Source: Niastella koreensis GR20-10
Lineage (GTDB): Bacteria > Bacteroidota > Bacteroidia > Chitinophagales > Chitinophagaceae
NCBI RefSeq assembly: GCF_000246855.1
Contig: NC_016609.1
Span: 5,840,744-5,904,743 of the forward strand
Reading direction: 5' to 3'
DNA length: 64,000 bases
Of the stretch, positions 1 to 64,000 are shown in pieces (positions within the stretch are counted from its first letter, which is position 1; each line of letters starts with the position of its first letter). The notes beneath the pieces were generated by a model, which saw only the letters and a program-made list of their open reading frames with translations, searched no databases and was not told the origin of the DNA. Made by a program: the position numbers and the translations under genes.

Positions 1-172
1 CATAAATCGTTTTGGTGTGTCCGTCAAGGGCATCGGCCATTTTGGGCTCTTTACTCCCACTTGAAATACTGGCATCGTAGGTAAGGGTCAGTTCGCTTAC
101 CTTACGTTGTGCCTGGGCGGAAAATCCTATTCCCAAACAACTCATTAACAGTATTACAATATTCTTTTTCAT
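1..172 (-). CDS. Secreted protein, N-terminal part only
   Basis: Reading the minus strand from an ATG at 172 gives 57 codons that run off the window edge. The product starts with two lysines, a hydrophobic stretch and an SAQAQ cleavage-like site, which is a Sec signal peptide of usual Bacteroidota form. The mature part begins KVSELTLTYDASI. Small secreted Bacteroidota proteins often start this way, but I cannot name a family from this fragment. The rest of the gene lies outside the window. Confidence 0.6.
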   Translation of the reverse strand, partial: MKKNIVILLMSCLGIGFSAQAQRKVSELTLTYDASISSGSKEPKMADALDGHTKTIY

Positions 173-395
173 AATCTACGGTTGTAATAATATACAAGAT
201 GCAGATAAGGTTCTTATAGTTGTTTGCGTAAAATACAAAGACCGGTTAATTTTAAAAAGGTTAAGCGGTTTTTTATCAGAATAATGTTAAAAATGAAGCG
301 CCCCAAACGCTCACTGCACGCCGTCGCCGCAACCTTTTCAACCCTGTCAACTGTATCAACTCCCTTGTCAACCCGTCAACCTGCTTCAAAAAGAA

Positions 396-422
396 AAGTG
401 AGCTCCTTTTCAGAACTCACTT
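396..422 (-). terminator. Terminator after yidC
   Basis: A 7-base stem (AAGTGAG at 396-402 with CTCACTT at 416-422) lies just past the yidC stop. On the minus strand it is followed by a T-rich tract (TTTTCTTTTTG). This fits a rho-independent terminator for yidC. Confidence 0.6.
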
Positions 423-447
423 CCCTGATATAACGATTTACACTATG

Positions 448-2277
448 TTACTTCTTCTTATTCTGTGCCTGCTGAGACGCCTGTTGGGCGGCCTGCATTT
501 GCTCCAGTCGTTCCTGCCATTTAGACTTCGTCTTCGGTTTCTTGCGGTTCTCATCGATCTTAGCCAGGATCTTATCGTGGTTGATGATGTAGTTCTGAAT
601 AACGAACTGTAAGATCAGCGTTATCAGGTTCGACACGGTATAGTACCAGGTTAAGGCCGCAGGTAAGCGGTTGAACACAAAGAACAGTACAAACGGGAAG
701 ATATAAGGCATGTACTTGAGCGCCGGGTTGTTTTGATCGGGCGTCATGTTCATGTTATACAACGAAATCAGGAAGCTGGTAAGCACCGCCGTAACGGTGA
801 ACAAACTCAGGTGCGTCATGCCCAGCACGCTGGTCTTCCACGACAAAACAGCGTCATAGGAAGCCAGGTTATCGGCCCACAAAAAGCCTACGCCACGCAG
901 ATCGATATTAGAGTTAAAGAAGCTATACAGGGCAAAGAAGATAGGGATCTGCAACAGGGCTGGTAAACAACCTCCCAGCGGATTCACCCCGGCTTCGCGG
1001 AATAATTTCATTTGCTCCACCCCTACCTGCTGCTGATCGTTGTTATACTTTTGTTTCAGCTTTTCAATTTCAGGTCTCAACGCCTTCATTTTTGCACCAC
1101 TCAGGTAACTGGTATAAACCAGCGGTGAAGTGAACAGGCGGATGAACAGGGTCAGCAACAAAATAGCGATACCCAGGCTGCCGATAAAGCTTCTGAAGAA
1201 GCCAAACACCGGCATCACAATGTATTTGTTGATGGGACGTACAAACGCGTACATATCACGACCCAGGTTTACGATCTTGTCCATTTCAGGCACCTGATCT
1301 TTGTGCTTGCGAAGGATCGCGTAATCATTGGGACCGTAATACAATCTCAAAGGAATAGAAACATTAGGCCCTAACGGAACTTTTGTTTGCAGGGTGGTAG
1401 TTATTTCAGCCACTTTGTTGGTGGTGTCGGTTGCGTTCTTGATGAACTTAACGTCGCCGGAAGTAAACTTATCCTTTGCTGCTATCAATGAGGTATTGAA
1501 GAATTGCTGGGAAGCGCTCACCCACTGTACCGGTTTTTCCAGGGTACGGGCCGATTTGGTTTGCACGTAATCAAAACCATCTTCGTCATAAAAACAAACG
1601 GTGGTTTGATTGCGCTCATACACCACATCGGTTTCGTGCTGAGTAGGCTCATTTTGCCAGATCAGGTTGAAATTGCCCTGGGTAAGCATTTTATCAGCGC
1701 CGTTCAGCATCACGTCCCAGTCTATCAGGTAATCATTGGGATGAACCGTGAACTGGTGGGTAACATTACCTCTGCCGGGGATGGGCGCCTGGTAGATGAT
1801 GGTTTGGCTGCCATCGGCATTTTTTACCACTTTGGGGTCCATGAAATACAGGTCAGATACCTGTACAGAACCATTGCTGGTGGTAAGGCCATAAGAGATC
1901 TTGTCAAAAGCGGTATTGTTCAGCAACACCGGCGTTTTGCTATTGAGCGATTTGTAGTTCTTCAGCTCAACCTGTTTAGGCTGGCCGCCTTTATTGGTAA
2001 AACTGATTTTAACTACTTCATTTTCAATTACGGTCATGGCTTCTGTTCCGCGGGTTGCCAGTTCGCCTGGTTGTACAGGCCTGTTAAGCGTGGTGTCGGT
2101 GGGTGCTAACCTGGAAATGGAATCCCTGATATGATTTTGTACCAGGGTAACAGAATCTGTAAAATGTTGCTTTTTAGCCTCCAGTTCATGACTGTTTCTG
2201 GTAGAAATAAAGAGGTAAGTAAACAGTAAAAGCGCTAACAACACAAAGCCAATCACCGTATTGCGATCAAAATTCAT
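448..2277 (-). CDS. yidC: Membrane protein insertase YidC
   Basis: 609 residues, the usual length for Bacteroidota YidC. It inserts and folds inner-membrane proteins, with or after the Sec translocon. An N-terminal TM anchor (FVLLALLLFTYLFI) is followed by a large periplasmic beta domain (about residues 50-350). The conserved 60-kDa insertase domain follows (about 360-560), with RLFTSPLVYTSYLSGAKM, a cytoplasmic helical hairpin, the REAGVNPLGGCLPALLQIP segment and later TM helices. The tail is Lys/Gln-rich (KKPKTKSKWQERLEQ...), as expected for ribosome contact. It lies 157 bases downstream of pyrG on the same strand, so co-transcription is possible. A stem-loop follows the stop. Confidence 0.97.
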   Translation of the reverse strand: MNFDRNTVIGFVLLALLLFTYLFISTRNSHELEAKKQHFTDSVTLVQNHIRDSISRLAPTDTTLNRPVQPGELATRGTEAMTVIENEVVKISFTNKGGQPKQVELKNYKSLNSKTPVLLNNTAFDKISYGLTTSNGSVQVSDLYFMDPKVVKNADGSQTIIYQAPIPGRGNVTHQFTVHPNDYLIDWDVMLNGADKMLTQGNFNLIWQNEPTQHETDVVYERNQTTVCFYDEDGFDYVQTKSARTLEKPVQWVSASQQFFNTSLIAAKDKFTSGDVKFIKNATDTTNKVAEITTTLQTKVPLGPNVSIPLRLYYGPNDYAILRKHKDQVPEMDKIVNLGRDMYAFVRPINKYIVMPVFGFFRSFIGSLGIAILLLTLFIRLFTSPLVYTSYLSGAKMKALRPEIEKLKQKYNNDQQQVGVEQMKLFREAGVNPLGGCLPALLQIPIFFALYSFFNSNIDLRGVGFLWADNLASYDAVLSWKTSVLGMTHLSLFTVTAVLTSFLISLYNMNMTPDQNNPALKYMPYIFPFVLFFVFNRLPAALTWYYTVSNLITLILQFVIQNYIINHDKILAKIDENRKKPKTKSKWQERLEQMQAAQQASQQAQNKKK

Positions 2278-2434
2278 TATACTACTAGTTTAGAAGAGGT
2301 GCAAAGATAGTCGGAAGTTGTAAGTTTTAATGTATTAGTTGACTCTTCTGCATATTTATTACAGAATGTTAATAGATATGCCGGTAACAGCATATCTATT
2401 AACGATTTATAACTTTACACTTATAAATTAAGCC

Positions 2435-4099
<1,665 letters not shown>

Positions 4100-4348
4100 T
4101 TACGTCTTCAATCTTTTTTACTGATAATCCTAGTCCACTAAATTTTTGACCAGCGGAAAGTTAAACGCTTAACACAAAAATAATTCCGGGAGGTCGTGCA
4201 AAGTTACGGCAAATTAGTGCGCCAGAAAAACACGATTTTGAGGTGTGGAAAACCGGGCCACCCGCTGTGAATTATATTAAAAACCCGTTAAAATCAATAC
4301 GTTAGGGGTAAACGGGGGATTGGGGGAGCATCTGCCAGAAAAAACAAA

Positions 4349-4370
4349 CCCTCCCGATACATCGGGAGGG
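4349..4370 (-). terminator. Terminator after the 57-residue peptide gene
   Basis: A ten-base perfect stem (CCCTCCCGAT / ATCGGGAGGG) with a two-base centre. Minus-strand reading then gives TTTGTTTTTT. It sits 26 bases past the stop of the small minus-strand ORF at 4397-4570, supporting that ORF as a transcribed unit. Related CCCGA...TCGGG hairpins occur at 16427-16444, 21821-21846 and, inside a gene, at 30738-30753. Confidence 0.7.
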
Positions 4371-4396
4371 ATGAAAAATGTATAGTAGGTCGGTTA

Positions 4397-4570
4397 CTAT
4401 TTTACCTTGGTCAGGGACAGCGCTTTTAACTGATAGGGCGATCCAACAACCGATTTTTTTGCGCTTAACATTTTATTGCTATCAGGTTGATGATTCTTGG
4501 CAGAATGCAAGAATACGATCGCGGCTACTTCAACAAATAGTATAAGAAAACTCAATTTCTCCTTTTTCAT
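4397..4570 (-). CDS. Small single-pass membrane or secreted peptide
   Basis: A 57-codon minus-strand ORF. It has a basic start (MKKEKLSF), one hydrophobic segment (LILFVEVAAIVFL) and a polar tail rich in Lys and Ser. Below usual length cut-offs, it is supported by the signal-like N-terminus and by a good terminator 26 bases after its stop. It lies between proC and pyrG. No family is recognised, and whether the segment is cleaved or stays as an anchor cannot be told. Confidence 0.5.
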   Translation of the reverse strand: MKKEKLSFLILFVEVAAIVFLHSAKNHQPDSNKMLSAKKSVVGSPYQLKALSLTKVK

Positions 4571-4834
4571 AATTGGTTATGGGTTATTACCGAAGGGTAC
4601 GGGGGTAATTAATTTTTCCAGCAGCAAAAGAACGAAAATTTTACCTCATGTGCAAGCAAACATATGCTTTTTTAATATATCCGTAATATACCACTCGTAA
4701 TACTACGTCTATAACACACGGTAATTTTTCTATCCCGTATCTATAACACACTCACTTATTCGCTTTCCTGCTGCGCGGTCTATTTAACGTCTAAACATAA
4801 AATATATTTGACGCCCGTAGTTTTACATGCCTAA

Positions 4835-5641
4835 CTATCCTTTATCCTTTTCAATTTTATCATAGCTGGCAACAATACCTTTAATGAGCGATGAACTGAA
4901 ACCCTGGTGTTCCATTTCATTCAACCCGGCAATAGTACAACCTTTGGGTGTAGTTACTTTATCGATCTCCTGTTCGGGGTGTGAACCTTTCTTCAATAAT
5001 AATTCTGCAGCGCCTTTTACAGTTTGCGCCGCTATTAAACTGGCAGTAGCCGCATCGAAACCAATTTCAATTCCCCCCTGGATGTTTGCGCGGATGTACC
5101 GCATAGCGTAGGCAGTACCACAAGCGCCTAACACCGTAGCGGCATCCATCAGTTTCTCATCTATCCAAACGGCTTTGCCTAATTGATTGAACAGGTCTTC
5201 AATAAAACTCACCTGGTCGCGGGTTACGTCGTTTGAAGCAGACAAACAGGTCATGCTTTCCTGAATGGCGATGGCCGTATTGGGCATGGCCCTGATAACC
5301 GGTATTTTTATATCAACCGCTTTCAGCATGTGCTTGATGGAGATACCCGTGATCACTGATACCAGCACCTGCTTTTCGGGATTTAACAATGCTTTCAGCT
5401 TACCCAGAATATCATCAACCTGGAACGGCTTTACCGCCAGGATGATCATATCGGCGAAACGAACGGCTTCTTCATTGTTATCGCTCACCAGTACGCCGCG
5501 TTTTTCCAGCGCACCCAGCGTTTTAATATTCCGCTTGGTGATTAATATATGTTCAGGCCGGGTAAAACCGCTGTTGATAAGGCCTTCTGCTATTGCAGTT
5601 CCTAAATTACCTCCGCCTATGATAGCTATTTTCTTGTTCAT
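4835..5641 (-). CDS. proC: Pyrroline-5-carboxylate reductase
   Basis: 268 residues, typical length. It reduces pyrroline-5-carboxylate to proline with NAD(P)H. The Rossmann start is KIAIIGGGNLGTAIAEGL. The VKPFQVDDIL segment follows the second nucleotide-binding strand. The C-terminal family signature is TTPKGCTIAGLNEME. The ATG at 5641 starts directly before the Rossmann fold. hldD lies upstream on the same strand, separated by a heptad repeat. Confidence 0.96.
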   Translation of the reverse strand: MNKKIAIIGGGNLGTAIAEGLINSGFTRPEHILITKRNIKTLGALEKRGVLVSDNNEEAVRFADMIILAVKPFQVDDILGKLKALLNPEKQVLVSVITGISIKHMLKAVDIKIPVIRAMPNTAIAIQESMTCLSASNDVTRDQVSFIEDLFNQLGKAVWIDEKLMDAATVLGACGTAYAMRYIRANIQGGIEIGFDAATASLIAAQTVKGAAELLLKKGSHPEQEIDKVTTPKGCTIAGLNEMEHQGFSSSLIKGIVASYDKIEKDKG

Positions 5642-5672
5642 GATCCTGATTCTAATGCTGTATTTGCCTTCG

Positions 5673-5707
5673 GCGTTAAGCGTTCAGCGTTAAGCCTTTA
5701 GCGTTCT
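5673..5707. repeat. Heptad array, GCGTTAA type
   Basis: Five consecutive 7-base units: GCGTTAA, GCGTTCA, GCGTTAA, GCCTTTA, GCGTTCT. The last overlaps the hldD stop codon (5706-5708). It is one of several arrays in this window with the same period but different units. Confidence 0.8.
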
Positions 5708-6704
5708 AATAGTAATTTCCTTTCACTAAATAGTTACGCACGTAATCATCCACTCCATTTTCCAAAGAATAGAATTCGTCCTTGTACCCCGCATCGCGCA
5801 GCTTTTGCATATTCGCTTCGGTGAAATACTGGTATTTATCGCGAATGTCTTCAGGCATATCAATAAACTCGATCACCGGTTCTTTGTCCAGTCCTCTGAA
5901 GGTAGATTTCGCCAGGTCCTCAAAGCTGCGGGCTTTGCCGGTACCCAGGTTGTATAAACCGCTGGCTACCGCACCGCTGTTCTTTTCAAACTGTTCCATT
6001 AACCAGTAGCAGATCTTCAGCACATCTTTCACGTATACAAAGTCGCGCAACTGCTGGCCATCTTTAAAGCCTTCCTTGTGCGATTTGAACAACTTCACTT
6101 TGCCCGACTGGTTAATTTGTTTGAACGAATGCCAGATCACACTGGCCATGCGGCCTTTGTGATATTCATTGGGGCCATATACATTGAAGAACTTCAACCC
6201 GGCCCAGAAAGGCGGATGCGTGGTTTGTTCCAATGCCCATTTATCAAACTCGTTTTTTGAAACGCCGTATGGGTTCAATGGCTTCAATGCATACACCACT
6301 GCATGGTCATCGTTATACCCTTCTTCCCCGTTACCATAGGTAGCCGCTGAAGAAGCATATACTACCGGCACGTTATTCGCTGTACAGTAATTCCAGATTT
6401 TTTGGGAATACTCCACGTTCAAATGCTGGTGTACGGAATAATCGAATTCGGTGGTATCGGTACGGGCCCCAATATGGAAGATAAAGTCGATGGCAGGTTT
6501 ATGTTCAGCCAGCCACTCAAAAAAATCTTCGCGCTCTATTTTCTCTTCGTATTGTTTGCCTTCGAGATTCTGCATCTTTTCAGGCTCGGTAAAATCATCA
6601 ACCAGGATCAACCGGTTATATCCTTTTTCATTCAGAAAACCGGTTAAACAACTTCCTATAAATCCGGCAGCGCCGGTCACTACTATTTTTGAATCTTTGT
6701 TCAT
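5706..6704 (-). CDS. hldD: ADP-L-glycero-D-manno-heptose 6-epimerase
   Basis: 332 residues, an extended SDR epimerase. It converts ADP-D-glycero- to ADP-L-glycero-D-manno-heptose for the lipopolysaccharide core. Visible features are the Rossmann motif VTGAAGFIGSCL at the start, the acidic strand end LILVDDF, the catalytic serine region YASSAATYGNGEEGY, and NPYGVSKNEFD with the YxxxK pair. The substrate-side segments FFNVYGPNEYHKGRMASVIWH and LRDFVYVKD match HldD. Its stop codon overlaps a heptad repeat, with proC beyond. Confidence 0.93.
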   Translation of the reverse strand: MNKDSKIVVTGAAGFIGSCLTGFLNEKGYNRLILVDDFTEPEKMQNLEGKQYEEKIEREDFFEWLAEHKPAIDFIFHIGARTDTTEFDYSVHQHLNVEYSQKIWNYCTANNVPVVYASSAATYGNGEEGYNDDHAVVYALKPLNPYGVSKNEFDKWALEQTTHPPFWAGLKFFNVYGPNEYHKGRMASVIWHSFKQINQSGKVKLFKSHKEGFKDGQQLRDFVYVKDVLKICYWLMEQFEKNSGAVASGLYNLGTGKARSFEDLAKSTFRGLDKEPVIEFIDMPEDIRDKYQYFTEANMQKLRDAGYKDEFYSLENGVDDYVRNYLVKGNYY

Positions 6705-6750
6705 TTGTCTATGCGTGAATGTTCATCATATTATGGAGCAATCATCAATG

Positions 6751-6860
6751 GTCAGCGGTGAGGAGTCAGTAGTGAGTAGTCAGTAGTGAGTGGGTTCCCG
6801 ATTGTTCAGCATTCTAAATAATCGCGAGCTTACTCACTACTGACTACTCACTACTCACAA
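6751..6860. repeat. Composite inverted-repeat element, copy 1 (AGTAGTG arms)
   Basis: Two inverted arms of heptads (left about 6757-6791, AGTAGTGAGTAGTC type; right about 6831-6858, its complement) flank a core of about 40 bases. They could pair as a stem of roughly 24 base pairs. The element lies between the hldD start and the purL stop. Copies 2 and 3 are at 47473-47601 and 49420-49558. Confidence 0.85.
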
Positions 6861-9095
6861 TTAGAGTGCACTCAATGCATGCTCGCTTTCATGACCGGCC
6901 AGTAAATTTTCAATGGCCGTATCATATTTATTTTTCCAGGCTTCGATGGTGCCCCAGTCTTTACCATCTACTTTAATGGCGCCCCTGGTAACCTGGCCCA
7001 GCTGTTCGTAAGGATGGTTGCCCACTACTTTTTTGAAGGCATCGATTTTTTCAGGCTTTACACTTACTACCACCCGGCTTTGCGCCTCACCAAACCAATA
7101 AGCATCTTTGCGAATTTCGGCTTTCGCTGCGCTCACCTCAACACCCAGGTTGCGGTTAAAGCAGCTCTCCAGCAGTGTTACCACCAAACCACCTTCACTG
7201 GTATCGTGAGCAGATGCAATAACACCCGCTTTAATCAGTTCAGCGATCTTGTTCTGCAGGGTAGCCTCTTCTTCCAGGTCAAAATGCGGGGCCGGACTGA
7301 ACTCTACCTTTTTAACCTTATGTAAATATTCAGAAGAATTGATGTCGTTGCGGCTGGTGCCTATTAGGAATAAATGGTCGCCGGCAGCTTTAAAGTCCAT
7401 CGTCATTTTATCGTTCACATTATCCAGCAAACCCACCATCCCGATCGTTGGGGTTGGATACACCGCGCCATCAGGGTTCTGGTTGTAGAAACTTACGTTA
7501 CCACCTGTTACAGGAGTATCGAATTTCTTACAGGCTTCGCTCATGCCTTTCAACGCATATACAAACTGGTAGTACACCTGCGGATCGTAGGGGTTACCAA
7601 AGTTCAGGCAGTTGGTAATACCTAAAGGCTGGCCGCCACTGCAAACGATGTTGCGGGCAGCTTCAGACACGGCTATCATGCCACCAGTGAATGGATCGGC
7701 ATATACATACCGGCTGTTACAATCGGTTGTAAGCGCCAGTCCTTTATTGGTTGGCTTGGCAATTACCACAGCTGCATCGGCAGGCTGATTAGTGGTAGAA
7801 GTTCCAGCGCCCACCATGCTATCGTATTGTACATACACCCAACGTTTGTTGGCAATGTTGGGGATGGTAATGATCTGCTCGGCCACCGCTTTCAAATCGG
7901 CAGGCACTTCAATTGAATCTGCCTTGAAAGCTTTAATTTTTTCAAAGTATGCAGGCTCTTTATACTCGCGGGTATATTGCGGAGCCCCGCCACCCAGTAC
8001 CAGTTCATTGGCAGGCAATTGAGCCTCCAGCACACCATGCATATAAAAATGCAGGATGCCATCATTGGTAACCTCGCCTATTTCAGAACAGGGCAGGTCC
8101 CATTTATCAAACACTTGTTGAACATCAGCTTCGCGGCCTTTCTCAACCACCATCAGCATGCGCTCCTGGCTTTCGCTCAGCAACAGTTCCCAGGCTTTCA
8201 TATTTTTTTGACGGGTAGGCACTTTATCCAGGTCAATGCGCATGCCCACTTCGCCTTTGGCGCTCATTTCGGCAGTAGAACAAATAATACCGGCAGCACC
8301 CATATCCTGCATGCCCACAACCGCACCGGTTTTTATTACTTCCAGGCAGGCTTCCAGCAGTTTCTTTTCCTGGAAGGGGTCACCCACCTGTACGGCAGGT
8401 AATTCTTCTGCACTTTCAGCAGTGATATCGGCAGAGGCAAAAGAAGCACCACCAATACCATCTTTACCGGTAGCAGAACCAACAAAGAACACGGGGTTAC
8501 CAATGCCTTTGGCAGTAGCAGAAATGGTTTCGCCATTCTTTACAATACCCACGCTCATGGCATTCACCAATGGGTTGGTATGGTAGCACTGTTCAAAATA
8601 TATTTCACCGCCAACGGTTGGTACGCCAAAGCAGTTGCCATAATGGCCAATGCCATGTACAATGCCAGCCAGCAGATGCTGGGTTTTGGCTTCCTTCAGG
8701 TTGCCAAAACGCAGGGAATTGAGCGAGGCAATAGGCCGGGCGCCCATGGTAAAAATATCGCGGTGAATACCTCCTACCCCGGTTGCAGCGCCCTGAAAGG
8801 GTTCAATAGCCGAGGGGTGGTTATGAGATTCTATTTTAAATACAACGCCAAAGCCGTCGCCAATATCCATCAGACCCGCATTTTCCTCACCGGCTTTTAC
8901 AAGCATCTTTTTGCCTTCGCGGGGCAAGGTTTTTAACCACTTAATTGAATTTTTGTAACTGCAGTGTTCGCTCCACATACCGCTGAAGGCGCACAATTCA
9001 GTAAAATTGGGCGTACGGCCAAGTTTTTGTTTTATTAAATCGAATTCTTCTTCGGTAAGACGTAGTTGTTTTGCCGTTTTTACTGTTACTTCCAT
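6861..9095 (-). CDS. purL: Phosphoribosylformylglycinamidine synthase, small-type PurL
   Basis: 744 residues, the length of the small PurL that works with separate PurQ and PurS subunits. It catalyses the ATP-dependent amidation of FGAR to FGAM in purine synthesis. Diagnostic segments are SHNHPSAIEPFQGAATGVGG near residue 90, a central GMQDMGAAGI loop, a second AIRS-like half starting near VQYDSMVGAG, and the ASAHDTSEGGLVVTLLESC segment. The purQ and purS genes are not in this window. The 3' end abuts the composite inverted repeat. Confidence 0.96.
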   Translation of the reverse strand: MEVTVKTAKQLRLTEEEFDLIKQKLGRTPNFTELCAFSGMWSEHCSYKNSIKWLKTLPREGKKMLVKAGEENAGLMDIGDGFGVVFKIESHNHPSAIEPFQGAATGVGGIHRDIFTMGARPIASLNSLRFGNLKEAKTQHLLAGIVHGIGHYGNCFGVPTVGGEIYFEQCYHTNPLVNAMSVGIVKNGETISATAKGIGNPVFFVGSATGKDGIGGASFASADITAESAEELPAVQVGDPFQEKKLLEACLEVIKTGAVVGMQDMGAAGIICSTAEMSAKGEVGMRIDLDKVPTRQKNMKAWELLLSESQERMLMVVEKGREADVQQVFDKWDLPCSEIGEVTNDGILHFYMHGVLEAQLPANELVLGGGAPQYTREYKEPAYFEKIKAFKADSIEVPADLKAVAEQIITIPNIANKRWVYVQYDSMVGAGTSTTNQPADAAVVIAKPTNKGLALTTDCNSRYVYADPFTGGMIAVSEAARNIVCSGGQPLGITNCLNFGNPYDPQVYYQFVYALKGMSEACKKFDTPVTGGNVSFYNQNPDGAVYPTPTIGMVGLLDNVNDKMTMDFKAAGDHLFLIGTSRNDINSSEYLHKVKKVEFSPAPHFDLEEEATLQNKIAELIKAGVIASAHDTSEGGLVVTLLESCFNRNLGVEVSAAKAEIRKDAYWFGEAQSRVVVSVKPEKIDAFKKVVGNHPYEQLGQVTRGAIKVDGKDWGTIEAWKNKYDTAIENLLAGHESEHALSAL

Positions 9096-9281
9096 ATTAA
9101 TTAATATAGTTAAAATGCTGATTGATCGTATTTTAGGGTCGGAGAATCAGCAGGCGGCGGGCAAAAACACCCTCACTGCCAGCTTTTTATCTTTAGCCTG
9201 TTGTCAAACAGCTTTTTAAGAAAGCGCAAAAGTACAAACAGTCTGTCATCTTATTGATAAATTTATCCCGATTACCAGCTC

Positions 9282-10202
9282 ATGACAATTGCATTTGTTC
9301 ATAATAATAAAGCCTTTTTGCCCGAACTGGACGCATACAGCCGTTTCTTTTCGGGCTACAATATAACGTGTGAAATAGTCGATAAAAACGATCTGGGCCT
9401 GATGCACCGGCATGTGGAGTGGTGGATAATGGGGGCCGACCTTACCAAACCCAAGGAAGGCATTTTTAAAATTCATGAATATGCTTCCTCCTCCCTGCCC
9501 CCCTGGCGCTGGTGGAAGAACTGGTGGAAAAGTTTTTTTAGCGCCCAACCCGATTTCCGGTTGTTTTTAAATGAATATGTAAAAAAAGTCATCAATCTCC
9601 ACGATCACATCCCCTTTGGTTACCGCGAAAGTGGCGTACCGGAACAATGGCTGCTGGCCGATCCGTTTTTACACGAACGCGAATTCGACTTTGTATACAC
9701 CGGCGATCTTTCGCCCGTACGCCAACCCGAAGCCCTGTTGAATTGCTTTAGCACCGGGGCGTTGAAAGAAAGAACCCTATTAGTAATAAGCGCGGATTAC
9801 CAGCAGTTGCAGACCGCCTACCGCAATTATGAGAATATAGTCTTTATGGGTCCCCTGCCCTACAGCTCCATGGACACCTATATTTTAAAAGCGCGCTATG
9901 GTATTAATTATCTGCCTGATAAAGAGCCTTTTAACCAGCAATCCTCCGTGCGGTTACTGGAATATGCCGCCCTGGGCGTGCCCATTGTCACCAGCCGGTA
10001 TGCCTGGGTAGAAAGCTTTCAACAAAAATATGGCGGCAACTTTTTTTACCTGGAACCGGACCTTTCCAACTTTACCTGGGAGCAGGTAAATAACCAGTCT
10101 TACTCAAAACCTAATATGGAAAGCTTTACCTGGGAGCAGCAAATTCGTAAATCGGGGGTGTTGGAATTCTTAACATCAAAATTTCCTGAATTGGAGTTTT
10201 GA
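9282..10202 (+). CDS. Glycosyltransferase-like protein (tandem paralogue 1)
   Basis: 306 residues. The C-terminal half has a GT-B-like nucleotide-sugar region: RYGINYLPDKEPFNQQSS followed by RLLEYAALGVPIVTSRYAW. This resembles the E-x-A-x-G-x-P-V pattern of GT1/GT4 enzymes. The N-terminus (MTIAFVHNNKAFLPELDAY) resembles a Rossmann-type start. It is clearly homologous along its length to the next gene, and both end in KFPELEF. No signal peptide. A cytoplasmic role in surface glycan assembly is likely; donor and acceptor are unknown. Confidence 0.7.
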   Translation: MTIAFVHNNKAFLPELDAYSRFFSGYNITCEIVDKNDLGLMHRHVEWWIMGADLTKPKEGIFKIHEYASSSLPPWRWWKNWWKSFFSAQPDFRLFLNEYVKKVINLHDHIPFGYRESGVPEQWLLADPFLHEREFDFVYTGDLSPVRQPEALLNCFSTGALKERTLLVISADYQQLQTAYRNYENIVFMGPLPYSSMDTYILKARYGINYLPDKEPFNQQSSVRLLEYAALGVPIVTSRYAWVESFQQKYGGNFFYLEPDLSNFTWEQVNNQSYSKPNMESFTWEQQIRKSGVLEFLTSKFPELEF

Positions 10203-10215
10203 TAAACTATTAAAC

Positions 10216-10278
10216 AGTTCCAAGTTCCAAGTTCAGAGTTCCAAGTTCCAAGTTCAGAGTTCTTAGTTCTTAGTTTTA
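10216..10278. repeat. Heptad array, AGTTCCA type
   Basis: Nine uninterrupted 7-base units of the form AGTTCNN (AGTTCCA, AGTTCAG, AGTTCTT and a final AGTTTTA). It starts 13 bases after the stop of the first glycosyltransferase gene. Confidence 0.9.
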
Positions 10279-10285
10279 AGGCGGC

Positions 10286-10495
10286 GTTGCCGCGCAGGAG
10301 TGTATTGCTTACAGCTTGAGGCTTGGAGCTTGCAGCTGTATTTCGCCGCGCAGGGGTGTATTTGCTTTAAGCTTTCGGCGTTGAGCTTGCAGCTGTATTT
10401 CGTCGCGCAGGAGTGTATTGCTTACAGCTTGAGGCTTGGAGCTTGCAGCTGTATTTTGCTTGCAGCTTATAGCTTGCGGCTTGAAGCTGTTTTCC
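10286..10495. repeat. GCTTNNA heptads with three GC-rich cores
   Basis: Three copies of a core close to TTGCCGCGCAGGAGTGTATT (10286-10306, 10344-10362, 10401-10419) alternate with runs of 7-base units such as GCTTACA, GCTTGAG, GCTTGGA, GCTTGCA. The block fills most of the 305-base gap between the two paralogous glycosyltransferase genes. Confidence 0.85.
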
Positions 10496-10507
10496 TAACT
10501 TGCTCTC

Positions 10508-11422
10508 ATGATCATTGGTTTTGTTCATGAACATAAAGCATTCTTACCCGGACTAAACGCCTACCTGCAATTTTTTGCTGAACGGGGTATACAAACCCAC
10601 GTTCTTCATCCATCCCAGATAGATTCGCAGCCCTGCGATGTGGAATGGCATTTTATGGGCCGGCATGTAAGGCGCAATAATAACAGGGTAACCATTCATG
10701 AATACGCCTCGTCATCGGTTCCGCCATTTGGCAAACTGAAAAACAGCATCAAAAAACTGTTCAACGCCACGCCCGATTACCGCATCTTCAACAGCGAATA
10801 TGTTCGCGGGCAAATAAACCCAACAGATAACATTCCATACGGCTATCGCAATTGCGGCATTCCATCAGGCAACAGTTACCTGCTGCCCAATGCCCAAAAG
10901 AAATATGATTTTGTGTATGTAGGTACGGTTGACAAAGGCAGAAAAATTGAACCGCTTTTTGATTGTTTTATAAACGGTGTTTTAAAGGACCGCACCCTGT
11001 TGGTTATTACCCGCGACTACCAGGCGCTGGATGCCATTTACAAAAATGCCCGTAACCTAACTTTTAAAGGCCCTATTCCTTACAGCGATACGTATGCTCA
11101 TATTCAGGAAGCCAGGTTCGGGATCAATTATATGCCCGATGTGGCCCCCTTTAACCAACAGGCTTCGGCCAAATTCCTGGATTATGCTGCCTGTTGGCTC
11201 CCCATTATTACCAGCGACTATGCCTGGGTACGTGGCTTTCAGCAAACCTATGGCGGTAACTACTTTTACCTGCAGCCCACCCTGGAGAATTTTACCTGGG
11301 AGCATATAAACAACTACCACTATACGCAGCCTGACCTTAGCAGCTGGACCTACGAAAAACAAATCCTTCAATCAGGCGTACTCAGGTTCCTTCAATCTAA
11401 GTTTCCTGAATTGGAGTTTTAA
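10508..11422 (+). CDS. Glycosyltransferase-like protein (tandem paralogue 2)
   Basis: 304 residues, homologous to the preceding gene throughout. It shares the opening (IGFVHEHKAFLPGLNAY), the central HEYASSSVPPF segment, the C-terminal region RFGINYMPDVAPFNQQASAKF and the ending SKFPELEF. The pair arose by tandem duplication, and the divergence suggests an old event. The family would be a GT-B glycosyltransferase. The gene is followed by another repeat block and then a converging family 4 glycosyltransferase, which supports a surface-polysaccharide role. Confidence 0.7.
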   Translation: MIIGFVHEHKAFLPGLNAYLQFFAERGIQTHVLHPSQIDSQPCDVEWHFMGRHVRRNNNRVTIHEYASSSVPPFGKLKNSIKKLFNATPDYRIFNSEYVRGQINPTDNIPYGYRNCGIPSGNSYLLPNAQKKYDFVYVGTVDKGRKIEPLFDCFINGVLKDRTLLVITRDYQALDAIYKNARNLTFKGPIPYSDTYAHIQEARFGINYMPDVAPFNQQASAKFLDYAACWLPIITSDYAWVRGFQQTYGGNYFYLQPTLENFTWEHINNYHYTQPDLSSWTYEKQILQSGVLRFLQSKFPELEF

Positions 11423-11435
11423 TAAAGTAAAAGGC

Positions 11436-11530
11436 AGTTCCAGGTTCGGGGTTCAAAGTTCCGGGTTTTTCGTTGCCGCGCAGGAGTGTATTTGCTCTAG
11501 GCTTTCGGCTTTGAGCTTTCAGCTGTATTT
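11436..11530. repeat. Mixed heptad array with GC-rich core
   Basis: Five units (AGTTCCA, GGTTCGG, GGTTCAA, AGTTCCG, GGTTTTT) lead into a core copy at 11472-11492 and then GCTNNNG-type units up to the stop codon of the converging gene. It lies exactly between two convergent genes. Confidence 0.8.
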
Positions 11531-12667
11531 CTATTCAGACCAATCCGAATTCAATGTAGCAATGTACTCGTCGATCACATGTTTAATGTTGAACTTCTTA
11601 ATCACCAGGGCGCGGCCATTGCGGGCCAGGCGGCTCCGTTCTTCCAAGGGCAGGTTGATTATCCGTTCCATTTTATCGGCCAGGTCAAAAGGATCGTGCA
11701 CATGGCATAAAAAGCCGGTGGTATTATTCACCACCACTTCCTTACAACCGCGGTTATTGCTGGTGATTACCGGCAGCTCCATACTGGCAGCTTCCATCAG
11801 GCAGCGCGGAACGCCTTCATTATAAAAGGAGGGAAATACAAAACAATCGGCCCGCTGTAAAAACGGCCGCACATCTTTGGCGAACCCGCCATAATGGATC
11901 AGTCCTTCCTTTTGCCAGCGGTCCAGGTCATCCCGGGAAATCGAATCGGGGTGGTGTTGTTCAAAAAAACCGATCAGTTCAAACCGCACTGCATAATTCT
12001 TTTTCTTTAAAATGCGGGCGGCATCGGCATACAGACTAATACCCTTGCTTTTGAGCAGGCGGGTACTCATGAGGAAAGTAAAAGGCTCGCTGTCTTTTTT
12101 AGCCATGCGCTGGGGAAAGGAGAAATAGTCTGTATCAACCCCTTCACCCGGCAAAACCTTTACCTTTTCAATATTTACAATGTGCTCGTTGATGAAAATT
12201 TTAGCATCCTCATTATTCAGGAACCACACTTCCCGCGTTTTACGCAGGGCCCGTTTGTACAGCAGCTTTACTACCCGGTACAGCCAGTTGCGTTTGGCAA
12301 AGGGATAGCCCAACCCGGTGATCACCGCTACCGAAGGTATACCAATGGCTGCGGCGGCCAGGGAACCATAAATATTTGGTTTGGCTACGTAATGAAAAAT
12401 AAAGTCGGGGCGATGCTGGTGGTACAGGTCTTTTAACTGGCGGTAGAAAGCCAGGTCGGCAACGGGGTTTTCGGTTTTATTATTGAAGTTGAGCGGAATG
12501 AAGCGGCAGCCGCTTTGCTGCAGATAGCCGGAGTACTCATCGTCGGGGGCCAGTACCATTACTTCAAACCCATGATCCATGAGGTAGCGGATCACATCTA
12601 ACCTGAAGTTGTAGACAGACCACGCACTGTTTGAAACAAAGGCAATCAACTTACGAGTACCGATCAT
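11531..12667 (-). CDS. Family 4 glycosyltransferase
   Basis: 378 residues with a GT-B fold. The N-terminal acceptor domain starts IAFVSNSAWSVYNFRLDVI. The hinge region is followed by the C-terminal donor domain, with LMSTRLLKSKGISLYADAA and the EGVPRCLMEAASMELPVIT segment. The latter carries the E-x7-E pattern of retaining GT4 enzymes. It would add a sugar to a lipid-linked glycan at the cytoplasmic membrane; no signal peptide or TM is present. It converges on the paralogous glycosyltransferase genes. Confidence 0.88.
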   Translation of the reverse strand: MIGTRKLIAFVSNSAWSVYNFRLDVIRYLMDHGFEVMVLAPDDEYSGYLQQSGCRFIPLNFNNKTENPVADLAFYRQLKDLYHQHRPDFIFHYVAKPNIYGSLAAAAIGIPSVAVITGLGYPFAKRNWLYRVVKLLYKRALRKTREVWFLNNEDAKIFINEHIVNIEKVKVLPGEGVDTDYFSFPQRMAKKDSEPFTFLMSTRLLKSKGISLYADAARILKKKNYAVRFELIGFFEQHHPDSISRDDLDRWQKEGLIHYGGFAKDVRPFLQRADCFVFPSFYNEGVPRCLMEAASMELPVITSNNRGCKEVVVNNTTGFLCHVHDPFDLADKMERIINLPLEERSRLARNGRALVIKKFNIKHVIDEYIATLNSDWSE

Positions 12668-12725
12668 TCAATAAAATTAGGTTCAAATGTATTAATTTGG
12701 AGCTAATTGCGTAATAAGAAAATTG

Positions 12726-12806
12726 TTCCGGGTTGCAAGATACAGGTTACAGGGCTTTGGCCAAAAACCTGGTTATCCCTGCAACCTGAAACCAGAAACC
12801 GGTCCC
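12726..12806. repeat. GGTTNCA-type heptads as an inverted pair
   Basis: The left arm has GGTTGCA...GGTTACAGGG. The right arm, read on the minus strand, is GGTTTCT, GGTTTCA, GGTTGCA, GGG. They could fold into a hairpin just upstream of the membrane-protein start at 12810. Confidence 0.55.
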
Positions 12807-12809
12807 TTT

Positions 12810-14069
12810 ATGTACATAATCGCCCTTCTTTTCTATAGTTGCATATTTATATACATCCTGCACCGGTTAACCCGTAAGAAGGCACTATTATCTGTTTCAG
12901 AACTTTCACTGGCTTTCGGTTTTAAAGTAGCGCTGGGATGCCTGTATGGCTATATTTATGGGCGCTACTATAACGGCGATGATACCTGGAACTATCATTT
13001 CTACTCGCTGCAGGACCTGCACAAACTGAAACATAATACCCTGTTTTATTTTACCGAGCTGTTACCGGGTGAATCCTTTACCTGGGCCGGCGGTTCTTTC
13101 TTTCATGGGTTCAGTGCATATTTACATACCCTTGAGTTTGACACCATTGTTAAAACGCTCAGCATTGCCGATATCTTCAGTGGCGGTAATTATTATATCA
13201 ATGTGGTGTTCTTCAACTTCATCCTGTTCTGGGGGCATTACTGGCTATTCTGCCTTTTTGTAAAAGAATTTCCCGGTAAACGAAAACCCCTGTTGTTGGT
13301 AATCTTTTTCTTTCCGCCCCTGGTTTTCTGGTTAAGCGGCATCCGGAGCGATGGACTGGTTTTATTTTCCGTGGCCCTGTTGCTGCTGCATTTTCGCCGG
13401 TGGTTGTATGAACACAAAAAATGGTCGGTACTGTATATGGTACCCGGTATGCTGGGAATACTTATTTACCGGAGCCAGATCCTGTTGTTATTAATACCAG
13501 CCCTGCTGGCCTGGTTGGTGTGTGTAAAATTTAACCGCAAACCGGTAGCCACGTTTCTTTGGGTATATGCCATCGGCGGGTTACTGTTCTTTGCCAGCGC
13601 CTGGGTATCGCCGGCCCAAAACCTGCCCGGCGTAATCGCAGACCGGCAGCAGTCGTTCCTGAAATTACATGGTACGCGGTTTCAGCTGGATAGCCTTAAG
13701 CCTTCCGTTACCAGTTTTGCCAGGGTACTGCCCCAGGCCCTGAGCCATACCTTTGTGCGCCCCACCCTATGGGAGGCAAAAGGGGCTTTACAGTTGATGA
13801 CGGCGGTGGAGATTATTGTATGCTGGCTGCTGGTGCTGCTAGCCATTATAAAAAGAGATATACATGTTAGACAAACCCTTCAAAAGCCGTTTATTTTATT
13901 TTGTCTGGCAATTAGCTTCACATTATATATATTTATAGGGTATGTGATCCCTTTCCCCGGTGCAATCGTACGGTATAAAGCAATTCCGGAGCTTTTATTG
14001 TTGGCAGTGGCGGTGGTTTGTACAGACTGGCGTGCCCAAAACCAGATTAGTAAAAAAGTATATATTTAA
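12810..14069 (+). CDS. Polytopic inner-membrane protein, unknown function
   Basis: 419 residues from the ATG at 12810. A longer reading from 12723 would begin inside a repeat and lacks hydrophobic character, so I take the later start. At least nine hydrophobic segments can be counted. A loop near the N-terminus has YNGDDTWNYHFYSL, and LVFWLSGIRSDGLVLF follows later. The look is that of family-39-like glycosyltransferases or polysaccharide polymerases, with early acidic residues in a large periplasmic loop, but no family is certain. The glycosyltransferase neighbourhood fits a role in surface glycan export or polymerisation. Confidence 0.6.
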   Translation: MYIIALLFYSCIFIYILHRLTRKKALLSVSELSLAFGFKVALGCLYGYIYGRYYNGDDTWNYHFYSLQDLHKLKHNTLFYFTELLPGESFTWAGGSFFHGFSAYLHTLEFDTIVKTLSIADIFSGGNYYINVVFFNFILFWGHYWLFCLFVKEFPGKRKPLLLVIFFFPPLVFWLSGIRSDGLVLFSVALLLLHFRRWLYEHKKWSVLYMVPGMLGILIYRSQILLLLIPALLAWLVCVKFNRKPVATFLWVYAIGGLLFFASAWVSPAQNLPGVIADRQQSFLKLHGTRFQLDSLKPSVTSFARVLPQALSHTFVRPTLWEAKGALQLMTAVEIIVCWLLVLLAIIKRDIHVRQTLQKPFILFCLAISFTLYIFIGYVIPFPGAIVRYKAIPELLLLAVAVVCTDWRAQNQISKKVYI

Positions 14070-14173
14070 AAAAATCGCATTTTTCGACCTTTTTTTAGGC
14101 CAAACAAGTCTTTAGGCTTCCCTTTTTCTGTATTTTATCGAAAAAAACCTGACATAAATTCAATTTATTTTTT

Positions 14174-14190
14174 AGACAAACGATTTGTCT
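14174..14190. promoter_or_regulatory. Inverted repeat upstream of glutamine synthetase
   Basis: A perfect 7-base inverted repeat, AGACAAA-CGA-TTTGTCT, 32 bases before the start codon. Its position suits an operator or a transcript-leader hairpin controlling the glutamine synthetase gene. No regulator gene is adjacent. Confidence 0.45.
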
Positions 14191-14221
14191 TTAATTTGCA
14201 CAAAAGCAAAAAATTTTAGTG

Positions 14222-16414
14222 ATGGAATCATTACGTTTTAAAGCAATCAACGACCTGACAAGTCAGGACGGCGTGGATGTGGAAAATCCAACCAAAATTA
14301 CCGGCATCTTCGGAGAGAATGTATTTACATTAAAGACTGCACGTGAGTTTTTAAGTGATGAGGCTTACAAAAGTTTGAATGCCTCAATCAAAGGTGGAAA
14401 GAAAATTGACCGCGCCATGGCCAACCAGATCGCGGCTGGTCTTCGCCAATGGGCTGAAACTAAAGGTGTAACACACTACACCCACTGGTTTCAACCTTTA
14501 ACAGGTACAACTGCCGAAAAACACGATTCTTTCTTCACACTGAAAGGTGATGGAACTGCGCTCGAGATTTTCGATGGCGATGCGCTGATCCAACAAGAAC
14601 CAGATGCTTCTTCTTTCCCAAGTGGTGGTATCCGCGCAACTTTCGAAGCCCGCGGTTATACTGCATGGGATCCTTCTTCTCCAGCATTTATTATGGAGAT
14701 CGGCCAGGGTAAAACCTTGTGTATCCCTACCATCTTCGTTTCTTATACCGGTGAAACCCTCGACTACAAAGCGCCTTTATTGAAGTCGCTCGAAGCTTTG
14801 AACAAAGCTGCCGTTGAAGTGTGCCACTATTTCGACAAGAACGTAACCAAAGTAGTTCCTACCCTGGGTTGGGAGCAGGAATACTTCGTAATTGACGAAG
14901 CGTTCTTCAATGCCCGTCCTGACCTGGTGCTGGGTGGACGTACCGTATTCGGTCACTCACCTGCCAAAGGCCAACAGCTGGAAGACCATTACTTTGGTGC
15001 TATTCCTGAAAGGATCTACGCTTTCATGCGCGATTTCGAGCAGGAATCATACAAACTGGGTATTCCATTAAGGACCCGTCACAATGAGGTGGCGCCTGCA
15101 CAGTTCGAGTGCGCCCCTATCTTCGAAGAGGTAAGCGTAGCCGTTGACCACAATACCCTGTTGATGGATATTATGGACCGCGTTGCCCGCCGTCATAAAT
15201 TACGTGCGTTGTTGCATGAGAAACCATTTGCCGGCATTAACGGTAGTGGTAAACACAACAACTGGTCTATGGCTACCGATACCGGCATCAACCTGCTGGC
15301 TCCTGGTAAAACACCAAAGACCAACCTGATGTTCCTTACGTTCTTCGTAAACACCATCAAAGCTGTATATGATTATTCTGACCTGATGCGTGCATCTATC
15401 GCATCTGCCGGCAACGATCACCGCCTGGGTGCAAACGAAGCTCCTCCTGCGATCATCTCTGTATTCATTGGCCAGTACCTGTACAAAGTACTGAACGATG
15501 TTAAAGAAAGAGTTGGTGGCAAATTCGATGAGCAGGACGAAGCCATCCTGAAGTTAGACCTGCACAGAAGCATTCCTGAGCTGTTGCTCGATAACACTGA
15601 CCGTAACCGTACTTCACCGTTCGCGTTCACTGGTAACAAATTCGAGTTCCGCGCTGTAGGTTCAACTGCAAACTGTGCTAATCCAATGACTACTTTGAAC
15701 GCTATCATGGCTGAAACCCTGAAGAAGTTCAAAAAAGACGTGGATACCTTAATTGAAAAAGGCGAGAAGAAAGAGATCGCTATCATGCACGTAATCCGCG
15801 AGTACATCGTAGCCAGCGAAAAAGTATTGTTCGAAGGCGACGGTTACAGCGAAGAATGGCACCAGGAAGCTGAAAAACGCGGTTTACCAAACGTACGCAC
15901 CACGCCAAAAGCGCTGGATGCAATGGTTACCGAAAAAGCCAAGCACCTGTTTGAAAGCAACAACGTATTAACTCACGTTGAGCTGGAAGCCCGTCATGAG
16001 ATCGAACTGGAAAAATACATCAAGAAAGTACAAATTGAAGCCCGTGTAATGGGTGAGCTGGCAACCAGCCACATCTTACCAGCGGCTATCAAATATCAGA
16101 ACGAACTGATCGCAAACATCAAAGGTTTGAAAGAGATCGGTTTGAAAGAAGAAAGCTATGCTAACCAGAAACAAATTCTGACCAAGGTTTCTGAGCACGT
16201 AAACAAAATGGCTGAACTGGTTGAAAAGATGATCGAGGCCCGTAAAAAAGCCAACGTTATCACTGATGGCCGCGAGAAAGCTATCGCTTATTGCGATACT
16301 ATCAAGGAAGCGTATTTTGACCAGATCCGTTACCACGCCGATAAGCTTGAACTGCTGGTAGGTGATGAGTACTGGCTGCTGCCAAAATACCGCGAGATGC
16401 TGTTCTTGCGCTAA
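14222..16414 (+). CDS. glnN: Glutamine synthetase, type III
   Basis: 730 residues from the ATG at 14222; a GTG three bases earlier is also in frame. This length is characteristic of GSIII, which is much longer than GSI. It forms glutamine from glutamate, ammonia and ATP. The ATP/glutamate-binding elements are NGSGKHNNWSM, RTRHNEVAPAQFECAP and GANEAPPAIISVF. A long C-terminal helical region rich in Lys and Glu closes the protein. An inverted repeat lies in the leader and a terminator follows. Confidence 0.96.
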   Translation: MESLRFKAINDLTSQDGVDVENPTKITGIFGENVFTLKTAREFLSDEAYKSLNASIKGGKKIDRAMANQIAAGLRQWAETKGVTHYTHWFQPLTGTTAEKHDSFFTLKGDGTALEIFDGDALIQQEPDASSFPSGGIRATFEARGYTAWDPSSPAFIMEIGQGKTLCIPTIFVSYTGETLDYKAPLLKSLEALNKAAVEVCHYFDKNVTKVVPTLGWEQEYFVIDEAFFNARPDLVLGGRTVFGHSPAKGQQLEDHYFGAIPERIYAFMRDFEQESYKLGIPLRTRHNEVAPAQFECAPIFEEVSVAVDHNTLLMDIMDRVARRHKLRALLHEKPFAGINGSGKHNNWSMATDTGINLLAPGKTPKTNLMFLTFFVNTIKAVYDYSDLMRASIASAGNDHRLGANEAPPAIISVFIGQYLYKVLNDVKERVGGKFDEQDEAILKLDLHRSIPELLLDNTDRNRTSPFAFTGNKFEFRAVGSTANCANPMTTLNAIMAETLKKFKKDVDTLIEKGEKKEIAIMHVIREYIVASEKVLFEGDGYSEEWHQEAEKRGLPNVRTTPKALDAMVTEKAKHLFESNNVLTHVELEARHEIELEKYIKKVQIEARVMGELATSHILPAAIKYQNELIANIKGLKEIGLKEESYANQKQILTKVSEHVNKMAELVEKMIEARKKANVITDGREKAIAYCDTIKEAYFDQIRYHADKLELLVGDEYWLLPKYREMLFLR

Positions 16415-16491
16415 GCCTCTCCGGCTCTCCCGACAAGTCGGGAGGGAGGAAAAGTCGAAAGTTCCAAAAAGATATATCTGACATGACAAGG

Positions 16492-16522
16492 ACCCCATTC
16501 TGAATAAGGATGGGGTTCTTTA
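16492..16522 (+). terminator. Terminator after glutamine synthetase
   Basis: A 7-base stem (ACCCCAT at 16492-16498, ATGGGGT at 16510-16516) is followed by TCTTTATT. A second hairpin (CTCCCGACAAGTCGGGAG, 16427-16444) sits closer to the stop but lacks a T run. Confidence 0.65.
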
Positions 16523-16541
16523 TTAGCCTTAACTTAACAGG

Positions 16542-17009
16542 ATGAAAAAACAAAGCGCCGGTATTTTGCCTTACAAGCTGGTAAAAGGGAAGCCCTTCTT
16601 TTTCATTGGCCACCCCGGAGGGCCTTATTACCGCAATAAAGACGTTGGCTTCTGGAGCATTGTAAAAGGTGAAATGGACGAAGGTGAAGAGCCACTGCCC
16701 GCAGCCATCCGGGAGTTTAAAGAAGAAACAGGTGTGGACATCACCGGTGCGTTTATACCCCTCACCTCCGTAAAACAGAAAAGCGGCAAGCTGGTACATG
16801 TGTGGGCCATTGAACAGGATTTTGCCACTGACAATATAAAAAGCAATACTTTCACACTGGAATGGCCGCCCCGGTCGGGCAAAATGGTGGAGTTTCCCGA
16901 GATGGACAAACTGGAATGGTTCGACCAGGCCACTACCCTGCTTAAATTAATACCGGGACAGATCCCATTTGTACACGAGTTGCTGGCCTATATAAAAGCG
17001 AATCATTAA
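16542..17009 (+). CDS. Nudix hydrolase
   Basis: 155 residues. The full Nudix box is present around residues 45-67: G-x5-E-x7-REFKEETGV. The N-terminus (KKQSAGILPYKLVKGKPFFF) and the following GGPYYRNKDVGFWSIVKGEMDEGEE are typical of NTP pyrophosphohydrolases of the diadenosine-polyphosphate or MutT-like type. It cleaves a nucleoside diphosphate linked to another moiety; the substrate cannot be told. It lies 24 bases ahead of the next gene, so the two may be co-transcribed. Confidence 0.93.
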   Translation: MKKQSAGILPYKLVKGKPFFFIGHPGGPYYRNKDVGFWSIVKGEMDEGEEPLPAAIREFKEETGVDITGAFIPLTSVKQKSGKLVHVWAIEQDFATDNIKSNTFTLEWPPRSGKMVEFPEMDKLEWFDQATTLLKLIPGQIPFVHELLAYIKANH

Positions 17010-17033
17010 GAGCAACCTAATAAAACTATCCAT

Positions 17034-17468
17034 ATGGACATCAAACTGAAAAAAGGGATTGGCGATTTTACCTTCGGCATGAAAGCCGCTGACGTTACCG
17101 CCAAACTCGGCAAACCCGACAAGATCTACGAAGATGAAGAAGATGAGAATGAGTTAATTTACCAGTATAACAAAAGCAAGATCAAGTTTACATTTTACCA
17201 GGAACATGAAGGTAAGCTGGGTTATATCCGGTGTGCCAGTCCAAAGCTCACGTACCAGGGCAAGCCAATCATTCAGGCACCTGCTGATGCTGTAATCAAA
17301 GATGTCTTTGGCTCGCAGATCGATGACTGGCAGGAAGAAGATTACAACAGCTTTGCTACTTATATCAGTGAAAAGTACTGGCTGGTGTTAAATGCGGAGT
17401 ATGATGAGGTGACGGATATTGAGCTGGGGGTACCGTTTAAGAATGATGAGGAGTATGATTGGGGGTAG
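17034..17468 (+). CDS. Conserved-looking cytoplasmic protein, unknown
   Basis: 144 residues, acidic, no signal or TM. The start, GIGDFTFGMKAADVTAKLGKPD, has the pattern of BamE/SmpA-like 'G-x-S-x-x-x-V-x-x-x-L-G-x-P' folds and occurs in small Bacteroidota proteins. The Glu/Asp-rich stretch YEDEEDENE follows. I do not recognise a named family. It follows the Nudix gene closely and is followed by a short hairpin. Confidence 0.6.
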   Translation: MDIKLKKGIGDFTFGMKAADVTAKLGKPDKIYEDEEDENELIYQYNKSKIKFTFYQEHEGKLGYIRCASPKLTYQGKPIIQAPADAVIKDVFGSQIDDWQEEDYNSFATYISEKYWLVLNAEYDEVTDIELGVPFKNDEEYDWG

Positions 17469-17503
17469 AACTGTTAAACATGAAATATAGCATATTCGCG
17501 TAG

Positions 17504-17523
17504 ACGCTCCGGAAACGGGGCGT
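17504..17523. terminator. GAAA-tetraloop hairpin between convergent genes
   Basis: An 8-pair stem (ACGCTCCG / CGGGGCGT, one G-T wobble) closed by a GAAA loop. It lies between the plus-strand unknown (ends 17468) and the minus-strand small membrane protein (ends 17553). There is no strong T run, so termination is plausible but not certain. Confidence 0.4.
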
Positions 17524-17552
17524 ATTGCGTTTAAAGGGATGCCTGGTTTACA

Positions 17553-17783
17553 TTAACCATTCATGATATGTTCTATACCCTTTTCAATGGCATTAAGTTC
17601 CTCTGGCGTGGCCCCGTTTTTTATAAATTGATGCTTCATTAAATAGATAATCACCCGTTGATTTCTCGCAATATTGTTGATGCGGACTGCCCAGCGCAGG
17701 ATTAATAACAATAGAATCAGGACACCAATGCCTAAGAAGAAAAATAGCAGGTTCGTATTGTTTTCAAGCCGTAAAAGTGTCAT
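17553..17783 (-). CDS. Small single-TM protein
   Basis: 76 residues. One strong hydrophobic segment (LLFFFLGIGVLILLLLILRW, about residues 12-31) is followed by a basic juxtamembrane stretch and a C-terminal polar helix ending EELNAIEKGIEHIMNG. The segment lacks a cleavage site, so it is probably an anchor. No family recognised. Confidence 0.6.
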   Translation of the reverse strand: MTLLRLENNTNLLFFFLGIGVLILLLLILRWAVRINNIARNQRVIIYLMKHQFIKNGATPEELNAIEKGIEHIMNG

Positions 17784-17805
17784 GGTGCAAATTTGAGGTT
17801 AATAT

Positions 17806-18009
17806 ATGCCGGGAACCTCAGCGTACATTGCTTTCTGTTGGGCTGCTACTGATCTAAAGTACAAAATAATAGACACCCTCGTACTTGACCACCATCAACA
17901 AATCCCTGCAACGGATCCAGGTATGGCACGGCCTGTAAAAACTGCAGCCGGTGCGCCCATTGCGCCAGGAATGGCGGCTCCTGCGGCGTCTGCAAGTAAA
18001 ACGTATTAA
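17806..18009 (+). CDS. Doubtful small ORF
   Basis: 67 codons. The tail is Ala/Pro/Gly-rich (KTAAGAPIAPGMAAPAASASKTY). It is followed after 11 bases by a hairpin that can serve either strand. Such composition can occur by chance, and no signal, domain or clear upstream binding site supports it. Confidence 0.25.
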   Translation: MPGTSAYIAFCWAATDLKYKIIDTLVLDHHQQIPATDPGMARPVKTAAGAPIAPGMAAPAASASKTY

Positions 18010-18020
18010 AACAAAAAAAA

Positions 18021-18040
18021 GGGCCCCATCACTGGAGCCC
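18021..18040. terminator. Terminator, strongest on the minus strand
   Basis: GGGCCCC / GGAGCCC stem with one mismatch. Minus-strand reading is followed by TTTTTTTTGTTTT. It ends the transcript of the T9SS protein gene at 18061-19536. Confidence 0.75.
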
Positions 18041-18060
18041 TTTGCCTTTCTGATATATAC

Positions 18061-19536
18061 CTATAAAACCACAAGTTTTTGCATCAGCTTTTCGCTGGTT
18101 GCTTTATTTGTTGCAATTAATATATACACTCCTGTGCGCAGACCGGTTATTACCATATTATCATCATGATAATCGTTCCACTGTTTCAACGTTTTTCCAC
18201 TCAGGTCGGTGATCACAATGTTGCGAATGGCGCTGCTGCCAAACAACACATTCATATTGCCTGACTGCGCCGGGTTGGGATATACCGTCATCCGGGCATT
18301 GTCCTGCATGCCGCGTACTCCTTTAACGGCTGATACGGTCGTCTTACCATCTTTATCTACCTGCGACAAACGATAATAGGTATTGCCGGTGGCGTTATTT
18401 GTTTCCCTGTATTGATAATTGATGGGCGTGGCGCTCATGCCGTCTGGCGCCTTAGAGGCTACAAAACCCACTGTTTCAAAGGCGCCGTTGCCATTGCTTC
18501 GTTGCACGTTGAATCCGGTATTATCGCTTTCAATGTTGGTAGTCCAGGTCAGCGATACGGTGGAACCATTACGGGCTGCGTTGAAATTCACCAGCGTTAC
18601 GGGTAGTGATCCTGCTGCCGGCCAGTTGATGGTCACGGTTGCATTATCTGTCATGTTATCGGCAGTGGTTAAGAAATTGTTATCCGGACCGTCATCTGTT
18701 AACTGGTAAGTGAACGTTAACTGGGTAATGGAGTTGGAGTTGCGGGTAACTGTAAAGGTGCCATCGGTATTCACAGTTACAGATCCTCCAACGGGTTGTG
18801 TCAATACTTTCCAATTTAAATCGGCATAGGCATCGTTCTGGTCATTGTCTGTACCGGTGGCATCTACGGTATAACCGCTGGGATAATTTAAATTAGAACC
18901 ATATAAAGCACCACTGAAGGAGAGCTCGTTATTATTACCACGATTAAACAGGTCATCCAGGGCTACGGGCGCACAGTTAGTACCTCCACAAATAAGCGTT
19001 ACCCCGCTGATGGAAACATTATCGATCACGTATTTGGTACCGCTCTGCGTACAGCCTGCATGAAATGAAATAAATACTTTAAAATCACTGGCGGTTACGT
19101 TTGCCGGAAAAGTAAAGGTAAAACAGGTAGTGCCGCCATTGGTAGGCAACAGGTAATTATCCTGGCGGGCATAAATATTGGCAGCCACCTGGGCATCATT
19201 TGCATTCGTAACTGCTGAATTTACAAATAAAACATCGGCATACGTAGCACAGGGAAAAGCGATCTGGTTGTTGAGGTTGGCTGTATAAGCCCAAATATCG
19301 AAACAAACTTTTACGGTGTTGGAGGTTTTGTTTACCGCCGGTGTACCAATACTTGCCGGGTTATTACCGCCTACTCCGGGCGTGGTAACCACACTGTTAC
19401 CATTCCCAATGGTGCCAAAACCGGCGCCTGAGGAAAGCGTCCAGCCAGTGGGGTTAGGACTAAAATCTTCTTCTAATTGTGCATGGGCAGCAATAGTGGC
19501 TGCAATAAGAACTACTGATAGTAAATACCGCTTCAT
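18061..19536 (-). CDS. T9SS-secreted protein with C-terminal sorting domain (paralogue 1)
   Basis: 491 residues. The signal peptide ends near AAHAQLEEDF. The N-terminal half (to about residue 190) resembles a jelly-roll or MAM-like module. A linker with a cadherin-like TVTRNSNSITQLTFTYQLTDDGPDNN segment follows. After VTLVNFNAARNGSTVSLTWTT comes a fibronectin-like domain. The last 75 residues (YPNPAQSGNMNVLF ... GVYILIATNKATSEKLMQKLVVL) form a type A sorting domain. The product crosses the outer membrane and is attached or released at the surface. The gene at 20029-21492 encodes a paralogue with the same domain order. Confidence 0.9.
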   Translation of the reverse strand: MKRYLLSVVLIAATIAAHAQLEEDFSPNPTGWTLSSGAGFGTIGNGNSVVTTPGVGGNNPASIGTPAVNKTSNTVKVCFDIWAYTANLNNQIAFPCATYADVLFVNSAVTNANDAQVAANIYARQDNYLLPTNGGTTCFTFTFPANVTASDFKVFISFHAGCTQSGTKYVIDNVSISGVTLICGGTNCAPVALDDLFNRGNNNELSFSGALYGSNLNYPSGYTVDATGTDNDQNDAYADLNWKVLTQPVGGSVTVNTDGTFTVTRNSNSITQLTFTYQLTDDGPDNNFLTTADNMTDNATVTINWPAAGSLPVTLVNFNAARNGSTVSLTWTTNIESDNTGFNVQRSNGNGAFETVGFVASKAPDGMSATPINYQYRETNNATGNTYYRLSQVDKDGKTTVSAVKGVRGMQDNARMTVYPNPAQSGNMNVLFGSSAIRNIVITDLSGKTLKQWNDYHDDNMVITGLRTGVYILIATNKATSEKLMQKLVVL

Positions 19537-19692
19537 AAAAAATGTTTTGTGGTTAGGGAATAATTAGGGGGTTGGTTCACCGCGGTATATTGGCTTTTAC
19601 CATTTTTATAGGGTATAGAACATGAGTATCCTGCACGCCGCTTACGCGGAGTAAATAAATTGCCAGTGATGTGTCATCGATTAATGTGGTAG

Positions 19693-19887
19693 TGGAGCCG
19701 TGTTAACTACAATAGCCGGTGGGGATATGCGCCCAATGGTATGCAGGGGCATAACTTTCCTTTTACGGTAATAGAGGTTAATACAGCCGTTCAGAGAATA
19801 CCGGGGATTACGTGTTTCGGGGGAACAATCAATAATTACGTTCTGGAGGTTTTGCCAAAGATTGGATGTGTACGTCGTATGCAGTAA
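19693..19887 (+). pseudogene. Possible C-terminal fragment of a secreted protein
   Basis: A 64-codon open stretch without a good start codon, entered after a TAG. Its translation looks protein-like (RWGYAPNGMQGHNFPFTV, IPGITCFGGTINNYVLEVLPK). It may be the remains of a truncated gene. It has no recognised family. Confidence 0.25.
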
Positions 19888-19969
19888 ATGTAATATGCGA
19901 TTATCATATTTGCAATAGTAGATATACTTAATTGACCCGGAACAAGTAAATTATAAATATAGAAAAACA

Positions 19970-20007
19970 AACGCCTTCCCCCCGGCCGGGCCCGGGAGGA
20001 AGGCGTT
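19970..20007 (-). terminator. Strong terminator after paralogue 2
   Basis: A ten-base perfect stem (AACGCCTTCC at 19970-19979 with GGAAGGCGTT at 19998-20007) encloses a GC-rich loop that can pair further. The minus strand then reads TGTTTTTC. Confidence 0.8.
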
Positions 20008-20028
20008 GATTGTTATTAATGGTAAAAA

Positions 20029-21492
20029 CTATTTAGTAATCTGGATCTTAGATACGGTTTGCAATTTGGTTTTCCTGTCAATTACCCGCAGCATATACAT
20101 GCCTGGCTGCAACCCGCTGATGGTAATGTTATCATCGCTGTAATTATTCCAGCGTTTCAACAGTTTACCACTCACATCTATAATGGCTACATCGCGTACC
20201 GAGGTACTGGCGAATAATACATTGATCGCAATACCCGGGTTAGGATAGATGAGCATCTTCTTCAACTCATCCAATCCCCGAATGGCCAGTGAAGGCATGA
20301 TCTGCCTGCTGCCATCCTGGTTAATCTGTACCAGGCGGTACCAGCTTACGGCATTCACAAAGTTTATTTCATCAAACTGGTAGGTCACCTGAAAATCGCC
20401 TGATCCGCTTTTGCTGGCTACATAGCCCACCTTTTTGTATTCTCCATTTACGATCCGTTGTATTTCAAACCCGGCATTATTATTTTCGTTGGTAGTAATC
20501 CATTTCAACGTAACGTTACCGCCATTGCGATTGCCTTTAAAGTTTAACAGCGAAATGGGCAAAGCACCTCCTGCCGGGAAGGTCACACTTACCGCAGCAG
20601 TGTCGCAATTGCCGTTGGGATCGCACAACTGATAGATGAAGTTTACCAGCGTGACAGAAGTATTTGCACGGGTAACCGTTGCAGTTCCCTGTCCGCCGGG
20701 GTTCATGGTAACACTGCCGGTGGCCGGGTCCGGGGGTGTTTGCAGGGTCCAGGTTAATGCGGAATAGGGATCGTTGGGATCGTTATCCAAACCGTTTGCC
20801 GATGCCTGGTAACCTGCCGGAGGGGCCGGATAAGCTGCATTCGGTCCATATAAAACAACATTGGCAGAAAGCACCGGACCTGTAAAGAACACATCAGGCA
20901 ATGCTACCGGCGGACAGGCAGCACCGGTACACACTTCGGTTAATCCGGTAATTACAAAATCATCAAAGGCAAAACGTACGTTGCCCATATTACAACCTGG
21001 ATTAATTACCAGGAACACCCGGAACTGCGTAACCGTAACCGATGCCGGAAAAGTGAACGAGTTACAAACTTTTCCGCCGCTTGCCGGTACCACTAATCCT
21101 TTAACCGTGCCATATACTTTGGTGGGATCGGTTTCATCAAGATCGTTGCTGTTATTCACGTTGGTGTTGGTGAAATACAGATCGTACGTGGCGGCGCAGG
21201 GCAATGATGTAAGCGCATCCTGCGGCGTATAACCAAAGATGCTTGCACAAAAGTTTACCGTGCTGGTATTGGCCGATTTCATTACAATGGGCGTTCCAAT
21301 AGTACCGTTGCCGCTGCTGCCGTTGGATGAAAGAACGACATCGTTGCCATTTATGGTGTGATAACTAAACCCGCTGGCAAGGATCCAGTTTGCCGGATGG
21401 GGCGTAAAATCTTCTTCTAACTGAGCCCGAACTATAGTGGTCCATGTTGCACATAACAATAGTAATGCGCCTGTTTGTAGCATTCTCTTCAT
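20029..21492 (-). CDS. T9SS-secreted protein with C-terminal sorting domain (paralogue 2)
   Basis: 487 residues with the same architecture as the gene downstream. The signal peptide ends near IVRAQLEEDF. The N-terminal module starts TPHPANWILASGFSYHTINGND. The linker has SVTMNPGGQGTATVTRANTSVTLVNFIYQL. The FN3-like part starts LPISLLNFKGNRNGGNVTLKWITT. The type A sorting domain starts YPNPGIAINVLFAS and ends LQTVSKIQITK. It is probably a surface-exposed binding or adhesion protein. The two genes likely come from one duplication; each has its own terminator, so they are not one operon. Confidence 0.9.
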   Translation of the reverse strand: MKRMLQTGALLLLCATWTTIVRAQLEEDFTPHPANWILASGFSYHTINGNDVVLSSNGSSGNGTIGTPIVMKSANTSTVNFCASIFGYTPQDALTSLPCAATYDLYFTNTNVNNSNDLDETDPTKVYGTVKGLVVPASGGKVCNSFTFPASVTVTQFRVFLVINPGCNMGNVRFAFDDFVITGLTEVCTGAACPPVALPDVFFTGPVLSANVVLYGPNAAYPAPPAGYQASANGLDNDPNDPYSALTWTLQTPPDPATGSVTMNPGGQGTATVTRANTSVTLVNFIYQLCDPNGNCDTAAVSVTFPAGGALPISLLNFKGNRNGGNVTLKWITTNENNNAGFEIQRIVNGEYKKVGYVASKSGSGDFQVTYQFDEINFVNAVSWYRLVQINQDGSRQIMPSLAIRGLDELKKMLIYPNPGIAINVLFASTSVRDVAIIDVSGKLLKRWNNYSDDNITISGLQPGMYMLRVIDRKTKLQTVSKIQITK

Positions 21493-21874
21493 AACAAAAT
21501 GTTTTTAAGTTGTCAATGTGTATACGAATAGCTTACAACAGCGTACAGATCAAAAACCGGCAGCTTTTGAAAAGAATAGTGGATCGATAAAAATCAGGTA
21601 TGTGCTTATTGAGGTAAAGCAGCGTTTACAGGGTGCAGATTATAACGGCATCATTTATACGCATACAAATGAAGTGGTTCATTTAACCAGGTAAGATGCA
21701 GGATAGAAAAGTAACTGCTTATGTAGTAAATTCAGAGGAGACACTTTCAGAGCATAACAAATGTAATGTACCCCGGTAAGATTATCAAAAATATGAATAT
21801 AAAATATCGAATATATAAAAAGCCCTATCGATGCATCGGGAGGGCTGTATAACTGATGTATAATAACTCAAACA
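21493..21874. other. 382-base gap, no gene seen
   Basis: AT-rich spacer between the T9SS gene start and the cmk stop. It contains the cmk terminator at 21821-21846. No other open frame or repeat stands out. Confidence 0.5.
21821..21846 (-). terminator. Terminator after cmk
   Basis: AGCCCT / AGGGCT stem with an inner ATCGATGCATCGGG that pairs further. The minus strand continues TTTTTATAT. It lies 29 bases past the cmk stop. Confidence 0.65.
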
Positions 21875-22567
21875 CTAACCCTTAGTGGCCGGCAGCCGCT
21901 CATGCACCCATTTCTTGGCAATCTCCAGCTGTTCTTTGATGGTGAGGTGCGAGTTGTCCAGCTCCAGGGCATCATCTGCCTTGCGCAATGGGCTTACTTC
22001 GCGATGAGAATCAATATAATCGCGCATCTCCAGGTTGGCCCTTACCTCTTCCATGGTAATGTTGGGGTTCTTTTCGTACAGTTCCTGGAAACGGCGTTTA
22101 ACCCTGATCTCGTTATCGGCCGTCATAAAGATCTTCAACTCGGCATGGGGAAATACCACGGTACCGATATCCCGGCCATCCATCACTATCCCCCGGTTTT
22201 TACCCATCTCCTGCTGCTGGCGTACGGCAAATTCCCGAACTTCCCGGATAGCCGCCACCTCGCTCACTTTTTCGGCTACTACCAGGTCGCGGATCACATA
22301 TTCCACGTTCTCCCCGTTCAGGTGCATCTCACTTTGACCGGATTTGTGGTTCGACATAAACGTAAGCTTTACATGTTGCATCGCCTCATGAACGATCTCA
22401 GGATGTGTCCAGTCAACGTGATTACGCAGAAAATAAAGGGTAATAGCCCGGTACATGGCGCCACTGTCAATATAGATGTATCCTAACTCCCGGGCCAGCT
22501 GTTTGGCCAGTGTACTTTTTCCGCAAGACGACCACCCGTCGATGGTGATTATAATCTTATGTTCCAT
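21875..22567 (-). CDS. cmk: Cytidylate kinase
   Basis: 230 residues from the ATG at 22567, giving MEHKIIITIDGWSSCGKSTLAKQLA. An upstream in-frame start at 22651 would add 28 residues encoded by a palindromic spacer, so it is rejected. The enzyme phosphorylates CMP and dCMP with ATP. Signatures are the P-loop GWSSCGKST, IDSGAMYRAIT, the MDGRDIGTVVFPHAELKIFMTA segment, and the lid region RRFQELYEKNP. All core motifs are intact. Confidence 0.95.
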   Translation of the reverse strand: MEHKIIITIDGWSSCGKSTLAKQLARELGYIYIDSGAMYRAITLYFLRNHVDWTHPEIVHEAMQHVKLTFMSNHKSGQSEMHLNGENVEYVIRDLVVAEKVSEVAAIREVREFAVRQQQEMGKNRGIVMDGRDIGTVVFPHAELKIFMTADNEIRVKRRFQELYEKNPNITMEEVRANLEMRDYIDSHREVSPLRKADDALELDNSHLTIKEQLEIAKKWVHERLPATKG

Positions 22568-22624
22568 ATATAATGTTGCAAAAATAGTCCACAGAAGGCA
22601 ACTTCCCCGGGGTCCAAACATAAT

Positions 22625-22652
22625 AATGTCGTCCGCACTGGCGGACGACATT
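22625..22652. repeat. Perfect 12-base inverted repeat upstream of cmk
   Basis: AATGTCGTCCGC, loop ACTG, GCGGACGACATT. It is a strong hairpin with TAAATTTT on the plus side. It sits 58 bases before the cmk start, on the cmk/clpC side. Its role (attenuator, terminator or repeat copy) is unknown. Confidence 0.7.
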
Positions 22653-22854
22653 AAATTTTGTAGTGGGACTTAATCGGCACACTACGCTGTGTCACCTGGT
22701 TAGCAGTCCATCACCTTAGAGATGTCCTGAATAATTTGCCGGCACGCCGAAAATGCCACTTTATACTCGGGAATATTGTAAACCGAGGGACACAATTCTA
22801 TTAACGAAAGGTTACTTATTTAGTTGTAGGCCCGGCGGGGAAAATGAATAAAAA

Positions 22855-22889
22855 AAAGGTGGGCCGTCCACTGAGGGCGACTCACCTTT
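22855..22889 (-). terminator. Terminator after clpC
   Basis: AAAGGTG at 22855-22861 pairs with CACCTTT at 22883-22889, with inner GCC/GGC pairs. The minus strand then gives an eight-base T run. It lies 28 bases past the clpC stop. Confidence 0.8.
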
Positions 22890-22916
22890 ATTATGTTAAT
22901 CCTTGTGTGTTAATAC

Positions 22917-25442
22917 TTATGACGCTTCAGATTTTTCCTTTGCCGTTTTCAAAGTGAACCTGATCTTGGAGTTCTCTTTGTCAAGGTCGGCCAACAGTGT
23001 GTCGCCTTGTTTAATATGCAGGCTCAGGATCTCTTCTGCAAGGGGATCTTCCAGGTATTTCTGGATGGCCCTGTGTAATGGACGGGCGCCAAACTGTACA
23101 TCGTAACCTTTTTCAGCGATGAAGTTTTTGGCTTCTGTAGTTAACTCCATGGTGAACCCTAAGTTAGCTAACCGTTTCATTACCCCTTTCATCAGGATGT
23201 CGATGATCTGGAAGATGTTGTCTTTATTCAACGAATTGAAGATGATCACATCATCGATACGGTTCAGGAACTCAGGCGAGAAAGTACGCTTCAACGCCTT
23301 TTCAATAACAGCTTTGTTATTTTCATTGGCGTTTTGTGTACGGGCCTGGGTAGCGAAACCTACACCATCCCCGAAATCTTTCAACTGACGCACACCTATA
23401 TTTGAGGTCATGATAATGGTAGTATTCTTGAAGTCTACCCTTCTGCCTAAGCCATCGGTCAACTGACCATCGTCCAACACCTGTAACAGGATGTTGTAAA
23501 TATCGGGGTGTGCTTTTTCAATTTCATCAAGCAGTATCACCGAGTATGGTTTACGGCGAACTTTCTCAGTTAACTGACCGCCTTCTTCATAACCTACATA
23601 TCCCGGAGGCGCACCAATCAATCGGCTCACGGTGAATTTTTCCATGTATTCACTCATGTCTATGCGGATCAGCGCATCTTCCGAGTCGAACATGTAGCGG
23701 GCCAGTGAACGTGCCAGCTCGGTTTTACCAACACCGGTAGGTCCGAGGAAGATAAAGGTACCGATCGGCTTTTTAGGATCTTTCAACCCAACGCGGTTAC
23801 GCTGGATGGCTTTCACCACCTTCTCGATCGCATCATCCTGCCCGATCACCATACTGCGCATATCTTCACCCATGCGACGTAGTTTTTCGCTTTCTGCCTG
23901 TACCATCCTTTTAACGGGGATACCGGTCATCATGCTCACTACTTCAGCAATAGCTTCGTCGTCTATCGGGTAGCGTTTGTGTTTGCTTTCTTCTTCCCAG
24001 CTTGCTTTCGCTTTTTCCAGGTCTTCCTGCAAACGTTTTTCTGTATCGCGTAAAGAAGCAGCTTCTTCAAACTTCTGGCTCTTTACTACTTTATTCTTTT
24101 CCACCTTCACATCTTCGATCTTCTTTTCCAGATCGAGGATCTCTTTAGGCACGTTGATGTTCTTTAAGTGCACCCGGGCGCCTACTTCATCCATTACGTC
24201 GATTGCTTTGTCGGGCAATAAACGATCGGTAATGTAACGGTCGCTCAGTTTTACGCAGGCATCGATCGCATCGTCACTGTAAGTAACGTTGTGATAGTCT
24301 TCGTATTTGGATTTGATGTTATTGAGGATCTGAATGGTTTCATCAACACTTGGTGGTTCTACCATTACTTTCTGGAAGCGGCGATCGAGGGCGCCGTCTT
24401 TTTCAATGTACATTCTGTACTCATCCAGGGTAGATGCGCCAATGCATTGGAGTTCGCCACGGGCCAGGGCTGGTTTAAAAATGTTGGATGCATCGAGTGA
24501 TCCGCTTGCACCACCAGCGCCTACGATGGTATGAATTTCATCGATGAACAGGATCACATCCCTGTTCTTTTCGAGTTCATTCATGATCGCTTTCATGCGC
24601 TCTTCAAACTGACCGCGGTATTTTGTACCTGCTACGAGGGCAGCAAGGTCTAATGAGATCACCCGTTTGTCAAACAATACTCTTGATACCTTTCTTTGTA
24701 CGATACGCAGGGCCAAACCTTCAACGATAGCGGTTTTACCTACACCAGGCTCACCGATAAGGATCGGGTTGTTCTTTTTACGACGGCTCAGGATCTGCGA
24801 TACTCTTTCAATTTCTTCCTCACGTCCAACGATAGGGTCAAGGGCACCACTCTCTGCCAAACGTGTAATATCGCGGCCAAAGTTGTCTAATACCGGTGTT
24901 TTGCTTTTTGTATTTCCGGCAGAACGTGATTTCTGCTGCGAGTATTTCTTTTCATCATCAAAATCATCTTCGTTCTCGTCGGCATATTCACTGCGTACGT
25001 CGTTGCTCTTAACAACGCCTAATTCGTTTCTGAATAAATCGTAATCCACGTCGAACTGATTTAAGATTTGAGTTGCTATGTTTTCCTTATTCTTTAGAAT
25101 GGAGAGCATTAAATGTTCCGTTTCAACTGTCGGACTCTTTAGGGCTTTTGCTTCCAGCACAGTTACACGTATCACCTTTTCGGCCTGCTTGGTGAGTGGC
25201 AAACTGTTTATGTTAGCAATGTTTTTACCGGTCTTGTCTTTTACTGCCAGTTCAACCTCTTTCCGCAATTCGTACAGATCCACATTAAAGCTTTTCAATA
25301 TACGGACAGCAGTGTTCTCTCCTTCACGGATCAACCCCAGCAACAAATGTTCAGTTCCGATAAAATCGTTCCCAAGCCGTAAAGCCTCCTCTCTGCTAAA
25401 AGAAATGATCTCCTTCACCTGGGCTGAAAAATTGTTGTCCAT
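22917..25442 (-). CDS. clpC: ATP-dependent Clp protease ATP-binding subunit ClpC
   Basis: 841 residues from the ATG at 25442 ([13 protein letters not shown]). An ORF start ten codons earlier is non-conserved. It is a Hsp100 unfoldase that feeds substrates to ClpP. Order: two Clp N repeats (about 1-150), AAA+ domain 1 with Walker [11 protein letters not shown] and Walker B region [13 protein letters not shown], a coiled-coil middle with UVR-like [23 protein letters not shown]+ domain 2 with [10 protein letters not shown] and [10 protein letters not shown], and the D2-small C-terminal domain. The UVR motif marks ClpC rather than ClpB. clpP is not in the window. Confidence 0.95.
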
Positions 25443-25529
25443 TTTATTTATAATTTGTTGTGTGTTATACAATAATAACGAATATTTTTGACATTATGTT
25501 GTTCCCTTTTATTAACGGTTGCCAGCTAT

Positions 25530-25545
25530 TTTTAAGTACTTAAAA
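25530..25545. promoter_or_regulatory. 16-base perfect palindrome before the STAS gene
   Basis: TTTTAAGTACTTAAAA, 7 bases before the STAS gene ATG and in the divergent clpC/STAS spacer. Position suits an operator or a leader element. No binding protein is evident nearby. Confidence 0.4.
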
Positions 25546-25552
25546 GGTCAAT

Positions 25553-25927
25553 ATGCAGTTCAAAATTGATACCAGTGAGAAATTCCATGCCATAACAATC
25601 AAAGAGCCAGTTTTATCTGCTAATATGACAGAAGAATTGGATGCCTGTTTAATGCCCCTCTTGAAACAGGAAGTTAAAAACGTGGTGCTTAATTTACAAG
25701 ACACTCAAAACATTGATAACGCTGCCGGTGAGCACCTGGTCACTATCCAGCAATCGTTTTACGAGCACAATGCCTCATTTGTGATCTGCTGTATGCAAAA
25801 ACAGGTGGAGAAAGCACTTGACAATGCCGGAATACTCGAATTGTTAAACATAGCACCCACTGAAAGCGAAGCCTGGGACATCCTGCACATGGAAGAAATT
25901 GAACGCGAACTGGGCGATTCAATCTAG
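25553..25927 (+). CDS. STAS domain protein
   Basis: 124 residues, a single STAS (anti-anti-sigma-like) fold. Visible elements are KFHAITIKEPVLSANMTEEL at the start, VKNVVLNLQDTQNIDNAAGEHLV, and an ending with ALDNAGILELLNI. In phosphorylated members the residue after the central Asp is Ser or Thr (DSSG in SpoIIAA); here the same place reads DNAAG, so kinase switching by that site is unlikely. It is cytoplasmic. ispD lies downstream on the same strand after a heptad array. The role is unknown. Confidence 0.8.
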   Translation: MQFKIDTSEKFHAITIKEPVLSANMTEELDACLMPLLKQEVKNVVLNLQDTQNIDNAAGEHLVTIQQSFYEHNASFVICCMQKQVEKALDNAGILELLNIAPTESEAWDILHMEEIERELGDSI

Positions 25928-25967
25928 TTCCGGGTTCCAGGTTTCAGGTTCCGGGTTTTACGTTCAA
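25926..25967. repeat. Heptad array, GGTTCCN type
   Basis: Six 7-base units (AGTTCCG, GGTTCCA, GGTTTCA, GGTTCCG, GGTTTTA, CGTTCAA). It starts inside the stop codon of the STAS gene. Confidence 0.85.
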
Positions 25968-26123
25968 AGTAACATGATCCTGACGATGACAGAACCGACT
26001 TTGTGTCACTCAAAATCGAGTAAAAAATCCGTTAAAACACCTTTTATCAACTATGTTAAAATTCTAAGCGTCAATATTAACAAACTGAATATTTTGAACT
26101 TAGAGCTTTAAACCAGGAACTGA

Positions 26124-26801
26124 ATGAAGAAATACGCTGTCATAGTAGCCGGAGGGTCCGGTTTGCGCATGGGTACTGCTGTCCCAAAACAATTTCTGCC
26201 TTTGCGTGGTAAACCAGTGCTATGGCATTCGCTCAATACTTTCCTGAAAGCCTGGCCCGATCTTGACATCATTGTTGTACTGCCACCTGATTATGTACGT
26301 ACCGGAGAAGAAATAGTTGCCACTACTACAAATCCCGCCCGTATAAGGATCACGGTGGGTGGTGAAACCCGCTATCATTCCGTTAAAAATGGCCTTACCT
26401 GTATTAACGAAACTTCCATCGTTTTTGTTCATGATGCAGTAAGATGTTTGATCACTACCAACCTCATTCATCGTTGCTACGAGGCTGCGCTTGAAAAAGG
26501 CAATGCCATTCCGGCCATTCAACCCATCGATACACTGCGGATTGAAACAGCCAACGGCAACCACCTGCTCGACCGTTCACAGGTACGCATCATTCAAACC
26601 CCGCAAACATTTTACAGCAACATCATACAAAAAGCCTTTGAACAACCTTACGATCCTTCGTTCACCGACGAGGCCAGCGTAGTGGAAAAACTGGGCATAC
26701 CCATTCAGTTGATCGAAGGCGAAGCTTCCAATATCAAGATCACCAGGCCATTGGATATTTTACTGGCAGAAAAGATCCTGGAAGAAAATGATCGTTCCTG
26801 A
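26124..26801 (+). CDS. ispD: 2-C-methyl-D-erythritol 4-phosphate cytidylyltransferase
   Basis: 225 residues. It couples MEP to CTP in the non-mevalonate isoprenoid pathway. The nucleotidyltransferase start is VIVAGGSGLRMGTAVPKQF. Other conserved parts are SIVFVHDAVRCLIT, QIRIIQTPQTF-like VRIIQTPQTF, and the ending GEASNIKITRPLDILLAE. Length is normal. Its TGA overlaps an ATG (TGATG at 26799-26803), which would start the next gene but for an in-frame stop two codons on. Confidence 0.95.
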   Translation: MKKYAVIVAGGSGLRMGTAVPKQFLPLRGKPVLWHSLNTFLKAWPDLDIIVVLPPDYVRTGEEIVATTTNPARIRITVGGETRYHSVKNGLTCINETSIVFVHDAVRCLITTNLIHRCYEAALEKGNAIPAIQPIDTLRIETANGNHLLDRSQVRIIQTPQTFYSNIIQKAFEQPYDPSFTDEASVVEKLGIPIQLIEGEASNIKITRPLDILLAEKILEENDRS

Positions 26802-26890
26802 TGCTTTAAAACAATTTTATCAAACAACGTCTTTTATACTTACTTAAACAACTCGGCTGGTACTATTTCCTGCAGGGCAATTACCAGGGA

Positions 26891-27655
26891 TTGTTGCAAT
26901 ACGTACAACGCACCCGCCTTCGTTTGCAATACCGGCCGTATAAAGGCAGGGGTTTTACCTGTAACTGCTGTGGTAAACAATATGAAAAATTTGCGCCACG
27001 CTACCCCGCTGCAGAAGATAAACAGGCGCTTGACAAACACCATGTTATTGCAGGTTATGGCGAGGAGGAGTTATGCCCCTGGTGCCTGAGCACCAGCAGG
27101 GAACGGTTAGTGATCGGCCTGTTGGCTACCCAAATACCCGTTGCCGGTAAACGTATTTTGCACCTGTCGCCCGAACCCAAAGTGTTTGCCTTCCTCAAGC
27201 AACAGCAGGCTGTTATTACCAGCACCGACATCACACCCGGTTTTTACCAGAAGATAGATAAACACATTCAATACGCCGATGCTACTCAATTACCATTTCC
27301 TGATAACGCGTTCGACCTGGTGATCGGCAATCACATCATGGAGCATATTCCCAACGACCGGCTGGCCATGCGGGAAATTTACCGTGTTTTACAACCCGGC
27401 GGACGGGCCATCTTACAGGTGCCTTTTTCGGAAAGCATTTCCAACACATTGGAGGTCCCCGATATCAACGACCCCAAACAACAGTCAGCCCTGTTCGGAC
27501 AAAAAGACCATGTTCGCATTTATGCCCTGAAAGATTATCTGCAACGTTTACGGGATGCAGGTTTCACCGTAAACTATCAGTTGTACGGTTCGTTCATTGC
27601 CTACTTCCAATATGCCATTCAACCGCTGGAAGGATTTATTCATATTACAAAGTGA
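26891..27655 (+). CDS. Class I SAM-dependent methyltransferase with Cys-rich N-terminus
   Basis: 254 residues from a TTG at 26891. Coding-like sequence continues upstream in frame to an ATG at 26801 (overlapping the ispD stop), except that the third codon there is TAA. The true start is therefore unsettled. The N-terminal part has FTCNCCGKQ and ELCPWC, a four-cysteine zinc-ribbon-like pattern. The Rossmann part has ILHLSPEPKVFAFL, DITPGFYQ, ATQLPFPDNAFDLVIGNHIMEHI, and YRVLQPGGRAILQVP, which are clear methyltransferase motifs. Substrate unknown. Confidence 0.8.
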   Translation: MLQYVQRTRLRLQYRPYKGRGFTCNCCGKQYEKFAPRYPAAEDKQALDKHHVIAGYGEEELCPWCLSTSRERLVIGLLATQIPVAGKRILHLSPEPKVFAFLKQQQAVITSTDITPGFYQKIDKHIQYADATQLPFPDNAFDLVIGNHIMEHIPNDRLAMREIYRVLQPGGRAILQVPFSESISNTLEVPDINDPKQQSALFGQKDHVRIYALKDYLQRLRDAGFTVNYQLYGSFIAYFQYAIQPLEGFIHITK

Positions 27656-27683
27656 AGAAGTTATTGGATTTCCTGTCCATTGC

Positions 27684-28616
27684 CTATTGAACCGGTTTTC
27701 CACTCAGCAGTTTCATCCACCAGGGCAGCCTGTTCACATAAAGCGCAGGATATACTTCCAGTTGCGCCCCAAAACTGCTGTAAAAAAATGCCAGGTTGCG
27801 GAAGTCGCCCCCTTCAAAGTCGAGCAATAAGCCGGTGCCGGCATTGTCATGGATATACCGGTCTATCAAAAAATGCGAAGCGCCCTGCGTTCTGCCATTG
27901 GGATGGTTCCCCACTAAAATATAGTAGGCCCGATTATGCGAAAAAAAATACACACAGGAGGCTACCAGTTCATTGGCCTCCGTATATACTCCGCAGGCAA
28001 GGGCCTTTTGTTGCTGGTGTAAGTAATGATACAACCGGGTGAAGTTGGCATAATCGGCTTCGGTAAAATGACCGGTACGGTCGGGTTGCAGTTGCGCTAA
28101 CCGCAGCACCTCCTCTACCTTCACATCAGTTGCATACCGGTTGTTCAGCTTTTGCGCCCGTTTTATGTTGCGTTTTATATTGTTGCGATACCCATTGTAC
28201 AATTGCTCATAGGACAGCTGCAACGGCAAAATAAAATTGCTGTGCAGCTTCGTAAACTCCGGCGGATTGGAAAAGATATTCCCTGCATTCAAACAGGTGT
28301 CTATCAGTTTTATGGAAGCAGGGATAGCCTGGATGAATTGCGTAACCAGGTCGCGGGTCAGCGCCGGACCAAACACGCCTAATGAAGCAATAAAACCGGG
28401 TTTATAAATATAAGCAACCCCCATTTTTTTTCTGATGGGCAACGGCATCACGGCTTCATAATCGCCCAATACCAGCGCGCTCCAGCCGGGCGCCATATGA
28501 TCCAGGTAAAAAGAAAAGGCATAAATAAGCCCGTTAGGAGCCTTGTTTATACATTGGTCCCATTTAACGGTATCAACCTGGTTACGATGTAGATATTGTA
28601 GGTTGCTTTGCAACAT
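27684..28616 (-). CDS. GNAT / FemAB-like acyltransferase
   Basis: 310 residues, cytoplasmic. The layout resembles FemAB-type proteins, with duplicated GNAT folds. The first half has GWSALVLGDYEAVMPLPIRKKMG and IYKPGFIASLGVFGP. The second half has YRNNIKRNIKRAQKLNN and the acyl-CoA-side segment ELVASCVYFFSHNRAYYILVGNHPNGRTQGASHFLID. FemAB-type proteins transfer aminoacyl or acyl groups to cell-wall or lipid acceptors; the substrate here is not known. The M1 peptidase gene lies 15 bases upstream on the same strand. Confidence 0.75.
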   Translation of the reverse strand: MLQSNLQYLHRNQVDTVKWDQCINKAPNGLIYAFSFYLDHMAPGWSALVLGDYEAVMPLPIRKKMGVAYIYKPGFIASLGVFGPALTRDLVTQFIQAIPASIKLIDTCLNAGNIFSNPPEFTKLHSNFILPLQLSYEQLYNGYRNNIKRNIKRAQKLNNRYATDVKVEEVLRLAQLQPDRTGHFTEADYANFTRLYHYLHQQQKALACGVYTEANELVASCVYFFSHNRAYYILVGNHPNGRTQGASHFLIDRYIHDNAGTGLLLDFEGGDFRNLAFFYSSFGAQLEVYPALYVNRLPWWMKLLSGKPVQ

Positions 28617-28631
28617 GAAGGCGGTAAGATA

Positions 28632-31610
28632 CTAAAACGGGATCTTATTATCTGTTGCTTTATGAATATTAAACCGGTGAATGTCTATACTGAAACTCAC
28701 CTTTTTAAAGAAAGTATTTTCTTCAGGCACCGTTTTCAGGTTATCCTTAAATTCCTTGCTGTATAAGATAGGCGCATAAATATTCAGCAGGTCTTTCAAC
28801 ACCGTAACCTGTAACCCGGCCACATACAAAAAACGACTGGTGGGTGCATCTTTCTTCCAGGCATCGGCATAGGTGCCTGCATCCATAAAGATCTTTACCG
28901 GCAGGTGCAACGGCAACAGCCCTTTTGGTAAAGTAGTAGCCAGGTTCATCGAAGCAACCCAGTTGTCTGACCGGCCCTGCAACCCCTGAAAAAGATCGGT
29001 ACGTAAATGCAACCCGCCATCGCGCATCATGATCTGCTGACTGGCCAGCCCGGTATTTTCATTGCGCCCAATAAAATAATTGCTGTAGGTATAATCTTCA
29101 TTGCCCCGAACGGCGGTAAGTTTGGGTTGATAGCTATACGTGCTGAATTGTTTGGCAGCCGTTTTCTCGCCTATATAACCAAATTTGGCAGCAAACACCC
29201 GCATTTGCAACCCACCGCTGCTGGCATAATTGAAATAATAATTACCGGTGGCAGAAGCACGGTAAAAACCATCGCCCTGCTGTACCTGTAATTGCACATC
29301 GTATGGATACAACACGCGGTAATCGGCCACGTTAAAAGCTACCTGGTTCAAATACCGCCTGGTGGTTTTGCCCTTTGTTGGGTAATAGTTATCATCCCGG
29401 GCCAATACATACTTAAAATTATTCTCCCAGATCAGGAAGGTGCGCCACTCCAGCCACTTCTCTATACTGCTGCGCGGTTCTTTTTTCGCAAACGTGAACC
29501 GCAGTGCGGGCGCTACTTTATAAAAACCGGCAGTTATTTTATTGGTATTGCTATCGGTTCCATCGAGGGTGCTAAAATGCGCGCCGCTTACCGACAGATC
29601 TATCTTATCAAAGAGGCTGTTGGGCTGCCGCCAGGTATACCCTACCCGGCCAAGCCCCACCAACTCTTTACTTCCGGTGGCATACATCGGCGCCAGAAAA
29701 TACTGCAGGTTGTGTGCAGGAAAGCTATAGTTGTGTAATACCAACCCTATCATAAAATGATCGTACACGTTGTACCCGATCGATGGCATGATGTTGATAT
29801 AATTTACACTGTCGTATTTTTTCAGGGAGAACAACCACACCGGTTTTATCTTTTTAGGATGCGCCATGGTGGTGACTGCGCCCTTTTTCCCAAGCGAATC
29901 AAAGAAATTGTTCACGGCTTTTCCATCGCCTACCGTAAAGCTTTGCTTAAAATCTGTTGGGTAAGGATGTTTAAACTGCCATTGTTTGTAATACGCCTGC
30001 ATACAACTATCAAAGCGTTGGGTGCCCATGGCATTCTCCAGGTGTTTTAACAGTATTCCTGTTTTCATATACACCATGATGAAGTAATTCACGAAGGTAA
30101 AATCAGCAGCAATGGTTTCAACCGGCTGATCTTTTTTGAGCTTCGCTATGCCATCGATGGCCAGTTCGTTCAGGTTAGCGGGCAAGCGGTTAGCGATCCA
30201 TTTCGGATAATCTGCGCCGGGGTATTTGATGGCTTTGTACCGGTCGTCGAAATAGGTGTTCACGCCTTCATCCATCCAGGGATGGTCGCGCTCGTTGCTG
30301 CCTAAAATTCCCATAAACCAGTTATGGCCCACTTCATGTTCAATGGTCATGTCCAGCTCCTTGCTGTCCATGCCCGGGGAAAGACTGGTAATGGTAGGAT
30401 ACTCCATACCGCCTTCAAAACCCATTTTCGCTTCTACCGCACTTACTACATTATATGGATACTCTCCTATCAGGTTCGACCTGTAATGCACCGCGTCCTT
30501 TATATATTGTACGCTTTTCTTCCAGGCTTCGCTGTTGGCCGAGTAGTAAAAACTCATGGCCTGCACTACCCTGCCCGACGATAGTTGAATAGTATCCTGC
30601 TTTACTACAAAGTTGGAATCGGCAAACCATGCAAAGTCGTGTACATTATCCTGTTTGTATTGTAAGGTTTTAAAGGGCCTCCCCCCGGTCTGCCAGTTTT
30701 CGGAAGGGGGGGTCTTATACCCTCCGCCTATTAGCCCATCCCGACTTGTCGGGAATTCATTATTGCCGTTTGCCTTTTTTCTGTTTGCCGGCTGCCGTCT
30801 GCCGTCTGCCGTTTTCCCCTTTGCCTTTTGCCCTTTGCCCTTTGCCGTTGAAGCCGGCTTATGCGCAACCGGCTTTGCTGCAAACCCTTTCTTTTTCGGC
30901 GCCGGCGCCGGTGGTACAAAGGATGCCCTTTCCACCAACCACCGTTTCTCTGCTTCGTCTTGCAATTCCCCGGTAGCCGCTACTACATATTTATCCGGAA
31001 CCGTAATGCGCACATCAAAACTGCCAAACTCGCCATAAAACTCGCCTTGATCAAGATACGGCATGGGGTGCCAGCCCAGGCGGTCATACACCGCCGGTTT
31101 GGGATACCATTGCGTTACCTGGTAGCTGTGACCGGTATGGCCGCCGCGTGAAAAATTAGCAGGCAACTGCACATGAAACGGTGTGGTTATTTCTGTTTCC
31201 TGTCCGGGTAATAAAGGCGCGGGCAGGTATACTTTTATGATGTCTATATATTGCTGATCATCTTCCGTTTTCAACGTGTTGTTCGCCACCCTGAAATCGA
31301 GCCGGTTGATATACCCTCTTTTTTCGCGGGGTGAAAAATAAAAATCCGTCTTGCCGTTTTGCAGGGTTTGTTCGGTGAAAGCCGTTCTGTCATTTTTAAA
31401 CGCATTGGGCCATAAATGAAACCAGATAAAATGCAGCGTGTCGGGCGAATGATTGATGTAACGCAGCTTTAAAAAACCTTCCAGCGAATGTTCGGTATCG
31501 TTCAGCGACACATCGATGGTATAATGCACTTCCTGTTGCCAGTAGGCATTTTGGCTCATAGCCGAAGCACCGATAACCGATATAAGTAATAGAAGGTAAA
31601 GCTTTTTCAT
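28632..31610 (-). CDS. M1 family metallopeptidase, long form, with low-complexity insert
   Basis: 992 residues from the ATG at 31610 (signal peptide KKLYLLLLISVIGASAMSQ). An exported zinc aminopeptidase-like protein. The catalytic motif is HEVGH (His425, Glu426, His429), with the third ligand Glu448 in MDEG. A beta-rich C-terminal half (about 590-990) is absent from the paralogue upstream. A segment near residues 235-310 is rich in Lys, Gly and Ala (KGKGQKAKGKTADGRRQ...) with no counterpart in the paralogue. Its DNA is a heptad array plus hairpin repeat, so it looks like a repeat captured in frame. Confidence 0.9.
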   Translation of the reverse strand: MKKLYLLLLISVIGASAMSQNAYWQQEVHYTIDVSLNDTEHSLEGFLKLRYINHSPDTLHFIWFHLWPNAFKNDRTAFTEQTLQNGKTDFYFSPREKRGYINRLDFRVANNTLKTEDDQQYIDIIKVYLPAPLLPGQETEITTPFHVQLPANFSRGGHTGHSYQVTQWYPKPAVYDRLGWHPMPYLDQGEFYGEFGSFDVRITVPDKYVVAATGELQDEAEKRWLVERASFVPPAPAPKKKGFAAKPVAHKPASTAKGKGQKAKGKTADGRRQPANRKKANGNNEFPTSRDGLIGGGYKTPPSENWQTGGRPFKTLQYKQDNVHDFAWFADSNFVVKQDTIQLSSGRVVQAMSFYYSANSEAWKKSVQYIKDAVHYRSNLIGEYPYNVVSAVEAKMGFEGGMEYPTITSLSPGMDSKELDMTIEHEVGHNWFMGILGSNERDHPWMDEGVNTYFDDRYKAIKYPGADYPKWIANRLPANLNELAIDGIAKLKKDQPVETIAADFTFVNYFIMVYMKTGILLKHLENAMGTQRFDSCMQAYYKQWQFKHPYPTDFKQSFTVGDGKAVNNFFDSLGKKGAVTTMAHPKKIKPVWLFSLKKYDSVNYINIMPSIGYNVYDHFMIGLVLHNYSFPAHNLQYFLAPMYATGSKELVGLGRVGYTWRQPNSLFDKIDLSVSGAHFSTLDGTDSNTNKITAGFYKVAPALRFTFAKKEPRSSIEKWLEWRTFLIWENNFKYVLARDDNYYPTKGKTTRRYLNQVAFNVADYRVLYPYDVQLQVQQGDGFYRASATGNYYFNYASSGGLQMRVFAAKFGYIGEKTAAKQFSTYSYQPKLTAVRGNEDYTYSNYFIGRNENTGLASQQIMMRDGGLHLRTDLFQGLQGRSDNWVASMNLATTLPKGLLPLHLPVKIFMDAGTYADAWKKDAPTSRFLYVAGLQVTVLKDLLNIYAPILYSKEFKDNLKTVPEENTFFKKVSFSIDIHRFNIHKATDNKIPF
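30680..30858. repeat. Repeat block inside the M1 peptidase gene
   Basis: Nine exact 7-base units at 30784-30846 (TTTGCCG, GCTGCCG, TCTGCCG twice, TTTTCCC, CTTTGCC, TTTTGCC, CTTTGCC twice), totalling 63 bases, or 21 codons, so the frame is kept. To the left is the hairpin TCCCGACTTGTCGGGA (30738-30753), the same type seen after glutamine synthetase, and a GC-rich inverted stretch at about 30680-30720. Confidence 0.85.
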
Positions 31611-31621
31611 AAACAGTCCAT

Positions 31622-31747
31622 AGTTCAAAGTTCAGAGTTCAGAGTTCCGAGTTCAGAGTTCCGAGTTCCGAGTTCAGAGTTCAGAGTTCCGAGTTCAGAG
31701 TTCCGAGTTCCGAGTTCAGAGTTCCGAGTTCAGCGTTCAGCGTTCAA
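31622..31747. repeat. Longest heptad array, AGTTCCG/AGTTCAG
   Basis: Eighteen uninterrupted 7-base units, mostly AGTTCAG and AGTTCCG in irregular order, ending with CGTTCAG and CGTTCAA. It fills the spacer between the two tandem M1 peptidase genes. Confidence 0.95.
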
Positions 31748-31751
31748 AGCA

Positions 31752-33350
31752 TTAGAACAACTTGCCCTCTTTATTCAACAGGTCGAATAGCTTATCGAGG
31801 TTTTTGCCGGAAGTTGTTTCCAGTTCTTTTTTCAGATCTTCCGGTTGCGGATGTTTAAACTGCCAGTCTTTAAAATAAGCCTGCATGCCTTTATCCAGCG
31901 TGTCGCGGCCCAGGGCAGCTTCCAGCGTATACATCCACACGGCAGTTTTTACATATTCAACAATGCCATAGTCTTCGTTACTGGTAAAGGCCGCCGAAGG
32001 GGTATTGATCGGCTGCTCGGCCGGGATCGAATTCAACACTTCATAAATGCGGGCCTGAAACTCATCTTCAGACAGTTCTTTGATGTCTTTTGGTATATAG
32101 GAAGAAAGAATGCTGTTGCTCCGGTATTTTTCGGCTTCATACCTGAACTGGTAATACGTGTTGATGCCTTCGTCCATCCAGGCATACTGGCGTTCGTTGG
32201 TGCCCAATATGCCCATAAACCAGTTATGCCCTACTTCATGCGTGATCACGCCATCCATTTCCTCTTCCTTCGCGTTCGGACTGGTAATTAACGTAATTGT
32301 CGGGTACTCCATCCCGCCCGATGACTGGTTCTTCGGTCCTTCTACGGCCTGTACCACCGGGTATGGATACTGGCCAATCCATTTGGAGTAATGCCGTACG
32401 GCGTCTTTTATATAACTGGTGCTGTTCTTCCAGGTTTTGTTGCCATTGGGCTGGCCATACGAGAATACATCGATCGTATTATCAGGGGTCAGTTGCAGGG
32501 TATCGTAGCGTACCACAAAATCTTTGGCGGCAAACCAGGCAAAATCCAGCATGCGCTCACCGGTGTATTGTAAGGTCTTTGTTTTACCAGGCGTGCTGGT
32601 TTTGTATAGCACCAGTTTTGTATCCTTGTTGTTCTCGATGCCAATCTGTTTGTATTTAGCCAGCTCGTCTTTATTTTGTAAAGAACCGGTTGCGCCAATT
32701 ACATATTCGGCAGGAACCGTAATATCTACTTTAAAACTGCCGTACTCACTGAAGAACTCACCCTGATCGAGGTAGGGGATGGGATGCCAGCCTTTGGTAT
32801 CGTAAACTGCCGGTTTGGGGTACCACTGGCAAACAAAGAATTGCTGTCCGCTGTAACCCGATCTGGAGTAATAATCCGGCAGTTTTACATTGAACGGGGT
32901 GGTAACGGTTACCTGTTTGCCGGGCAACAAAGGTTGCGGCAGCAACACCTTTATCATATCTATATTAGCCGTATCATTTTCTGTGGCGGCGGTCTGTTTG
33001 TTTACTTCAAACTTCAGTCCGTCTATATAACCCGGTTCATGCTCCACTTCTTTTTTCTTTTCAAGCGGGTTGCCCTGCTTTTCGTTTGCCTTCAGGATGG
33101 CCATTTGTTTACCCATGGCCGTGTTCTTGTTCTTATAGGCATTGGGCCATAAATGAAACCAGATAAACTTAAGTGTATCGGGGGAGTGATTGATATACTC
33201 TACCGACAACCCGCCTTTTAAACTATGTTGCTTTTCATTTAATGCCACCTGAATGTTATAATGCAATTCCTGTTGCCAGTAATTATTAGTTTGCGTAAAT
33301 CCTAACAAAGGCAATCCCGCAATCATCAATAATGCACAAATTCTTTTCAT
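31752..33350 (-). CDS. M1 family metallopeptidase, short form
   Basis: 532 residues. The signal peptide (RICALLMIAGLPLLGF) is followed by an NNYWQQELHYNIQVALNEKQHSL beta domain shared with the next gene. The zinc site is HEVGH (His371, Glu372, His375) with Glu394 in the MDEG that follows. It ends soon after the helical catalytic domain, without the C-terminal beta region of the long form. Periplasmic peptide cleavage is the expected role. It forms a tandem pair with the 992-residue paralogue, 141 bases away, separated by the 18-unit heptad array. Confidence 0.92.
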   Translation of the reverse strand: MKRICALLMIAGLPLLGFTQTNNYWQQELHYNIQVALNEKQHSLKGGLSVEYINHSPDTLKFIWFHLWPNAYKNKNTAMGKQMAILKANEKQGNPLEKKKEVEHEPGYIDGLKFEVNKQTAATENDTANIDMIKVLLPQPLLPGKQVTVTTPFNVKLPDYYSRSGYSGQQFFVCQWYPKPAVYDTKGWHPIPYLDQGEFFSEYGSFKVDITVPAEYVIGATGSLQNKDELAKYKQIGIENNKDTKLVLYKTSTPGKTKTLQYTGERMLDFAWFAAKDFVVRYDTLQLTPDNTIDVFSYGQPNGNKTWKNSTSYIKDAVRHYSKWIGQYPYPVVQAVEGPKNQSSGGMEYPTITLITSPNAKEEEMDGVITHEVGHNWFMGILGTNERQYAWMDEGINTYYQFRYEAEKYRSNSILSSYIPKDIKELSEDEFQARIYEVLNSIPAEQPINTPSAAFTSNEDYGIVEYVKTAVWMYTLEAALGRDTLDKGMQAYFKDWQFKHPQPEDLKKELETTSGKNLDKLFDLLNKEGKLF

Positions 33351-33362
33351 AGTATTTTTGAA

Positions 33363-33465
33363 AGTTCTTAGTTCTTAGTTCTTAGTTCAAAGTTCACAGT
33401 TCAGGGTTGCCGCGCTGAGCGGCATTCCATTAGCACATTAGCAAATTATCACATTAGCATTAGCG
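33363..33465. repeat. Heptad array plus CATTAGC repeats
   Basis: Six AGTTCNN units (33363-33404), a shortened core (GGTTGCCGCGCTGAGCGGC), then a run of CATTAGC-like units spaced 6-8 bases (33428-33465), reaching the stop of the sugar-transferase gene. Confidence 0.8.
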
Positions 33466-34872
33466 TCCTTCTCCCATAAATATAATTCGCAGCGTATACA
33501 CCATGATCTTGAAGTCAAGCGCCAGGGAAACATTTTCTATATAGATCAGGTCGTACTTCATTCTTTTGATCATCTCTTCCACATTCTCGGCATACCCAAA
33601 CTGCACCATGCCCCAGGAGGTTAAACCCGGTTTTACTTTCAACAGGTACGAATAATAAGGCACCTGCTGGTGGATCTTGTTGATGTAATGCGCTCTTTCG
33701 GGTCTTGGCCCAACCAGGCTCATCTCCCCTTTTAAAATATTCCACAGCTGGGGCAGTTCATCCAGGCGCCACTTGCGCATCACGCGTCCCCAGGGCGTTA
33801 CCCGTTTGTCGGTGGCCGATGACAATTGCGGACCGTTCAATTCTGCCTCATGATACATCGACCGGAACTTATAGATATTAAACGGCCGGCCCTTGTACCC
33901 TATCCGCTCCTGCAAATAAAACACCGGTCCCGGTGAACACATTTTTACCCTGATAATTACATACAGGATCAGGGGTAACAGCAATATAATGCCCAGCAGG
34001 GCTATTGTAACATCCAGCACCCGTTTTATATTCTGTTGCCACTGGGGCATCAACCCCGATTTTATATCGGTCAACACCGCGCCAAACAGGTTGCTGGTTT
34101 TTACCGATCCCGATAATATATCCAGCACATCGGGCACAATCTTTACTTCCACATCCAGGTCACTCAACCTGTCCACCACGCGTTCCACCTGCACTTTTTC
34201 CTCTTTATCCAGGGCCACCACCACCAGTTTTATATCCCGTTCGCCAATCACTTTTTCCATGTCCTGCAGCCAGCCATGCCAGGGTATATGTTTACTGATG
34301 CCATTGGGTTCGCCCACGCTTACATACCCGGTGTAATGATAGCCTGCAGTCCGCAATCCGTCGCGGGTATCAATGTAGATCTTTTCGGCCACATGATTAC
34401 CGCCTACCAGCAAAGTATTAAAACGCATGTGGCCCTGCACCAGTTGTTTTTTTACCAGGTTCAGCAAAATCACCCTGAGCGACCAGGTGAACACCCACTG
34501 GGCAAACACATAGGCCGAGAGGGCTTTATAAAAATAGGTATAATCCTTTTGCGGGTCGTTGATTACAATGGCAAAGAAAATGGTGGTGCACCCAATAATA
34601 CAACAAAGCAGGGTTATCAGAAATTCATTTAACCTTCCTTTATTATACAGGGAGTGATAGGCGCCAACCAGCGCGTACAGGAAGATCCAGGTAAGAGGAA
34701 CTAAAGTGATGCCAAACCAGAAGCGGTTATTGAGGTAGATCTCGTGTTCAAAGAAAAGATTTTCGTGTAACAAATACCGCCGGGTAAAGTACAGAACGAT
34801 CCAGGCCATTGTGGCTGCCAAGTAGTCGCCAAGCAGGTACCAGGTACTATGGATACGTTTAACGGAAAGCAT
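33460..34872 (-). CDS. Polyprenyl-phosphate sugar-1-phosphate transferase (WcaJ/WbaP type)
   Basis: 470 residues. Four N-terminal TM helices and a central CoA-binding-like domain precede the catalytic region. That region has a TM or re-entrant helix (VTIALLGIILLLPLILYVII), then VFYLQERIGYKGRPFNIYKFRSM, the WRLDELPQLWNILKGEMSLVGPRPE signature and VKPGLTSWGMVQF. The enzyme starts exopolysaccharide or O-antigen synthesis by moving a sugar phosphate to undecaprenyl phosphate on the inner membrane. It begins 8 bases after the Gfo/Idh/MocA stop, so they form an operon. Confidence 0.95.
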   Translation of the reverse strand: MLSVKRIHSTWYLLGDYLAATMAWIVLYFTRRYLLHENLFFEHEIYLNNRFWFGITLVPLTWIFLYALVGAYHSLYNKGRLNEFLITLLCCIIGCTTIFFAIVINDPQKDYTYFYKALSAYVFAQWVFTWSLRVILLNLVKKQLVQGHMRFNTLLVGGNHVAEKIYIDTRDGLRTAGYHYTGYVSVGEPNGISKHIPWHGWLQDMEKVIGERDIKLVVVALDKEEKVQVERVVDRLSDLDVEVKIVPDVLDILSGSVKTSNLFGAVLTDIKSGLMPQWQQNIKRVLDVTIALLGIILLLPLILYVIIRVKMCSPGPVFYLQERIGYKGRPFNIYKFRSMYHEAELNGPQLSSATDKRVTPWGRVMRKWRLDELPQLWNILKGEMSLVGPRPERAHYINKIHQQVPYYSYLLKVKPGLTSWGMVQFGYAENVEEMIKRMKYDLIYIENVSLALDFKIMVYTLRIIFMGEGR

Positions 34873-34880
34873 CAGTAGGG

Positions 34881-35855
34881 TTACACTGTGATATTATTGT
34901 TTTTGATCTTTTGTAAAATCTGGTGTGCTACATCCATGGCCCGGTATCCATCTACTTCAGATACCGCCGTGGGTGTATTGTTCAGTATCGCATCGCGAAA
35001 AGATTCCAATTCTCTTTTTATCGCGTTCACTTCGGGCACCTGGGGATTTACCACCGCAATGGTCTTTTTACCATACTGGGTATCCAGGTCGAAGGAAAAG
35101 GCGTCAACATCCTGGGGTGACTTTAACTTGATGATCTCCGACTTCTTGTTCAGAAAGTCGATCCCAATGTAAGCATCTTTTTGGAAAACGCGCATCTTTC
35201 GCATTTTCTTCATCGAAATCCGGCTGGAAGTGAGATTGGCCACACAGCCGTTGTTGAACTCTATGCGTACATTGGCAATGTCAGGGGTATCGGTCATTAC
35301 CGCCACGCCGCTGGCCGAGATCTGCTTTACTTCACTCTTCACCAGGCTCAGGATAATGTCTATATCGTGAATCATCAGATCCAGGATAACGCTCACTTCG
35401 GTACCCCGTACATTGAACTGCGCCAGGCGGTGCACTTCAATAAACATGGGGTTCAGGTCCATTTGTTTTACTGCTAAAAATGCGGGGTTGAACCGCTCCA
35501 CATGCCCTACCTGCAACTTGATACGCGATTCCTGCACCAGGTTCACCAGTTCCTGGGCCTCCTGCATGGTATGGGCCATTGGTTTTTCCAGGAACACGTG
35601 TTTGCCTTTTCTGATGGCCTGTTTGGCAAGCCCGAAATGCTGTTGGGTGGGCGCAATAACGTCTATAACATCCACGGCATCTATAAGCCGTTCAACATCC
35701 AGAAAACGGGGAATCTGGTACTTTTCTGTAACATCCTGGGCGGCATCGTCGTTGGGATCGTAAAATCCCACCACCTCTACCTCTTTGATTTCCTTCCAGT
35801 TATTCAAATGAAACTTCCCAAGATGTCCTACACCGAATACACCGATCTTTAGCAT
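34881..35855 (-). CDS. Gfo/Idh/MocA family oxidoreductase
   Basis: 324 residues, NAD(P)-dependent sugar or inositol dehydrogenase family. The Rossmann start is IGVFGVGHLGKFHL. The GKHVFLEKPMAHT loop contains the family's EKP motif, and VHRLAQFNVRGTEVSVILDLMIHDIDI carries the catalytic-side His. The C-terminal domain is of the usual alpha/beta form. Directly upstream of a sugar-phosphate transferase, it likely makes or modifies a nucleotide sugar for that surface polysaccharide; this is inferred from position. Confidence 0.9.
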   Translation of the reverse strand: MLKIGVFGVGHLGKFHLNNWKEIKEVEVVGFYDPNDDAAQDVTEKYQIPRFLDVERLIDAVDVIDVIAPTQQHFGLAKQAIRKGKHVFLEKPMAHTMQEAQELVNLVQESRIKLQVGHVERFNPAFLAVKQMDLNPMFIEVHRLAQFNVRGTEVSVILDLMIHDIDIILSLVKSEVKQISASGVAVMTDTPDIANVRIEFNNGCVANLTSSRISMKKMRKMRVFQKDAYIGIDFLNKKSEIIKLKSPQDVDAFSFDLDTQYGKKTIAVVNPQVPEVNAIKRELESFRDAILNNTPTAVSEVDGYRAMDVAHQILQKIKNNNITV

Positions 35856-35950
35856 ATATACAATTAAAGGCGCAAAGATAACAGGATGCGCCTTCTATTG
35901 AAACGCTTTTTTACTACCACTAATTGTATTGGATGTTAACAACTTACCGG

Positions 35951-36062
35951 GTTTCAAGTTCCAGGTTCCAGGTTCTCTGAACTCTGAACCCGGAACTCCG
36001 AACTCCGAACCCGGAACTCGGAACTTGGAACTCGGAACTCCGAACCCGGAACTGAAAACCGG
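35951..36062. repeat. GGTTCNN heptads, inverted pair
   Basis: The left side reads GTTTCAAGTTCCAGGTTCC; the right side is GAACTCN/GAACCCG heptads on the opposite strand, so the two could pair. It lies between the Gfo/Idh/MocA start and the L,D-transpeptidase stop. Confidence 0.8.
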
Positions 36063-36068
36063 GAAAAA

Positions 36069-36842
36069 TTATTTAACGAGGGATGACTTACTCTGGTAAG
36101 CATTATTGGAGGCATAAATAAACAAACAGCTTCCTTCTTTGAGCAGGTCTATTAAAGGTTGGGAAACCTCGGGCGCTACGGCGGGGCAGCCCCAGCTGCG
36201 GCCGATATAACCCTGGCTGTTGATGAGATCTTCACTTACATAGTCGGCCCCATGGATCACAATGCCCCGCTTCATGGCGTAGTCATTGATGCCTTTTTCC
36301 ATGCCCAGCAATTTCAGCGAATAACCGTTACTGCCATTGTAGGCCATGCCTGTTACATAAAAACCCAGGCTGCTTTTGTTGCTCGACATTTTATTACTGA
36401 AGCTGATGGCCTTGTCCTTTCCGGTTTTCATCCCATGGGCCACATACGTATTGTATAACAACTGATAGGTGTTCAGGTCAATCACATACAGCCTTTTGTT
36501 TATGCTGGGCTGACTGAAATCAACAATCGCCAGCAGGTTGTCTTTGATGTGTTTGGTTTTAACCAGTTTGGCCATGCCTTTCAGGGCCATGGTAAATACT
36601 TTTTTCGACAAACCCATTTCCTGTAAATGCAGGCTGTCGTACACATTCAGTTTGCTTACGATGGAAAATATATGCGAAGTAAGGGAGGCGCCTGCTGAGG
36701 TATCGGAGTGTACCGAATACGGGCCATTGGCCGTTCTTTCACCTGCCAGGGCTGGGGTGAAAGCCGATTGTAAAGCTACAACGCCTACCAACAGGAACAG
36801 GCATAGCCGTTTTCCCGGTATTTCGATTAATGGTTTTTGCAT
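36069..36842 (-). CDS. Murein L,D-transpeptidase catalytic domain protein
   Basis: 257 residues. A signal or anchor segment (LCLFLLVGVVALQSAFTPALA) leads to a periplasmic YkuD-related domain. The active-site pattern is IHGADYVSED with His197 and GRSWGCPAV with the nucleophile Cys219. It would form or remodel 3-3 cross-links in peptidoglycan or attach proteins to it. The domain is of the Bacteroidota sub-family with a helical N-terminal region (LNVYDSLHLQEMGLSKKVF). It is transcribed alone and flanked by heptad arrays. Confidence 0.9.
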   Translation of the reverse strand: MQKPLIEIPGKRLCLFLLVGVVALQSAFTPALAGERTANGPYSVHSDTSAGASLTSHIFSIVSKLNVYDSLHLQEMGLSKKVFTMALKGMAKLVKTKHIKDNLLAIVDFSQPSINKRLYVIDLNTYQLLYNTYVAHGMKTGKDKAISFSNKMSSNKSSLGFYVTGMAYNGSNGYSLKLLGMEKGINDYAMKRGIVIHGADYVSEDLINSQGYIGRSWGCPAVAPEVSQPLIDLLKEGSCLFIYASNNAYQSKSSLVK

Positions 36843-36924
36843 GGGCCGAACAGAATCTTTTAAAAATAGCCCTTTTACCCAACAATAACCAGTCCGGGAG
36901 TGGATTTTGTGGAAAACTTATCCA

Positions 36925-37114
36925 AGTTCCAGGTTCAGAGTTCCAAGTTCAGAGTTCCGAGTTCCAAGTTCCGAGTTCAGAGTTCCGAGTTCAGAGTTCC
37001 GGGTTCAGAGTTCCAGGTTCCGAGTTCAGAGTTCCGAGTTCAGAGTTCGGAGTTCGGAGTTCAGAGTTGCCGCGCTGAGGGCTTTTGGCTTTATGCTTGC
37101 AGCTTACAGCTTAC
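36925..37114. repeat. AGTTCNN array, short core, GCTTNNN units
   Basis: A long run of AGTTCCA, AGTTCAG, AGTTCCG units (36925-37060) is followed by a shortened core (GTTGCCGCGCTGAGGG) and GCTTTTG, GCTTTAT, GCTTGCA, GCTTACA units up to the stop codon at 37111. Both heptad types occur in one block. Confidence 0.9.
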
Positions 37115-37506
37115 GTGGATTTATCCTTATTAAACAGGTAATTCACTACTACATAGAAGAATCCAAACACATTAGCGGTGGTAGTGGTAATCAGGGCTAT
37201 CAGCACGCCATCGCTCAGGTGAAACGCCTTGCGGCTGCATTGCACCACGATGAATAACACCAGGAACATCCACAATACGGTGATGGCAAAAATAATGATG
37301 CTGAACACTTTACGCGCCATGTTATCATCCAACAGCCTTTTCAGCTGCGCCCTGGCGAACTCCTCCTCCATGTCTAATCCTTTCACCTCTTTTACGTTCG
37401 CCTCCCTGGTATCCACCCTGGTATTGGTGGTATCCTCTAATAATGGCTGCAAAAGATCCTTTGCCCTGTTTACAGGAGCAACGTCAGAATTGGAAGGTAT
37501 ATTCAT
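37111..37506 (-). CDS. Two-TM protein, candidate toxin partner of Panacea protein
   Basis: 131 residues. A polar N-terminal half with coiled-coil potential (KGLDMEEEFARAQLKRLLDD) precedes two hydrophobic helices: VFSIIIFAITVLWMFLVLFIVV and a second one around GVLIALITTTTANVFGFFYVVV. It starts with a one-base overlap (TGATG) with the upstream Panacea-domain gene, so the two are translationally coupled. Membrane-active partners of Panacea antitoxins are known (PanAT systems). The gene itself matches no family I know. Confidence 0.65.
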   Translation of the reverse strand: MNIPSNSDVAPVNRAKDLLQPLLEDTTNTRVDTREANVKEVKGLDMEEEFARAQLKRLLDDNMARKVFSIIIFAITVLWMFLVLFIVVQCSRKAFHLSDGVLIALITTTTANVFGFFYVVVNYLFNKDKST

Positions 37507-37979
37507 CAGGCCCGGATAAGCAATTTTTCGAAGTATTGTTTAATATCGGTGTTGCTGATAGGGGTATCTTTTACTTCGGGCACATACACCTTCGACCATG
37601 GACCATCGGGCTGATGTGTCCAATTGCTAAGGCTCATAGCGGAGAAATCTTTTAAGACTTCCCAGGCATAGTTGATGGTATCGAGGGCCTGGGCATTGAG
37701 CTTTAACGGGGGCGTAAAACTTGGGCTGGGCGTAAACTCAATGGTATCGGTGATGGGCCTGCTGCCGTATAATTTAAAGTTCTGATATATTTCGGGGATT
37801 ACCGGGCCGTACATCCAGGCCTGGAAGGTTTCAGTGATAAGCGGGGTATGGTATTTGGCAAGATGTACCCCCTGTGCAAAATATACCAGCTTTTGCAACT
37901 TCATTTGGGTTACAAACTTCCCCTCATCGATGCCTTTTTTTACAAAGGCAAAGGCTATCAGTGATGCGGGATAAGACAT
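37506..37979 (-). CDS. Panacea-domain (DUF4065) protein, candidate antitoxin PanA
   Basis: 157 residues. The Panacea (DUF4065, SocA-like) pattern is clear: PASLIAFAFVKKGIDEG, TQMKLQKLVYFAQGVHLAKY, FQAWMYGPVIPEIYQNFKLYG, then a C-terminal helical part ending in the conserved LSNWTHQPDGPWS. Panacea proteins act as antitoxins or proteolytic adaptors and neutralise varied toxins encoded next to them. Here the partner would be the overlapping two-TM protein. The pair is flanked by heptad arrays on both sides. Neutralisation is not shown by sequence alone. Confidence 0.85.
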   Translation of the reverse strand: MSYPASLIAFAFVKKGIDEGKFVTQMKLQKLVYFAQGVHLAKYHTPLITETFQAWMYGPVIPEIYQNFKLYGSRPITDTIEFTPSPSFTPPLKLNAQALDTINYAWEVLKDFSAMSLSNWTHQPDGPWSKVYVPEVKDTPISNTDIKQYFEKLLIRA

Positions 37980-38048
37980 GGTTATACCTGGTTTTTTGAT
38001 TTTCCAAATATAAGCATTTATTTTTAATTACTAATTTCCTTAGCGCAA

Positions 38049-38206
38049 AACAGCTGTAAGCTGTAAGCTGTAAGCAAGCTGTAAGCTGTAAGCTGTAAGC
38101 TGTAAGCTGTAAGCTGTAAGCCGTCGCGGCAACGGAAACAGCTGTAAGCGCTGCCGCGCAGTGGTGTATTGCTTACAGCTTATGGCTTACAGCTTATAGC
38201 CTTCAC
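38049..38206. repeat. AGCTGTA heptads, inverted pair with core
   Basis: Left: a run of AGCTGTA units (38049-38120). Centre: CCGTCGCGGCAACGG and a core copy (38151-38170). Right: GCTTACA, GCTTATG, GCTTACA, GCTTATA units, the reverse complement of the left. The whole could fold as a long hairpin. Confidence 0.9.
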
Positions 38207-38232
38207 CTGTAAACCACCACAGCCCGTTATCT

Positions 38233-38940
38233 TTACAATTTTTCCCCTATTATGGAATACAACACATTACGATAATGCTCACTGCAGGGCAACTCCGTTT
38301 CTCCCAGCAACACCGCCTTACGGGAAACCGTATCTACTTTTCGTAAAGAAATGATATACGACCGGTGAATGCGGATGAACTCATCGTGCGGCAGGCGGTT
38401 CTCGAAGTACTTGAGGCTTTGCAACGTAACAAATGGCTTCTTGCTGTCTACCAGGTGAATTTTGGTATAATCTTTCAGGCCTTCCAGGTACAGGATGTCG
38501 CTGTAAAAGATCTTCTGGATCTTGTGCGAGGTTTTTATAAACAGGAAGTCGTCTTTCTTCAACACGGATTTCGCCTTTCTATAGCTGATATACTCATACG
38601 CTTTATTTACGGCGGCCATAAACCGGTCGAAGGGAACAGGCTTTAATAAATAATCGATGGCATCCAGTTCAAATCCTTCCACCGCAAACTCATTGTGCGC
38701 CGTAACAAAGATCACGGCCGGTTTTTTATTCAGGGTTTTCAAAAACTGGGTACCGCTCAGGTCGGGCATGCGGATATCCAGCAATACCAGGTCAATTTCT
38801 TCTTTTTCAAAATAGGGGAACGCTGCCACCGGCCCCTCACAACGGGCTACCAGGTTCAAATACGGGACCTTTTGAATAAAATCTTCTAACAGGTCGAGCG
38901 CCCAGGGTTCATCATCGATAATGAGACAATTAACTTTCAT
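38233..38940 (-). CDS. LytTR-family response regulator
   Basis: 235 residues from the ATG at 38940; a TTG four codons earlier is also in frame. The receiver domain has the IIDDEPWALDLLEDF acidic pair, the phosphoacceptor Asp in DLVLLDIRMPD, the VTAHNEFAVEGFEL switch and YLLKPVPFDRFMAAV. The C-terminal LytTR DNA-binding domain runs from about residue 135 and contains LEGLKDYTKIHLVD and FIRIHRSYIISLRKVD. It overlaps the sensor kinase gene by 11 bases, so they are a two-component pair that activates unknown targets. Confidence 0.93.
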   Translation of the reverse strand: MKVNCLIIDDEPWALDLLEDFIQKVPYLNLVARCEGPVAAFPYFEKEEIDLVLLDIRMPDLSGTQFLKTLNKKPAVIFVTAHNEFAVEGFELDAIDYLLKPVPFDRFMAAVNKAYEYISYRKAKSVLKKDDFLFIKTSHKIQKIFYSDILYLEGLKDYTKIHLVDSKKPFVTLQSLKYFENRLPHDEFIRIHRSYIISLRKVDTVSRKAVLLGETELPCSEHYRNVLYSIIGEKL

Positions 38941-40168
38941 GGTCCAATTCAATTTTCAGATTAACAATATACAGGTGATCGGTCTCCATCACATCCAGGT
39001 GATGGCGGTTGGGGTACAATACATCCAGCCTTCTGTGGGCATTGATGAGCCCTACCCCACCGGTGGCCTCCCTGTTTAACCGGTTAATGGCGTTTCCCAC
39101 TGTTAGCGATAGCTCCTTACCCGTAACGGCAATGGCTATTTTTATTTCTGATGGTGCGGTGTAACTGATTCCGTGTTTAAAGGCATTTTCAATGAACGTG
39201 ATCAACAGCAGCGGCGCAATCGACAACCCGGCTACCCCGCCGGTTACGTTGTATTGAACCGTAATGTTCTTCGATAACCGCAATTGCTGCAGGTCGATGT
39301 AATTGCTGATGTACTCCAGGTCCTGCGACAAACAAATTTTTTCAGTGGCCGAATCGTACAGTACATACCGCATAATGCGCGAGAACTTCAAAATGCTGTG
39401 CTCGGTTTGTTCCGATCTAAAATGCGCCTGCGAATAAATACTGTTTAGTGTATTGAACAGGAAATGCGGGTTTATCTGCAGTTTCAGAAAATTCAGTTCT
39501 GCATTCAGCCGTTCGTTCTCCAGTATTTTTTTCTGTTTCTCACTAATGAACAGCGAATGCGCCAGTTTTATAGTTCCGCTTAACAACAGGATAACAATTC
39601 CCGAGCTCAGCGCATCTTTCAACGCAATCATGTACAGCATGCGCGGGTATGGTTCATGCACAAATGGCGGCGGCACTTCCTCATCAGTACCCGGCATATT
39701 TACCTGCACGGCCCCATTTACGTTAGTACCCGTCCCAAACTGAAAACCAGGCAACCGCGTTGCTTTGGCCATCACCGGCCGGGATGACATACGTTCAAAC
39801 TGCGGAAACCGTTTGGCAAGTGTCTTTAAAACATATATTTCCAGACTGAGCTGCTGAATGCATAAGATGGCCAGTGCGGCCAGCAGGTTTAAAACATAGG
39901 GAACTATTTTCCGGTCGCGGAATAAGCGGGGTAACAAATAATAAAAATTAAGATAGAATAACCCGATGAGGAAGGACTTATTGATGATCTCGCGATAGTA
40001 AAAACTCGCATCCGGGATGCGGATACGGTAAATGAACAGGGGCACAATGAGAAACAGGCCCCAGAGCAAAACATGCACGCTAACTACCAGCAGTTTGAGT
40101 TTAACTGTTTTTACCGGTTTAAACCCCAGCAAAGATGCAAGGGCTGCCCGGATCTTGTCCTTCGTCAT
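38930..40168 (-). CDS. LytS-type sensor histidine kinase
   Basis: 412 residues. Four TM helices lie in the first ~230 residues, with a polar loop (SSRPVMAKATRLPGFQFGTG) between the third and fourth. The His-kinase domain of the LytS/YehU class follows, with LQINPHFLFNTLNSIYSQAHF, and the N-box LLLITFIENAFKHGI. The G-box is RLNREATGGVGLINAHRRL. It autophosphorylates and passes phosphate to the LytTR regulator next door. Its ATG overlaps the stop of the DUF4907 gene (TAATG), placing it in one operon with the Kelch protein. Confidence 0.92.
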   Translation of the reverse strand: MTKDKIRAALASLLGFKPVKTVKLKLLVVSVHVLLWGLFLIVPLFIYRIRIPDASFYYREIINKSFLIGLFYLNFYYLLPRLFRDRKIVPYVLNLLAALAILCIQQLSLEIYVLKTLAKRFPQFERMSSRPVMAKATRLPGFQFGTGTNVNGAVQVNMPGTDEEVPPPFVHEPYPRMLYMIALKDALSSGIVILLLSGTIKLAHSLFISEKQKKILENERLNAELNFLKLQINPHFLFNTLNSIYSQAHFRSEQTEHSILKFSRIMRYVLYDSATEKICLSQDLEYISNYIDLQQLRLSKNITVQYNVTGGVAGLSIAPLLLITFIENAFKHGISYTAPSEIKIAIAVTGKELSLTVGNAINRLNREATGGVGLINAHRRLDVLYPNRHHLDVMETDHLYIVNLKIELDHES

Positions 40169-40530
40169 TACTTCGGTTGAGCACTTGAGACGCCAGGACG
40201 TTGCGTCTGCTTTTGCCCAAAGAAGGGATGAGTACCTGACTTTATACTTTCTATAACATTTTGGGCTTCGGCTTGTGCAGCCGATTCGGTGGGATAGCCA
40301 TCATAGCCCGATTTGCCGGGCTGCATGGGCTGATGGATCACGATGTGGGTATCAACCAGGATATCGTAGCCCCAGCCATGACCGGTGTGAAAAGTGGAGT
40401 AATGTAAGGTATGGGCGGGAGGGGCTGGTTTCTTTTTAACCAGGATATAAAAAGTACTGCCGGCAGCAATTACTAAAGCTGCCAGCAGTACAAATATTTG
40501 ATGTTTACTAATTGTCCGTTGTAATAACAC
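40168..40530 (-). CDS. DUF4907-type membrane-anchored protein
   Basis: 120 residues if it starts at the GTG at 40530, just inside the 3' end of the Kelch gene. A longer reading from 40578 overlaps more. A single TM (FVLLALLVIAAGSTFYILV) is followed by a periplasmic domain with HYSTFHTGHGWGYDILVDTHIVIHQ and GKSGYDGYPTESAAQAEAQNVI. This matches my memory of DUF4907, a Bacteroidota family seen near Kelch lipoproteins. Stop and start overlap the kinase. The role may be in signal sensing with the kinase, by position only. Confidence 0.65.
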   Translation of the reverse strand: MLLQRTISKHQIFVLLAALVIAAGSTFYILVKKKPAPPAHTLHYSTFHTGHGWGYDILVDTHIVIHQPMQPGKSGYDGYPTESAAQAEAQNVIESIKSGTHPFFGQKQTQRPGVSSAQPK

Positions 40531-41539
40531 TGATAGTAGGTTGCCATTCGTACATGTTATCAAAAGGCGCAGTACCACTGCGGCCGGCCATTACAAAACC
40601 ACGGGTACCGTTGGCCAGGGCAAAGCCTAAAGCGCCGGTACGGGCAGTTCCTTCAAAGGCAGTCTTTTCAGTCCATTGGTCAGCAGCAGGATCGTACTCC
40701 CAGGTATGAGAGTTCAGGCTTCCGTTTTCACCAGTGGCCAGGTAACCTTTACCATTCATTACAAAACCAACGCCATTGTAACGGATGATGGAAGTGTATT
40801 TATCATCGTAGCTCTGGTCGCTTACGTTGGTGAGTTTTTTCAGTTGGGTCCAGGTATCGCCGGCCGGGTCATACACCTGCATATCGTTCTGGGCAGTACC
40901 ATTGTTATTACCACTGATCAGGTATACTTTACCATCGATGGTGAAAGTTTGCGCATCTTTTCTTTTGGCGCCGCTGATGCCGGCTTTTTGGGTCCAGCTG
41001 TCGGCAGCCTGGTTGTATTGCCAAACATCTTTCAGGTAGTTGTCGTCGTAACCGCAGGCAACATAAGCATTACCACCGGCAACAAACGCAGTAGCATCAA
41101 CACGCGCAGTACCGCCGAATGGATTTCTGGGCGCCCAGCCATTGCTGTCTACACTGTATTGCCAGAAGTCGCCGGTATACACTGCGTTCAGATCGTAACC
41201 AAGTCCTACATAACCTTTTTTACCCAGGGCGAAAGCAACGGCTGAACTGCGCACGCCACCAGGGAAATCTTTGATCTTTGTCCAGTATCTTTTATCAAGG
41301 GAATATTTCCAGAAGTCTTGAAAACGTTTGGTATCAGATAAACCAGTGCCAACAAACACCGTGTCGGCAATTTGGAACAACACCGCTTCGCTACGGGCAG
41401 GACCGTCAAAATAATCACTGATTGCCCAGTTACCCACTAAGTCGCTTGAACTGCTGGAACTCTTATTACAAGCAGTGTTAATGAGCAGTGGTGCTGTAGC
41501 AATCACAAGGGCCAGGGAGTAAACTAGAACATTCTTCAT
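40508..41539 (-). CDS. Kelch-repeat lipoprotein
   Basis: 343 residues from the ATG at 41539 (MKNVLVYSLALVIATAPLLINTACNKSSS), where Cys follows a lipobox-like INTAC. The mature part repeats a ~48-residue Kelch-like unit (for example TAFVAGGNAYVACGYDDNYLKDVWQYNQAADSW; AQTFTIDGKVYLISGNNNGTAQNDMQVYDPAGDTW), enough for a six-blade propeller. It is exposed on a membrane, probably the outer one. It is the first gene of an overlapping Kelch/DUF4907/LytS/LytTR unit, and could detect a ligand for the kinase. Confidence 0.88.
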   Translation of the reverse strand: MKNVLVYSLALVIATAPLLINTACNKSSSSSSDLVGNWAISDYFDGPARSEAVLFQIADTVFVGTGLSDTKRFQDFWKYSLDKRYWTKIKDFPGGVRSSAVAFALGKKGYVGLGYDLNAVYTGDFWQYSVDSNGWAPRNPFGGTARVDATAFVAGGNAYVACGYDDNYLKDVWQYNQAADSWTQKAGISGAKRKDAQTFTIDGKVYLISGNNNGTAQNDMQVYDPAGDTWTQLKKLTNVSDQSYDDKYTSIIRYNGVGFVMNGKGYLATGENGSLNSHTWEYDPAADQWTEKTAFEGTARTGALGFALANGTRGFVMAGRSGTAPFDNMYEWQPTISVITTDN

Positions 41540-42297
41540 TTTAAGTTTTTTAAAATTCTGTTTTTTTAAAACATTGCCAGTGACCCGGGTAAGCCGATTT
41601 GCCCTGGTCACGGCCGGCATTTTCACATGCGTCAGTTTTTAATTTTATAATTCGGCAGGTAAAAATATTTCTGTGTACTTCAAACAATTTTATAAAATAG
41701 ATCAACCAGGTTATCGAATCGACCAACCCGTTGTTTTGCCCTGAAAACAACATTTCCTGGTAAAAAGCTGCAAGCTTACATAAACAACCAACATGTTAAG
41801 AGCTGTAAACCATAAGATTAACCAAGTATTAACATTTTTCAACACCCGCTTCATTTTCCTATGCTCACATTTGCAACGCCAGACCCGATAATTATTCCTT
41901 TTATCGGGAACTTTCCGGTGCTTATTATAAATTTGCAAATTTGCACAAAATTGGTCGCACAAATGAAATTTAGTTTCCGGCGGCAAAAATAATCGCTTCG
42001 CCGATTATTCCCTGCCAATAATATATAATAACAAAATTTCGTGACCGCTGCCTGATAAATTGCATTGACCGCCGGATCTGCCAAGGCTACCGCGGGCGAG
42101 GCAAGCTATAGCATCGGAGCAGTAAATGAACACAAAGAGGTGTTAAAATGAAAACAAATATTGCCAAATACAGGGGGTGTAACCCTTATATTCCATTACT
42201 TTACACCCCGGAAAACCCAACCCAGGTTGGGAATGAGCCTATTGCCTGAACCTTAAAACCTTGATTTCAGCTTAAAAATTCACTCACTAACCATAAT
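41540..42297. other. 758-base gap between divergent operons
   Basis: Contains promoters for the Kelch operon (minus) and the DUF4270 gene (plus), not resolved. Two small hairpins are visible: CCCGATAA / TTATCGGG (41884-41908), and CCCAACC / GGTTGGG (42216-42231). No convincing open frame or repeat array. Confidence 0.5.
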
Positions 42298-43647
42298 ATG
42301 CGTATACACAAAAGGGTACCTTTCATTCTGACTTACTGCTTTCTGTTTACCAGCCTGCTGTCATCGTGTTATAAAAAAGATGTGCAGGTAGGTGATGAAC
42401 TCGCTGAAAGCCATACCCGCATTATAACTATCGATACGGTTTCTGTGCTATTATCGGACTACGTACTGGATTCGTTTACCACCAACAACAACAACTTCGC
42501 CCTGATAGGCAATTTTTTCGATACTTATACAGGTAAAACGGTTGCCGGCACTGTTATTCAGCCCGGGCTGCCCACCATCAGCGAAGATGTGGCTACCCTG
42601 ATGCCTAAAAGCGCCGTATTCGACTCCCTGGTGTTGTATATGCGCCCCAGCGGTTATTACTACGGCGATACCACCAAACCCTTCGCCATCCAGGTGAATG
42701 AACTGGCCGATCAGCCTCAATATTCAACCCTTACCTATACATTCAACACAACAAATGTATCGCTGAAGCCCGATCCGGCGCTGGCTACCTTTTCACAGGT
42801 GATCAGGCCCACGCCCCGCGATACCGTGCGCATCGTATTTCCCAAAGCCATCGGACAGGCCTGGTACGACATGATCCGGAACAAGGATACCCGGTTCGCC
42901 AGCGAAACCAATTTCCTGGATTTCTTCAAAGGCATTTACATTCAACCCGCCAACAATACCGGCGCCGCCGTTTATGGCTTTAACCTGGCCGATAGCAGCG
43001 TTCGCCTGCGGATGCATTTTCACCAGACCCTTCCGGCCAAAACCGATAAATTCCTTGATTTCATCATCACCCGTACCGGTAACCAGTATAACCGCATTAT
43101 CACCGACCGTACCGGCACCATGCTGGAGCCTGTGACAAAAGGCCAGCATGATTTTTATCCAACCGTTGCCAACCCGTTTGCCATTACCCAGGGCGGAACC
43201 GGGGTATACCTGAAAGCCAGGTTCCCTTCGCTGCGCGACATACTTAAAGTAGATGATGTGGTGCGATTGATGGATGCCAGGCTGATATTGAAACCGGTAA
43301 AAGGCACCTACACGTATTTCGGCAACAGTTTGCCTAAAACATTATATCCCGTAACCACCGATGCTACCAACAACACGGGCAGTGCATTGCTCGATACTAC
43401 CGGTCAGGGCATTCAGTTGCGGGCCCCGTCCATCGATTTCATCTACGGCGCCAGCACCAATTACACCTTCAATATTACCAGCTATATCAACTCATTATTG
43501 AATACCCCAGGCTCGCAGGAAAACGGTCTCTTTATTATCCAGGACCTGGCGCCGGTAGCCAAGGAGATCAACCGGGGTGTGATCGGCAGCAGACAGAATA
43601 CCCTTTACGAAACCCAACTGATCTTAAACATTCTGACAATCGACTAA
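42298..43647 (+). CDS. DUF4270 lipoprotein
   Basis: 449 residues. Signal peptide with lipobox around LLSSCYKKD. The mature protein has the DUF4270 layout: TRIITIDTVSVLLSDYVLDSF, a beta-rich body with SAVFDSLVLYMRP, and a C-terminal NYTFNITSYINSLLNTPGSQENGLFI followed by the NTLYETQLILNI ending. The family is restricted to Bacteroidota and its role is not established. The next gene follows after 10 bases on the same strand, so the two are co-transcribed. Confidence 0.88.
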   Translation: MRIHKRVPFILTYCFLFTSLLSSCYKKDVQVGDELAESHTRIITIDTVSVLLSDYVLDSFTTNNNNFALIGNFFDTYTGKTVAGTVIQPGLPTISEDVATLMPKSAVFDSLVLYMRPSGYYYGDTTKPFAIQVNELADQPQYSTLTYTFNTTNVSLKPDPALATFSQVIRPTPRDTVRIVFPKAIGQAWYDMIRNKDTRFASETNFLDFFKGIYIQPANNTGAAVYGFNLADSSVRLRMHFHQTLPAKTDKFLDFIITRTGNQYNRIITDRTGTMLEPVTKGQHDFYPTVANPFAITQGGTGVYLKARFPSLRDILKVDDVVRLMDARLILKPVKGTYTYFGNSLPKTLYPVTTDATNNTGSALLDTTGQGIQLRAPSIDFIYGASTNYTFNITSYINSLLNTPGSQENGLFIIQDLAPVAKEINRGVIGSRQNTLYETQLILNILTID

Positions 43648-43657
43648 TCGCTATATA

Positions 43658-44908
43658 ATGAGAAAAATATTTATACTGACCGGACTTTTTGTGGCGATTT
43701 TGGGCGCCGTGCGTGCACAGAACTTAAGCTCTCCTTATTCTGTATACGGCATTGGCGAAATCCAGGAAACAGACCCCGATCGCAGCAGCGGCATGGCCAA
43801 TACTTCTGCCGCCCTTATGAGCACTCCGGGCTTCCTGCTTAATAAAAACCCCGCTTCGCTCATTGGCCTGGAAAGAAGCCTGGCCCAGGTTGACCTGGCG
43901 CTGGTAGGCAAAACCGTTACCTTCAAAGGCGACGCCATCACCAGCAGCAACAATTCTTCCAAAGACCTCGTTATCAAACGCATTTCCATTTCAGCCAAAA
44001 TAAACAACCACTGGGCCAGCAGCATCGGCTTCAAGCCTTACACGTATGTGAACTACTCGTTCACGGCGCAAAAAAGCATCGAAGGCAGCAGCACTACCTA
44101 TACCGGTATTTATGATGGTAATGGCGGGTTACACAATATCTTTTGGAACAATGCCTTTGCCCTGGGCCATCACCTGGCATTGGGTTTACGTTCCAATTTT
44201 ATTTTCGGTTCTATCAACCAAATAGAAACCCTCCAGGGCGCTACCCTCTCCACGCCCATCATTTCGCAGATCACCAATTACTACAGCGGGTTCCGGTTTG
44301 AAGGCGGCGCCATCTATGGCAACAAGATCAACAAGAACTGGCGGTTTTCGGTGGGCGGCAAGGTGACTACCAAAGACGACCTCACCAATAATAAGACATT
44401 GACCGTACAGGAAGGCAATTCCGTAGTTGAAAATAATAAAGACCTGGGTACCGATAAATTCACCCTGCCCTGGCAGTTTGATGGTGGTTTGGCCCTGGTA
44501 AACAAAGGCCACGTTACCTATACGGTAGATTATAGCCGCAGCAACTGGAATGGCTTGAACCAGGGCGGTACTACCTGGACCATGGTTGACCGCCAGCGTT
44601 ATTCAGCCGGTTTCCAGTTCAGCAACCAGGTGCAACGCTATGGACTGGTAGCTGAAAAAAGTTATTTCCAGGCAGGCGTATTCGCCGGTCAGAGTTACCT
44701 GCAGGTAAAAGGCCAGCAGATCAAAGAAGCAGGCGCCACGATAGGTTATGGTGGTTATATGAGCCGCGGTCTGGCATTTCACTTAGCTGCTGAGGTGGGG
44801 AACAGGGGTACGATGATCAACAATTTGGTTAAAGAGAACTATGTTTCGTTTACGCTGGCATTATCTTATAGAGAGGTGCTTTATAGTAAGGGACGGAAAT
44901 ATGATTAG
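43658..44908 (+). CDS. Outer-membrane beta-barrel protein (FadL/OmpP1-like)
   Basis: 416 residues. Signal peptide ends near GAVRAQNLSSPYSVYGIGEI. The body alternates short hydrophobic strands and polar turns and ends with an aromatic strand (VKENYVSFTLALSYREVLY), as in a beta-barrel. The NTSAALMSTPGFLLNKNPASL segment is like the N-terminal plug of FadL-type transporters. It follows a DUF4270 lipoprotein by 10 bases. Cargo unknown. Confidence 0.75.
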   Translation: MRKIFILTGLFVAILGAVRAQNLSSPYSVYGIGEIQETDPDRSSGMANTSAALMSTPGFLLNKNPASLIGLERSLAQVDLALVGKTVTFKGDAITSSNNSSKDLVIKRISISAKINNHWASSIGFKPYTYVNYSFTAQKSIEGSSTTYTGIYDGNGGLHNIFWNNAFALGHHLALGLRSNFIFGSINQIETLQGATLSTPIISQITNYYSGFRFEGGAIYGNKINKNWRFSVGGKVTTKDDLTNNKTLTVQEGNSVVENNKDLGTDKFTLPWQFDGGLALVNKGHVTYTVDYSRSNWNGLNQGGTTWTMVDRQRYSAGFQFSNQVQRYGLVAEKSYFQAGVFAGQSYLQVKGQQIKEAGATIGYGGYMSRGLAFHLAAEVGNRGTMINNLVKENYVSFTLALSYREVLYSKGRKYD

Positions 44909-44913
44909 TTTTT

Positions 44914-44967
44914 AGTTCAGAGTTCCGAGTTCCAAGTTCCGAGTTCAGAGTTCCAAGTTCCGAGTTT
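44914..44967. repeat. AGTTCNN heptad array
   Basis: Seven to eight 7-base units of the AGTTCAG / AGTTCCG / AGTTCCA kind, starting 6 bases past the outer-membrane protein stop. Confidence 0.9.
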
Positions 44968-44981
44968 AATACATTATATAG

Positions 44982-45013
44982 AAAGGCCTCTCGTTACAAC
45001 GGGAGGCCTTTTT
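44982..45013. terminator. Bidirectional terminator
   Basis: AAAGGCCTC / GAGGCCTTT stem, with further CG pairs inside. The plus side ends in TTTTT; the minus side has TTTC. It lies between convergent genes ending at 44908 and 45051. GCCTTT-like heptads follow to 45055. Confidence 0.8.
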
Positions 45014-45050
45014 GCCTCTATGCCTTTCTGCCTTTTTTCTCGTTGCCTTT

Positions 45051-45944
45051 TTATTTTGTCCGCTTATAGAAATAGAGATTAACCGATGAAGCTAAGCCTT
45101 TTTCGCTGAGGGTGTAGTAACCGCTGTCGTTGTTGTCGAATACGATGGCTTCGCCCTGGGGTTCCTGCTGGTAGGGTAAAGTGGTATAGGGCTTACTGAG
45201 GGTTTGAACGATGGTTTCGCCGGCAGTGCGGGGGTACATATAAATGGCCTCATAGGTTTTCACCACCAGTTCCCGGCCATTGGGCGATAAGGCGGCACTG
45301 GTGGCATAATTATACGGCAACGCCCCCACTTCTTCCACACTGTTCATTTCAACCGTGCTGTACGGATACTTCAGTTTGAACAGTTTTGAATGCAGATCGG
45401 TTTTGGTAATGATGTAGATGTCTTTGGTATCGGGATCAACCAGGATGGCTTCGGCATTGTGGCTGCCATCGGGGTAAAAAAAGGCGATCTTATCAACCTG
45501 TTGTACCGTATCGGTGGCGGCGGCCGGTTCTTCCAGGCGATAGATGGCGTAATCGTCGTACCGGATCAGGTTATCGCCGGTTTCGGCAATGTACAGGTAT
45601 TGTTTATGGGGATCGGGACCCGGGGCCAGCACCATGTCTTCCCAATCGCGGTTCACGGCATTCGCCAGGTGTACCGACTTCAACACCGTACCGTTATGTT
45701 GCAACAGCGTCAGGTCGGGCGGGTTGCCACTATCCTGCTCTACCCATAAGTACCCGGGGTTGGCCTTACTATCGGCAATGCCCGATGCTTCCACCAGCTT
45801 TACATCGCTTACGGGGTATTCCAGCGGCGTGCCGGCAAAGCCGGCGGTATTGCTTTCATGATTTTGTTTACAGGCCGTTAGTCCGGTAATACACAGCAAG
45901 AATATACCGGCAGGATGGATGAATGCGGTTCGTTGTTGTAACAT
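45051..45944 (-). CDS. Beta-propeller lipoprotein
   Basis: 297 residues. Signal peptide with lipobox LTAC (about residue 25). The mature part reads as a propeller-like repeat: VKLVEASGIADSKANPGYLWVEQDSGNPPDL, WEDMVLAPGPDPHKQYLYIAETGDN, SHNAEAILVDPDTKDIYIITKTD, NYATSAALSPNGRELVVKT and PQGEAIVFDNNDSGYYTLSE. The E-A-x-x-x-D pattern is seen in SdiA-regulated or phytase-like propellers. Probably an outer-membrane lipoprotein; ligand or activity unknown. Confidence 0.7.
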   Translation of the reverse strand: MLQQRTAFIHPAGIFLLCITGLTACKQNHESNTAGFAGTPLEYPVSDVKLVEASGIADSKANPGYLWVEQDSGNPPDLTLLQHNGTVLKSVHLANAVNRDWEDMVLAPGPDPHKQYLYIAETGDNLIRYDDYAIYRLEEPAAATDTVQQVDKIAFFYPDGSHNAEAILVDPDTKDIYIITKTDLHSKLFKLKYPYSTVEMNSVEEVGALPYNYATSAALSPNGRELVVKTYEAIYMYPRTAGETIVQTLSKPYTTLPYQQEPQGEAIVFDNNDSGYYTLSEKGLASSVNLYFYKRTK

Positions 45945-46223
45945 AACCCCTGAAAGATATTAAAAATACCAGCAATATGGTTTGCAATATCGAATATGCA
46001 TTTATGAATTTATCGTTAGCAAATATTTTCTCCCGATTTCATAATCAAAAGAAAGCCCGATTATTTATATTGCCACGAGCACCGCAAGGCAATGGCGGTT
46101 TATCCAGCAACTACTTCCCATTCCGGTTAAGCGCCTTATCAGGTTGGCCGGGATTCTTATTCCCTTTACTGAACCAGCTATTTACAAGGCAAGATCCATT
46201 TACAGTAAACAGAGCGATTGTTC

Positions 46224-46922
46224 ATGAACAATACTATGCCATTATACACATCCTTATCACCTGATAACAAATACGACCTGTTATTTGAACAACATTTTCT
46301 ACAGGGAAAGATCAACATTGGCCTGCGGCCATTATCGTTACCCGGCGACTGGCCCCTTATAAGCAAATGGCTGCAGCGTGCCTACAGGCGGCGCCATATG
46401 TCCATCACACATTTGCCCGACAAATATCTCCGCGAAACCCTGGCCATTATGCTGCAATGCGATTTTGCCCAACCGTTTGTGGGACTTATCAATGAACAGC
46501 CTGCTTTTTTGGTAGAGCTTTGTGATGGCGATAAACAATGCGATGCGCTGGAAGGCGGCGCGCATTTGTTTCAACCGGGCGATCATGCCATGCGGTTGAT
46601 ATTGTCACATACGGCTATCCACACCCGTTACTGGCCTTCTTATGCGCTGTTCAGCAGCCTGGAATACTTCTTCTCCCATCAGCAGGTAAAGCGGGTGGTT
46701 TGGCAGCTGCATGAGAAAGATACGTTCTACATAAATCTGGCTAACCAATCCGGGCTCAGGGAGCCCAAACTTAAAAGGAAGGACTTCGACTACGCTCAGT
46801 CCTTTGACGCAGGCTCCTTCGGCTCCGCTCAGGATCCACACATACAGGTTTACCTGTACCTCCGCGAAAATTTTACGCGGTTTTTAGCCCTGTACCAACG
46901 AACAATGCCCAAACTATCGTAA
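46224..46922 (+). CDS. IucB/RhbD-like GNAT acyltransferase
   Basis: 232 residues from the ATG at 46224; a TTG two codons earlier is also possible. The INIGLRPLSLPGDWPLISKWLQ start and AFLVELCD, GDHAMRLILSH, and LHEKDTFYINLANQSGL segments match the siderophore acetyltransferase branch of GNATs (aerobactin N-hydroxylysine acetyltransferase like). No siderophore synthetase lies in the window. Near residues 192-212 the sequence KRKDFDYAQSFDAGSFGSAQ interrupts the C-terminal end of the fold and is encoded by an imperfect palindromic repeat in the DNA, so it looks like an inserted element read in frame. Confidence 0.78.
   Translation: MNNTMPLYTSLSPDNKYDLLFEQHFLQGKINIGLRPLSLPGDWPLISKWLQRAYRRRHMSITHLPDKYLRETLAIMLQCDFAQPFVGLINEQPAFLVELCDGDKQCDALEGGAHLFQPGDHAMRLILSHTAIHTRYWPSYALFSSLEYFFSHQQVKRVVWQLHEKDTFYINLANQSGLREPKLKRKDFDYAQSFDAGSFGSAQDPHIQVYLYLRENFTRFLALYQRTMPKLS
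46780..46840. repeat. Palindromic repeat read in frame
   Basis: GGACTTCGACTACGCTCAGTCC followed by TTCGGCTCCGCTCAGG: two related units, the first with inverted ends (GGACT / AGTCC). Similar TTCGACT...CGCTCAG sequences are, from memory, common dispersed repeats in Bacteroidota. It lies inside the acyltransferase gene without shifting the frame. Confidence 0.6.
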
Positions 46923-47137
46923 ATTATATATGTATCCCTGTTATATTACCCTCCCCTTTCCAATACTTCCAAAACCGGTTAAAAAAGGTTGTCCGTCCCG
47001 GTTACGTTACCCGCCTCTTATAAATAAATGAAGGGGCTGCTATTTACATACATAAACAGATTTTCACTATTTTCGTTTGTTAATCTCCGTATGCAACCCG
47101 GGATCAGACAAACGGGTGGCATTTTAAACCTTATTTT

Positions 47138-47476
47138 ATGTCCTTGAGTAAACAGGATATGCAATATATCCGGCAGGCCAAAACGATTCTTGACGAAAAC
47201 TTCGACAAGCACATTACCATTCCACAACTCGCCCGCCAGGCGGGTATCAACGAAGCCAAATTAAAGGAAGGGTTCAGGGAATTATATGGCAATAGTATTC
47301 ATACCTATATTCAACAACTGCGGCTCGAAAAAGCGAAACAGCTTTTATTAACCACCACTATGCCTATTACGGATATTACGTATCATATAGGGTATAGTCA
47401 TGTGACGCATTTTACCACGTTGTTTAAAAAGGAGGTTGGGGTTACACCGACGGAGTTTAGGAACAAAGGCAAGTGA
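47138..47476 (+). CDS. Single-domain AraC-type HTH regulator
   Basis: 112 residues, only the DNA-binding domain. Two helix-turn-helix motifs are visible: ITIPQLARQAGINEAKLKEGFRELYGNS and MPITDITYHIGYSHVTHFTTLFKKEVGVTPTEFR. No ligand-binding or dimer domain. The gene is followed at once by the composite inverted repeat, which separates it from the converging GMC oxidoreductase gene. It may be a repressor or a DNA-bending co-regulator. Confidence 0.9.
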   Translation: MSLSKQDMQYIRQAKTILDENFDKHITIPQLARQAGINEAKLKEGFRELYGNSIHTYIQQLRLEKAKQLLLTTTMPITDITYHIGYSHVTHFTTLFKKEVGVTPTEFRNKGK

Positions 47477-47601
47477 GTAGTCAGTAGTGAGTAGTGAGTT
47501 AGCTCTCGATTATTTAGACATCTGATTATTCGTGAACTCGCAATTATTCAGACTTCTGAACAGCCGGGAACCCACTCACTACTCACTACTGACTACTGAC
47601 T
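47473..47601. repeat. Composite inverted-repeat element, copy 2 (AGTAGTG arms)
   Basis: Left arm begins at the stop codon of the AraC-type gene; right arm ends next to the stop of the converging GMC gene. Arms are AGTAGTG/AGTAGTC heptads; the core has ATTATTCAGACTTCTG, shared with copy 3. Confidence 0.9.
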
Positions 47602-49332
47602 TTACAAGTTCATTTTCTTCAGCTCACTTACAGCGTAGTCAGCAGCTCTTGCAGTAAGAGCCATGTACGTTAACGACGGATTCTGGCAAGCCGATGACGT
47701 CATACAGGCTCCATCGGTGATAAATACGTTGGGGGCGTCCCATACCTGGTTATGCGCATTGAGCACGGAGGTTTTGGGATCGCGGCCCATGCGGGCGGTG
47801 CCCATTTCGTGAATGCCCTGGCCAATGGCGTAGCCCTTGCTGTCCCAGGTGGTGATGTTTTTTACGCCGGCGGCTTCAAACATGGCCACCAGTTCCTGGA
47901 TGATGTCTTTGCGCATGGCCCATTCATTGTCTTTCAGTTCGGCGTCCATGGCCAGTACGGGCAGGCCCCATTTATCTTTTACGGTAGCATCCAGGGAGAT
48001 CTTGTTATCGTGGTAAGGCAGGATCTCGCCAAAACCGGTGGCGCCAATGTGCCAGGGACCGGGTTCTGTAAGGGCTTGTTTCAGTTCGGCGCCCACGCCC
48101 AGTTCGGCCACATCGCGCTGCCAGTTATCGCGGCTGGCGCTGCCCTGGTAGCCATAGCCCCGCAGGAAATTGCGTTTATCGCCAAACAGGTTGGCGAAGC
48201 GCGGAATATAAAACCCGTTGGCGCGGCGGCCATAGTAATATTTATCGTCATAGCCTTCTACCAGTCCTTTGGCGCCCAGCATATAGTGATGGTCCATCAG
48301 GTTATGGCCCAGTTCGCCGCTGCTGCTGCCCAGGCCGCCCGGCCATACATCGGTAGCGGAGTTCAGCAGTACCCAGGTACTGTTGAGGGACGAGGCATTT
48401 ACAAATACAATTTTGGCATAGAACTCATAGGTTTTGTTGGTTTCGGCATCCAGCACTTCTACCCCTTTGGCCCGTTTGGCGTCCTTGTCGTAAATGAGTT
48501 TGGTAACTATGCTCCAGGGTCGTACGGTGAGGTTACCCGTTTTCACCGCAGCCGGCAGGGTGCTGGACTGGGTGCTGAAGTAGCCGCCAAAGGGGCAGCC
48601 TTCCCAGCAACGGTTGCGGAACTGGCATTGGGTGCGGCCGGGAAGGGGCGCCGTTAAATTGGCCACGCGGCCTATAAATAAATGACGTTGATTCTTATAA
48701 TGTGCTTTGATGCGGTCGCTCACGTCTTTCTCCACACAGTTCAGGTCCATGGGAGGCAGGAACTGGCCATCGGGCAATTGGGGCAGGCCTTCTTTACTGC
48801 CGCTGATGCCGGCAAAGCGTTCTACGTGGTCGTACCAGGGGGCCAGGTCGCGGTAACGGATGGGCCAGTCAACCCCATGGCCGTCTTTGGCATTGGCTTC
48901 AAAGTCAAAATCGCTCCAGCGATAGCTTTGGCGGCCCCAGAGCAGGGAGCGGCCGCCCACCTGGTAGGCGCGCCACCAGGTAAAGGGTTTCTTTTCCACG
49001 TACGGACAATCCTTTTCGTTTGTCCAGTAATTCATGAGCTGTTCGTAGGCAATGGTGCCGCCGGCCCAGTCGCGGCTGGCCACGGGGAAGTCATTCCGTT
49101 GTTTATCGGTTTCGGTGCCCCGGTGCGGCAGGTCCCAGGGGTTCCCGTTGGCAGTTTTATAATCTTTAATGTGTTCCACATTCCGGCCCCGTTCGAGCAT
49201 CAGTACTTTCAGGCCTTTTTCGGTGAGTTCCTTGGCGGCCCAGCCCCCGCTGATACCGGAACCTATTACAATAGCATCATATGTATTCTGGATAACAGCT
49301 TTGCTGTTTACATTGAGAGAATCCCCGGGCAT
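47602..49332 (-). CDS. GMC family oxidoreductase
   Basis: 576 residues, FAD-dependent. N-terminal AIVIGSGISGGWAAKEL binds FAD. KGLKVLMLERG follows, then GGRSLLWGRQSYRW and C-terminal GIHEMGTARMGRDPKTSVLNA, VFITDGACMTSSACQNPSL. The HEMG and NPSLT parts hold the family's active-site region. It resembles gluconate/choline dehydrogenase-like members and may use a sugar or alcohol. No signal peptide or Tat motif is evident, and no small subunit follows. Confidence 0.92.
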   Translation of the reverse strand: MPGDSLNVNSKAVIQNTYDAIVIGSGISGGWAAKELTEKGLKVLMLERGRNVEHIKDYKTANGNPWDLPHRGTETDKQRNDFPVASRDWAGGTIAYEQLMNYWTNEKDCPYVEKKPFTWWRAYQVGGRSLLWGRQSYRWSDFDFEANAKDGHGVDWPIRYRDLAPWYDHVERFAGISGSKEGLPQLPDGQFLPPMDLNCVEKDVSDRIKAHYKNQRHLFIGRVANLTAPLPGRTQCQFRNRCWEGCPFGGYFSTQSSTLPAAVKTGNLTVRPWSIVTKLIYDKDAKRAKGVEVLDAETNKTYEFYAKIVFVNASSLNSTWVLLNSATDVWPGGLGSSSGELGHNLMDHHYMLGAKGLVEGYDDKYYYGRRANGFYIPRFANLFGDKRNFLRGYGYQGSASRDNWQRDVAELGVGAELKQALTEPGPWHIGATGFGEILPYHDNKISLDATVKDKWGLPVLAMDAELKDNEWAMRKDIIQELVAMFEAAGVKNITTWDSKGYAIGQGIHEMGTARMGRDPKTSVLNAHNQVWDAPNVFITDGACMTSSACQNPSLTYMALTARAADYAVSELKKMNL

Positions 49333-49419
49333 AGCATCGTTTTTTTGGTTGGATAGTGAATATAGGTTATTTAGACGCTTATTCGGTAGCTGGGGGATTA
49401 AATTTTATAAACGGGGCAA

Positions 49420-49558
49420 GTCAGTTGTGAGTTGTCAGTTGTGAGTGGGCTCGCTATTATCCAGACACCCGAACAATGGGTAAGTGAGTTCCCTATTATT
49501 CAGACTTCCGGACAATCGGGAACTCACTCACAACTCACAACTGACAACTCACAATTTA
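49420..49558. repeat. Composite inverted-repeat element, copy 3 (AGTTGTG arms)
   Basis: Same layout and core (ATTATTCAGACTTCCGGACAATCGGG) as copy 2, but both arms carry T where copies 1 and 2 carry A: left GTTGTGAGTTGTCAGTTGTG, right its complement. Pairing is thus preserved. It lies upstream of the GMC gene and reaches the 3' end of the T9SS gene. Confidence 0.9.
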
Positions 49559-50877
49559 ACCACCTTAATCGTCTTCACCACTCCATCCCAATGCACCACC
49601 AACGAATAGATCCCCTGCGGTAGCCCGCTCATCTGCAGATCAAACTGATTCAGTCCGGCGGCGGCGCCGGCGGTTTGGAGTTTTACGAGGGCGCCTTTGT
49701 GGTCGTAGAGGTGCATCACCACTTTGGTTTTATTTGCTACCTGTAGTTGTAACCAGGCATTGCCGTAAGCGGGGTTCGGAAATACCCGGGCCACTTCGGT
49801 GATGCCACAGTGGCTTTGTACGGCGGCAGAAATATGCTGATGGCCGTTATCAGCTACCTGTACAATGCGGTACCAGGCGCCGGTAAACGACTGGGCGTCG
49901 GTATACGCATAGGTAAGGCTGCCGGTAACCGGGAGCGTGGCAACAGGCTGCCAGTTGGCCCCATCGAGGCTGCGGTCGATAATAAACTGCCCGGTAGTAA
50001 TGTCGCCCCGGTTTTGCCAGGTTATTACAACCTGGTTGTTCAGGCATTTGGTATGAAGGTCATTGATCATTAATGGTAGTACATATAATTCAGAAGTAAG
50101 CGTGAACCGCGCCATGACGGCAATGTTGGTTTCATCAACAAAATTGGTGGCGCCGTCGCGGGTGTTATAGCCCAGTTCGGTCCAGGTGGTGTTATCGGGG
50201 CTTTTCCAAACGGTGAGCATTGGTTCTGCCAGTCCGTTCAATTCCGCATCAAAATAATGGAGGCCTACGGTGGCCTGCAAGGCACTGTTGTTGGCGGGGA
50301 TGATGTCGTAATACCGCCAGATGGAATTGGGCATATTGGCGCCGTTGGACTGCGACACATGCCCCCGGCGAATAACGGTAGCCCCCATATTAGCCGGTGA
50401 CGTGATCACCACGCCCAGGTTACCCGGGTTAAAGCCTGCCGGTGCATTCAGGAGGTTGGTTATTTCCACATAGCCGCCGGCAGGCCCGGTAATGCGGCTA
50501 TTCTCGTTCTCACCAACCAGGTGAGCCGCAGGCCCCAGGACGATGTTGTTATTATTCAGGTCAATGATGCCATTGGTGAACAGCACCTGGTTATCGATGT
50601 GGAGGCCGGTTTGCAATTGCAGCCGGGCGGCCGGTTTATCCAGCTCCAGCGCATTCAGCTGCGGAATACCGGTTCCACCAATAATGGTGTTGCTGCTGCC
50701 GGTAAACTTTACCGTACCGGCACTTTGCGTGAAGGAACCATTGTTCACCAGGTTCAGGTTATCTACCACCACATAACCACCCGACACCACTACCTGCGCA
50801 CTGGTGTTAGTGAGCTGGCATTGGGTAGCCATAGGCACCCACCCGCCCAGCAATAAAAAAATTATATATCGATACAT
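49549..50877 (-). CDS. T9SS-secreted protein with C-terminal sorting domain
   Basis: 442 residues. Signal peptide ends near ATQCQLTNTSAQ. The N-terminal half is repetitive beta with GGYVVVDNLNLVNNGSFTQSAGTVKFTGSSNT, VLFTNGIIDLNNNNIVLGPAA. A fibronectin-like part follows (TKCLNNQVVITWQNRGD). The last ~75 residues form a type A sorting domain: VFPNPAYGNAWLQLQVAN ... LPQGIYSLVVHWDGVVKTIKVVKL. It is a surface-attached or secreted protein. It lies downstream of the S74 protein gene, transcribed in the same direction, with a GCCTTTT heptad block between. Confidence 0.9.
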   Translation of the reverse strand: MYRYIIFLLLGGWVPMATQCQLTNTSAQVVVSGGYVVVDNLNLVNNGSFTQSAGTVKFTGSSNTIIGGTGIPQLNALELDKPAARLQLQTGLHIDNQVLFTNGIIDLNNNNIVLGPAAHLVGENENSRITGPAGGYVEITNLLNAPAGFNPGNLGVVITSPANMGATVIRRGHVSQSNGANMPNSIWRYYDIIPANNSALQATVGLHYFDAELNGLAEPMLTVWKSPDNTTWTELGYNTRDGATNFVDETNIAVMARFTLTSELYVLPLMINDLHTKCLNNQVVITWQNRGDITTGQFIIDRSLDGANWQPVATLPVTGSLTYAYTDAQSFTGAWYRIVQVADNGHQHISAAVQSHCGITEVARVFPNPAYGNAWLQLQVANKTKVVMHLYDHKGALVKLQTAGAAAGLNQFDLQMSGLPQGIYSLVVHWDGVVKTIKVVKL

Positions 50878-50889
50878 AGGGTATTGTCA

Positions 50890-50995
50890 TTTTGTCTATT
50901 GGCAATTGTTTATTGCCTTTTGCCTTCTGCCTTTTTCTCGTTGCCTTTATGCCTTTATGCCTTTTGTCCATTGTCTATTGTCTATTGCTATCCAG
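50890..50995. repeat. GCCTTTT/CATTGTC heptad block
   Basis: Units such as TGCCTTT, TGCCTTC, TGCCTTT, ATGCCTT, CATTGTC, TATTGTC, TATTGCT occur with a mostly 7-base period. It lies between the T9SS protein gene start and the S74 protein gene stop. Confidence 0.75.
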
Positions 50996-52585
50996 GCGTT
51001 GGGTTATTTCCAGCAGTTGTTTTTTGAGCAGGTCATTTTCTTTCGACAGTTGCTCTACTTTAGTATTCATTTGCTGCATAGCTTTCACCAGGGGCACTAC
51101 AAACTCATCGTAGGTAATGCTGTAATTATCGGTGTCACTGGTGGGGGTATGTACCCCGTTAAAACGATAGCCATTCTTCTTCACTACCTGTTCCACTTCC
51201 TGGGCAATAAAGCCGGTATGCAGCGCCTGTTCAGCGGCGGTATAGGAAAGCGGCTGGCTGGCCTGGTTATGTTTTACACTGTCGGGCAGGCGCTGTTGCA
51301 GGTGATCGGCATATTTGCGGGCCAAAAAATTATAATTCACCGGGCGCAGCTGTAAAATGAAATCGAGGCCCGGTACATCTTCCTTTATATTGGTCTTGAA
51401 CCGGCCATCACTGAGGGTGCTCCAGCCTACCTGGCCGCCGATAACGGTAACACTGCTGTTGCCGATCACCACTTTATCGCTGGCGTTTACGATGGCGCCG
51501 CTGCCGATGGCGGTGGCGTTGGTGAGGTTGCCAACAGCTACATCGGCATTGTAGCCCACGGCGGTATTATAGTTGCCATCCACATTTTGACCCAGGGCCT
51601 CGCTGCCTATACCGGTATTATAACTGCCGGTAAGGTTGCTGAACAGGGCCGATACGCCGGTAGCTGCATTAAATGAGCCGGTGGTATTGGAAAACAAAGA
51701 CTGCTGGCCCACAGCGGCATTACTGTTGCCGGCCGAATTGCCGTTCATGGAACCGTCACCCATCGCCGTATTGTTATTTCCCGTAGCATTACCGAACAGG
51801 GAATAGATACCCATTGCCGTATTACCGGTACCGGCAGTGGAATTAAACAGGGCGCTTCTTCCGACAGCCGTATTTCTATTCCCGGTAGTATTCAAATACA
51901 GGGAAAAATGCCCCATGGCCGTATTGTTACTCCCGGTGGTGTTACTGGCCATGGCCTGGTACCCCGAAGCGGTGTTATAAGTGCCGGTAGTATTATAAAA
52001 TAAAGCCTGCGCGCCGGTGGCTGTATTGAACGCGCCGGTGGTATTGGCATTAAGCGTTTGAGAACCGGCAGCCGTATTGCTGCTCACATTCCCCGGGCCG
52101 CGGCCAAAAGTGATGCCGTTCACCGTAAGGTCGCCGGTAGCGATGGTGGCAATATTATTCTTTGCCGAAGCGGCATAAAGCCAACGCATCCTTTCGGTGT
52201 TGTTAGTTTTAAGGACCAGGTCCACCGCATCGGCGGTACCCATAAAATGGGTGGCGGCCGAGGTGCCGTTGTTCCCGGTTATGGACCAGTTGTTACCGGC
52301 TGCCTCCAGTTTTTTCCAGGCACCGCCGTCGTAGTACCAGAACAGGTTGGTATCGGTATCGAACACCAGCAAACCGGTGGCCGGCCCGGCAATGGCGGTA
52401 CGTTGTACGGTGGTGAGGCGGGGGATCAACAGGCCTTTGGAGGTGCTTTTTACATCCAGGATGGCGGAAGAACTGGCTACGGAACCATCTGTATTGATGG
52501 CTACACTTTGAGCCAGGACCGGCTGTACGCTTATACAAAACAGGAAGATGAATACAAAAGAACGGATGGTGACAGTGTTGGGCAT
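50975..52585 (-). CDS. Tail-fibre-like protein with S74 chaperone domain
   Basis: 536 residues from the ATG at 52585 (MPNTVTIRSFVFIFLF), which gives a signal peptide. Upstream in-frame starts are less likely. The middle is a run of YadA-head-like repeats, about 16-residue units with the NTAxGxxAL pattern. The end is a Peptidase_S74 intramolecular chaperone (SDGRFKTNIKEDVPGLDFILQLRPVNYNF, GFIAQEVEQVV) with a closing coiled coil (MQQMNTKVEQLSKENDLLKKQL). Such proteins trimerise and the S74 part is usually cleaved. It is a likely surface fibre. Confidence 0.92.
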   Translation of the reverse strand: MPNTVTIRSFVFIFLFCISVQPVLAQSVAINTDGSVASSSAILDVKSTSKGLLIPRLTTVQRTAIAGPATGLLVFDTDTNLFWYYDGGAWKKLEAAGNNWSITGNNGTSAATHFMGTADAVDLVLKTNNTERMRWLYAASAKNNIATIATGDLTVNGITFGRGPGNVSSNTAAGSQTLNANTTGAFNTATGAQALFYNTTGTYNTASGYQAMASNTTGSNNTAMGHFSLYLNTTGNRNTAVGRSALFNSTAGTGNTAMGIYSLFGNATGNNNTAMGDGSMNGNSAGNSNAAVGQQSLFSNTTGSFNAATGVSALFSNLTGSYNTGIGSEALGQNVDGNYNTAVGYNADVAVGNLTNATAIGSGAIVNASDKVVIGNSSVTVIGGQVGWSTLSDGRFKTNIKEDVPGLDFILQLRPVNYNFLARKYADHLQQRLPDSVKHNQASQPLSYTAAEQALHTGFIAQEVEQVVKKNGYRFNGVHTPTSDTDNYSITYDEFVVPLVKAMQQMNTKVEQLSKENDLLKKQLLEITQRLDSNRQ

Positions 52586-52896
52586 CATAGTATACGGGGT
52601 TGAGATTAGGGACCACAAACCTACCCCCTACCCGGTTACCGGCGGGCCCAATGTGGGTGAAAACCGGTTTTTTGTATGTAAACAACGGATAATATGCCGT
52701 GATTTTAACATCTTTTGTGCAAACTATGAAGGTGTACACAACGCTAACGAACCACCTTTATCCAAAATGAAAAAACTTTTAAAAATAAAAGTAAAAAACA
52801 TGAACTGTATTCCAGAAAATGTAAAACCGGCCATTTTAACTTGCAGTTAAATAGCACACAGACCCAACCATTTGTGTGGCCTGATTATCAGTAGTC

Positions 52897-53250
52897 ATGA
52901 CTTCGACCAATACATACAGTGCATATGCGCGCGGCGCAGTGATTGGCCTGCAACGGTACATGGAGAAGAACCCGCTTCTTCATAAGAACGTGCAGGACCT
53001 ATGGAATGCACATCCCGGTGACAGTCGCAGCATGATAGAAAAAGCATTCAAACCTATAACCGGGTACCGGATAAAAGAATACCTGGTACTGGTACGCTTA
53101 CAGCAAACTAAACAATTGTTACGGGAGGGCATGCCGATAAAACGGGTAGCCGCTAAAAGTTATTACAAGAGTCAAAGCGCCTATTGCACGGCATTCAAAC
53201 GATACTTCAACTTATCCCCTACCGACTGGTTAAAAGATGGACAACCATGA
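52897..53250 (+). CDS. Single-domain AraC-like HTH protein A
   Basis: 117 residues. The C-terminal half has the AraC-type second HTH: QTKQLLREGMPIKRVAAKSYYKSQSAYCTAFKRYFNLSPTDW. The N-terminal part (YARGAVIGLQRYMEKNPLLHKNVQDLWN) is a weak first HTH. No ligand domain. It is followed by a free-standing alpha-CTD-like gene and then by a paralogue at 53756. Confidence 0.85.
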   Translation: MTSTNTYSAYARGAVIGLQRYMEKNPLLHKNVQDLWNAHPGDSRSMIEKAFKPITGYRIKEYLVLVRLQQTKQLLREGMPIKRVAAKSYYKSQSAYCTAFKRYFNLSPTDWLKDGQP

Positions 53251-53326
53251 TATAAAAGAGCGGGAAAATGTAAAATAATAGTGGAAAATGATAAAATAGC
53301 GTGGGTTAACTTTATAACCGATACCA

Positions 53327-53650
53327 ATGGACCGTTACACCCCCGATATCATACAAATTCAACGGAGCATACAGTATTTCGATGTAGATAAGTGTAAGCT
53401 CCTGCTGGGCTGGCTGGCAGACCACATCCAGGCCATGGAGGTAGACAAGAAACAATACAAGATAAGCATTCAACAGTTAAAACTGAGCGCCCGGGCCACC
53501 AATGTGTTACTGAACAATAATATAGTTACCATTGGCCAGCTGCTGCACAAAGCGGTGAACTGGGACGAGATCCGGGTGTTGAAAGGAGCGGGAGAAAAAG
53601 TGCTGACGGAACTGCAACAAAAGGTAAACGAACTACGAGCCATCAATTAG
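53327..53650 (+). CDS. Free-standing RNA polymerase alpha C-terminal domain-like protein
   Basis: 107 residues. The last ~60 residues resemble the alpha-CTD helix-hairpin-helix: ISIQQLKLSARATNVLLNNNIVTIGQLL followed by WDEIRVLKGAGEKVLTELQQKVNEL. The L-S-x-R-x-x-N-x-L pattern and the G-x-G-x-K-x-L loop are those that bind DNA and activators in RpoA. There is no alpha N-terminal assembly domain. It is flanked by two AraC-type HTH genes. It may mimic the polymerase contact surface of alpha. Confidence 0.8.
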   Translation: MDRYTPDIIQIQRSIQYFDVDKCKLLLGWLADHIQAMEVDKKQYKISIQQLKLSARATNVLLNNNIVTIGQLLHKAVNWDEIRVLKGAGEKVLTELQQKVNELRAIN

Positions 53651-53755
53651 CACTCACAAACCCTCACATATATAGATAAACCTCACTAGCAATCCAAACC
53701 TCACTGCGTACCCTTACTTATTATTTAACTCATTTGTAAGTTAAACCTTTGTCCA

Positions 53756-54118
53756 ATGCTAGCAGTAAGACCTTACTCCAAGTATGTGCTGGATGCCATC
53801 AAGCTTATTAAACAGCACCTCGATACCGATCCACTACGGTACAAAAGAGCTTCCGATTTACTGGAACAGGTAAGCGGCCCTAAACGAAAAGCGGTGGAGA
53901 AGGCGTTTAAAGCCGTGTTCGGCGCCGGCATCAAAGAATACCAGGTGCGCAAGCGGTTGGAAGCCTCCAAGAAACTCCTGGATGCGGGGTTCACCAAAAA
54001 GCAGGTAGCAGGTCAGTGCTTTTACAAATCCCAAAGCGCATATACAGCAGCGTTTAAAAAGGAGTTCAAAATGACACCAACGGAATGGCAGGCGTTGTGT
54101 AATCAGGGCTTGTTGTAA
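53756..54118 (+). CDS. Single-domain AraC-like HTH protein B
   Basis: 120 residues, a paralogue of the gene at 52897. It has the same ending form (KLLDAGFTKKQVAGQCFYKSQSAYTAAFKKEFKMTPTEW) and the KRKAVEKAFKAVFGAGIKEYQVRKRLEASK connecting helix. No ligand-binding domain. It stands 105 bases after the alpha-CTD-like gene. The three together suggest a small set of transcription-modulating proteins. Confidence 0.85.
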   Translation: MLAVRPYSKYVLDAIKLIKQHLDTDPLRYKRASDLLEQVSGPKRKAVEKAFKAVFGAGIKEYQVRKRLEASKKLLDAGFTKKQVAGQCFYKSQSAYTAAFKKEFKMTPTEWQALCNQGLL

Positions 54119-54936
54119 TGTGTGTCCCTTTTTCCTACAACAATGGTACAATTATCAACAACAAAGGGACAAAAATCGATAATACGTTATAGTAACTTGC
54201 ATACAGATGAATGAATGACGAAAAGCGCAACACTCAAGGTCCAGGTTCAAGGCATTATAATATTTTCCGATTATTTATACAGTAACTTATTGTACCGGTA
54301 AGCGGTACTAAACGTTCTCAATAAGGTTTCCGCCGGTACGCTGTGGCTTTTTAGCCACAGCACATACGGCAATTTAACTGTTTACCTTGAAAAGAATAAA
54401 TACTGATACTACTGCCCAACTGGCTAGGGCTTTTCTATAAACCAAAATATAAGCTGGTGAAACAATTTTACTGCCTGAAACGAGGGTCAATGAATGCTTT
54501 ATGTCTAAAGTTGTTCCGGAAACGGAGGTGGACGCTACCACTTCGCCAGCTTTATTTCGGTTACATTTAAAAATTTATAAACCTTGGCTTTATGACACAT
54601 ATGATGGATCAATATGACGTTCGTGAATCAGAATTCGATCAACAAAGTTTCCAAAGTTTGCCAACTATAATCATTCACACTTTGTCAGGAACCAAACTCC
54701 GACACTAACAATTTTACGCTCAATTTTCTTATTTATAAGCTACGATGTAAAACCAGAAAAAGGGTGCGGTTATGCAGGATGCCTAACTGGACCTAGGCTT
54801 GTACAAAACATATAAGAAACTCACTGTATCGGGCCTAGCAGATATTGTATAAGGAGCTTGATTTACGGGTGGCCATTCGCACGCATCCTGCTTTTCTGGT
54901 TCAATCGACTCATTAAAACCATTAATTCACCTTGTC
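54119..54936. other. 818-base gap, no sure gene
   Basis: Holds a hairpin at 54341-54360 (CTGTGGCT TTTT AGCCACAG) within a longer imperfect inverted stretch (about 54331-54370). A 38-codon ORF at 54592-54708 (MTHMMDQYDVRESEF...) is weak. Composition turns more AT-rich here than in the preceding genes. It could contain worn transposon remnants, but none is identified. Confidence 0.45.
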
Positions 54937-55326
54937 ATGAGCGAAAATCATTTTACCATGGATGACGTTAAACTCTTCCATGCAATAAAGGTAAAAATTG
55001 AAAAAGACTTTAAAGAAAAGCTACCCTATCATAACCTCGTACGAACTTTCTGTGTCAACGACCATGAACTTCGCCATGGCTTTGTTCATTTTTTTGGGCA
55101 ATCTATACGTGAATACCAGGAACAATTAAGAGTGCAATATGCTTGTGAATTGATGCGACAAAATCCAGGTATGAGCGTTTTGAAAATAGCCTATGATGCA
55201 GGTTTTAATGAACGAAGTACTTTTTACAGAGCATTTGGCCGATTACTCTGCATGGCACCCGGAGAATGGAGAAAACAAAATAAAAAACATCGAAAAACTG
55301 ACAATAATGAAAACGACTTCTTATAG
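54937..55326 (+). CDS. Single-domain AraC-type HTH regulator
   Basis: 129 residues. Clear AraC DNA-binding domain: KLPYHNLVRTFCVNDHELRHGFVHFFGQSIREYQEQLRVQYA and MSVLKIAYDAGFNERSTFYRAFGRLLCMAPGEWR. Its 3' end overlaps the start of the MauE gene (55307), so they are coupled. It probably regulates the MauE/redoxin genes next to it. Confidence 0.9.
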   Translation: MSENHFTMDDVKLFHAIKVKIEKDFKEKLPYHNLVRTFCVNDHELRHGFVHFFGQSIREYQEQLRVQYACELMRQNPGMSVLKIAYDAGFNERSTFYRAFGRLLCMAPGEWRKQNKKHRKTDNNENDFL

Positions 55327-55804
55327 CAGCTCGCCTCAACGGAGCAGGTTTACCAATATATCATTTGTACGACGGCTCAAGAAAAGCATCATTGTTGAAT
55401 CAATCGCCATTCTTTACATGAGCATGTTCCTATATTCTGCAGCCAGTAAGCTATCAGATTACACTATGACCAGGGAGCAAATGGCCCTTATGCCGCTACT
55501 GACTCCAATAGCAAACATCACCGTTTGGCTTTTACCAGCAACAGAAATTACGATTGCGATTGTTCTGTTTTTTCATCAAACAAGAAAAGCAGGCTTGTAT
55601 ACAGCGACCATTCTAATGTTTCTGTTTACTATATACATTACATATATGATGTTTTTTTATCCTTCGTTACCATGTTCCTGTGGCGGACTCTTAGATGTTT
55701 TAAGTTGGCCAGGACATTTAATATTCAATGGGGTATTTATAGCATTGGGCATCTTAGCTATTAAGACACATAACAAAATTAATTATGAGCACAATAAAAA
55801 ATAA
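55307..55804 (+). CDS. MauE/DoxX-family redox-associated membrane protein
   Basis: 165 residues from the ATG at 55307. An earlier reading from 55193 overlaps the AraC gene and is unlikely. Four TM helices: VESIAILYMSMFLYSAASKLSDY, a second around ITVWLLPATEITIAIVLFF, a third in LYTATILMFLFTIYITYMMFF, and a fourth near HLIFNGVFIALGIL. The PCSCGG motif followed by LSWPGHLIFN is typical of Bacteroidota MauE-like proteins, which are linked to disulfide chemistry. It overlaps the next gene, a thioredoxin-like lipoprotein, as in mauE/mauD. Confidence 0.88.
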   Translation: MKTTSYSSSPQRSRFTNISFVRRLKKSIIVESIAILYMSMFLYSAASKLSDYTMTREQMALMPLLTPIANITVWLLPATEITIAIVLFFHQTRKAGLYTATILMFLFTIYITYMMFFYPSLPCSCGGLLDVLSWPGHLIFNGVFIALGILAIKTHNKINYEHNKK

Positions 55805-56303
55805 TTTTAAGCGATTACTCTATTCTTTGCTCATTATATGCATTGTCGGTCTAGCATGCAGGGAAAAAAATGAGCAAGAAGTTTACAAAACAGGTATGGA
55901 AGGGCAGCCAATTCCGTCATTTGCCATCCAATTACTGGATAGCGCATCCTTTTTAAAATCAGATCAAATCTTCGATAATAAAAACCTTATCTTATTCTAT
56001 TTCAGTCCAACCTGCCCCTATTGCAGAGCCCAAATGCGAGATATGGTTAGTAATATTGAGCGGTTAAAGGATAAAGAATTGTGCGTTCTTTCCAATGCTG
56101 ACTTGACATCAATAAAAACATTTGTTGAATATTTTAAATTAAGAAAGTTAAACAATGTAATTGTAGGAAGAGATACTGGCAGTGTCGTTTTAAGTACCTA
56201 CCGATTAACTGGGTTGCCATTTACTGCCTATTTTGATAATAACAAGCAATTGAAAAAGGCGTATTTAGGACGAATGACTTTCAACTCCTTATTACAGTTT
56301 TAA
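55785..56303 (+). CDS. Thioredoxin-like lipoprotein (TlpA/redoxin type)
   Basis: 172 residues. Signal segment LLYSLLIICIVGLAC ends in a lipobox Cys. After GMEGQPIPSFAIQLLD comes the thioredoxin fold with the active-site FSPTCPYCRAQMRDM, and RLTGLPFTAYFD carrying the cis-Pro region. It would face the periplasm and reduce or oxidise thiols. It overlaps the MauE gene by 20 bases, which points to a coupled redox pair. A target could be the four-cysteine peptide encoded at 62319, though 6 kb away. Confidence 0.9.
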   Translation: MSTIKNNFKRLLYSLLIICIVGLACREKNEQEVYKTGMEGQPIPSFAIQLLDSASFLKSDQIFDNKNLILFYFSPTCPYCRAQMRDMVSNIERLKDKELCVLSNADLTSIKTFVEYFKLRKLNNVIVGRDTGSVVLSTYRLTGLPFTAYFDNNKQLKKAYLGRMTFNSLLQF

Positions 56304-56814
56304 TTGTAAATAGAAAGTTAAAAATCATTTCTTCGGCAATATGTATCCCTTCGGCAAATTACATATAGTTGAGCCAGTCAAAATTCGTAAGGACTATTTT
56401 ATTTAATGATGATGACTGCGAATAAAATCAAGCAGTTCGATTCTTCTGTTGGTAAGAAATACCTGCTTTCTCAATTTGGCAGTCAAGACTACAGCAAATT
56501 ATCTAATGCCAGAAGGATTTTGTCAGATCGGTTCGCGTTCTAATTTATTCTTTAACAATAATATGAAAAACTCACCAGAGCCGGTATCAATTATATATTA
56601 TAAAAGTGTGTAGCAATGGCTTCGAGTAAAAATCCTAAGCTTTTTCCTGAGCATATTAGCTGCCATAGTGTAAATTACGTTTAACATCACGAGAATTTAC
56701 AGCTTAATAACTTTTAGGTGATTTAATTATGTAAAGTAATAATGACTTGCTTTAATACAAGTAATTGAAAATGTGCTGGAGAAAATTATTACTTTACATA
56801 GTCATTTACTATGC
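56304..56814. other. 511-base stretch with no gene recognised
   Basis: AT-rich. Short open stretches are scattered, but none looks coding. It precedes the IS66 relic and may be part of the same decayed insertion. Confidence 0.4.
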
Positions 56815-57715
56815 ATAACCCAGGGCTACCGGGCGTATACTTTTCTCTACAGGATTATTGTCGATGTTCAATCGACCATCAGCGGTATAGAGCGATAACT
56901 TATGCCACCGTTCTAAACTATAAGCAAGAGCCTTGCCTATCGCGCTATTGGGCAGTACATGCAGGTATTGCTGTTGCATCCATAGCCATATACCCTTAAG
57001 TATCGGGTCAGCTTTTTTGTTCGAACAACTTTTAGCTCATCGAAGCTCAGACCCGCAATTTTTGGATTTCATTCAGAGCGTAAGAAGCGCGATCATTATC
57101 ATTGTCCAAAGCTTCATTAAACATACGCCTGCCATGAGCCATGCAATGGGTCAATATGACGATTGGTCCTTTATCTAAAACATCATAGGTCACATAGCCA
57201 TCGGTTTGCAAATACCCCTTAAAGTTTTCCAGTATTTGCATTGGACCTTCGCGACCAAGGCCTTCCTGGTAATTAAAAAAAGACAGTTTTATTAATACTA
57301 TCCTCGTACACCTAATAGAAGCCCATGTGCGGTTTCTCCTTTATTATCCTTGTCAATCATTTTTATAGGCGTTTCATCTGCATGTAGATAGCCCTTTGCA
57401 ATACTTCCAGCTTTAGCGCTTCAAACAATGGGGTAATGAGATTACACATATTGCATACCCAATCAGTCAATGTAGAATAGGCCAGTTTGACACCGCCTCT
57501 TTCAAAACGCTTCATTGACGATGTAGCGGCCGATGGTCAACATACTTGTCGATCACGATCAGGGCCAGCAATTCTTCTCCAGCAATTGAATCAACTGCTC
57601 ATGCCAACAACTCTTTAAGATAAACAGCACTCACTGGCTGGCATATGATAGGATGGAGCTTCTGCAATAGGAAGACCTGCACAGAAGGCTTTACACTTTG
57701 GCCACTTTGAGCATG
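56815..57715 (-). pseudogene. IS66-family transposase (TnpC) relic
   Basis: Read on the minus strand in several frames, the DNA encodes recognisable pieces of an IS66 transposase in the right order: GEELLALIVIDKYVDHRPLHRQ, WVCNMCNLITPLFEALK, LHADETPIKMIDKDNKGETAHG, GYLQTDGYVTYDVLDKGPIVILTHCMAHGRRMF, then DGRLNIDNNPVEKSIRPVALG. The 64-residue ORF at 57047-57241 is one of these pieces. Frameshifts and stops separate them. The zinc-ribbon N-terminus is largely lost, and tnpA and tnpB were not found. It is inactive. Confidence 0.85.
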
Positions 57716-57730
57716 TTCCATTAGTAGAAG

Positions 57731-58184
57731 CTCAATTTCCTGCTTACTCCTAAATAATTTTTACAGATCTTAAATGAAATCATAATATTTTTGCCTCTAT
57801 GCAATCTTTGAATTGCCAATGTATTCCTATTTCTAACAACATCCCATAAGCTATCCAACTATTAACTGTGAACAACACATACATTTGCTCATTTTCGTTA
57901 TTCGAATAAGTAGCATTGATTCAATGCTTTCTATCTTATGTAGCTGTAATATTGCATTTTAAAATCAATTTTGACAAAAGAATTTAAATGAAAGGTGCTC
58001 ATACCATTTCTGCCAAAAACCATTTTGCTTTAACTACTCCTTGCATCTTTTGATTTTAGGCACTTTAATTTCGATCAATTTAACACGCCCACCAATAACA
58101 ACCTGAACAATAAGTAGCTAAAATAATAAAGTTATATGACTCACTTTTAAAAAAATTACTCAATCTATATTCATTAACAGCAGT
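57731..58184. other. 454-base stretch, no gene seen
   Basis: AT-rich spacer between the IS66 relic and the S9 peptidase stop. No repeat array, hairpin or coding-like frame was found. Confidence 0.4.
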
Positions 58185-61100
58185 TCACTTAGAATTTAAT
58201 TTTTTAAGCATTTCTGCAGTTTGTTTTACTTCCTCCTTATTAAATTGATTTCGCCTCTCTAATATTTTATGTTCCAAGTCCACCAAAATATCCTCATCCA
58301 AGACCCAATCTTTAATTCCCTTTCTGAACATCTCTGGACTCCGTTTATACTGCGTATTCCAAGCTTTACAAATTGGGCAATTATCGCCTAATGGTAAACC
58401 GCAAGTTCCTTGAGGGTCTAATTCATATCTACTTTCACAACCCTTTAACTCAAAAGATATACCTTGTGTCATCCACCGAGGCGCAGGGCCCTCTTTTAGA
58501 TAATGATCAAAAAACTGCGTATAACGTATGGTATAATCTCTGAGTTCTTTTATATCTGACAAAGTGTGTTCACCTTTATCATATTTTAACCACCATACAC
58601 TCTTATCCAATCTTCTCAAAGCAGAAAATAATTGTAAAGTTTGATTTTGATAGTCATCTGAACTTTCTTTATTACAAAATAATAGTAAAGGGCTTTGGGC
58701 TTTATCTACATTTAAAACAGTTGTATGATCCAACCATACTTCTTTATTTTCCCAAAGACTTCCATATTTTTGTCCCATTTCAACATCTTGCAATCTACTT
58801 TTTTCATCACTAATTGATAATGCAGTATTAATTGGATTTGCATAAATAAACCCTTCACTAATAGCAGTTGCACTAAAAGAGGCAGAATGAGTAAATAGAT
58901 AAGCTCCCAATTTTGCCGACCAACTGTGTGAAGCGCACCCCAACTTATTAGTGTCTACATAAGAAAGTTGTTTTAAACGCTTTACAGCCCCCTCAATGAC
59001 GTTATATGCTTCAGGCCCATACTTAAGTGGAGATGTATATATATCCGGTGTGAATACCAGATATCCATTGTTTAGAAACCATGCAGGTGATCTCCCAGGA
59101 GTTGTTGCTTCAAAATTATACGCCGGAACTAAAAACTGATGCAAATTATTAGAAAACGCGCCATAAAATACAATTAAAACCGGATATCTCTTTGTTGTAT
59201 CAAAACCTTCAGGTTTATATAAAATGCCTTGCCCCTTATTTCCATCAAGATGAAAAAAGGTGAGTAGTTCTTCAGAAATCCACCTGAAATTCTTCTGAGG
59301 CTGTAAATTTGTTAATCTTTTAAAATCTCTGAAGTCTGAAGTTTCATAATAATTGGGGGCATCCGTAGTTGATTGTCTCTGCACTATCCAAGTGTCTGAA
59401 TTCCTAGCTTTCACTGGGGCCATACCATTATTTGATAAATTTACATCATGACATATTGGTATTTTATCCGAAAAGTAGTCCCCCATGTATAACAATCTCG
59501 GTGAACCAGCATTTAAATCAACTTTCATATAATATCCAAACTGCTTATTTTTCGTATTAAACGCTCGTAACAGTAAAGATTCATTAGACTTTATGACGGG
59601 AAGATTTGCAAAGTAAAATCGGCTGGTTTTAAACAAATTTAATATAATGTTGTTGTTTTGACCAAAAGCGCCGGTTATGTTAATAGCAGCGTCCTTACCT
59701 GTTAAGTCAAGACGCCAGATATCAAAATTATCGTAGACCAACATTTCATTATTATCTAGCCATGCAGCCGGACCTGCTGGAAATTCGGGTTTACCAATAG
59801 GTCTAATATAATGATTGACAAAACCAAATTGACCGACTTGGACATTTGCTGATATATCGCTTAATAACCAAGTATGCAAATTATAACTAAAATAGTGACC
59901 GCCCTTATCAGCATCAAAATAAACTAAATAATTGTTATCAGGCGAAAACCAGAAGTTATCTTTTCGCGCCCTTGTAGGTAATAAATACTCGCTACCATTT
60001 TTCAAGGAAACTAACCAAGTGCTATCCAAATTGCTTTTTTCCCAAAAGCGATCTCCAAGTTCTTCTTCGGATATTTTTTTTTCAACTGCAAAATCCCCTT
60101 GTAATAAAAACACCTCCTTGTCATTGCTCTTTAGATAAATCACCTTGTCATTTACATTGTTTAGAACTGCATCAAATTTAACAGGCCATTTTATTCGATT
60201 CGATTGAACAGATTGCAAATAAGGGTCATGAGAACTCCAAACCTCTACCTGTGCAATACTTTGGTTAACCCTTCTTGTCTCACGCTCAAGCTGAAAAGCA
60301 AACTTTATATACCGACCATTATCAGTAAAAGAAACAGTGGGCATAATGGCTATTTGCTCTTTATTACCCAGAATTCCCTTACTTATTTTTAAACTGGCCT
60401 TTTTCATCCCTTCTTTGTAATAACAAACTGTTGTGTTATTTAAGCCTACATTTGAACTATCTATAATACTAAATACAACCTGGTTACGTGGACCGTCAAT
60501 ATCGTAACTACCCAAAGAAACTTTTTCATTCCTTGTTGACCAAATTATATTTGACTTAATTTTTCCATGAAGGTTTATGTATTGTAAAGTTTTAACAATT
60601 TCCTTATTTATTTTTTCCATTGTTTGTAACAGTAAAAAGTCGCCATTCTGTGCAAATGAATAATTCTCCACATGCAAAAAGTGCTTTTCTACTTTTGTGA
60701 CAGGCTGCAGTAACAACAATTCCCTTCTATCGATCTTATCATTACAATGATTTATACGACTGGCCAACCATTCATTCTTACTACTTTGAATAACCTTGTA
60801 TGATATAATATTTTTCACTCTTCGAATATGAGGGCTGTCTATTTGCAAGAAACACAGATTATCTTTTTGCTGAAAAATATATTCCTTACAGCTGCTCGAA
60901 AAAAAACCGGGTTTGGCATCGGCAAATGCCAGTCTAAACGAGCTATGAATAGACTGTACCACCAAACTATCAAAATCATTTAAAAATATCCCGGAGTAAC
61001 GAGATTTATTACTTGGCTTTTGAATTGTGTAAGCAAAAAACTCACCATCGTCACTAACAGATAAATAATCTCCTAGACCACGCCAGTTATCAATAGCATC

Positions 61101-61292
61101 AAAATCAATTTTACCTTTTTGGCCAAGACCTGAATTACTTTTTGAATACCCCCAAAGAAACTGTTCTAAAATTGTGTAATTAACTGATAAAGGGTTAGCA
61201 GAACTCGTTGTCAGCCCAAGACTTTTCTGAGAAATCCCTATTGTCGATTCCAGTAGAAAATTAAGTGAAAGAATATATTTTATTATCCTCAT
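58185..61292 (-). CDS. Divergent S9-family peptidase, secreted
   Basis: 1035 residues from the ATG at 61292 (MRIIKYILSLNFLLESTIGISQ), a signal peptide. Residues ~60-650 read as a WD/propeller-like domain (SDDGEFFAYTIQKPSNKSRYSG; FSPDNNYLVYFDADKGGHYF). The alpha/beta hydrolase part follows (YPVLIVFYGAF, then ASHSWSAKLG). The nucleophile position is Ser790, but the usual GxSxGG reads SHSWSA. The candidate Asp is 879 or 880 and His is 909. A C-terminal extension near 950-980 has four cysteines (CES ... GTCGLPLGDNCPIC), unusual for the family. Codon use is AT-rich. Confidence 0.85.
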   Translation of the reverse strand: MRIIKYILSLNFLLESTIGISQKSLGLTTSSANPLSVNYTILEQFLWGYSKSNSGLGQKGKIDFDAIDNWRGLGDYLSVSDDGEFFAYTIQKPSNKSRYSGIFLNDFDSLVVQSIHSSFRLAFADAKPGFFSSSCKEYIFQQKDNLCFLQIDSPHIRRVKNIISYKVIQSSKNEWLASRINHCNDKIDRRELLLLQPVTKVEKHFLHVENYSFAQNGDFLLLQTMEKINKEIVKTLQYINLHGKIKSNIIWSTRNEKVSLGSYDIDGPRNQVVFSIIDSSNVGLNNTTVCYYKEGMKKASLKISKGILGNKEQIAIMPTVSFTDNGRYIKFAFQLERETRRVNQSIAQVEVWSSHDPYLQSVQSNRIKWPVKFDAVLNNVNDKVIYLKSNDKEVFLLQGDFAVEKKISEEELGDRFWEKSNLDSTWLVSLKNGSEYLLPTRARKDNFWFSPDNNYLVYFDADKGGHYFSYNLHTWLLSDISANVQVGQFGFVNHYIRPIGKPEFPAGPAAWLDNNEMLVYDNFDIWRLDLTGKDAAINITGAFGQNNNIILNLFKTSRFYFANLPVIKSNESLLLRAFNTKNKQFGYYMKVDLNAGSPRLLYMGDYFSDKIPICHDVNLSNNGMAPVKARNSDTWIVQRQSTTDAPNYYETSDFRDFKRLTNLQPQKNFRWISEELLTFFHLDGNKGQGILYKPEGFDTTKRYPVLIVFYGAFSNNLHQFLVPAYNFEATTPGRSPAWFLNNGYLVFTPDIYTSPLKYGPEAYNVIEGAVKRLKQLSYVDTNKLGCASHSWSAKLGAYLFTHSASFSATAISEGFIYANPINTALSISDEKSRLQDVEMGQKYGSLWENKEVWLDHTTVLNVDKAQSPLLLFCNKESSDDYQNQTLQLFSALRRLDKSVWWLKYDKGEHTLSDIKELRDYTIRYTQFFDHYLKEGPAPRWMTQGISFELKGCESRYELDPQGTCGLPLGDNCPICKAWNTQYKRSPEMFRKGIKDWVLDEDILVDLEHKILERRNQFNKEEVKQTAEMLKKLNSK

Positions 61293-61312
61293 CTGTGTAA
61301 ATTTTTCAGAGA

Positions 61313-61447
61313 TCAAAAATAATTACTTTTATCAGCGATGGCGTTAGATTTCATCAGCTTTGGAGCTTGGTGAACACGTCCAAGCACCCAACGAATCACC
61401 TCATTGCTATTCATTTTTTTTGCATTAGCTTCCCTACATTTTTCCAT
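61313..61447 (-). CDS. Doubtful 44-residue ORF upstream of the S9 peptidase
   Basis: MEKCREANAKKMNSNEVIRW... reading toward the S9 gene and ending 20 bases before its start. It may be a leader peptide, a fragment of a lost gene, or chance. No family recognised. Confidence 0.25.
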   Translation of the reverse strand: MEKCREANAKKMNSNEVIRWVLGRVHQAPKLMKSNAIADKSNYF

Positions 61448-62222
61448 CTATAGCCTATAATGTTATTACTTATGCCTTAATAATATATATTTTTCTATTA
61501 AAAACAAATGTATCTATCCCATCGCATCGATTGTAATTCAAAAAGCTTAACTACTTCCAAATCATTATTATGCTGTCCCATTTTCAACAAATTAATACGT
61601 TATGAAATACATGATAACAAATAACGTTCTTATTTAATCGTATTAAAATGCTCCTGCTCGATTTCCTAGTTATTCCAATTATAAATTTAGTACATTAAAG
61701 AGTACACAACGAATCGTTTAAACACACATTTGTAACTGCTGGATTTCAAAATATTATTTTTGAAATTTTTTCTATGAAAACTCAACTGTCCTGAAAATGG
61801 GAAATTTAATATATTAAAGCCCTTTAAGTTATTTTAGCAATACAATCCAATGGCATTTCTTATAACACTTACCTAAAGCACAATAAAATATTCATTTAAT
61901 ACTAATCAATTGCCATTATAGAGACAATTGAGATATTCCAAAAATGCGACAACTTTTGTTATATGCAAAGCTAAATTGCATATAAATACTACGATAAAAA
62001 TCTAGAGTATCGGAATTGATGTAAAAAAATAAATTGTAAAGCAGCTCGCTTTGTACAGAATAATATTAAACCTCAAAACTTAGGTTAGGAACATATTATA
62101 TCCCATAGTGTGCACCAAACTTAAAACCCATTAAAAGGCAAAGAAGCAACCTCATATAACTATAAAAGCGGCAACACACTTGTTTTAACAATGAATTCTT
62201 GCCGAGAATCCGGCATATAAAA
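61448..62222. other. 775-base AT-rich gap between divergent genes
   Basis: Very AT-rich with no coding-like frame. It must hold the promoters for the S9 gene (minus), but no TTTG / TAnnTTTG pair was confirmed. No repeat array. Confidence 0.45.
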
Positions 62223-62238
62223 TATTGTCATGACAATA
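62223..62238. promoter_or_regulatory. 16-base perfect palindrome upstream of the peptide gene
   Basis: TATTGTCATGACAATA, about 80 bases before the ATG of the small secreted peptide. A perfect palindrome of this size and place suits a dimeric regulator. Confidence 0.5.
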
Positions 62239-62256
62239 CTCTACAAAGTGGTTTAT

Positions 62257-62292
62257 ACCTACTTACCCTTTGATGAGTTACTCCAAGTAGGT
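62257..62292. promoter_or_regulatory. Inverted repeat in the leader of the peptide gene
   Basis: ACCTACTT (62257-62264) and AAGTAGGT (62285-62292), 20 bases apart, both followed or preceded by TTTATA. It may form a leader hairpin or a second operator; it ends 26 bases before the ATG. Confidence 0.4.
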
Positions 62293-62318
62293 TTATAATT
62301 AATATTAAATGTTTTATT

Positions 62319-62579
62319 ATGAAAAAGTTAAGAATGATTGTAACATCTGTGGTTGTTCTTGCTATTGTTAGCAGTGCACTTGCATTTACTTCAAACAAAA
62401 CTTCAAAGTTTTGTAAGTCTACTACAAATACACAAAACCAGAGCTGCGCTGTAGTAAGTCGTTTGGTGATAGAAACTCCTGGCGATAATAATACTTTTTA
62501 TAAGGCAGACTGGGATGGAACAACTGCAGGTTGCCCTAGTACTGATTGCCCCACTGCAATTAGACTAGTAACTAATTAA
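62319..62579 (+). CDS. Small secreted four-cysteine peptide (DUF6520-like)
   Basis: 86 residues. A clear signal peptide (KKLRMIVTSVVVLAIVSSALAF, cleavage near residue 22). The mature part of about 64 residues has cysteines at 32, 43, 72 and 77, enough for two disulfides. The ending has a CPSTDCPT pair. The form is that of short Bacteroidota secreted proteins annotated as DUF6520; this is from memory. A strong hairpin follows the stop. Neighbouring MauE and thioredoxin-like proteins could handle its disulfides; the function is not known. Confidence 0.7.
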   Translation: MKKLRMIVTSVVVLAIVSSALAFTSNKTSKFCKSTTNTQNQSCAVVSRLVIETPGDNNTFYKADWDGTTAGCPSTDCPTAIRLVTN

Positions 62580-62598
62580 ACTATCTTAGATTTTTAAG

Positions 62599-62636
62599 CT
62601 TACAACCACCATTCATTAATTGATGGTGGTTGTAAG
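62599..62636. terminator. Strong bidirectional hairpin after the peptide gene
   Basis: A 14-base perfect stem (CTTACAACCACCAT / ATGGTGGTTGTAAG) with a ten-base loop. TCTTCTCTT follows on the plus side; CTTAAAAATCT on the minus side. It ends the peptide transcript and separates it from the converging FISUMP gene. Confidence 0.75.
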
Positions 62637-62727
62637 TCTTCTCTTATGGAAACTATAGAGCAAAACCAGTCATCAGTTATCATTTCCCAATAGTCATTGT
62701 CATTTAGCAAATCAGTATGAAAAAGAT

Positions 62728-63858
62728 CTAATTTTTAATACAACGAACACTTGCCCCTACAGACAGATCATCACCATCAATCTGAACATCCGTATCAAAG
62801 CTTTGAAATTGAGATGCTGTAGTATAAAAACCTGTTAAAATAGAAGAACTCCAGTATATTCCTGAAATTCCAGTACGATGGAATTGACCTGCACTTGATC
62901 CATATCCTCTTCGACGACCGGAAGCAGTAAGCTTTAAAAAATTATAGGCAGTAATGTAATCAGTAATTCCCCCAATGCTAGCCGTTCCCCCAGTTGCAGC
63001 GCTTGATACTTCGGCCCCCCATTCGCTCCTAGTTGGAACATGCCAACCTGAGGGGCAAGGCCCTTGTGATACTGTGGCCCATCGGTTGCTATTATTGTCA
63101 TTACGCCAGTCATAGGGCGTGGCAGCGGGGGGGGTTATAAAATTACTATGCCCAGGAATGTCTGATGTAGCAATTACTGTAGTAACTCCATTTATAGCAG
63201 CCCCAATAGCTGATGAGGTCCAGTTAATTAACTGGTGACCGTCAGCAGGACGTCCCCATTGGAAGAGGTCGCCATAAGCCTGATAATCATCAAAAGATGT
63301 TGCTATACGTTTACCCCCTAGGTTTCTATCTAACCACTTTTTTCCTGTTGTGGGGCTAACAATAATACCATAAACTACCTCTTGCCCATTGTAAGTAAAA
63401 CGAACTTTTGTCGTGTCATTAGTTGTATTCAGCATCACCACATTGCCGTATCCTGTACCTACGATATTGGTGGCAAAAGCCCGAAGATAATAAACGGTAT
63501 TAAAATCAAGACCACCAAGATTAATAGTAAAGCTACCGCTGGAGGTAGTTCCTGCTATTACACTATCAGTAAGAGTAGGTGTTTTGTTTACTTTACTCCA
63601 TACAATACCACTTTGAGATATTTTCGCGTTACCATCACTAACTATAGTCCCACCACTTGTGGCGCTGCTGGTGGTAATATTTGTCAGCGCTGTAGTGGTC
63701 ACAGTAGGGACTGTAGGTGGTGGCGTATCATTTTTTTTGTTACAGCTAGAAATGACAATTAAGATTAGACCGCCGATTGAAAAACACTTTAAAAGAATAG
63801 AAAAAGCTAATCTATCTTGCCTATTGCTAAGACCAAAACAAAATGAAAAGAAATTCAT
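62728..63858 (-). CDS. FISUMP-domain lipoprotein
   Basis: 376 residues. Lipobox near VISSCNKKN (about residue 39). Residues ~50-150 form a fibronectin-like domain (VTTTALTNITTSSATSGGTIVSDG ... GLDFNTVYYLRAFATN). The rest is the FISUMP domain first noted in Fibrobacter: KWLDRNLGGKRIATSFDDYQAYGDLFQWGR, CPSGWHVPTRSEWGAEV, and YWSSSILTGFYTTASQF. A cell-surface lipoprotein, possibly glycan-binding. A SusD-like gene lies just upstream on the same strand, so it may belong to a polysaccharide-use locus. Confidence 0.9.
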   Translation of the reverse strand: MNFFSFCFGLSNRQDRLAFSILLKCFSIGGLILIVISSCNKKNDTPPPTVPTVTTTALTNITTSSATSGGTIVSDGNAKISQSGIVWSKVNKTPTLTDSVIAGTTSSGSFTINLGGLDFNTVYYLRAFATNIVGTGYGNVVMLNTTNDTTKVRFTYNGQEVVYGIIVSPTTGKKWLDRNLGGKRIATSFDDYQAYGDLFQWGRPADGHQLINWTSSAIGAAINGVTTVIATSDIPGHSNFITPPAATPYDWRNDNNSNRWATVSQGPCPSGWHVPTRSEWGAEVSSAATGGTASIGGITDYITAYNFLKLTASGRRRGYGSSAGQFHRTGISGIYWSSSILTGFYTTASQFQSFDTDVQIDGDDLSVGASVRCIKN

Positions 63859-63887
63859 AATTTATATTTTTATAATTAACTAAAAGT

Positions 63888-64000
63888 TCACGGAACAGCA
63901 TATCCACTATTTTGACTTAAATTGGGATCCATCAAAATATCATTATAATAAATAGGATAATACGCTTGATAACTTTGCCATTTCCCGCCGTTGGCTTTTA
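63888..64000 (-). CDS. SusD/RagB-like lipoprotein, C-terminal end only
   Basis: The minus strand from the window edge to a TGA at 63888 encodes ...QAYYPIYYNDILMDPNLSQNSGYAVP. This Y-P-I-x-x-x-(D/E)-I-x-x-(D/N)-P-N-L-x-Q-N-x-G-Y pattern is the typical ending of SusD-family outer-membrane glycan-binding lipoproteins. Most of the gene, and a likely susC, lie outside the window. The FISUMP gene starts 29 bases further on. Confidence 0.75.
   Translation of the reverse strand, partial: KANGGKWQSYQAYYPIYYNDILMDPNLSQNSGYAVP

Follow-up and report, generated by a model that had tools for sequence, protein, structure and literature searches.

Period-7 and period-8 repeat arrays of Niastella koreensis as probable arms of dispersed palindromic elements

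Introduction

Many spacers in the 64-kb stretch of the Niastella koreensis genome analyzed here (the window) are filled with tandem repeats of seven bases, and the unit sequence changes from one locus to the next. What keeps the length of a unit while its sequence varies, and what brings such arrays to gene ends? The initial annotation of the window proposed a mechanism that builds repeats of set length at the ends of genes. Our literature search found no paper on Chitinophagaceae repeats, and the portions of text available on N. koreensis repeats held no mention of these arrays. Our sample of the genome comprised the window and 40 stretches of 20 kb (864 kb, 9.6% of the genome), with gene models taken as the longest ORFs from an in-house caller, uncurated. 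See Table 1 for the arrays of the window.

Results

Table 1. Repeat arrays and palindromic elements in the window
Feature	Coordinates	Strand	Context
AASGCTN period-7 array	5666..5706	-	directly 3' of TAG stop of epimerase gene 5706-6704(-)
AGTAGTS palindromic element	6757..6864	.	arms 6757-6795 and 6828-6864; loop of ~35 nt; at least 40 genomic places
AGTTCNN array	10213..10281	+	10 nt downstream of stop at 10202
GCTTNNA-array composite	10289..10490	.	linker GCCGCGCAGNRGTGTATTT joins arrays; one block ~3x with 56-nt period
AAGCNNN-type array	11494..11527	-	near stop of 11531-12667(-)
AGTTC/GGTTYC array	25923..25958	+	begins at TAG stop of 25553-25927
GGCAGAC period-7 array	30777..30852	-	in M1-peptidase ORF 28632-31628(-); in-frame translation, hypervariable linker
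AGTTCNN array, ~18 units	31612..31750	+	fills spacer between 31752-33350(-) and 28632-31628(-)
AGTTCNN array	33356..33408	+	near start of 31752-33350(-)
Period-8 array, GMTAATNN in sense	33426..33460	-	adjoins stop of 33460-34872(-)
AGTTCCG array	35947..36054	-	14 nt from stop of YkuD gene 36069-36842(-)
Long AGTTCNN array	36933..37072	+	21.1 units (TRF)
TAAGCTG array	37087..37115	-	first unit holds TAA stop of 37111-37506(-)
AAGCTGT/GCTTACA two-armed element	38047..38206	.	linker of GCCGCGCAGNRGTGTATT type between arms
Convergent spacer, two arrays	44904..45039	.	AGTTCNN at TAG stop of 43658-44908, terminator-like hairpin, period-8 GGCANNAA near other stop
AGTAGTS palindromic element	47468..47606	.	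spans convergent spacer stop to stop
AGTTGTS palindromic element	49418..49559	.	downstream of stop of 49549-50877(-)
CAATAGA (7) and AAAGGCAN (8) arrays	50904..50991	-	CAATAGA array overruns end of ORF 50975-52618(-), includes its stop codon

The period is 7 or 8, and the units are varied

The heptamer arrays are real, as lag 7 was the best of lags 4–12 in all 12 coordinate sets annotated initially. The strongest were 31622–31747 and 33363–33404 (0.89 each). Weak signals came from 10310–10495 (0.45), a composite with linkers; 12726–12806 (0.49), which consists of two short inverted arms; and 50890–50995 (0.59), where period 8 is mixed in. Composite AGTAGTG elements, annotated with no coordinates, were located at 6757–6864, 47468–47606, and 49418–49559 (AGTTGTS). 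The period is not strictly seven as first described: a second class has period 8 (33426–33460, 45005–45039, and 50933–50973), and a few arrays have period 9 or 11. In total, 24 lag-7/8 runs lie in the window, and superperiods of 14 and 21 are frequent in arrays.

Across the 864 kb, noncoding runs numbered 110 at lag 7 and 46 at lag 8, with 1 at lag 6, 7 at lag 9, 9 at lag 11, and 1 at lag 12; the 60 at lag 14 were counted as a multiple of 7. Periods 5, 6, and 10 are nearly absent, with 0–1 runs each. Real sequence was then set against Markov shuffles of 480 spacers, counting sequence windows with 16 or more matches out of 21. Real versus shuffled counts were 0 versus 3 at lag 5, 1 versus 2 at lag 6, 95 versus 1 at lag 7, 44 versus 0 at lag 8, 6 versus 1 at lag 9, 0 versus 2 at lag 10, and 7 versus 0 at lag 11. 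Both the lag counts and the shuffles thus bear out a nearly constant period with differing units, and the spectrum is dominated by 7 and 8 with no even spread over 5–9. The unit is not private to its locus, however, as 14 of 18 families (hand-defined, with an occurrence being three or more units) are found at least twice in our sample. There is no obvious common core across the families. A real puzzle is what confines the period to 7 or 8 when the units themselves are unrelated.

Arrays lie mostly after stop codons but also inside genes

In our N. koreensis sample, an array starts within 14 nt of 62 of the 641 stops. Convergent spacers hold an array in 26 of 76 cases, tandem spacers in 70 of 282, and divergent ones in 9 of 100. 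Starts within 14 nt of a stop fall at −3 to +3 in 41 of 62 cases, and in 30 of 41 in the other Niastella, although position 0 is inflated in both counts because the search began at the stop. TAG is the stop at 27 of 59 array ends versus 68 of 301 other ends in N. koreensis; the other Niastella have no such excess (12 of 39 versus 34 of 88).

How much of this placement follows from constraint depends on the space reserved before gene starts. Uniform placement that keeps 80 nt free there predicts 35.2 of 69 (N. koreensis) and 38.5 of 75 (others), nearly matching the 37 and 40 observed, and we therefore rejected stop-codon targeting as the sole cause. With 30 nt kept free, the predictions drop to 22.0 and 24.6. 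In spacers with 200 nt or more to spare, the first array begins no further than 10 nt from the stop in 15 of 37 cases. Arrays do abut stops at a frequency above that expected from uniform placement, with long spacers the clearest case, but constraint explains some of the effect. Selection alone may not explain the abutment in long spacers.

Arrays were also described as intergenic, yet 30784–30846 sits in frame inside the M1-peptidase ORF. In-frame arrays of the same families as in spacers occur in this M1-peptidase linker and in TilS. Because arrays lie within ORFs and in some divergent spacers, and because some sites are array-free in sister species, a mechanism building repeats at gene ends is not needed to account for their location.

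Arrays are dispersed and often paired as palindromes

The element at 6757–6864, used as a 108-bp query, gave 81 matches at a minimum of 40 distinct places, itself included; this is a lower bound, with 40 of 74 candidates scored. The best other copy is 93% identical, and copies of this ~95-bp AGTAGTS family share their ends (locus L160 was left out of the comparison as a repeat of L149). Relatives elsewhere in the sample were found for 80 of 114 array-bearing spacers versus 24 of 351 other spacers, where array-to-array matches partly reflect a shared unit, not copying of a whole element. The initial annotation judged that a single mobile sequence, by being copied, could hardly explain the arrays. 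It is true that no single sequence accounts for all of them, but many families recur, dispersed relatives are ten times as frequent for array spacers as for other spacers, and the AGTAGTS element is plainly copied. The arrays have the features of high-copy, extragenic, dispersed palindromes, as whole elements for AGTAGTS and less directly for other families.

An inverted partner (at least 14 of 16 matches) lies in the same spacer for 55 of 135 arrays, and a direct partner for 10. The control with random other array-bearing spacers gave 0 inverted partners. For 58 of the 135, an inverted partner of 12/16 or better is absent. Arm arrays range from 28 to about 140 bp in length. Their order is G-rich then C-rich by 75 to 14 over all gene contexts, including 7:0 in divergent spacers and 4:0 inside ORFs, and one-armed arrays at stops keep the same strand rule (48:11). 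Judged by these sequence comparisons, the arrays are probably the arms of palindromic elements dispersed over the genome, and the one-armed arrays may be remnants of palindromes.

The strand rule follows the palindrome

At stops with arrays, G exceeds C on the coding strand by 41:11 in N. koreensis, versus 143:132 at array-free ends (Fisher P about 0.0004), and by 33:5 versus 42:36 in the other Niastella (Fisher P about 0.0004). Since the G-rich/C-rich order is also seen in divergent and in-ORF elements, we read it as a property of the palindrome and not of transcription, and a transcription-coupled origin was rejected because the arm order there is identical. Rho sites need C over G after the stop; the bias found is the opposite, and we rejected them as well. 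As an observation apart, the array at 31612–31750 has an orientation at its adjoining stop opposite to that usual for the AGTTCNN family.

A role in RNA was examined through arm mismatches. The 65 stems in tandem spacers have 45 G·U and 44 A·C mismatches, and those in convergent spacers 15 and 10. With no excess of G·U over A·C in the tandem-spacer stems, RNA pairing is not evidently selected, and we rejected an RNA hairpin function. An Rfam scan of the window at gathering scores gave no match, a tRNA search gave no lead toward the arrays, and terminator-like hairpins lie apart from array arms in the cases seen. Arrays as all-frame stop signals were also rejected: frames closed within 27 nt average 2.07 versus 1.35 in N. 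koreensis and 1.44 versus 1.10 in the others, a modest excess, and the antisense strand is likewise above its shuffle.

Sister species can hold unrelated arrays or none at the same site

Arrays are not unique to the window, being found genome-, genus-, and family-wide. They occur in 9 of 9 other Niastella sampled; stretches of genomes G253 and G286 and several of G209, G288, G071, and G150 were taken at pattern matches, which biases the relatives' counts upward. Beyond the genus, 14 of 39 other Chitinophagaceae genomes have arrays. Seven of the 39 were picked via a match to the pattern or its reversed control, and nine of the other 32 have a period-7 run; some stretches in this survey were below 20 kb, and one, of 2.5 kb, had no noncoding bases.

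Several sites have array-free versions. Site 5642–5705 has 71 nt between anchors in N. koreensis versus 12 nt in G295, G297, and G294, and site 10203–10507 has 316 nt versus 26 in G295 and 34 in G297, all array-free. At 11494..11527, the projected gap is −2 nt in G294 and −8 nt in G297, a less sure projection, as the left gene has a paralogue. At 15 orthologous stops, two or more species carry arrays; these stops come from two regions of ~19 kb, and a G150 array enters the count twice, at two paralogous stops. Array pairs are alike (at least 17 of 21) in 24 of 85 comparisons at one stop versus 92 of 1,346 at different stops. Species differ in the two variable bases of AGTTCNN and in their family counts. 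The stop at 33460 is a case against pure turnover, with one period-8 family kept in five species (N. koreensis and four sisters).

Y1 transposases and flanking repeats

Our N. koreensis genome has two Y1 transposase matches. Genomes G114, G002, and G015 have Y1 matches and no period-7/8 run in their sampled 20 kb, and array-bearing G051 and G003 have weak Y1 matches only. The presence of Y1 does not track the arrays, and it was rejected as a necessary factor. Upstream of a RAYT-like gene (G000:C1:5623007–5623342 in N. koreensis), 8 of 9 Niastella have arrays that belong to one family group, G297 being the exception, but arrays are frequent everywhere, and this spacer may simply have kept its array. 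The genus has kept this RAYT-like Y1 transposase, a conceivable though doubtful candidate for the mover. Flanking direct repeats of at least 6 nt are found for 9.6% of 83 elements versus 7.0% after shuffling, and of at least 7 nt for 4 of 83 (4.8%) versus 1.2%. These counts are at most a hint of target-site duplications, and a seeming ATTAGAA duplication at 5642–5705, being one case only, was set aside.

Discussion

We favor a reading in which many families of miniature palindromic elements, REPIN- or MITE-like and scattered over the genome, have the arrays as their arms, and we consider this probable on the basis of sequence. A complete element would run 5' to 3' as a G-rich period-7 or -8 array, a loop or linker, and the C-rich reverse-complement array; other arrays would be partial, one-armed, or mosaic remnants. 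We infer copying to new places, with no clear target-site duplication, from the similarity of elements and from array-free versions of their sites. An enzyme acting on single-stranded hairpin DNA might do the active copying. Copies would survive where they do least harm, namely immediately 3' of stops, in tandem and convergent spacers, and in protein linkers that tolerate them. Within an array, tandem duplication of one to three units would change unit number and order. Each species would favor its own units, so that unrelated families can occupy the same stop codon in sisters.

The gene-end mechanism proposed initially, in which dedicated machinery would build repeats of fixed length from a locally seeded unit, for example by a polymerase re-copying 7–8 nt from the stop, would account for a fixed period of 7 or 8 although units differ. 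The clustering of starts at −3 to +3, subject to the inflated position 0, the abutment in long spacers, and the TAG excess of N. koreensis point the same way. However, that excess is absent from the other Niastella, unit families recur between loci, arrays lie in frame within genes and in divergent spacers, and it is the palindrome, not the gene, that dictates the strand rule; we regard such machinery as unlikely. Ordinary replication slippage with selection, by which short repeats grow in unconstrained spacer and units of 7–8 nt survive best, fits the common superperiods of 14 and 21 and the over-representation of heptameric SSRs in many bacterial genomes stated in the available part of PMC4692102. 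It gives no reason for the missing periods 5, 6, and 10, for families shared across loci, or for locally complementary arms, and it too is improbable.

Selection for functional 3'-UTR RNA elements, that is, exonuclease-stopping hairpins or terminators, is an explanation we hold to be quite unlikely. The location after stops in convergent and tandem spacers does resemble that of REPs, as far as the available text of PMC3733652 describes it, and some arrays flank terminator-like hairpins. Against it stand the G·U and A·C mismatch counts, the separation of those hairpins from the arms, the lack of an Rfam match in the window, and the different families often found at one stop. A ring-shaped or repeat protein that binds DNA or RNA with a step of 7–8 nt would be a simple means of fixing the period and not the sequence, but the unit families have no obvious common core, and this seems highly improbable. 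A further reading is a single Chitinophagaceae copying system that handles hairpin DNA of any sequence in 7–8-nt steps. Its enzyme, a polymerase or Y1-type transposase, would determine the period, with no part played by the unit. Such a system would continually write and rewrite arrays after stops and even in protein linkers, and the same principle would underlie the heptamer repeats found in Xanthomonas, Nostoc, and Beggiatoaceae; this is speculative, and we think it unlikely.

The heptamer reports consulted here each deal with a single unit, in bacteria distant from one another, and propose separate roles such as quadruplexes or translation signals. Here, one genus has many unit sequences under a single period, placement rule, and palindromic plan, which suggests that a common process fixes the length and that any role tied to a particular sequence is secondary. 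Within Niastella, the species form a natural experiment, with unrelated arrays at one stop and array-free spacers in sisters, and so the origin of heptamers, and why seven, can be tested with close strains. The arrays also add new residues to proteins (M1 peptidase and TilS).

Comparison with known systems

Cyanobacterial STRR heptanucleotides and the heptanucleotide stems of tRNA-Leu introns have period 7, and the intron stems are complementary arrays; the period is common to Niastella, and the likeness is one of description. Rickettsia palindromic elements, like those of Niastella, occur both in spacers and in frame within genes, but are not known to be built of short tandem arrays. Classical MITEs share the inverted arms, with flanking repeats in Niastella at the frequencies given above.

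The available portions of MacGregor (2015, PMC4679880) describe TAACTGA direct repeats in Beggiatoaceae, some cyanobacteria, and five Bacteroidetes, and mixed heptamer assemblages in Elizabethkingia and Microcystis, with shorter, repeat-free spacers in some relatives. These are also heptamer tandem repeats in spacers. They differ in that a single unit lies mostly just upstream of starts in the Beggiatoaceae genome studied, whereas Niastella has many units, mostly after stops.

G-rich heptamers in Xanthomonas (GGGNATC) and Nostoc (GGGGA(T/C)T) were reported by Rehm et al. (2015, PMC4692102), whose available text gives 186 and 183 repeats in two Xanthomonas, some as inverted pairs. Most are on the coding strand, within 50 bp of a stop, or on the opposite strand, upstream of an ORF, and they are under-represented between divergent ORFs. 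Period 7, sense-strand placement after stops, and inverted pairing are all found in Niastella. In contrast, one G-quadruplex-forming unit type per genome was studied there, whereas the Niastella sample has at least 14 recurring families, and a G3 quadruplex motif is present in 1 of 173 arrays of our N. koreensis sample. Niastella also has period-8 arrays, copies within reading frames, and palindromes at dispersed places, and its stop-side strand rule is explained by the palindrome, unlike in the Xanthomonas/Nostoc account.

REPs and REPINs are, in the available parts of PMC3733652 and PMC3116915, high-copy extragenic palindromes, often in pairs of opposite orientation, that lie downstream of coding regions in unidirectional and convergent gaps. 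REPs span 20–40 bp with a GTAG or CGTC tag; some families are species-specific, with a Y1 transposase gene beside the element. Among 92 two-armed Niastella elements, neither tag is enriched within 12 nt of the outer end (GTAG in 12 versus 18.0 shuffled, CGTC in 1 versus 5.8); a GTAG test outside the AGTAGTS family removed three elements only, and its result was not used. The Niastella elements differ from REPs in having arms that are tandem arrays of variable units and in having many families alongside two Y1 matches, but they resemble them in being palindromic, dispersed, and mostly located in convergent and tandem spacers.

Period and unit families of the arrays

We analyzed the window (5,840,744-5,904,743 of the Niastella koreensis GR20-10 genome) together with 40 genome-wide 20-kb stretches, an own sample of 864 kb, or 9.6% of the genome. 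Spacer autocorrelation rises at 7, 14, and 21, and less at 8; in coding sequence, the codon period is the sole signal. Windows with at least 16/21 matches at a given lag number 95 in spacers vs 1 in shuffles at lag 7, 44 vs 0 at lag 8, 6 vs 1 at lag 9, and 7 vs 0 at lag 11, with no excess at lags 5, 6, and 10 (0-1 vs 2-3 shuffled). Noncoding runs by lag were 110 (7), 46 (8), 7 (9), 9 (11), and one each at 6 and 12, with none at lags 5 and 10 in the 864 kb. The TRF spectrum of intergenic arrays (period 7, n = 52; 14, n = 24; 8, n = 29; 9, n = 5; 11, n = 7) is broadly consistent with these counts. The period is therefore mainly 7, with a second class of 8. The initial annotation had proposed a strict period of 7, and this is the best lag among 4-12 for all 12 of its coordinate sets (weakly in three); dominance of 7 stands, but strictness does not, as period 8 is a genuine class.

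The step is nearly constant at 7-8 bases in the own sample though the unit sequences are unrelated. We delimited 18 unit families by hand (see table), and 14 of these occur two or more times across the own sample, so that units are indeed many but not, as had been claimed, specific to each locus. The variable bases of AGTTCNN differ by species: AG, CA, and CG in N. koreensis, AA and AC in G071, and TT and AT in G286. The two very long AGCTTNN arrays are possibly young expansions.

Array features and unit families. Unprefixed coordinates are window positions; G000, N. koreensis; other G numbers, genomes of relatives; L numbers, sampled stretches.
Feature	Location	Observation
Spacer region	5642-5705	Anchor distance 71 nt vs 12 nt in G295, G297, and G294; extra sequence is array plus short linker, directly 3' of TAG stop
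AGTAGTS palindrome	6757-6864	Array arms around ~35-nt loop
Spacer region	10203-10507	Anchor distance 316 nt vs 26 (G295) and 34 (G297)
M1-peptidase ORF	28632-31628 (-)
M1-peptidase array	30784-30846	Encodes part of linker (near 30777-30852)
Stop codon	31752	Arrays in six species, at least 4 unit kinds
Stop codon	33460	Single octamer family kept in five species
TilS (tRNA-lysidine synthetase)	L048, 963-2444 (-)	In-frame stretch like M1 linker; several array families; PP-loop domain
Inverted copies of composite array element	L068, about 4410-4530 and 7700-7830	131 bp, 93% identity, ~3.2 kb apart
Long AGCTTNN array	G253:C8:131576-131882	>20 units
Long AGCTTNN array	G000:C1:1236886-1237079	>20 units, nearly uniform
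Orthologue of spacer 12668-12722	L179 (G209)	Nearly 1 kb; second-order tandem repeat of >10 AAGCTGC-type array elements with GARTACAGAATACAGCT between them
Heptamer families 1-7		AGTTCNN, GGTTNCA, GTTACCN, GTSAGTN, GTSAATN, CGGCAAN, GGCAGAN
Heptamer families 8-13		AAGCNNN, AASGCTN, CAATNGN, GAATRTN, GTTTAAR, GTTTATG-like
Octamer families		GTTRACNN, GMTAATNN, GTTNTTNN, GATTTYGR, GGCANNAA

Distribution in Niastella and relatives

The 7/8 arrays are real, and they are both genome-wide and family-wide. All nine further Niastella genomes in our set have period-7/8 runs, 6 to 58 each, with several of the sampled stretches picked at pattern hits. Four tandem units of AGTTCNN were matched in 15/294 family genomes, including 6/6 Niastella in that search, and in 5/61 genomes drawn across the phylum, our own counted; four units of AGCTTNN were matched in 4/10 Niastella. 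In 39 other Chitinophagaceae genomes, surveyed at up to 20 kb each (40 kb for G286), noncoding runs numbered 39 at lag 7, 6 at lag 8, and 28 at lag 14; no other lag up to 13 gave more than 4. A period-7 run was found in 14 of the 39. Seven of the 39 had been selected through a pattern hit; among the remaining 32, nine have one. Searches of open-licence literature on Chitinophagaceae, N. koreensis, and Bacteroidetes heptamer repeats turned up no description of the arrays for this family.

Palindromic elements and their dispersal

Many arrays read as arms of palindromes. A reverse-complement partner (at least 14/16) lies within the same spacer for 55/135 arrays, vs a direct partner for 10 and no reverse-complement partner in random other array-bearing spacers. 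The G-richer arm is on the left in 75 of 92 two-armed elements, on the right in 14, and tied in 3, independent of gene directions. Arrays adjoining stops are G>C rather than C>G in gene sense by 41:11 in our genome and 33:5 in other Niastella, vs 143:132 and 42:36 at array-free gene ends, and arrays more than 100 nt from a stop lean to C>G; both follow from the arm order. Loops are variable, and by eye the linkers GCCGCGCAGNRGTGTATTT and GCTCGCGATT are shared between different arm families. Neither REP tag is enriched at outer element ends, and a G3 quadruplex motif occurs in only 1/173 arrays of the own sample. Arm mismatches in tandem spacers are equally G.U (45) and A.C (44), so no selection of pairing at the RNA level is visible. 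A palindrome without the 7-base period, AAGACCTGTAAGGTC...GACCTGACAGGTCT, is repeated in the same spacers in L075 and L076 (G294), L079 (G288), and L080 (G150).

The AGTAGTS palindrome has at least 81 matches at, by our own count, at least 40 distinct places in the genome, the best other copy at 93%. Among the 25 best-scoring distinct copies (L160, which duplicates L149, is excluded), one end comes within 16 nt of a stop codon in 23; seven copies are bounded by a stop on each side, with both ends at this distance or less. Relatives elsewhere in the sample (E <= 1e-6) were found for 80/114 array spacers vs 24/351 others, an excess partly due to the shared unit itself. The inverted copies in L068 sit at the outer ends of three genes, encoding a PLP enzyme, an MFS transporter, and a product without assignment.

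Placement, turnover, and arrays inside genes

Arrays occur in 26/76 convergent, 70/282 tandem, and 9/100 divergent spacers. They do abut stops, as first noticed: starts of near-stop arrays peak at -3 to +3, with position 0 inflated since the search began from the stop. Constraint accounts for part of this. Uniform placement that keeps 80 nt before the next start predicts 35.2/69 in our genome (37 observed) and 38.5/75 in other Niastella (40 observed); with at least 200 nt to spare, the first array still starts within 10 nt of the stop in 15/37. TAG is in excess at array ends in our genome (27/59 vs 68/301 elsewhere), with no such excess in other Niastella (12/39 vs 34/88).

We compared orthologous spacers among nine Niastella. 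An array lies within 14 nt of the stop in 55/234 stop-by-species cases, and at 15 orthologous stops arrays are present in at least two species, often of unlike families. Array pairs are alike in 24/85 cases at the same stop vs 92/1346 at different stops, which argues for some inheritance and much replacement.

The initial annotation had inferred a machine that builds repeats at gene ends. However, one of its intergenic arrays falls within the M1-peptidase ORF, in a linker that is strongly variable across Niastella. Arrays are present in this linker in 6/7 species compared, our own included, and their families vary (GGCAGAC, GGCAGTA, GGCAATA, ACAAACC, and others); the detector found none in G296. 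In a second M1-like gene at these loci, the linker is short. In G150 (L080), the linker encodes a 14-residue repeat. TilS carries a similar in-frame stretch in L048. Ten period-7/8 runs of the own sample, the M1 array included, lie inside ORFs predicted by our own caller, some close to uncertain starts. Such arrays favor insertion followed by survival where tolerated over a gene-end machine.

Candidate mover and comparison with known repeats

Elements would insert and then persist at tolerated sites, including inside genes; a target-site duplication is at most hinted at. A RAYT is a candidate mover. A Y1-transposase gene was found in 9/9 Niastella searched (G295, 61% complete, excluded), 142 aa long in seven by our ORF caller. 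In 8/9, a GTSAATS/CGGCAAT-group array is present in the spacer upstream of this gene, and 15/28 pairs of these arrays are alike at 17/21 or better. Against this candidate, some genomes whose sampled 20 kb show no arrays do have Y1 matches, and two array-bearing genomes have only weak ones. Also, by eye, Y1 genes of other array-bearing genera of Chitinophagaceae adjoin ordinary REP-like palindromes; these RAYT loci are L206, L208, L210, L211, and L213 (e.g., GTCCTACGGAC and GCTCCGCCGGAGC).

If the arrays are arms of mobile palindromes, their location and strand rules are largely ordinary. The 7-8 step falls outside, and the interest lies in this near-fixed step across unrelated sequences. TAACTGA heptamers are reported from five other Bacteroidetes (MacGregor 2015, PMC4679880). 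For heptamer repeats of Xanthomonas and Nostoc, PMC4692102 reports a strand pattern, which the same arm geometry would, we infer, explain. The array elements resemble REP/REPIN biology as described in PMC3733652 and PMC3116915.
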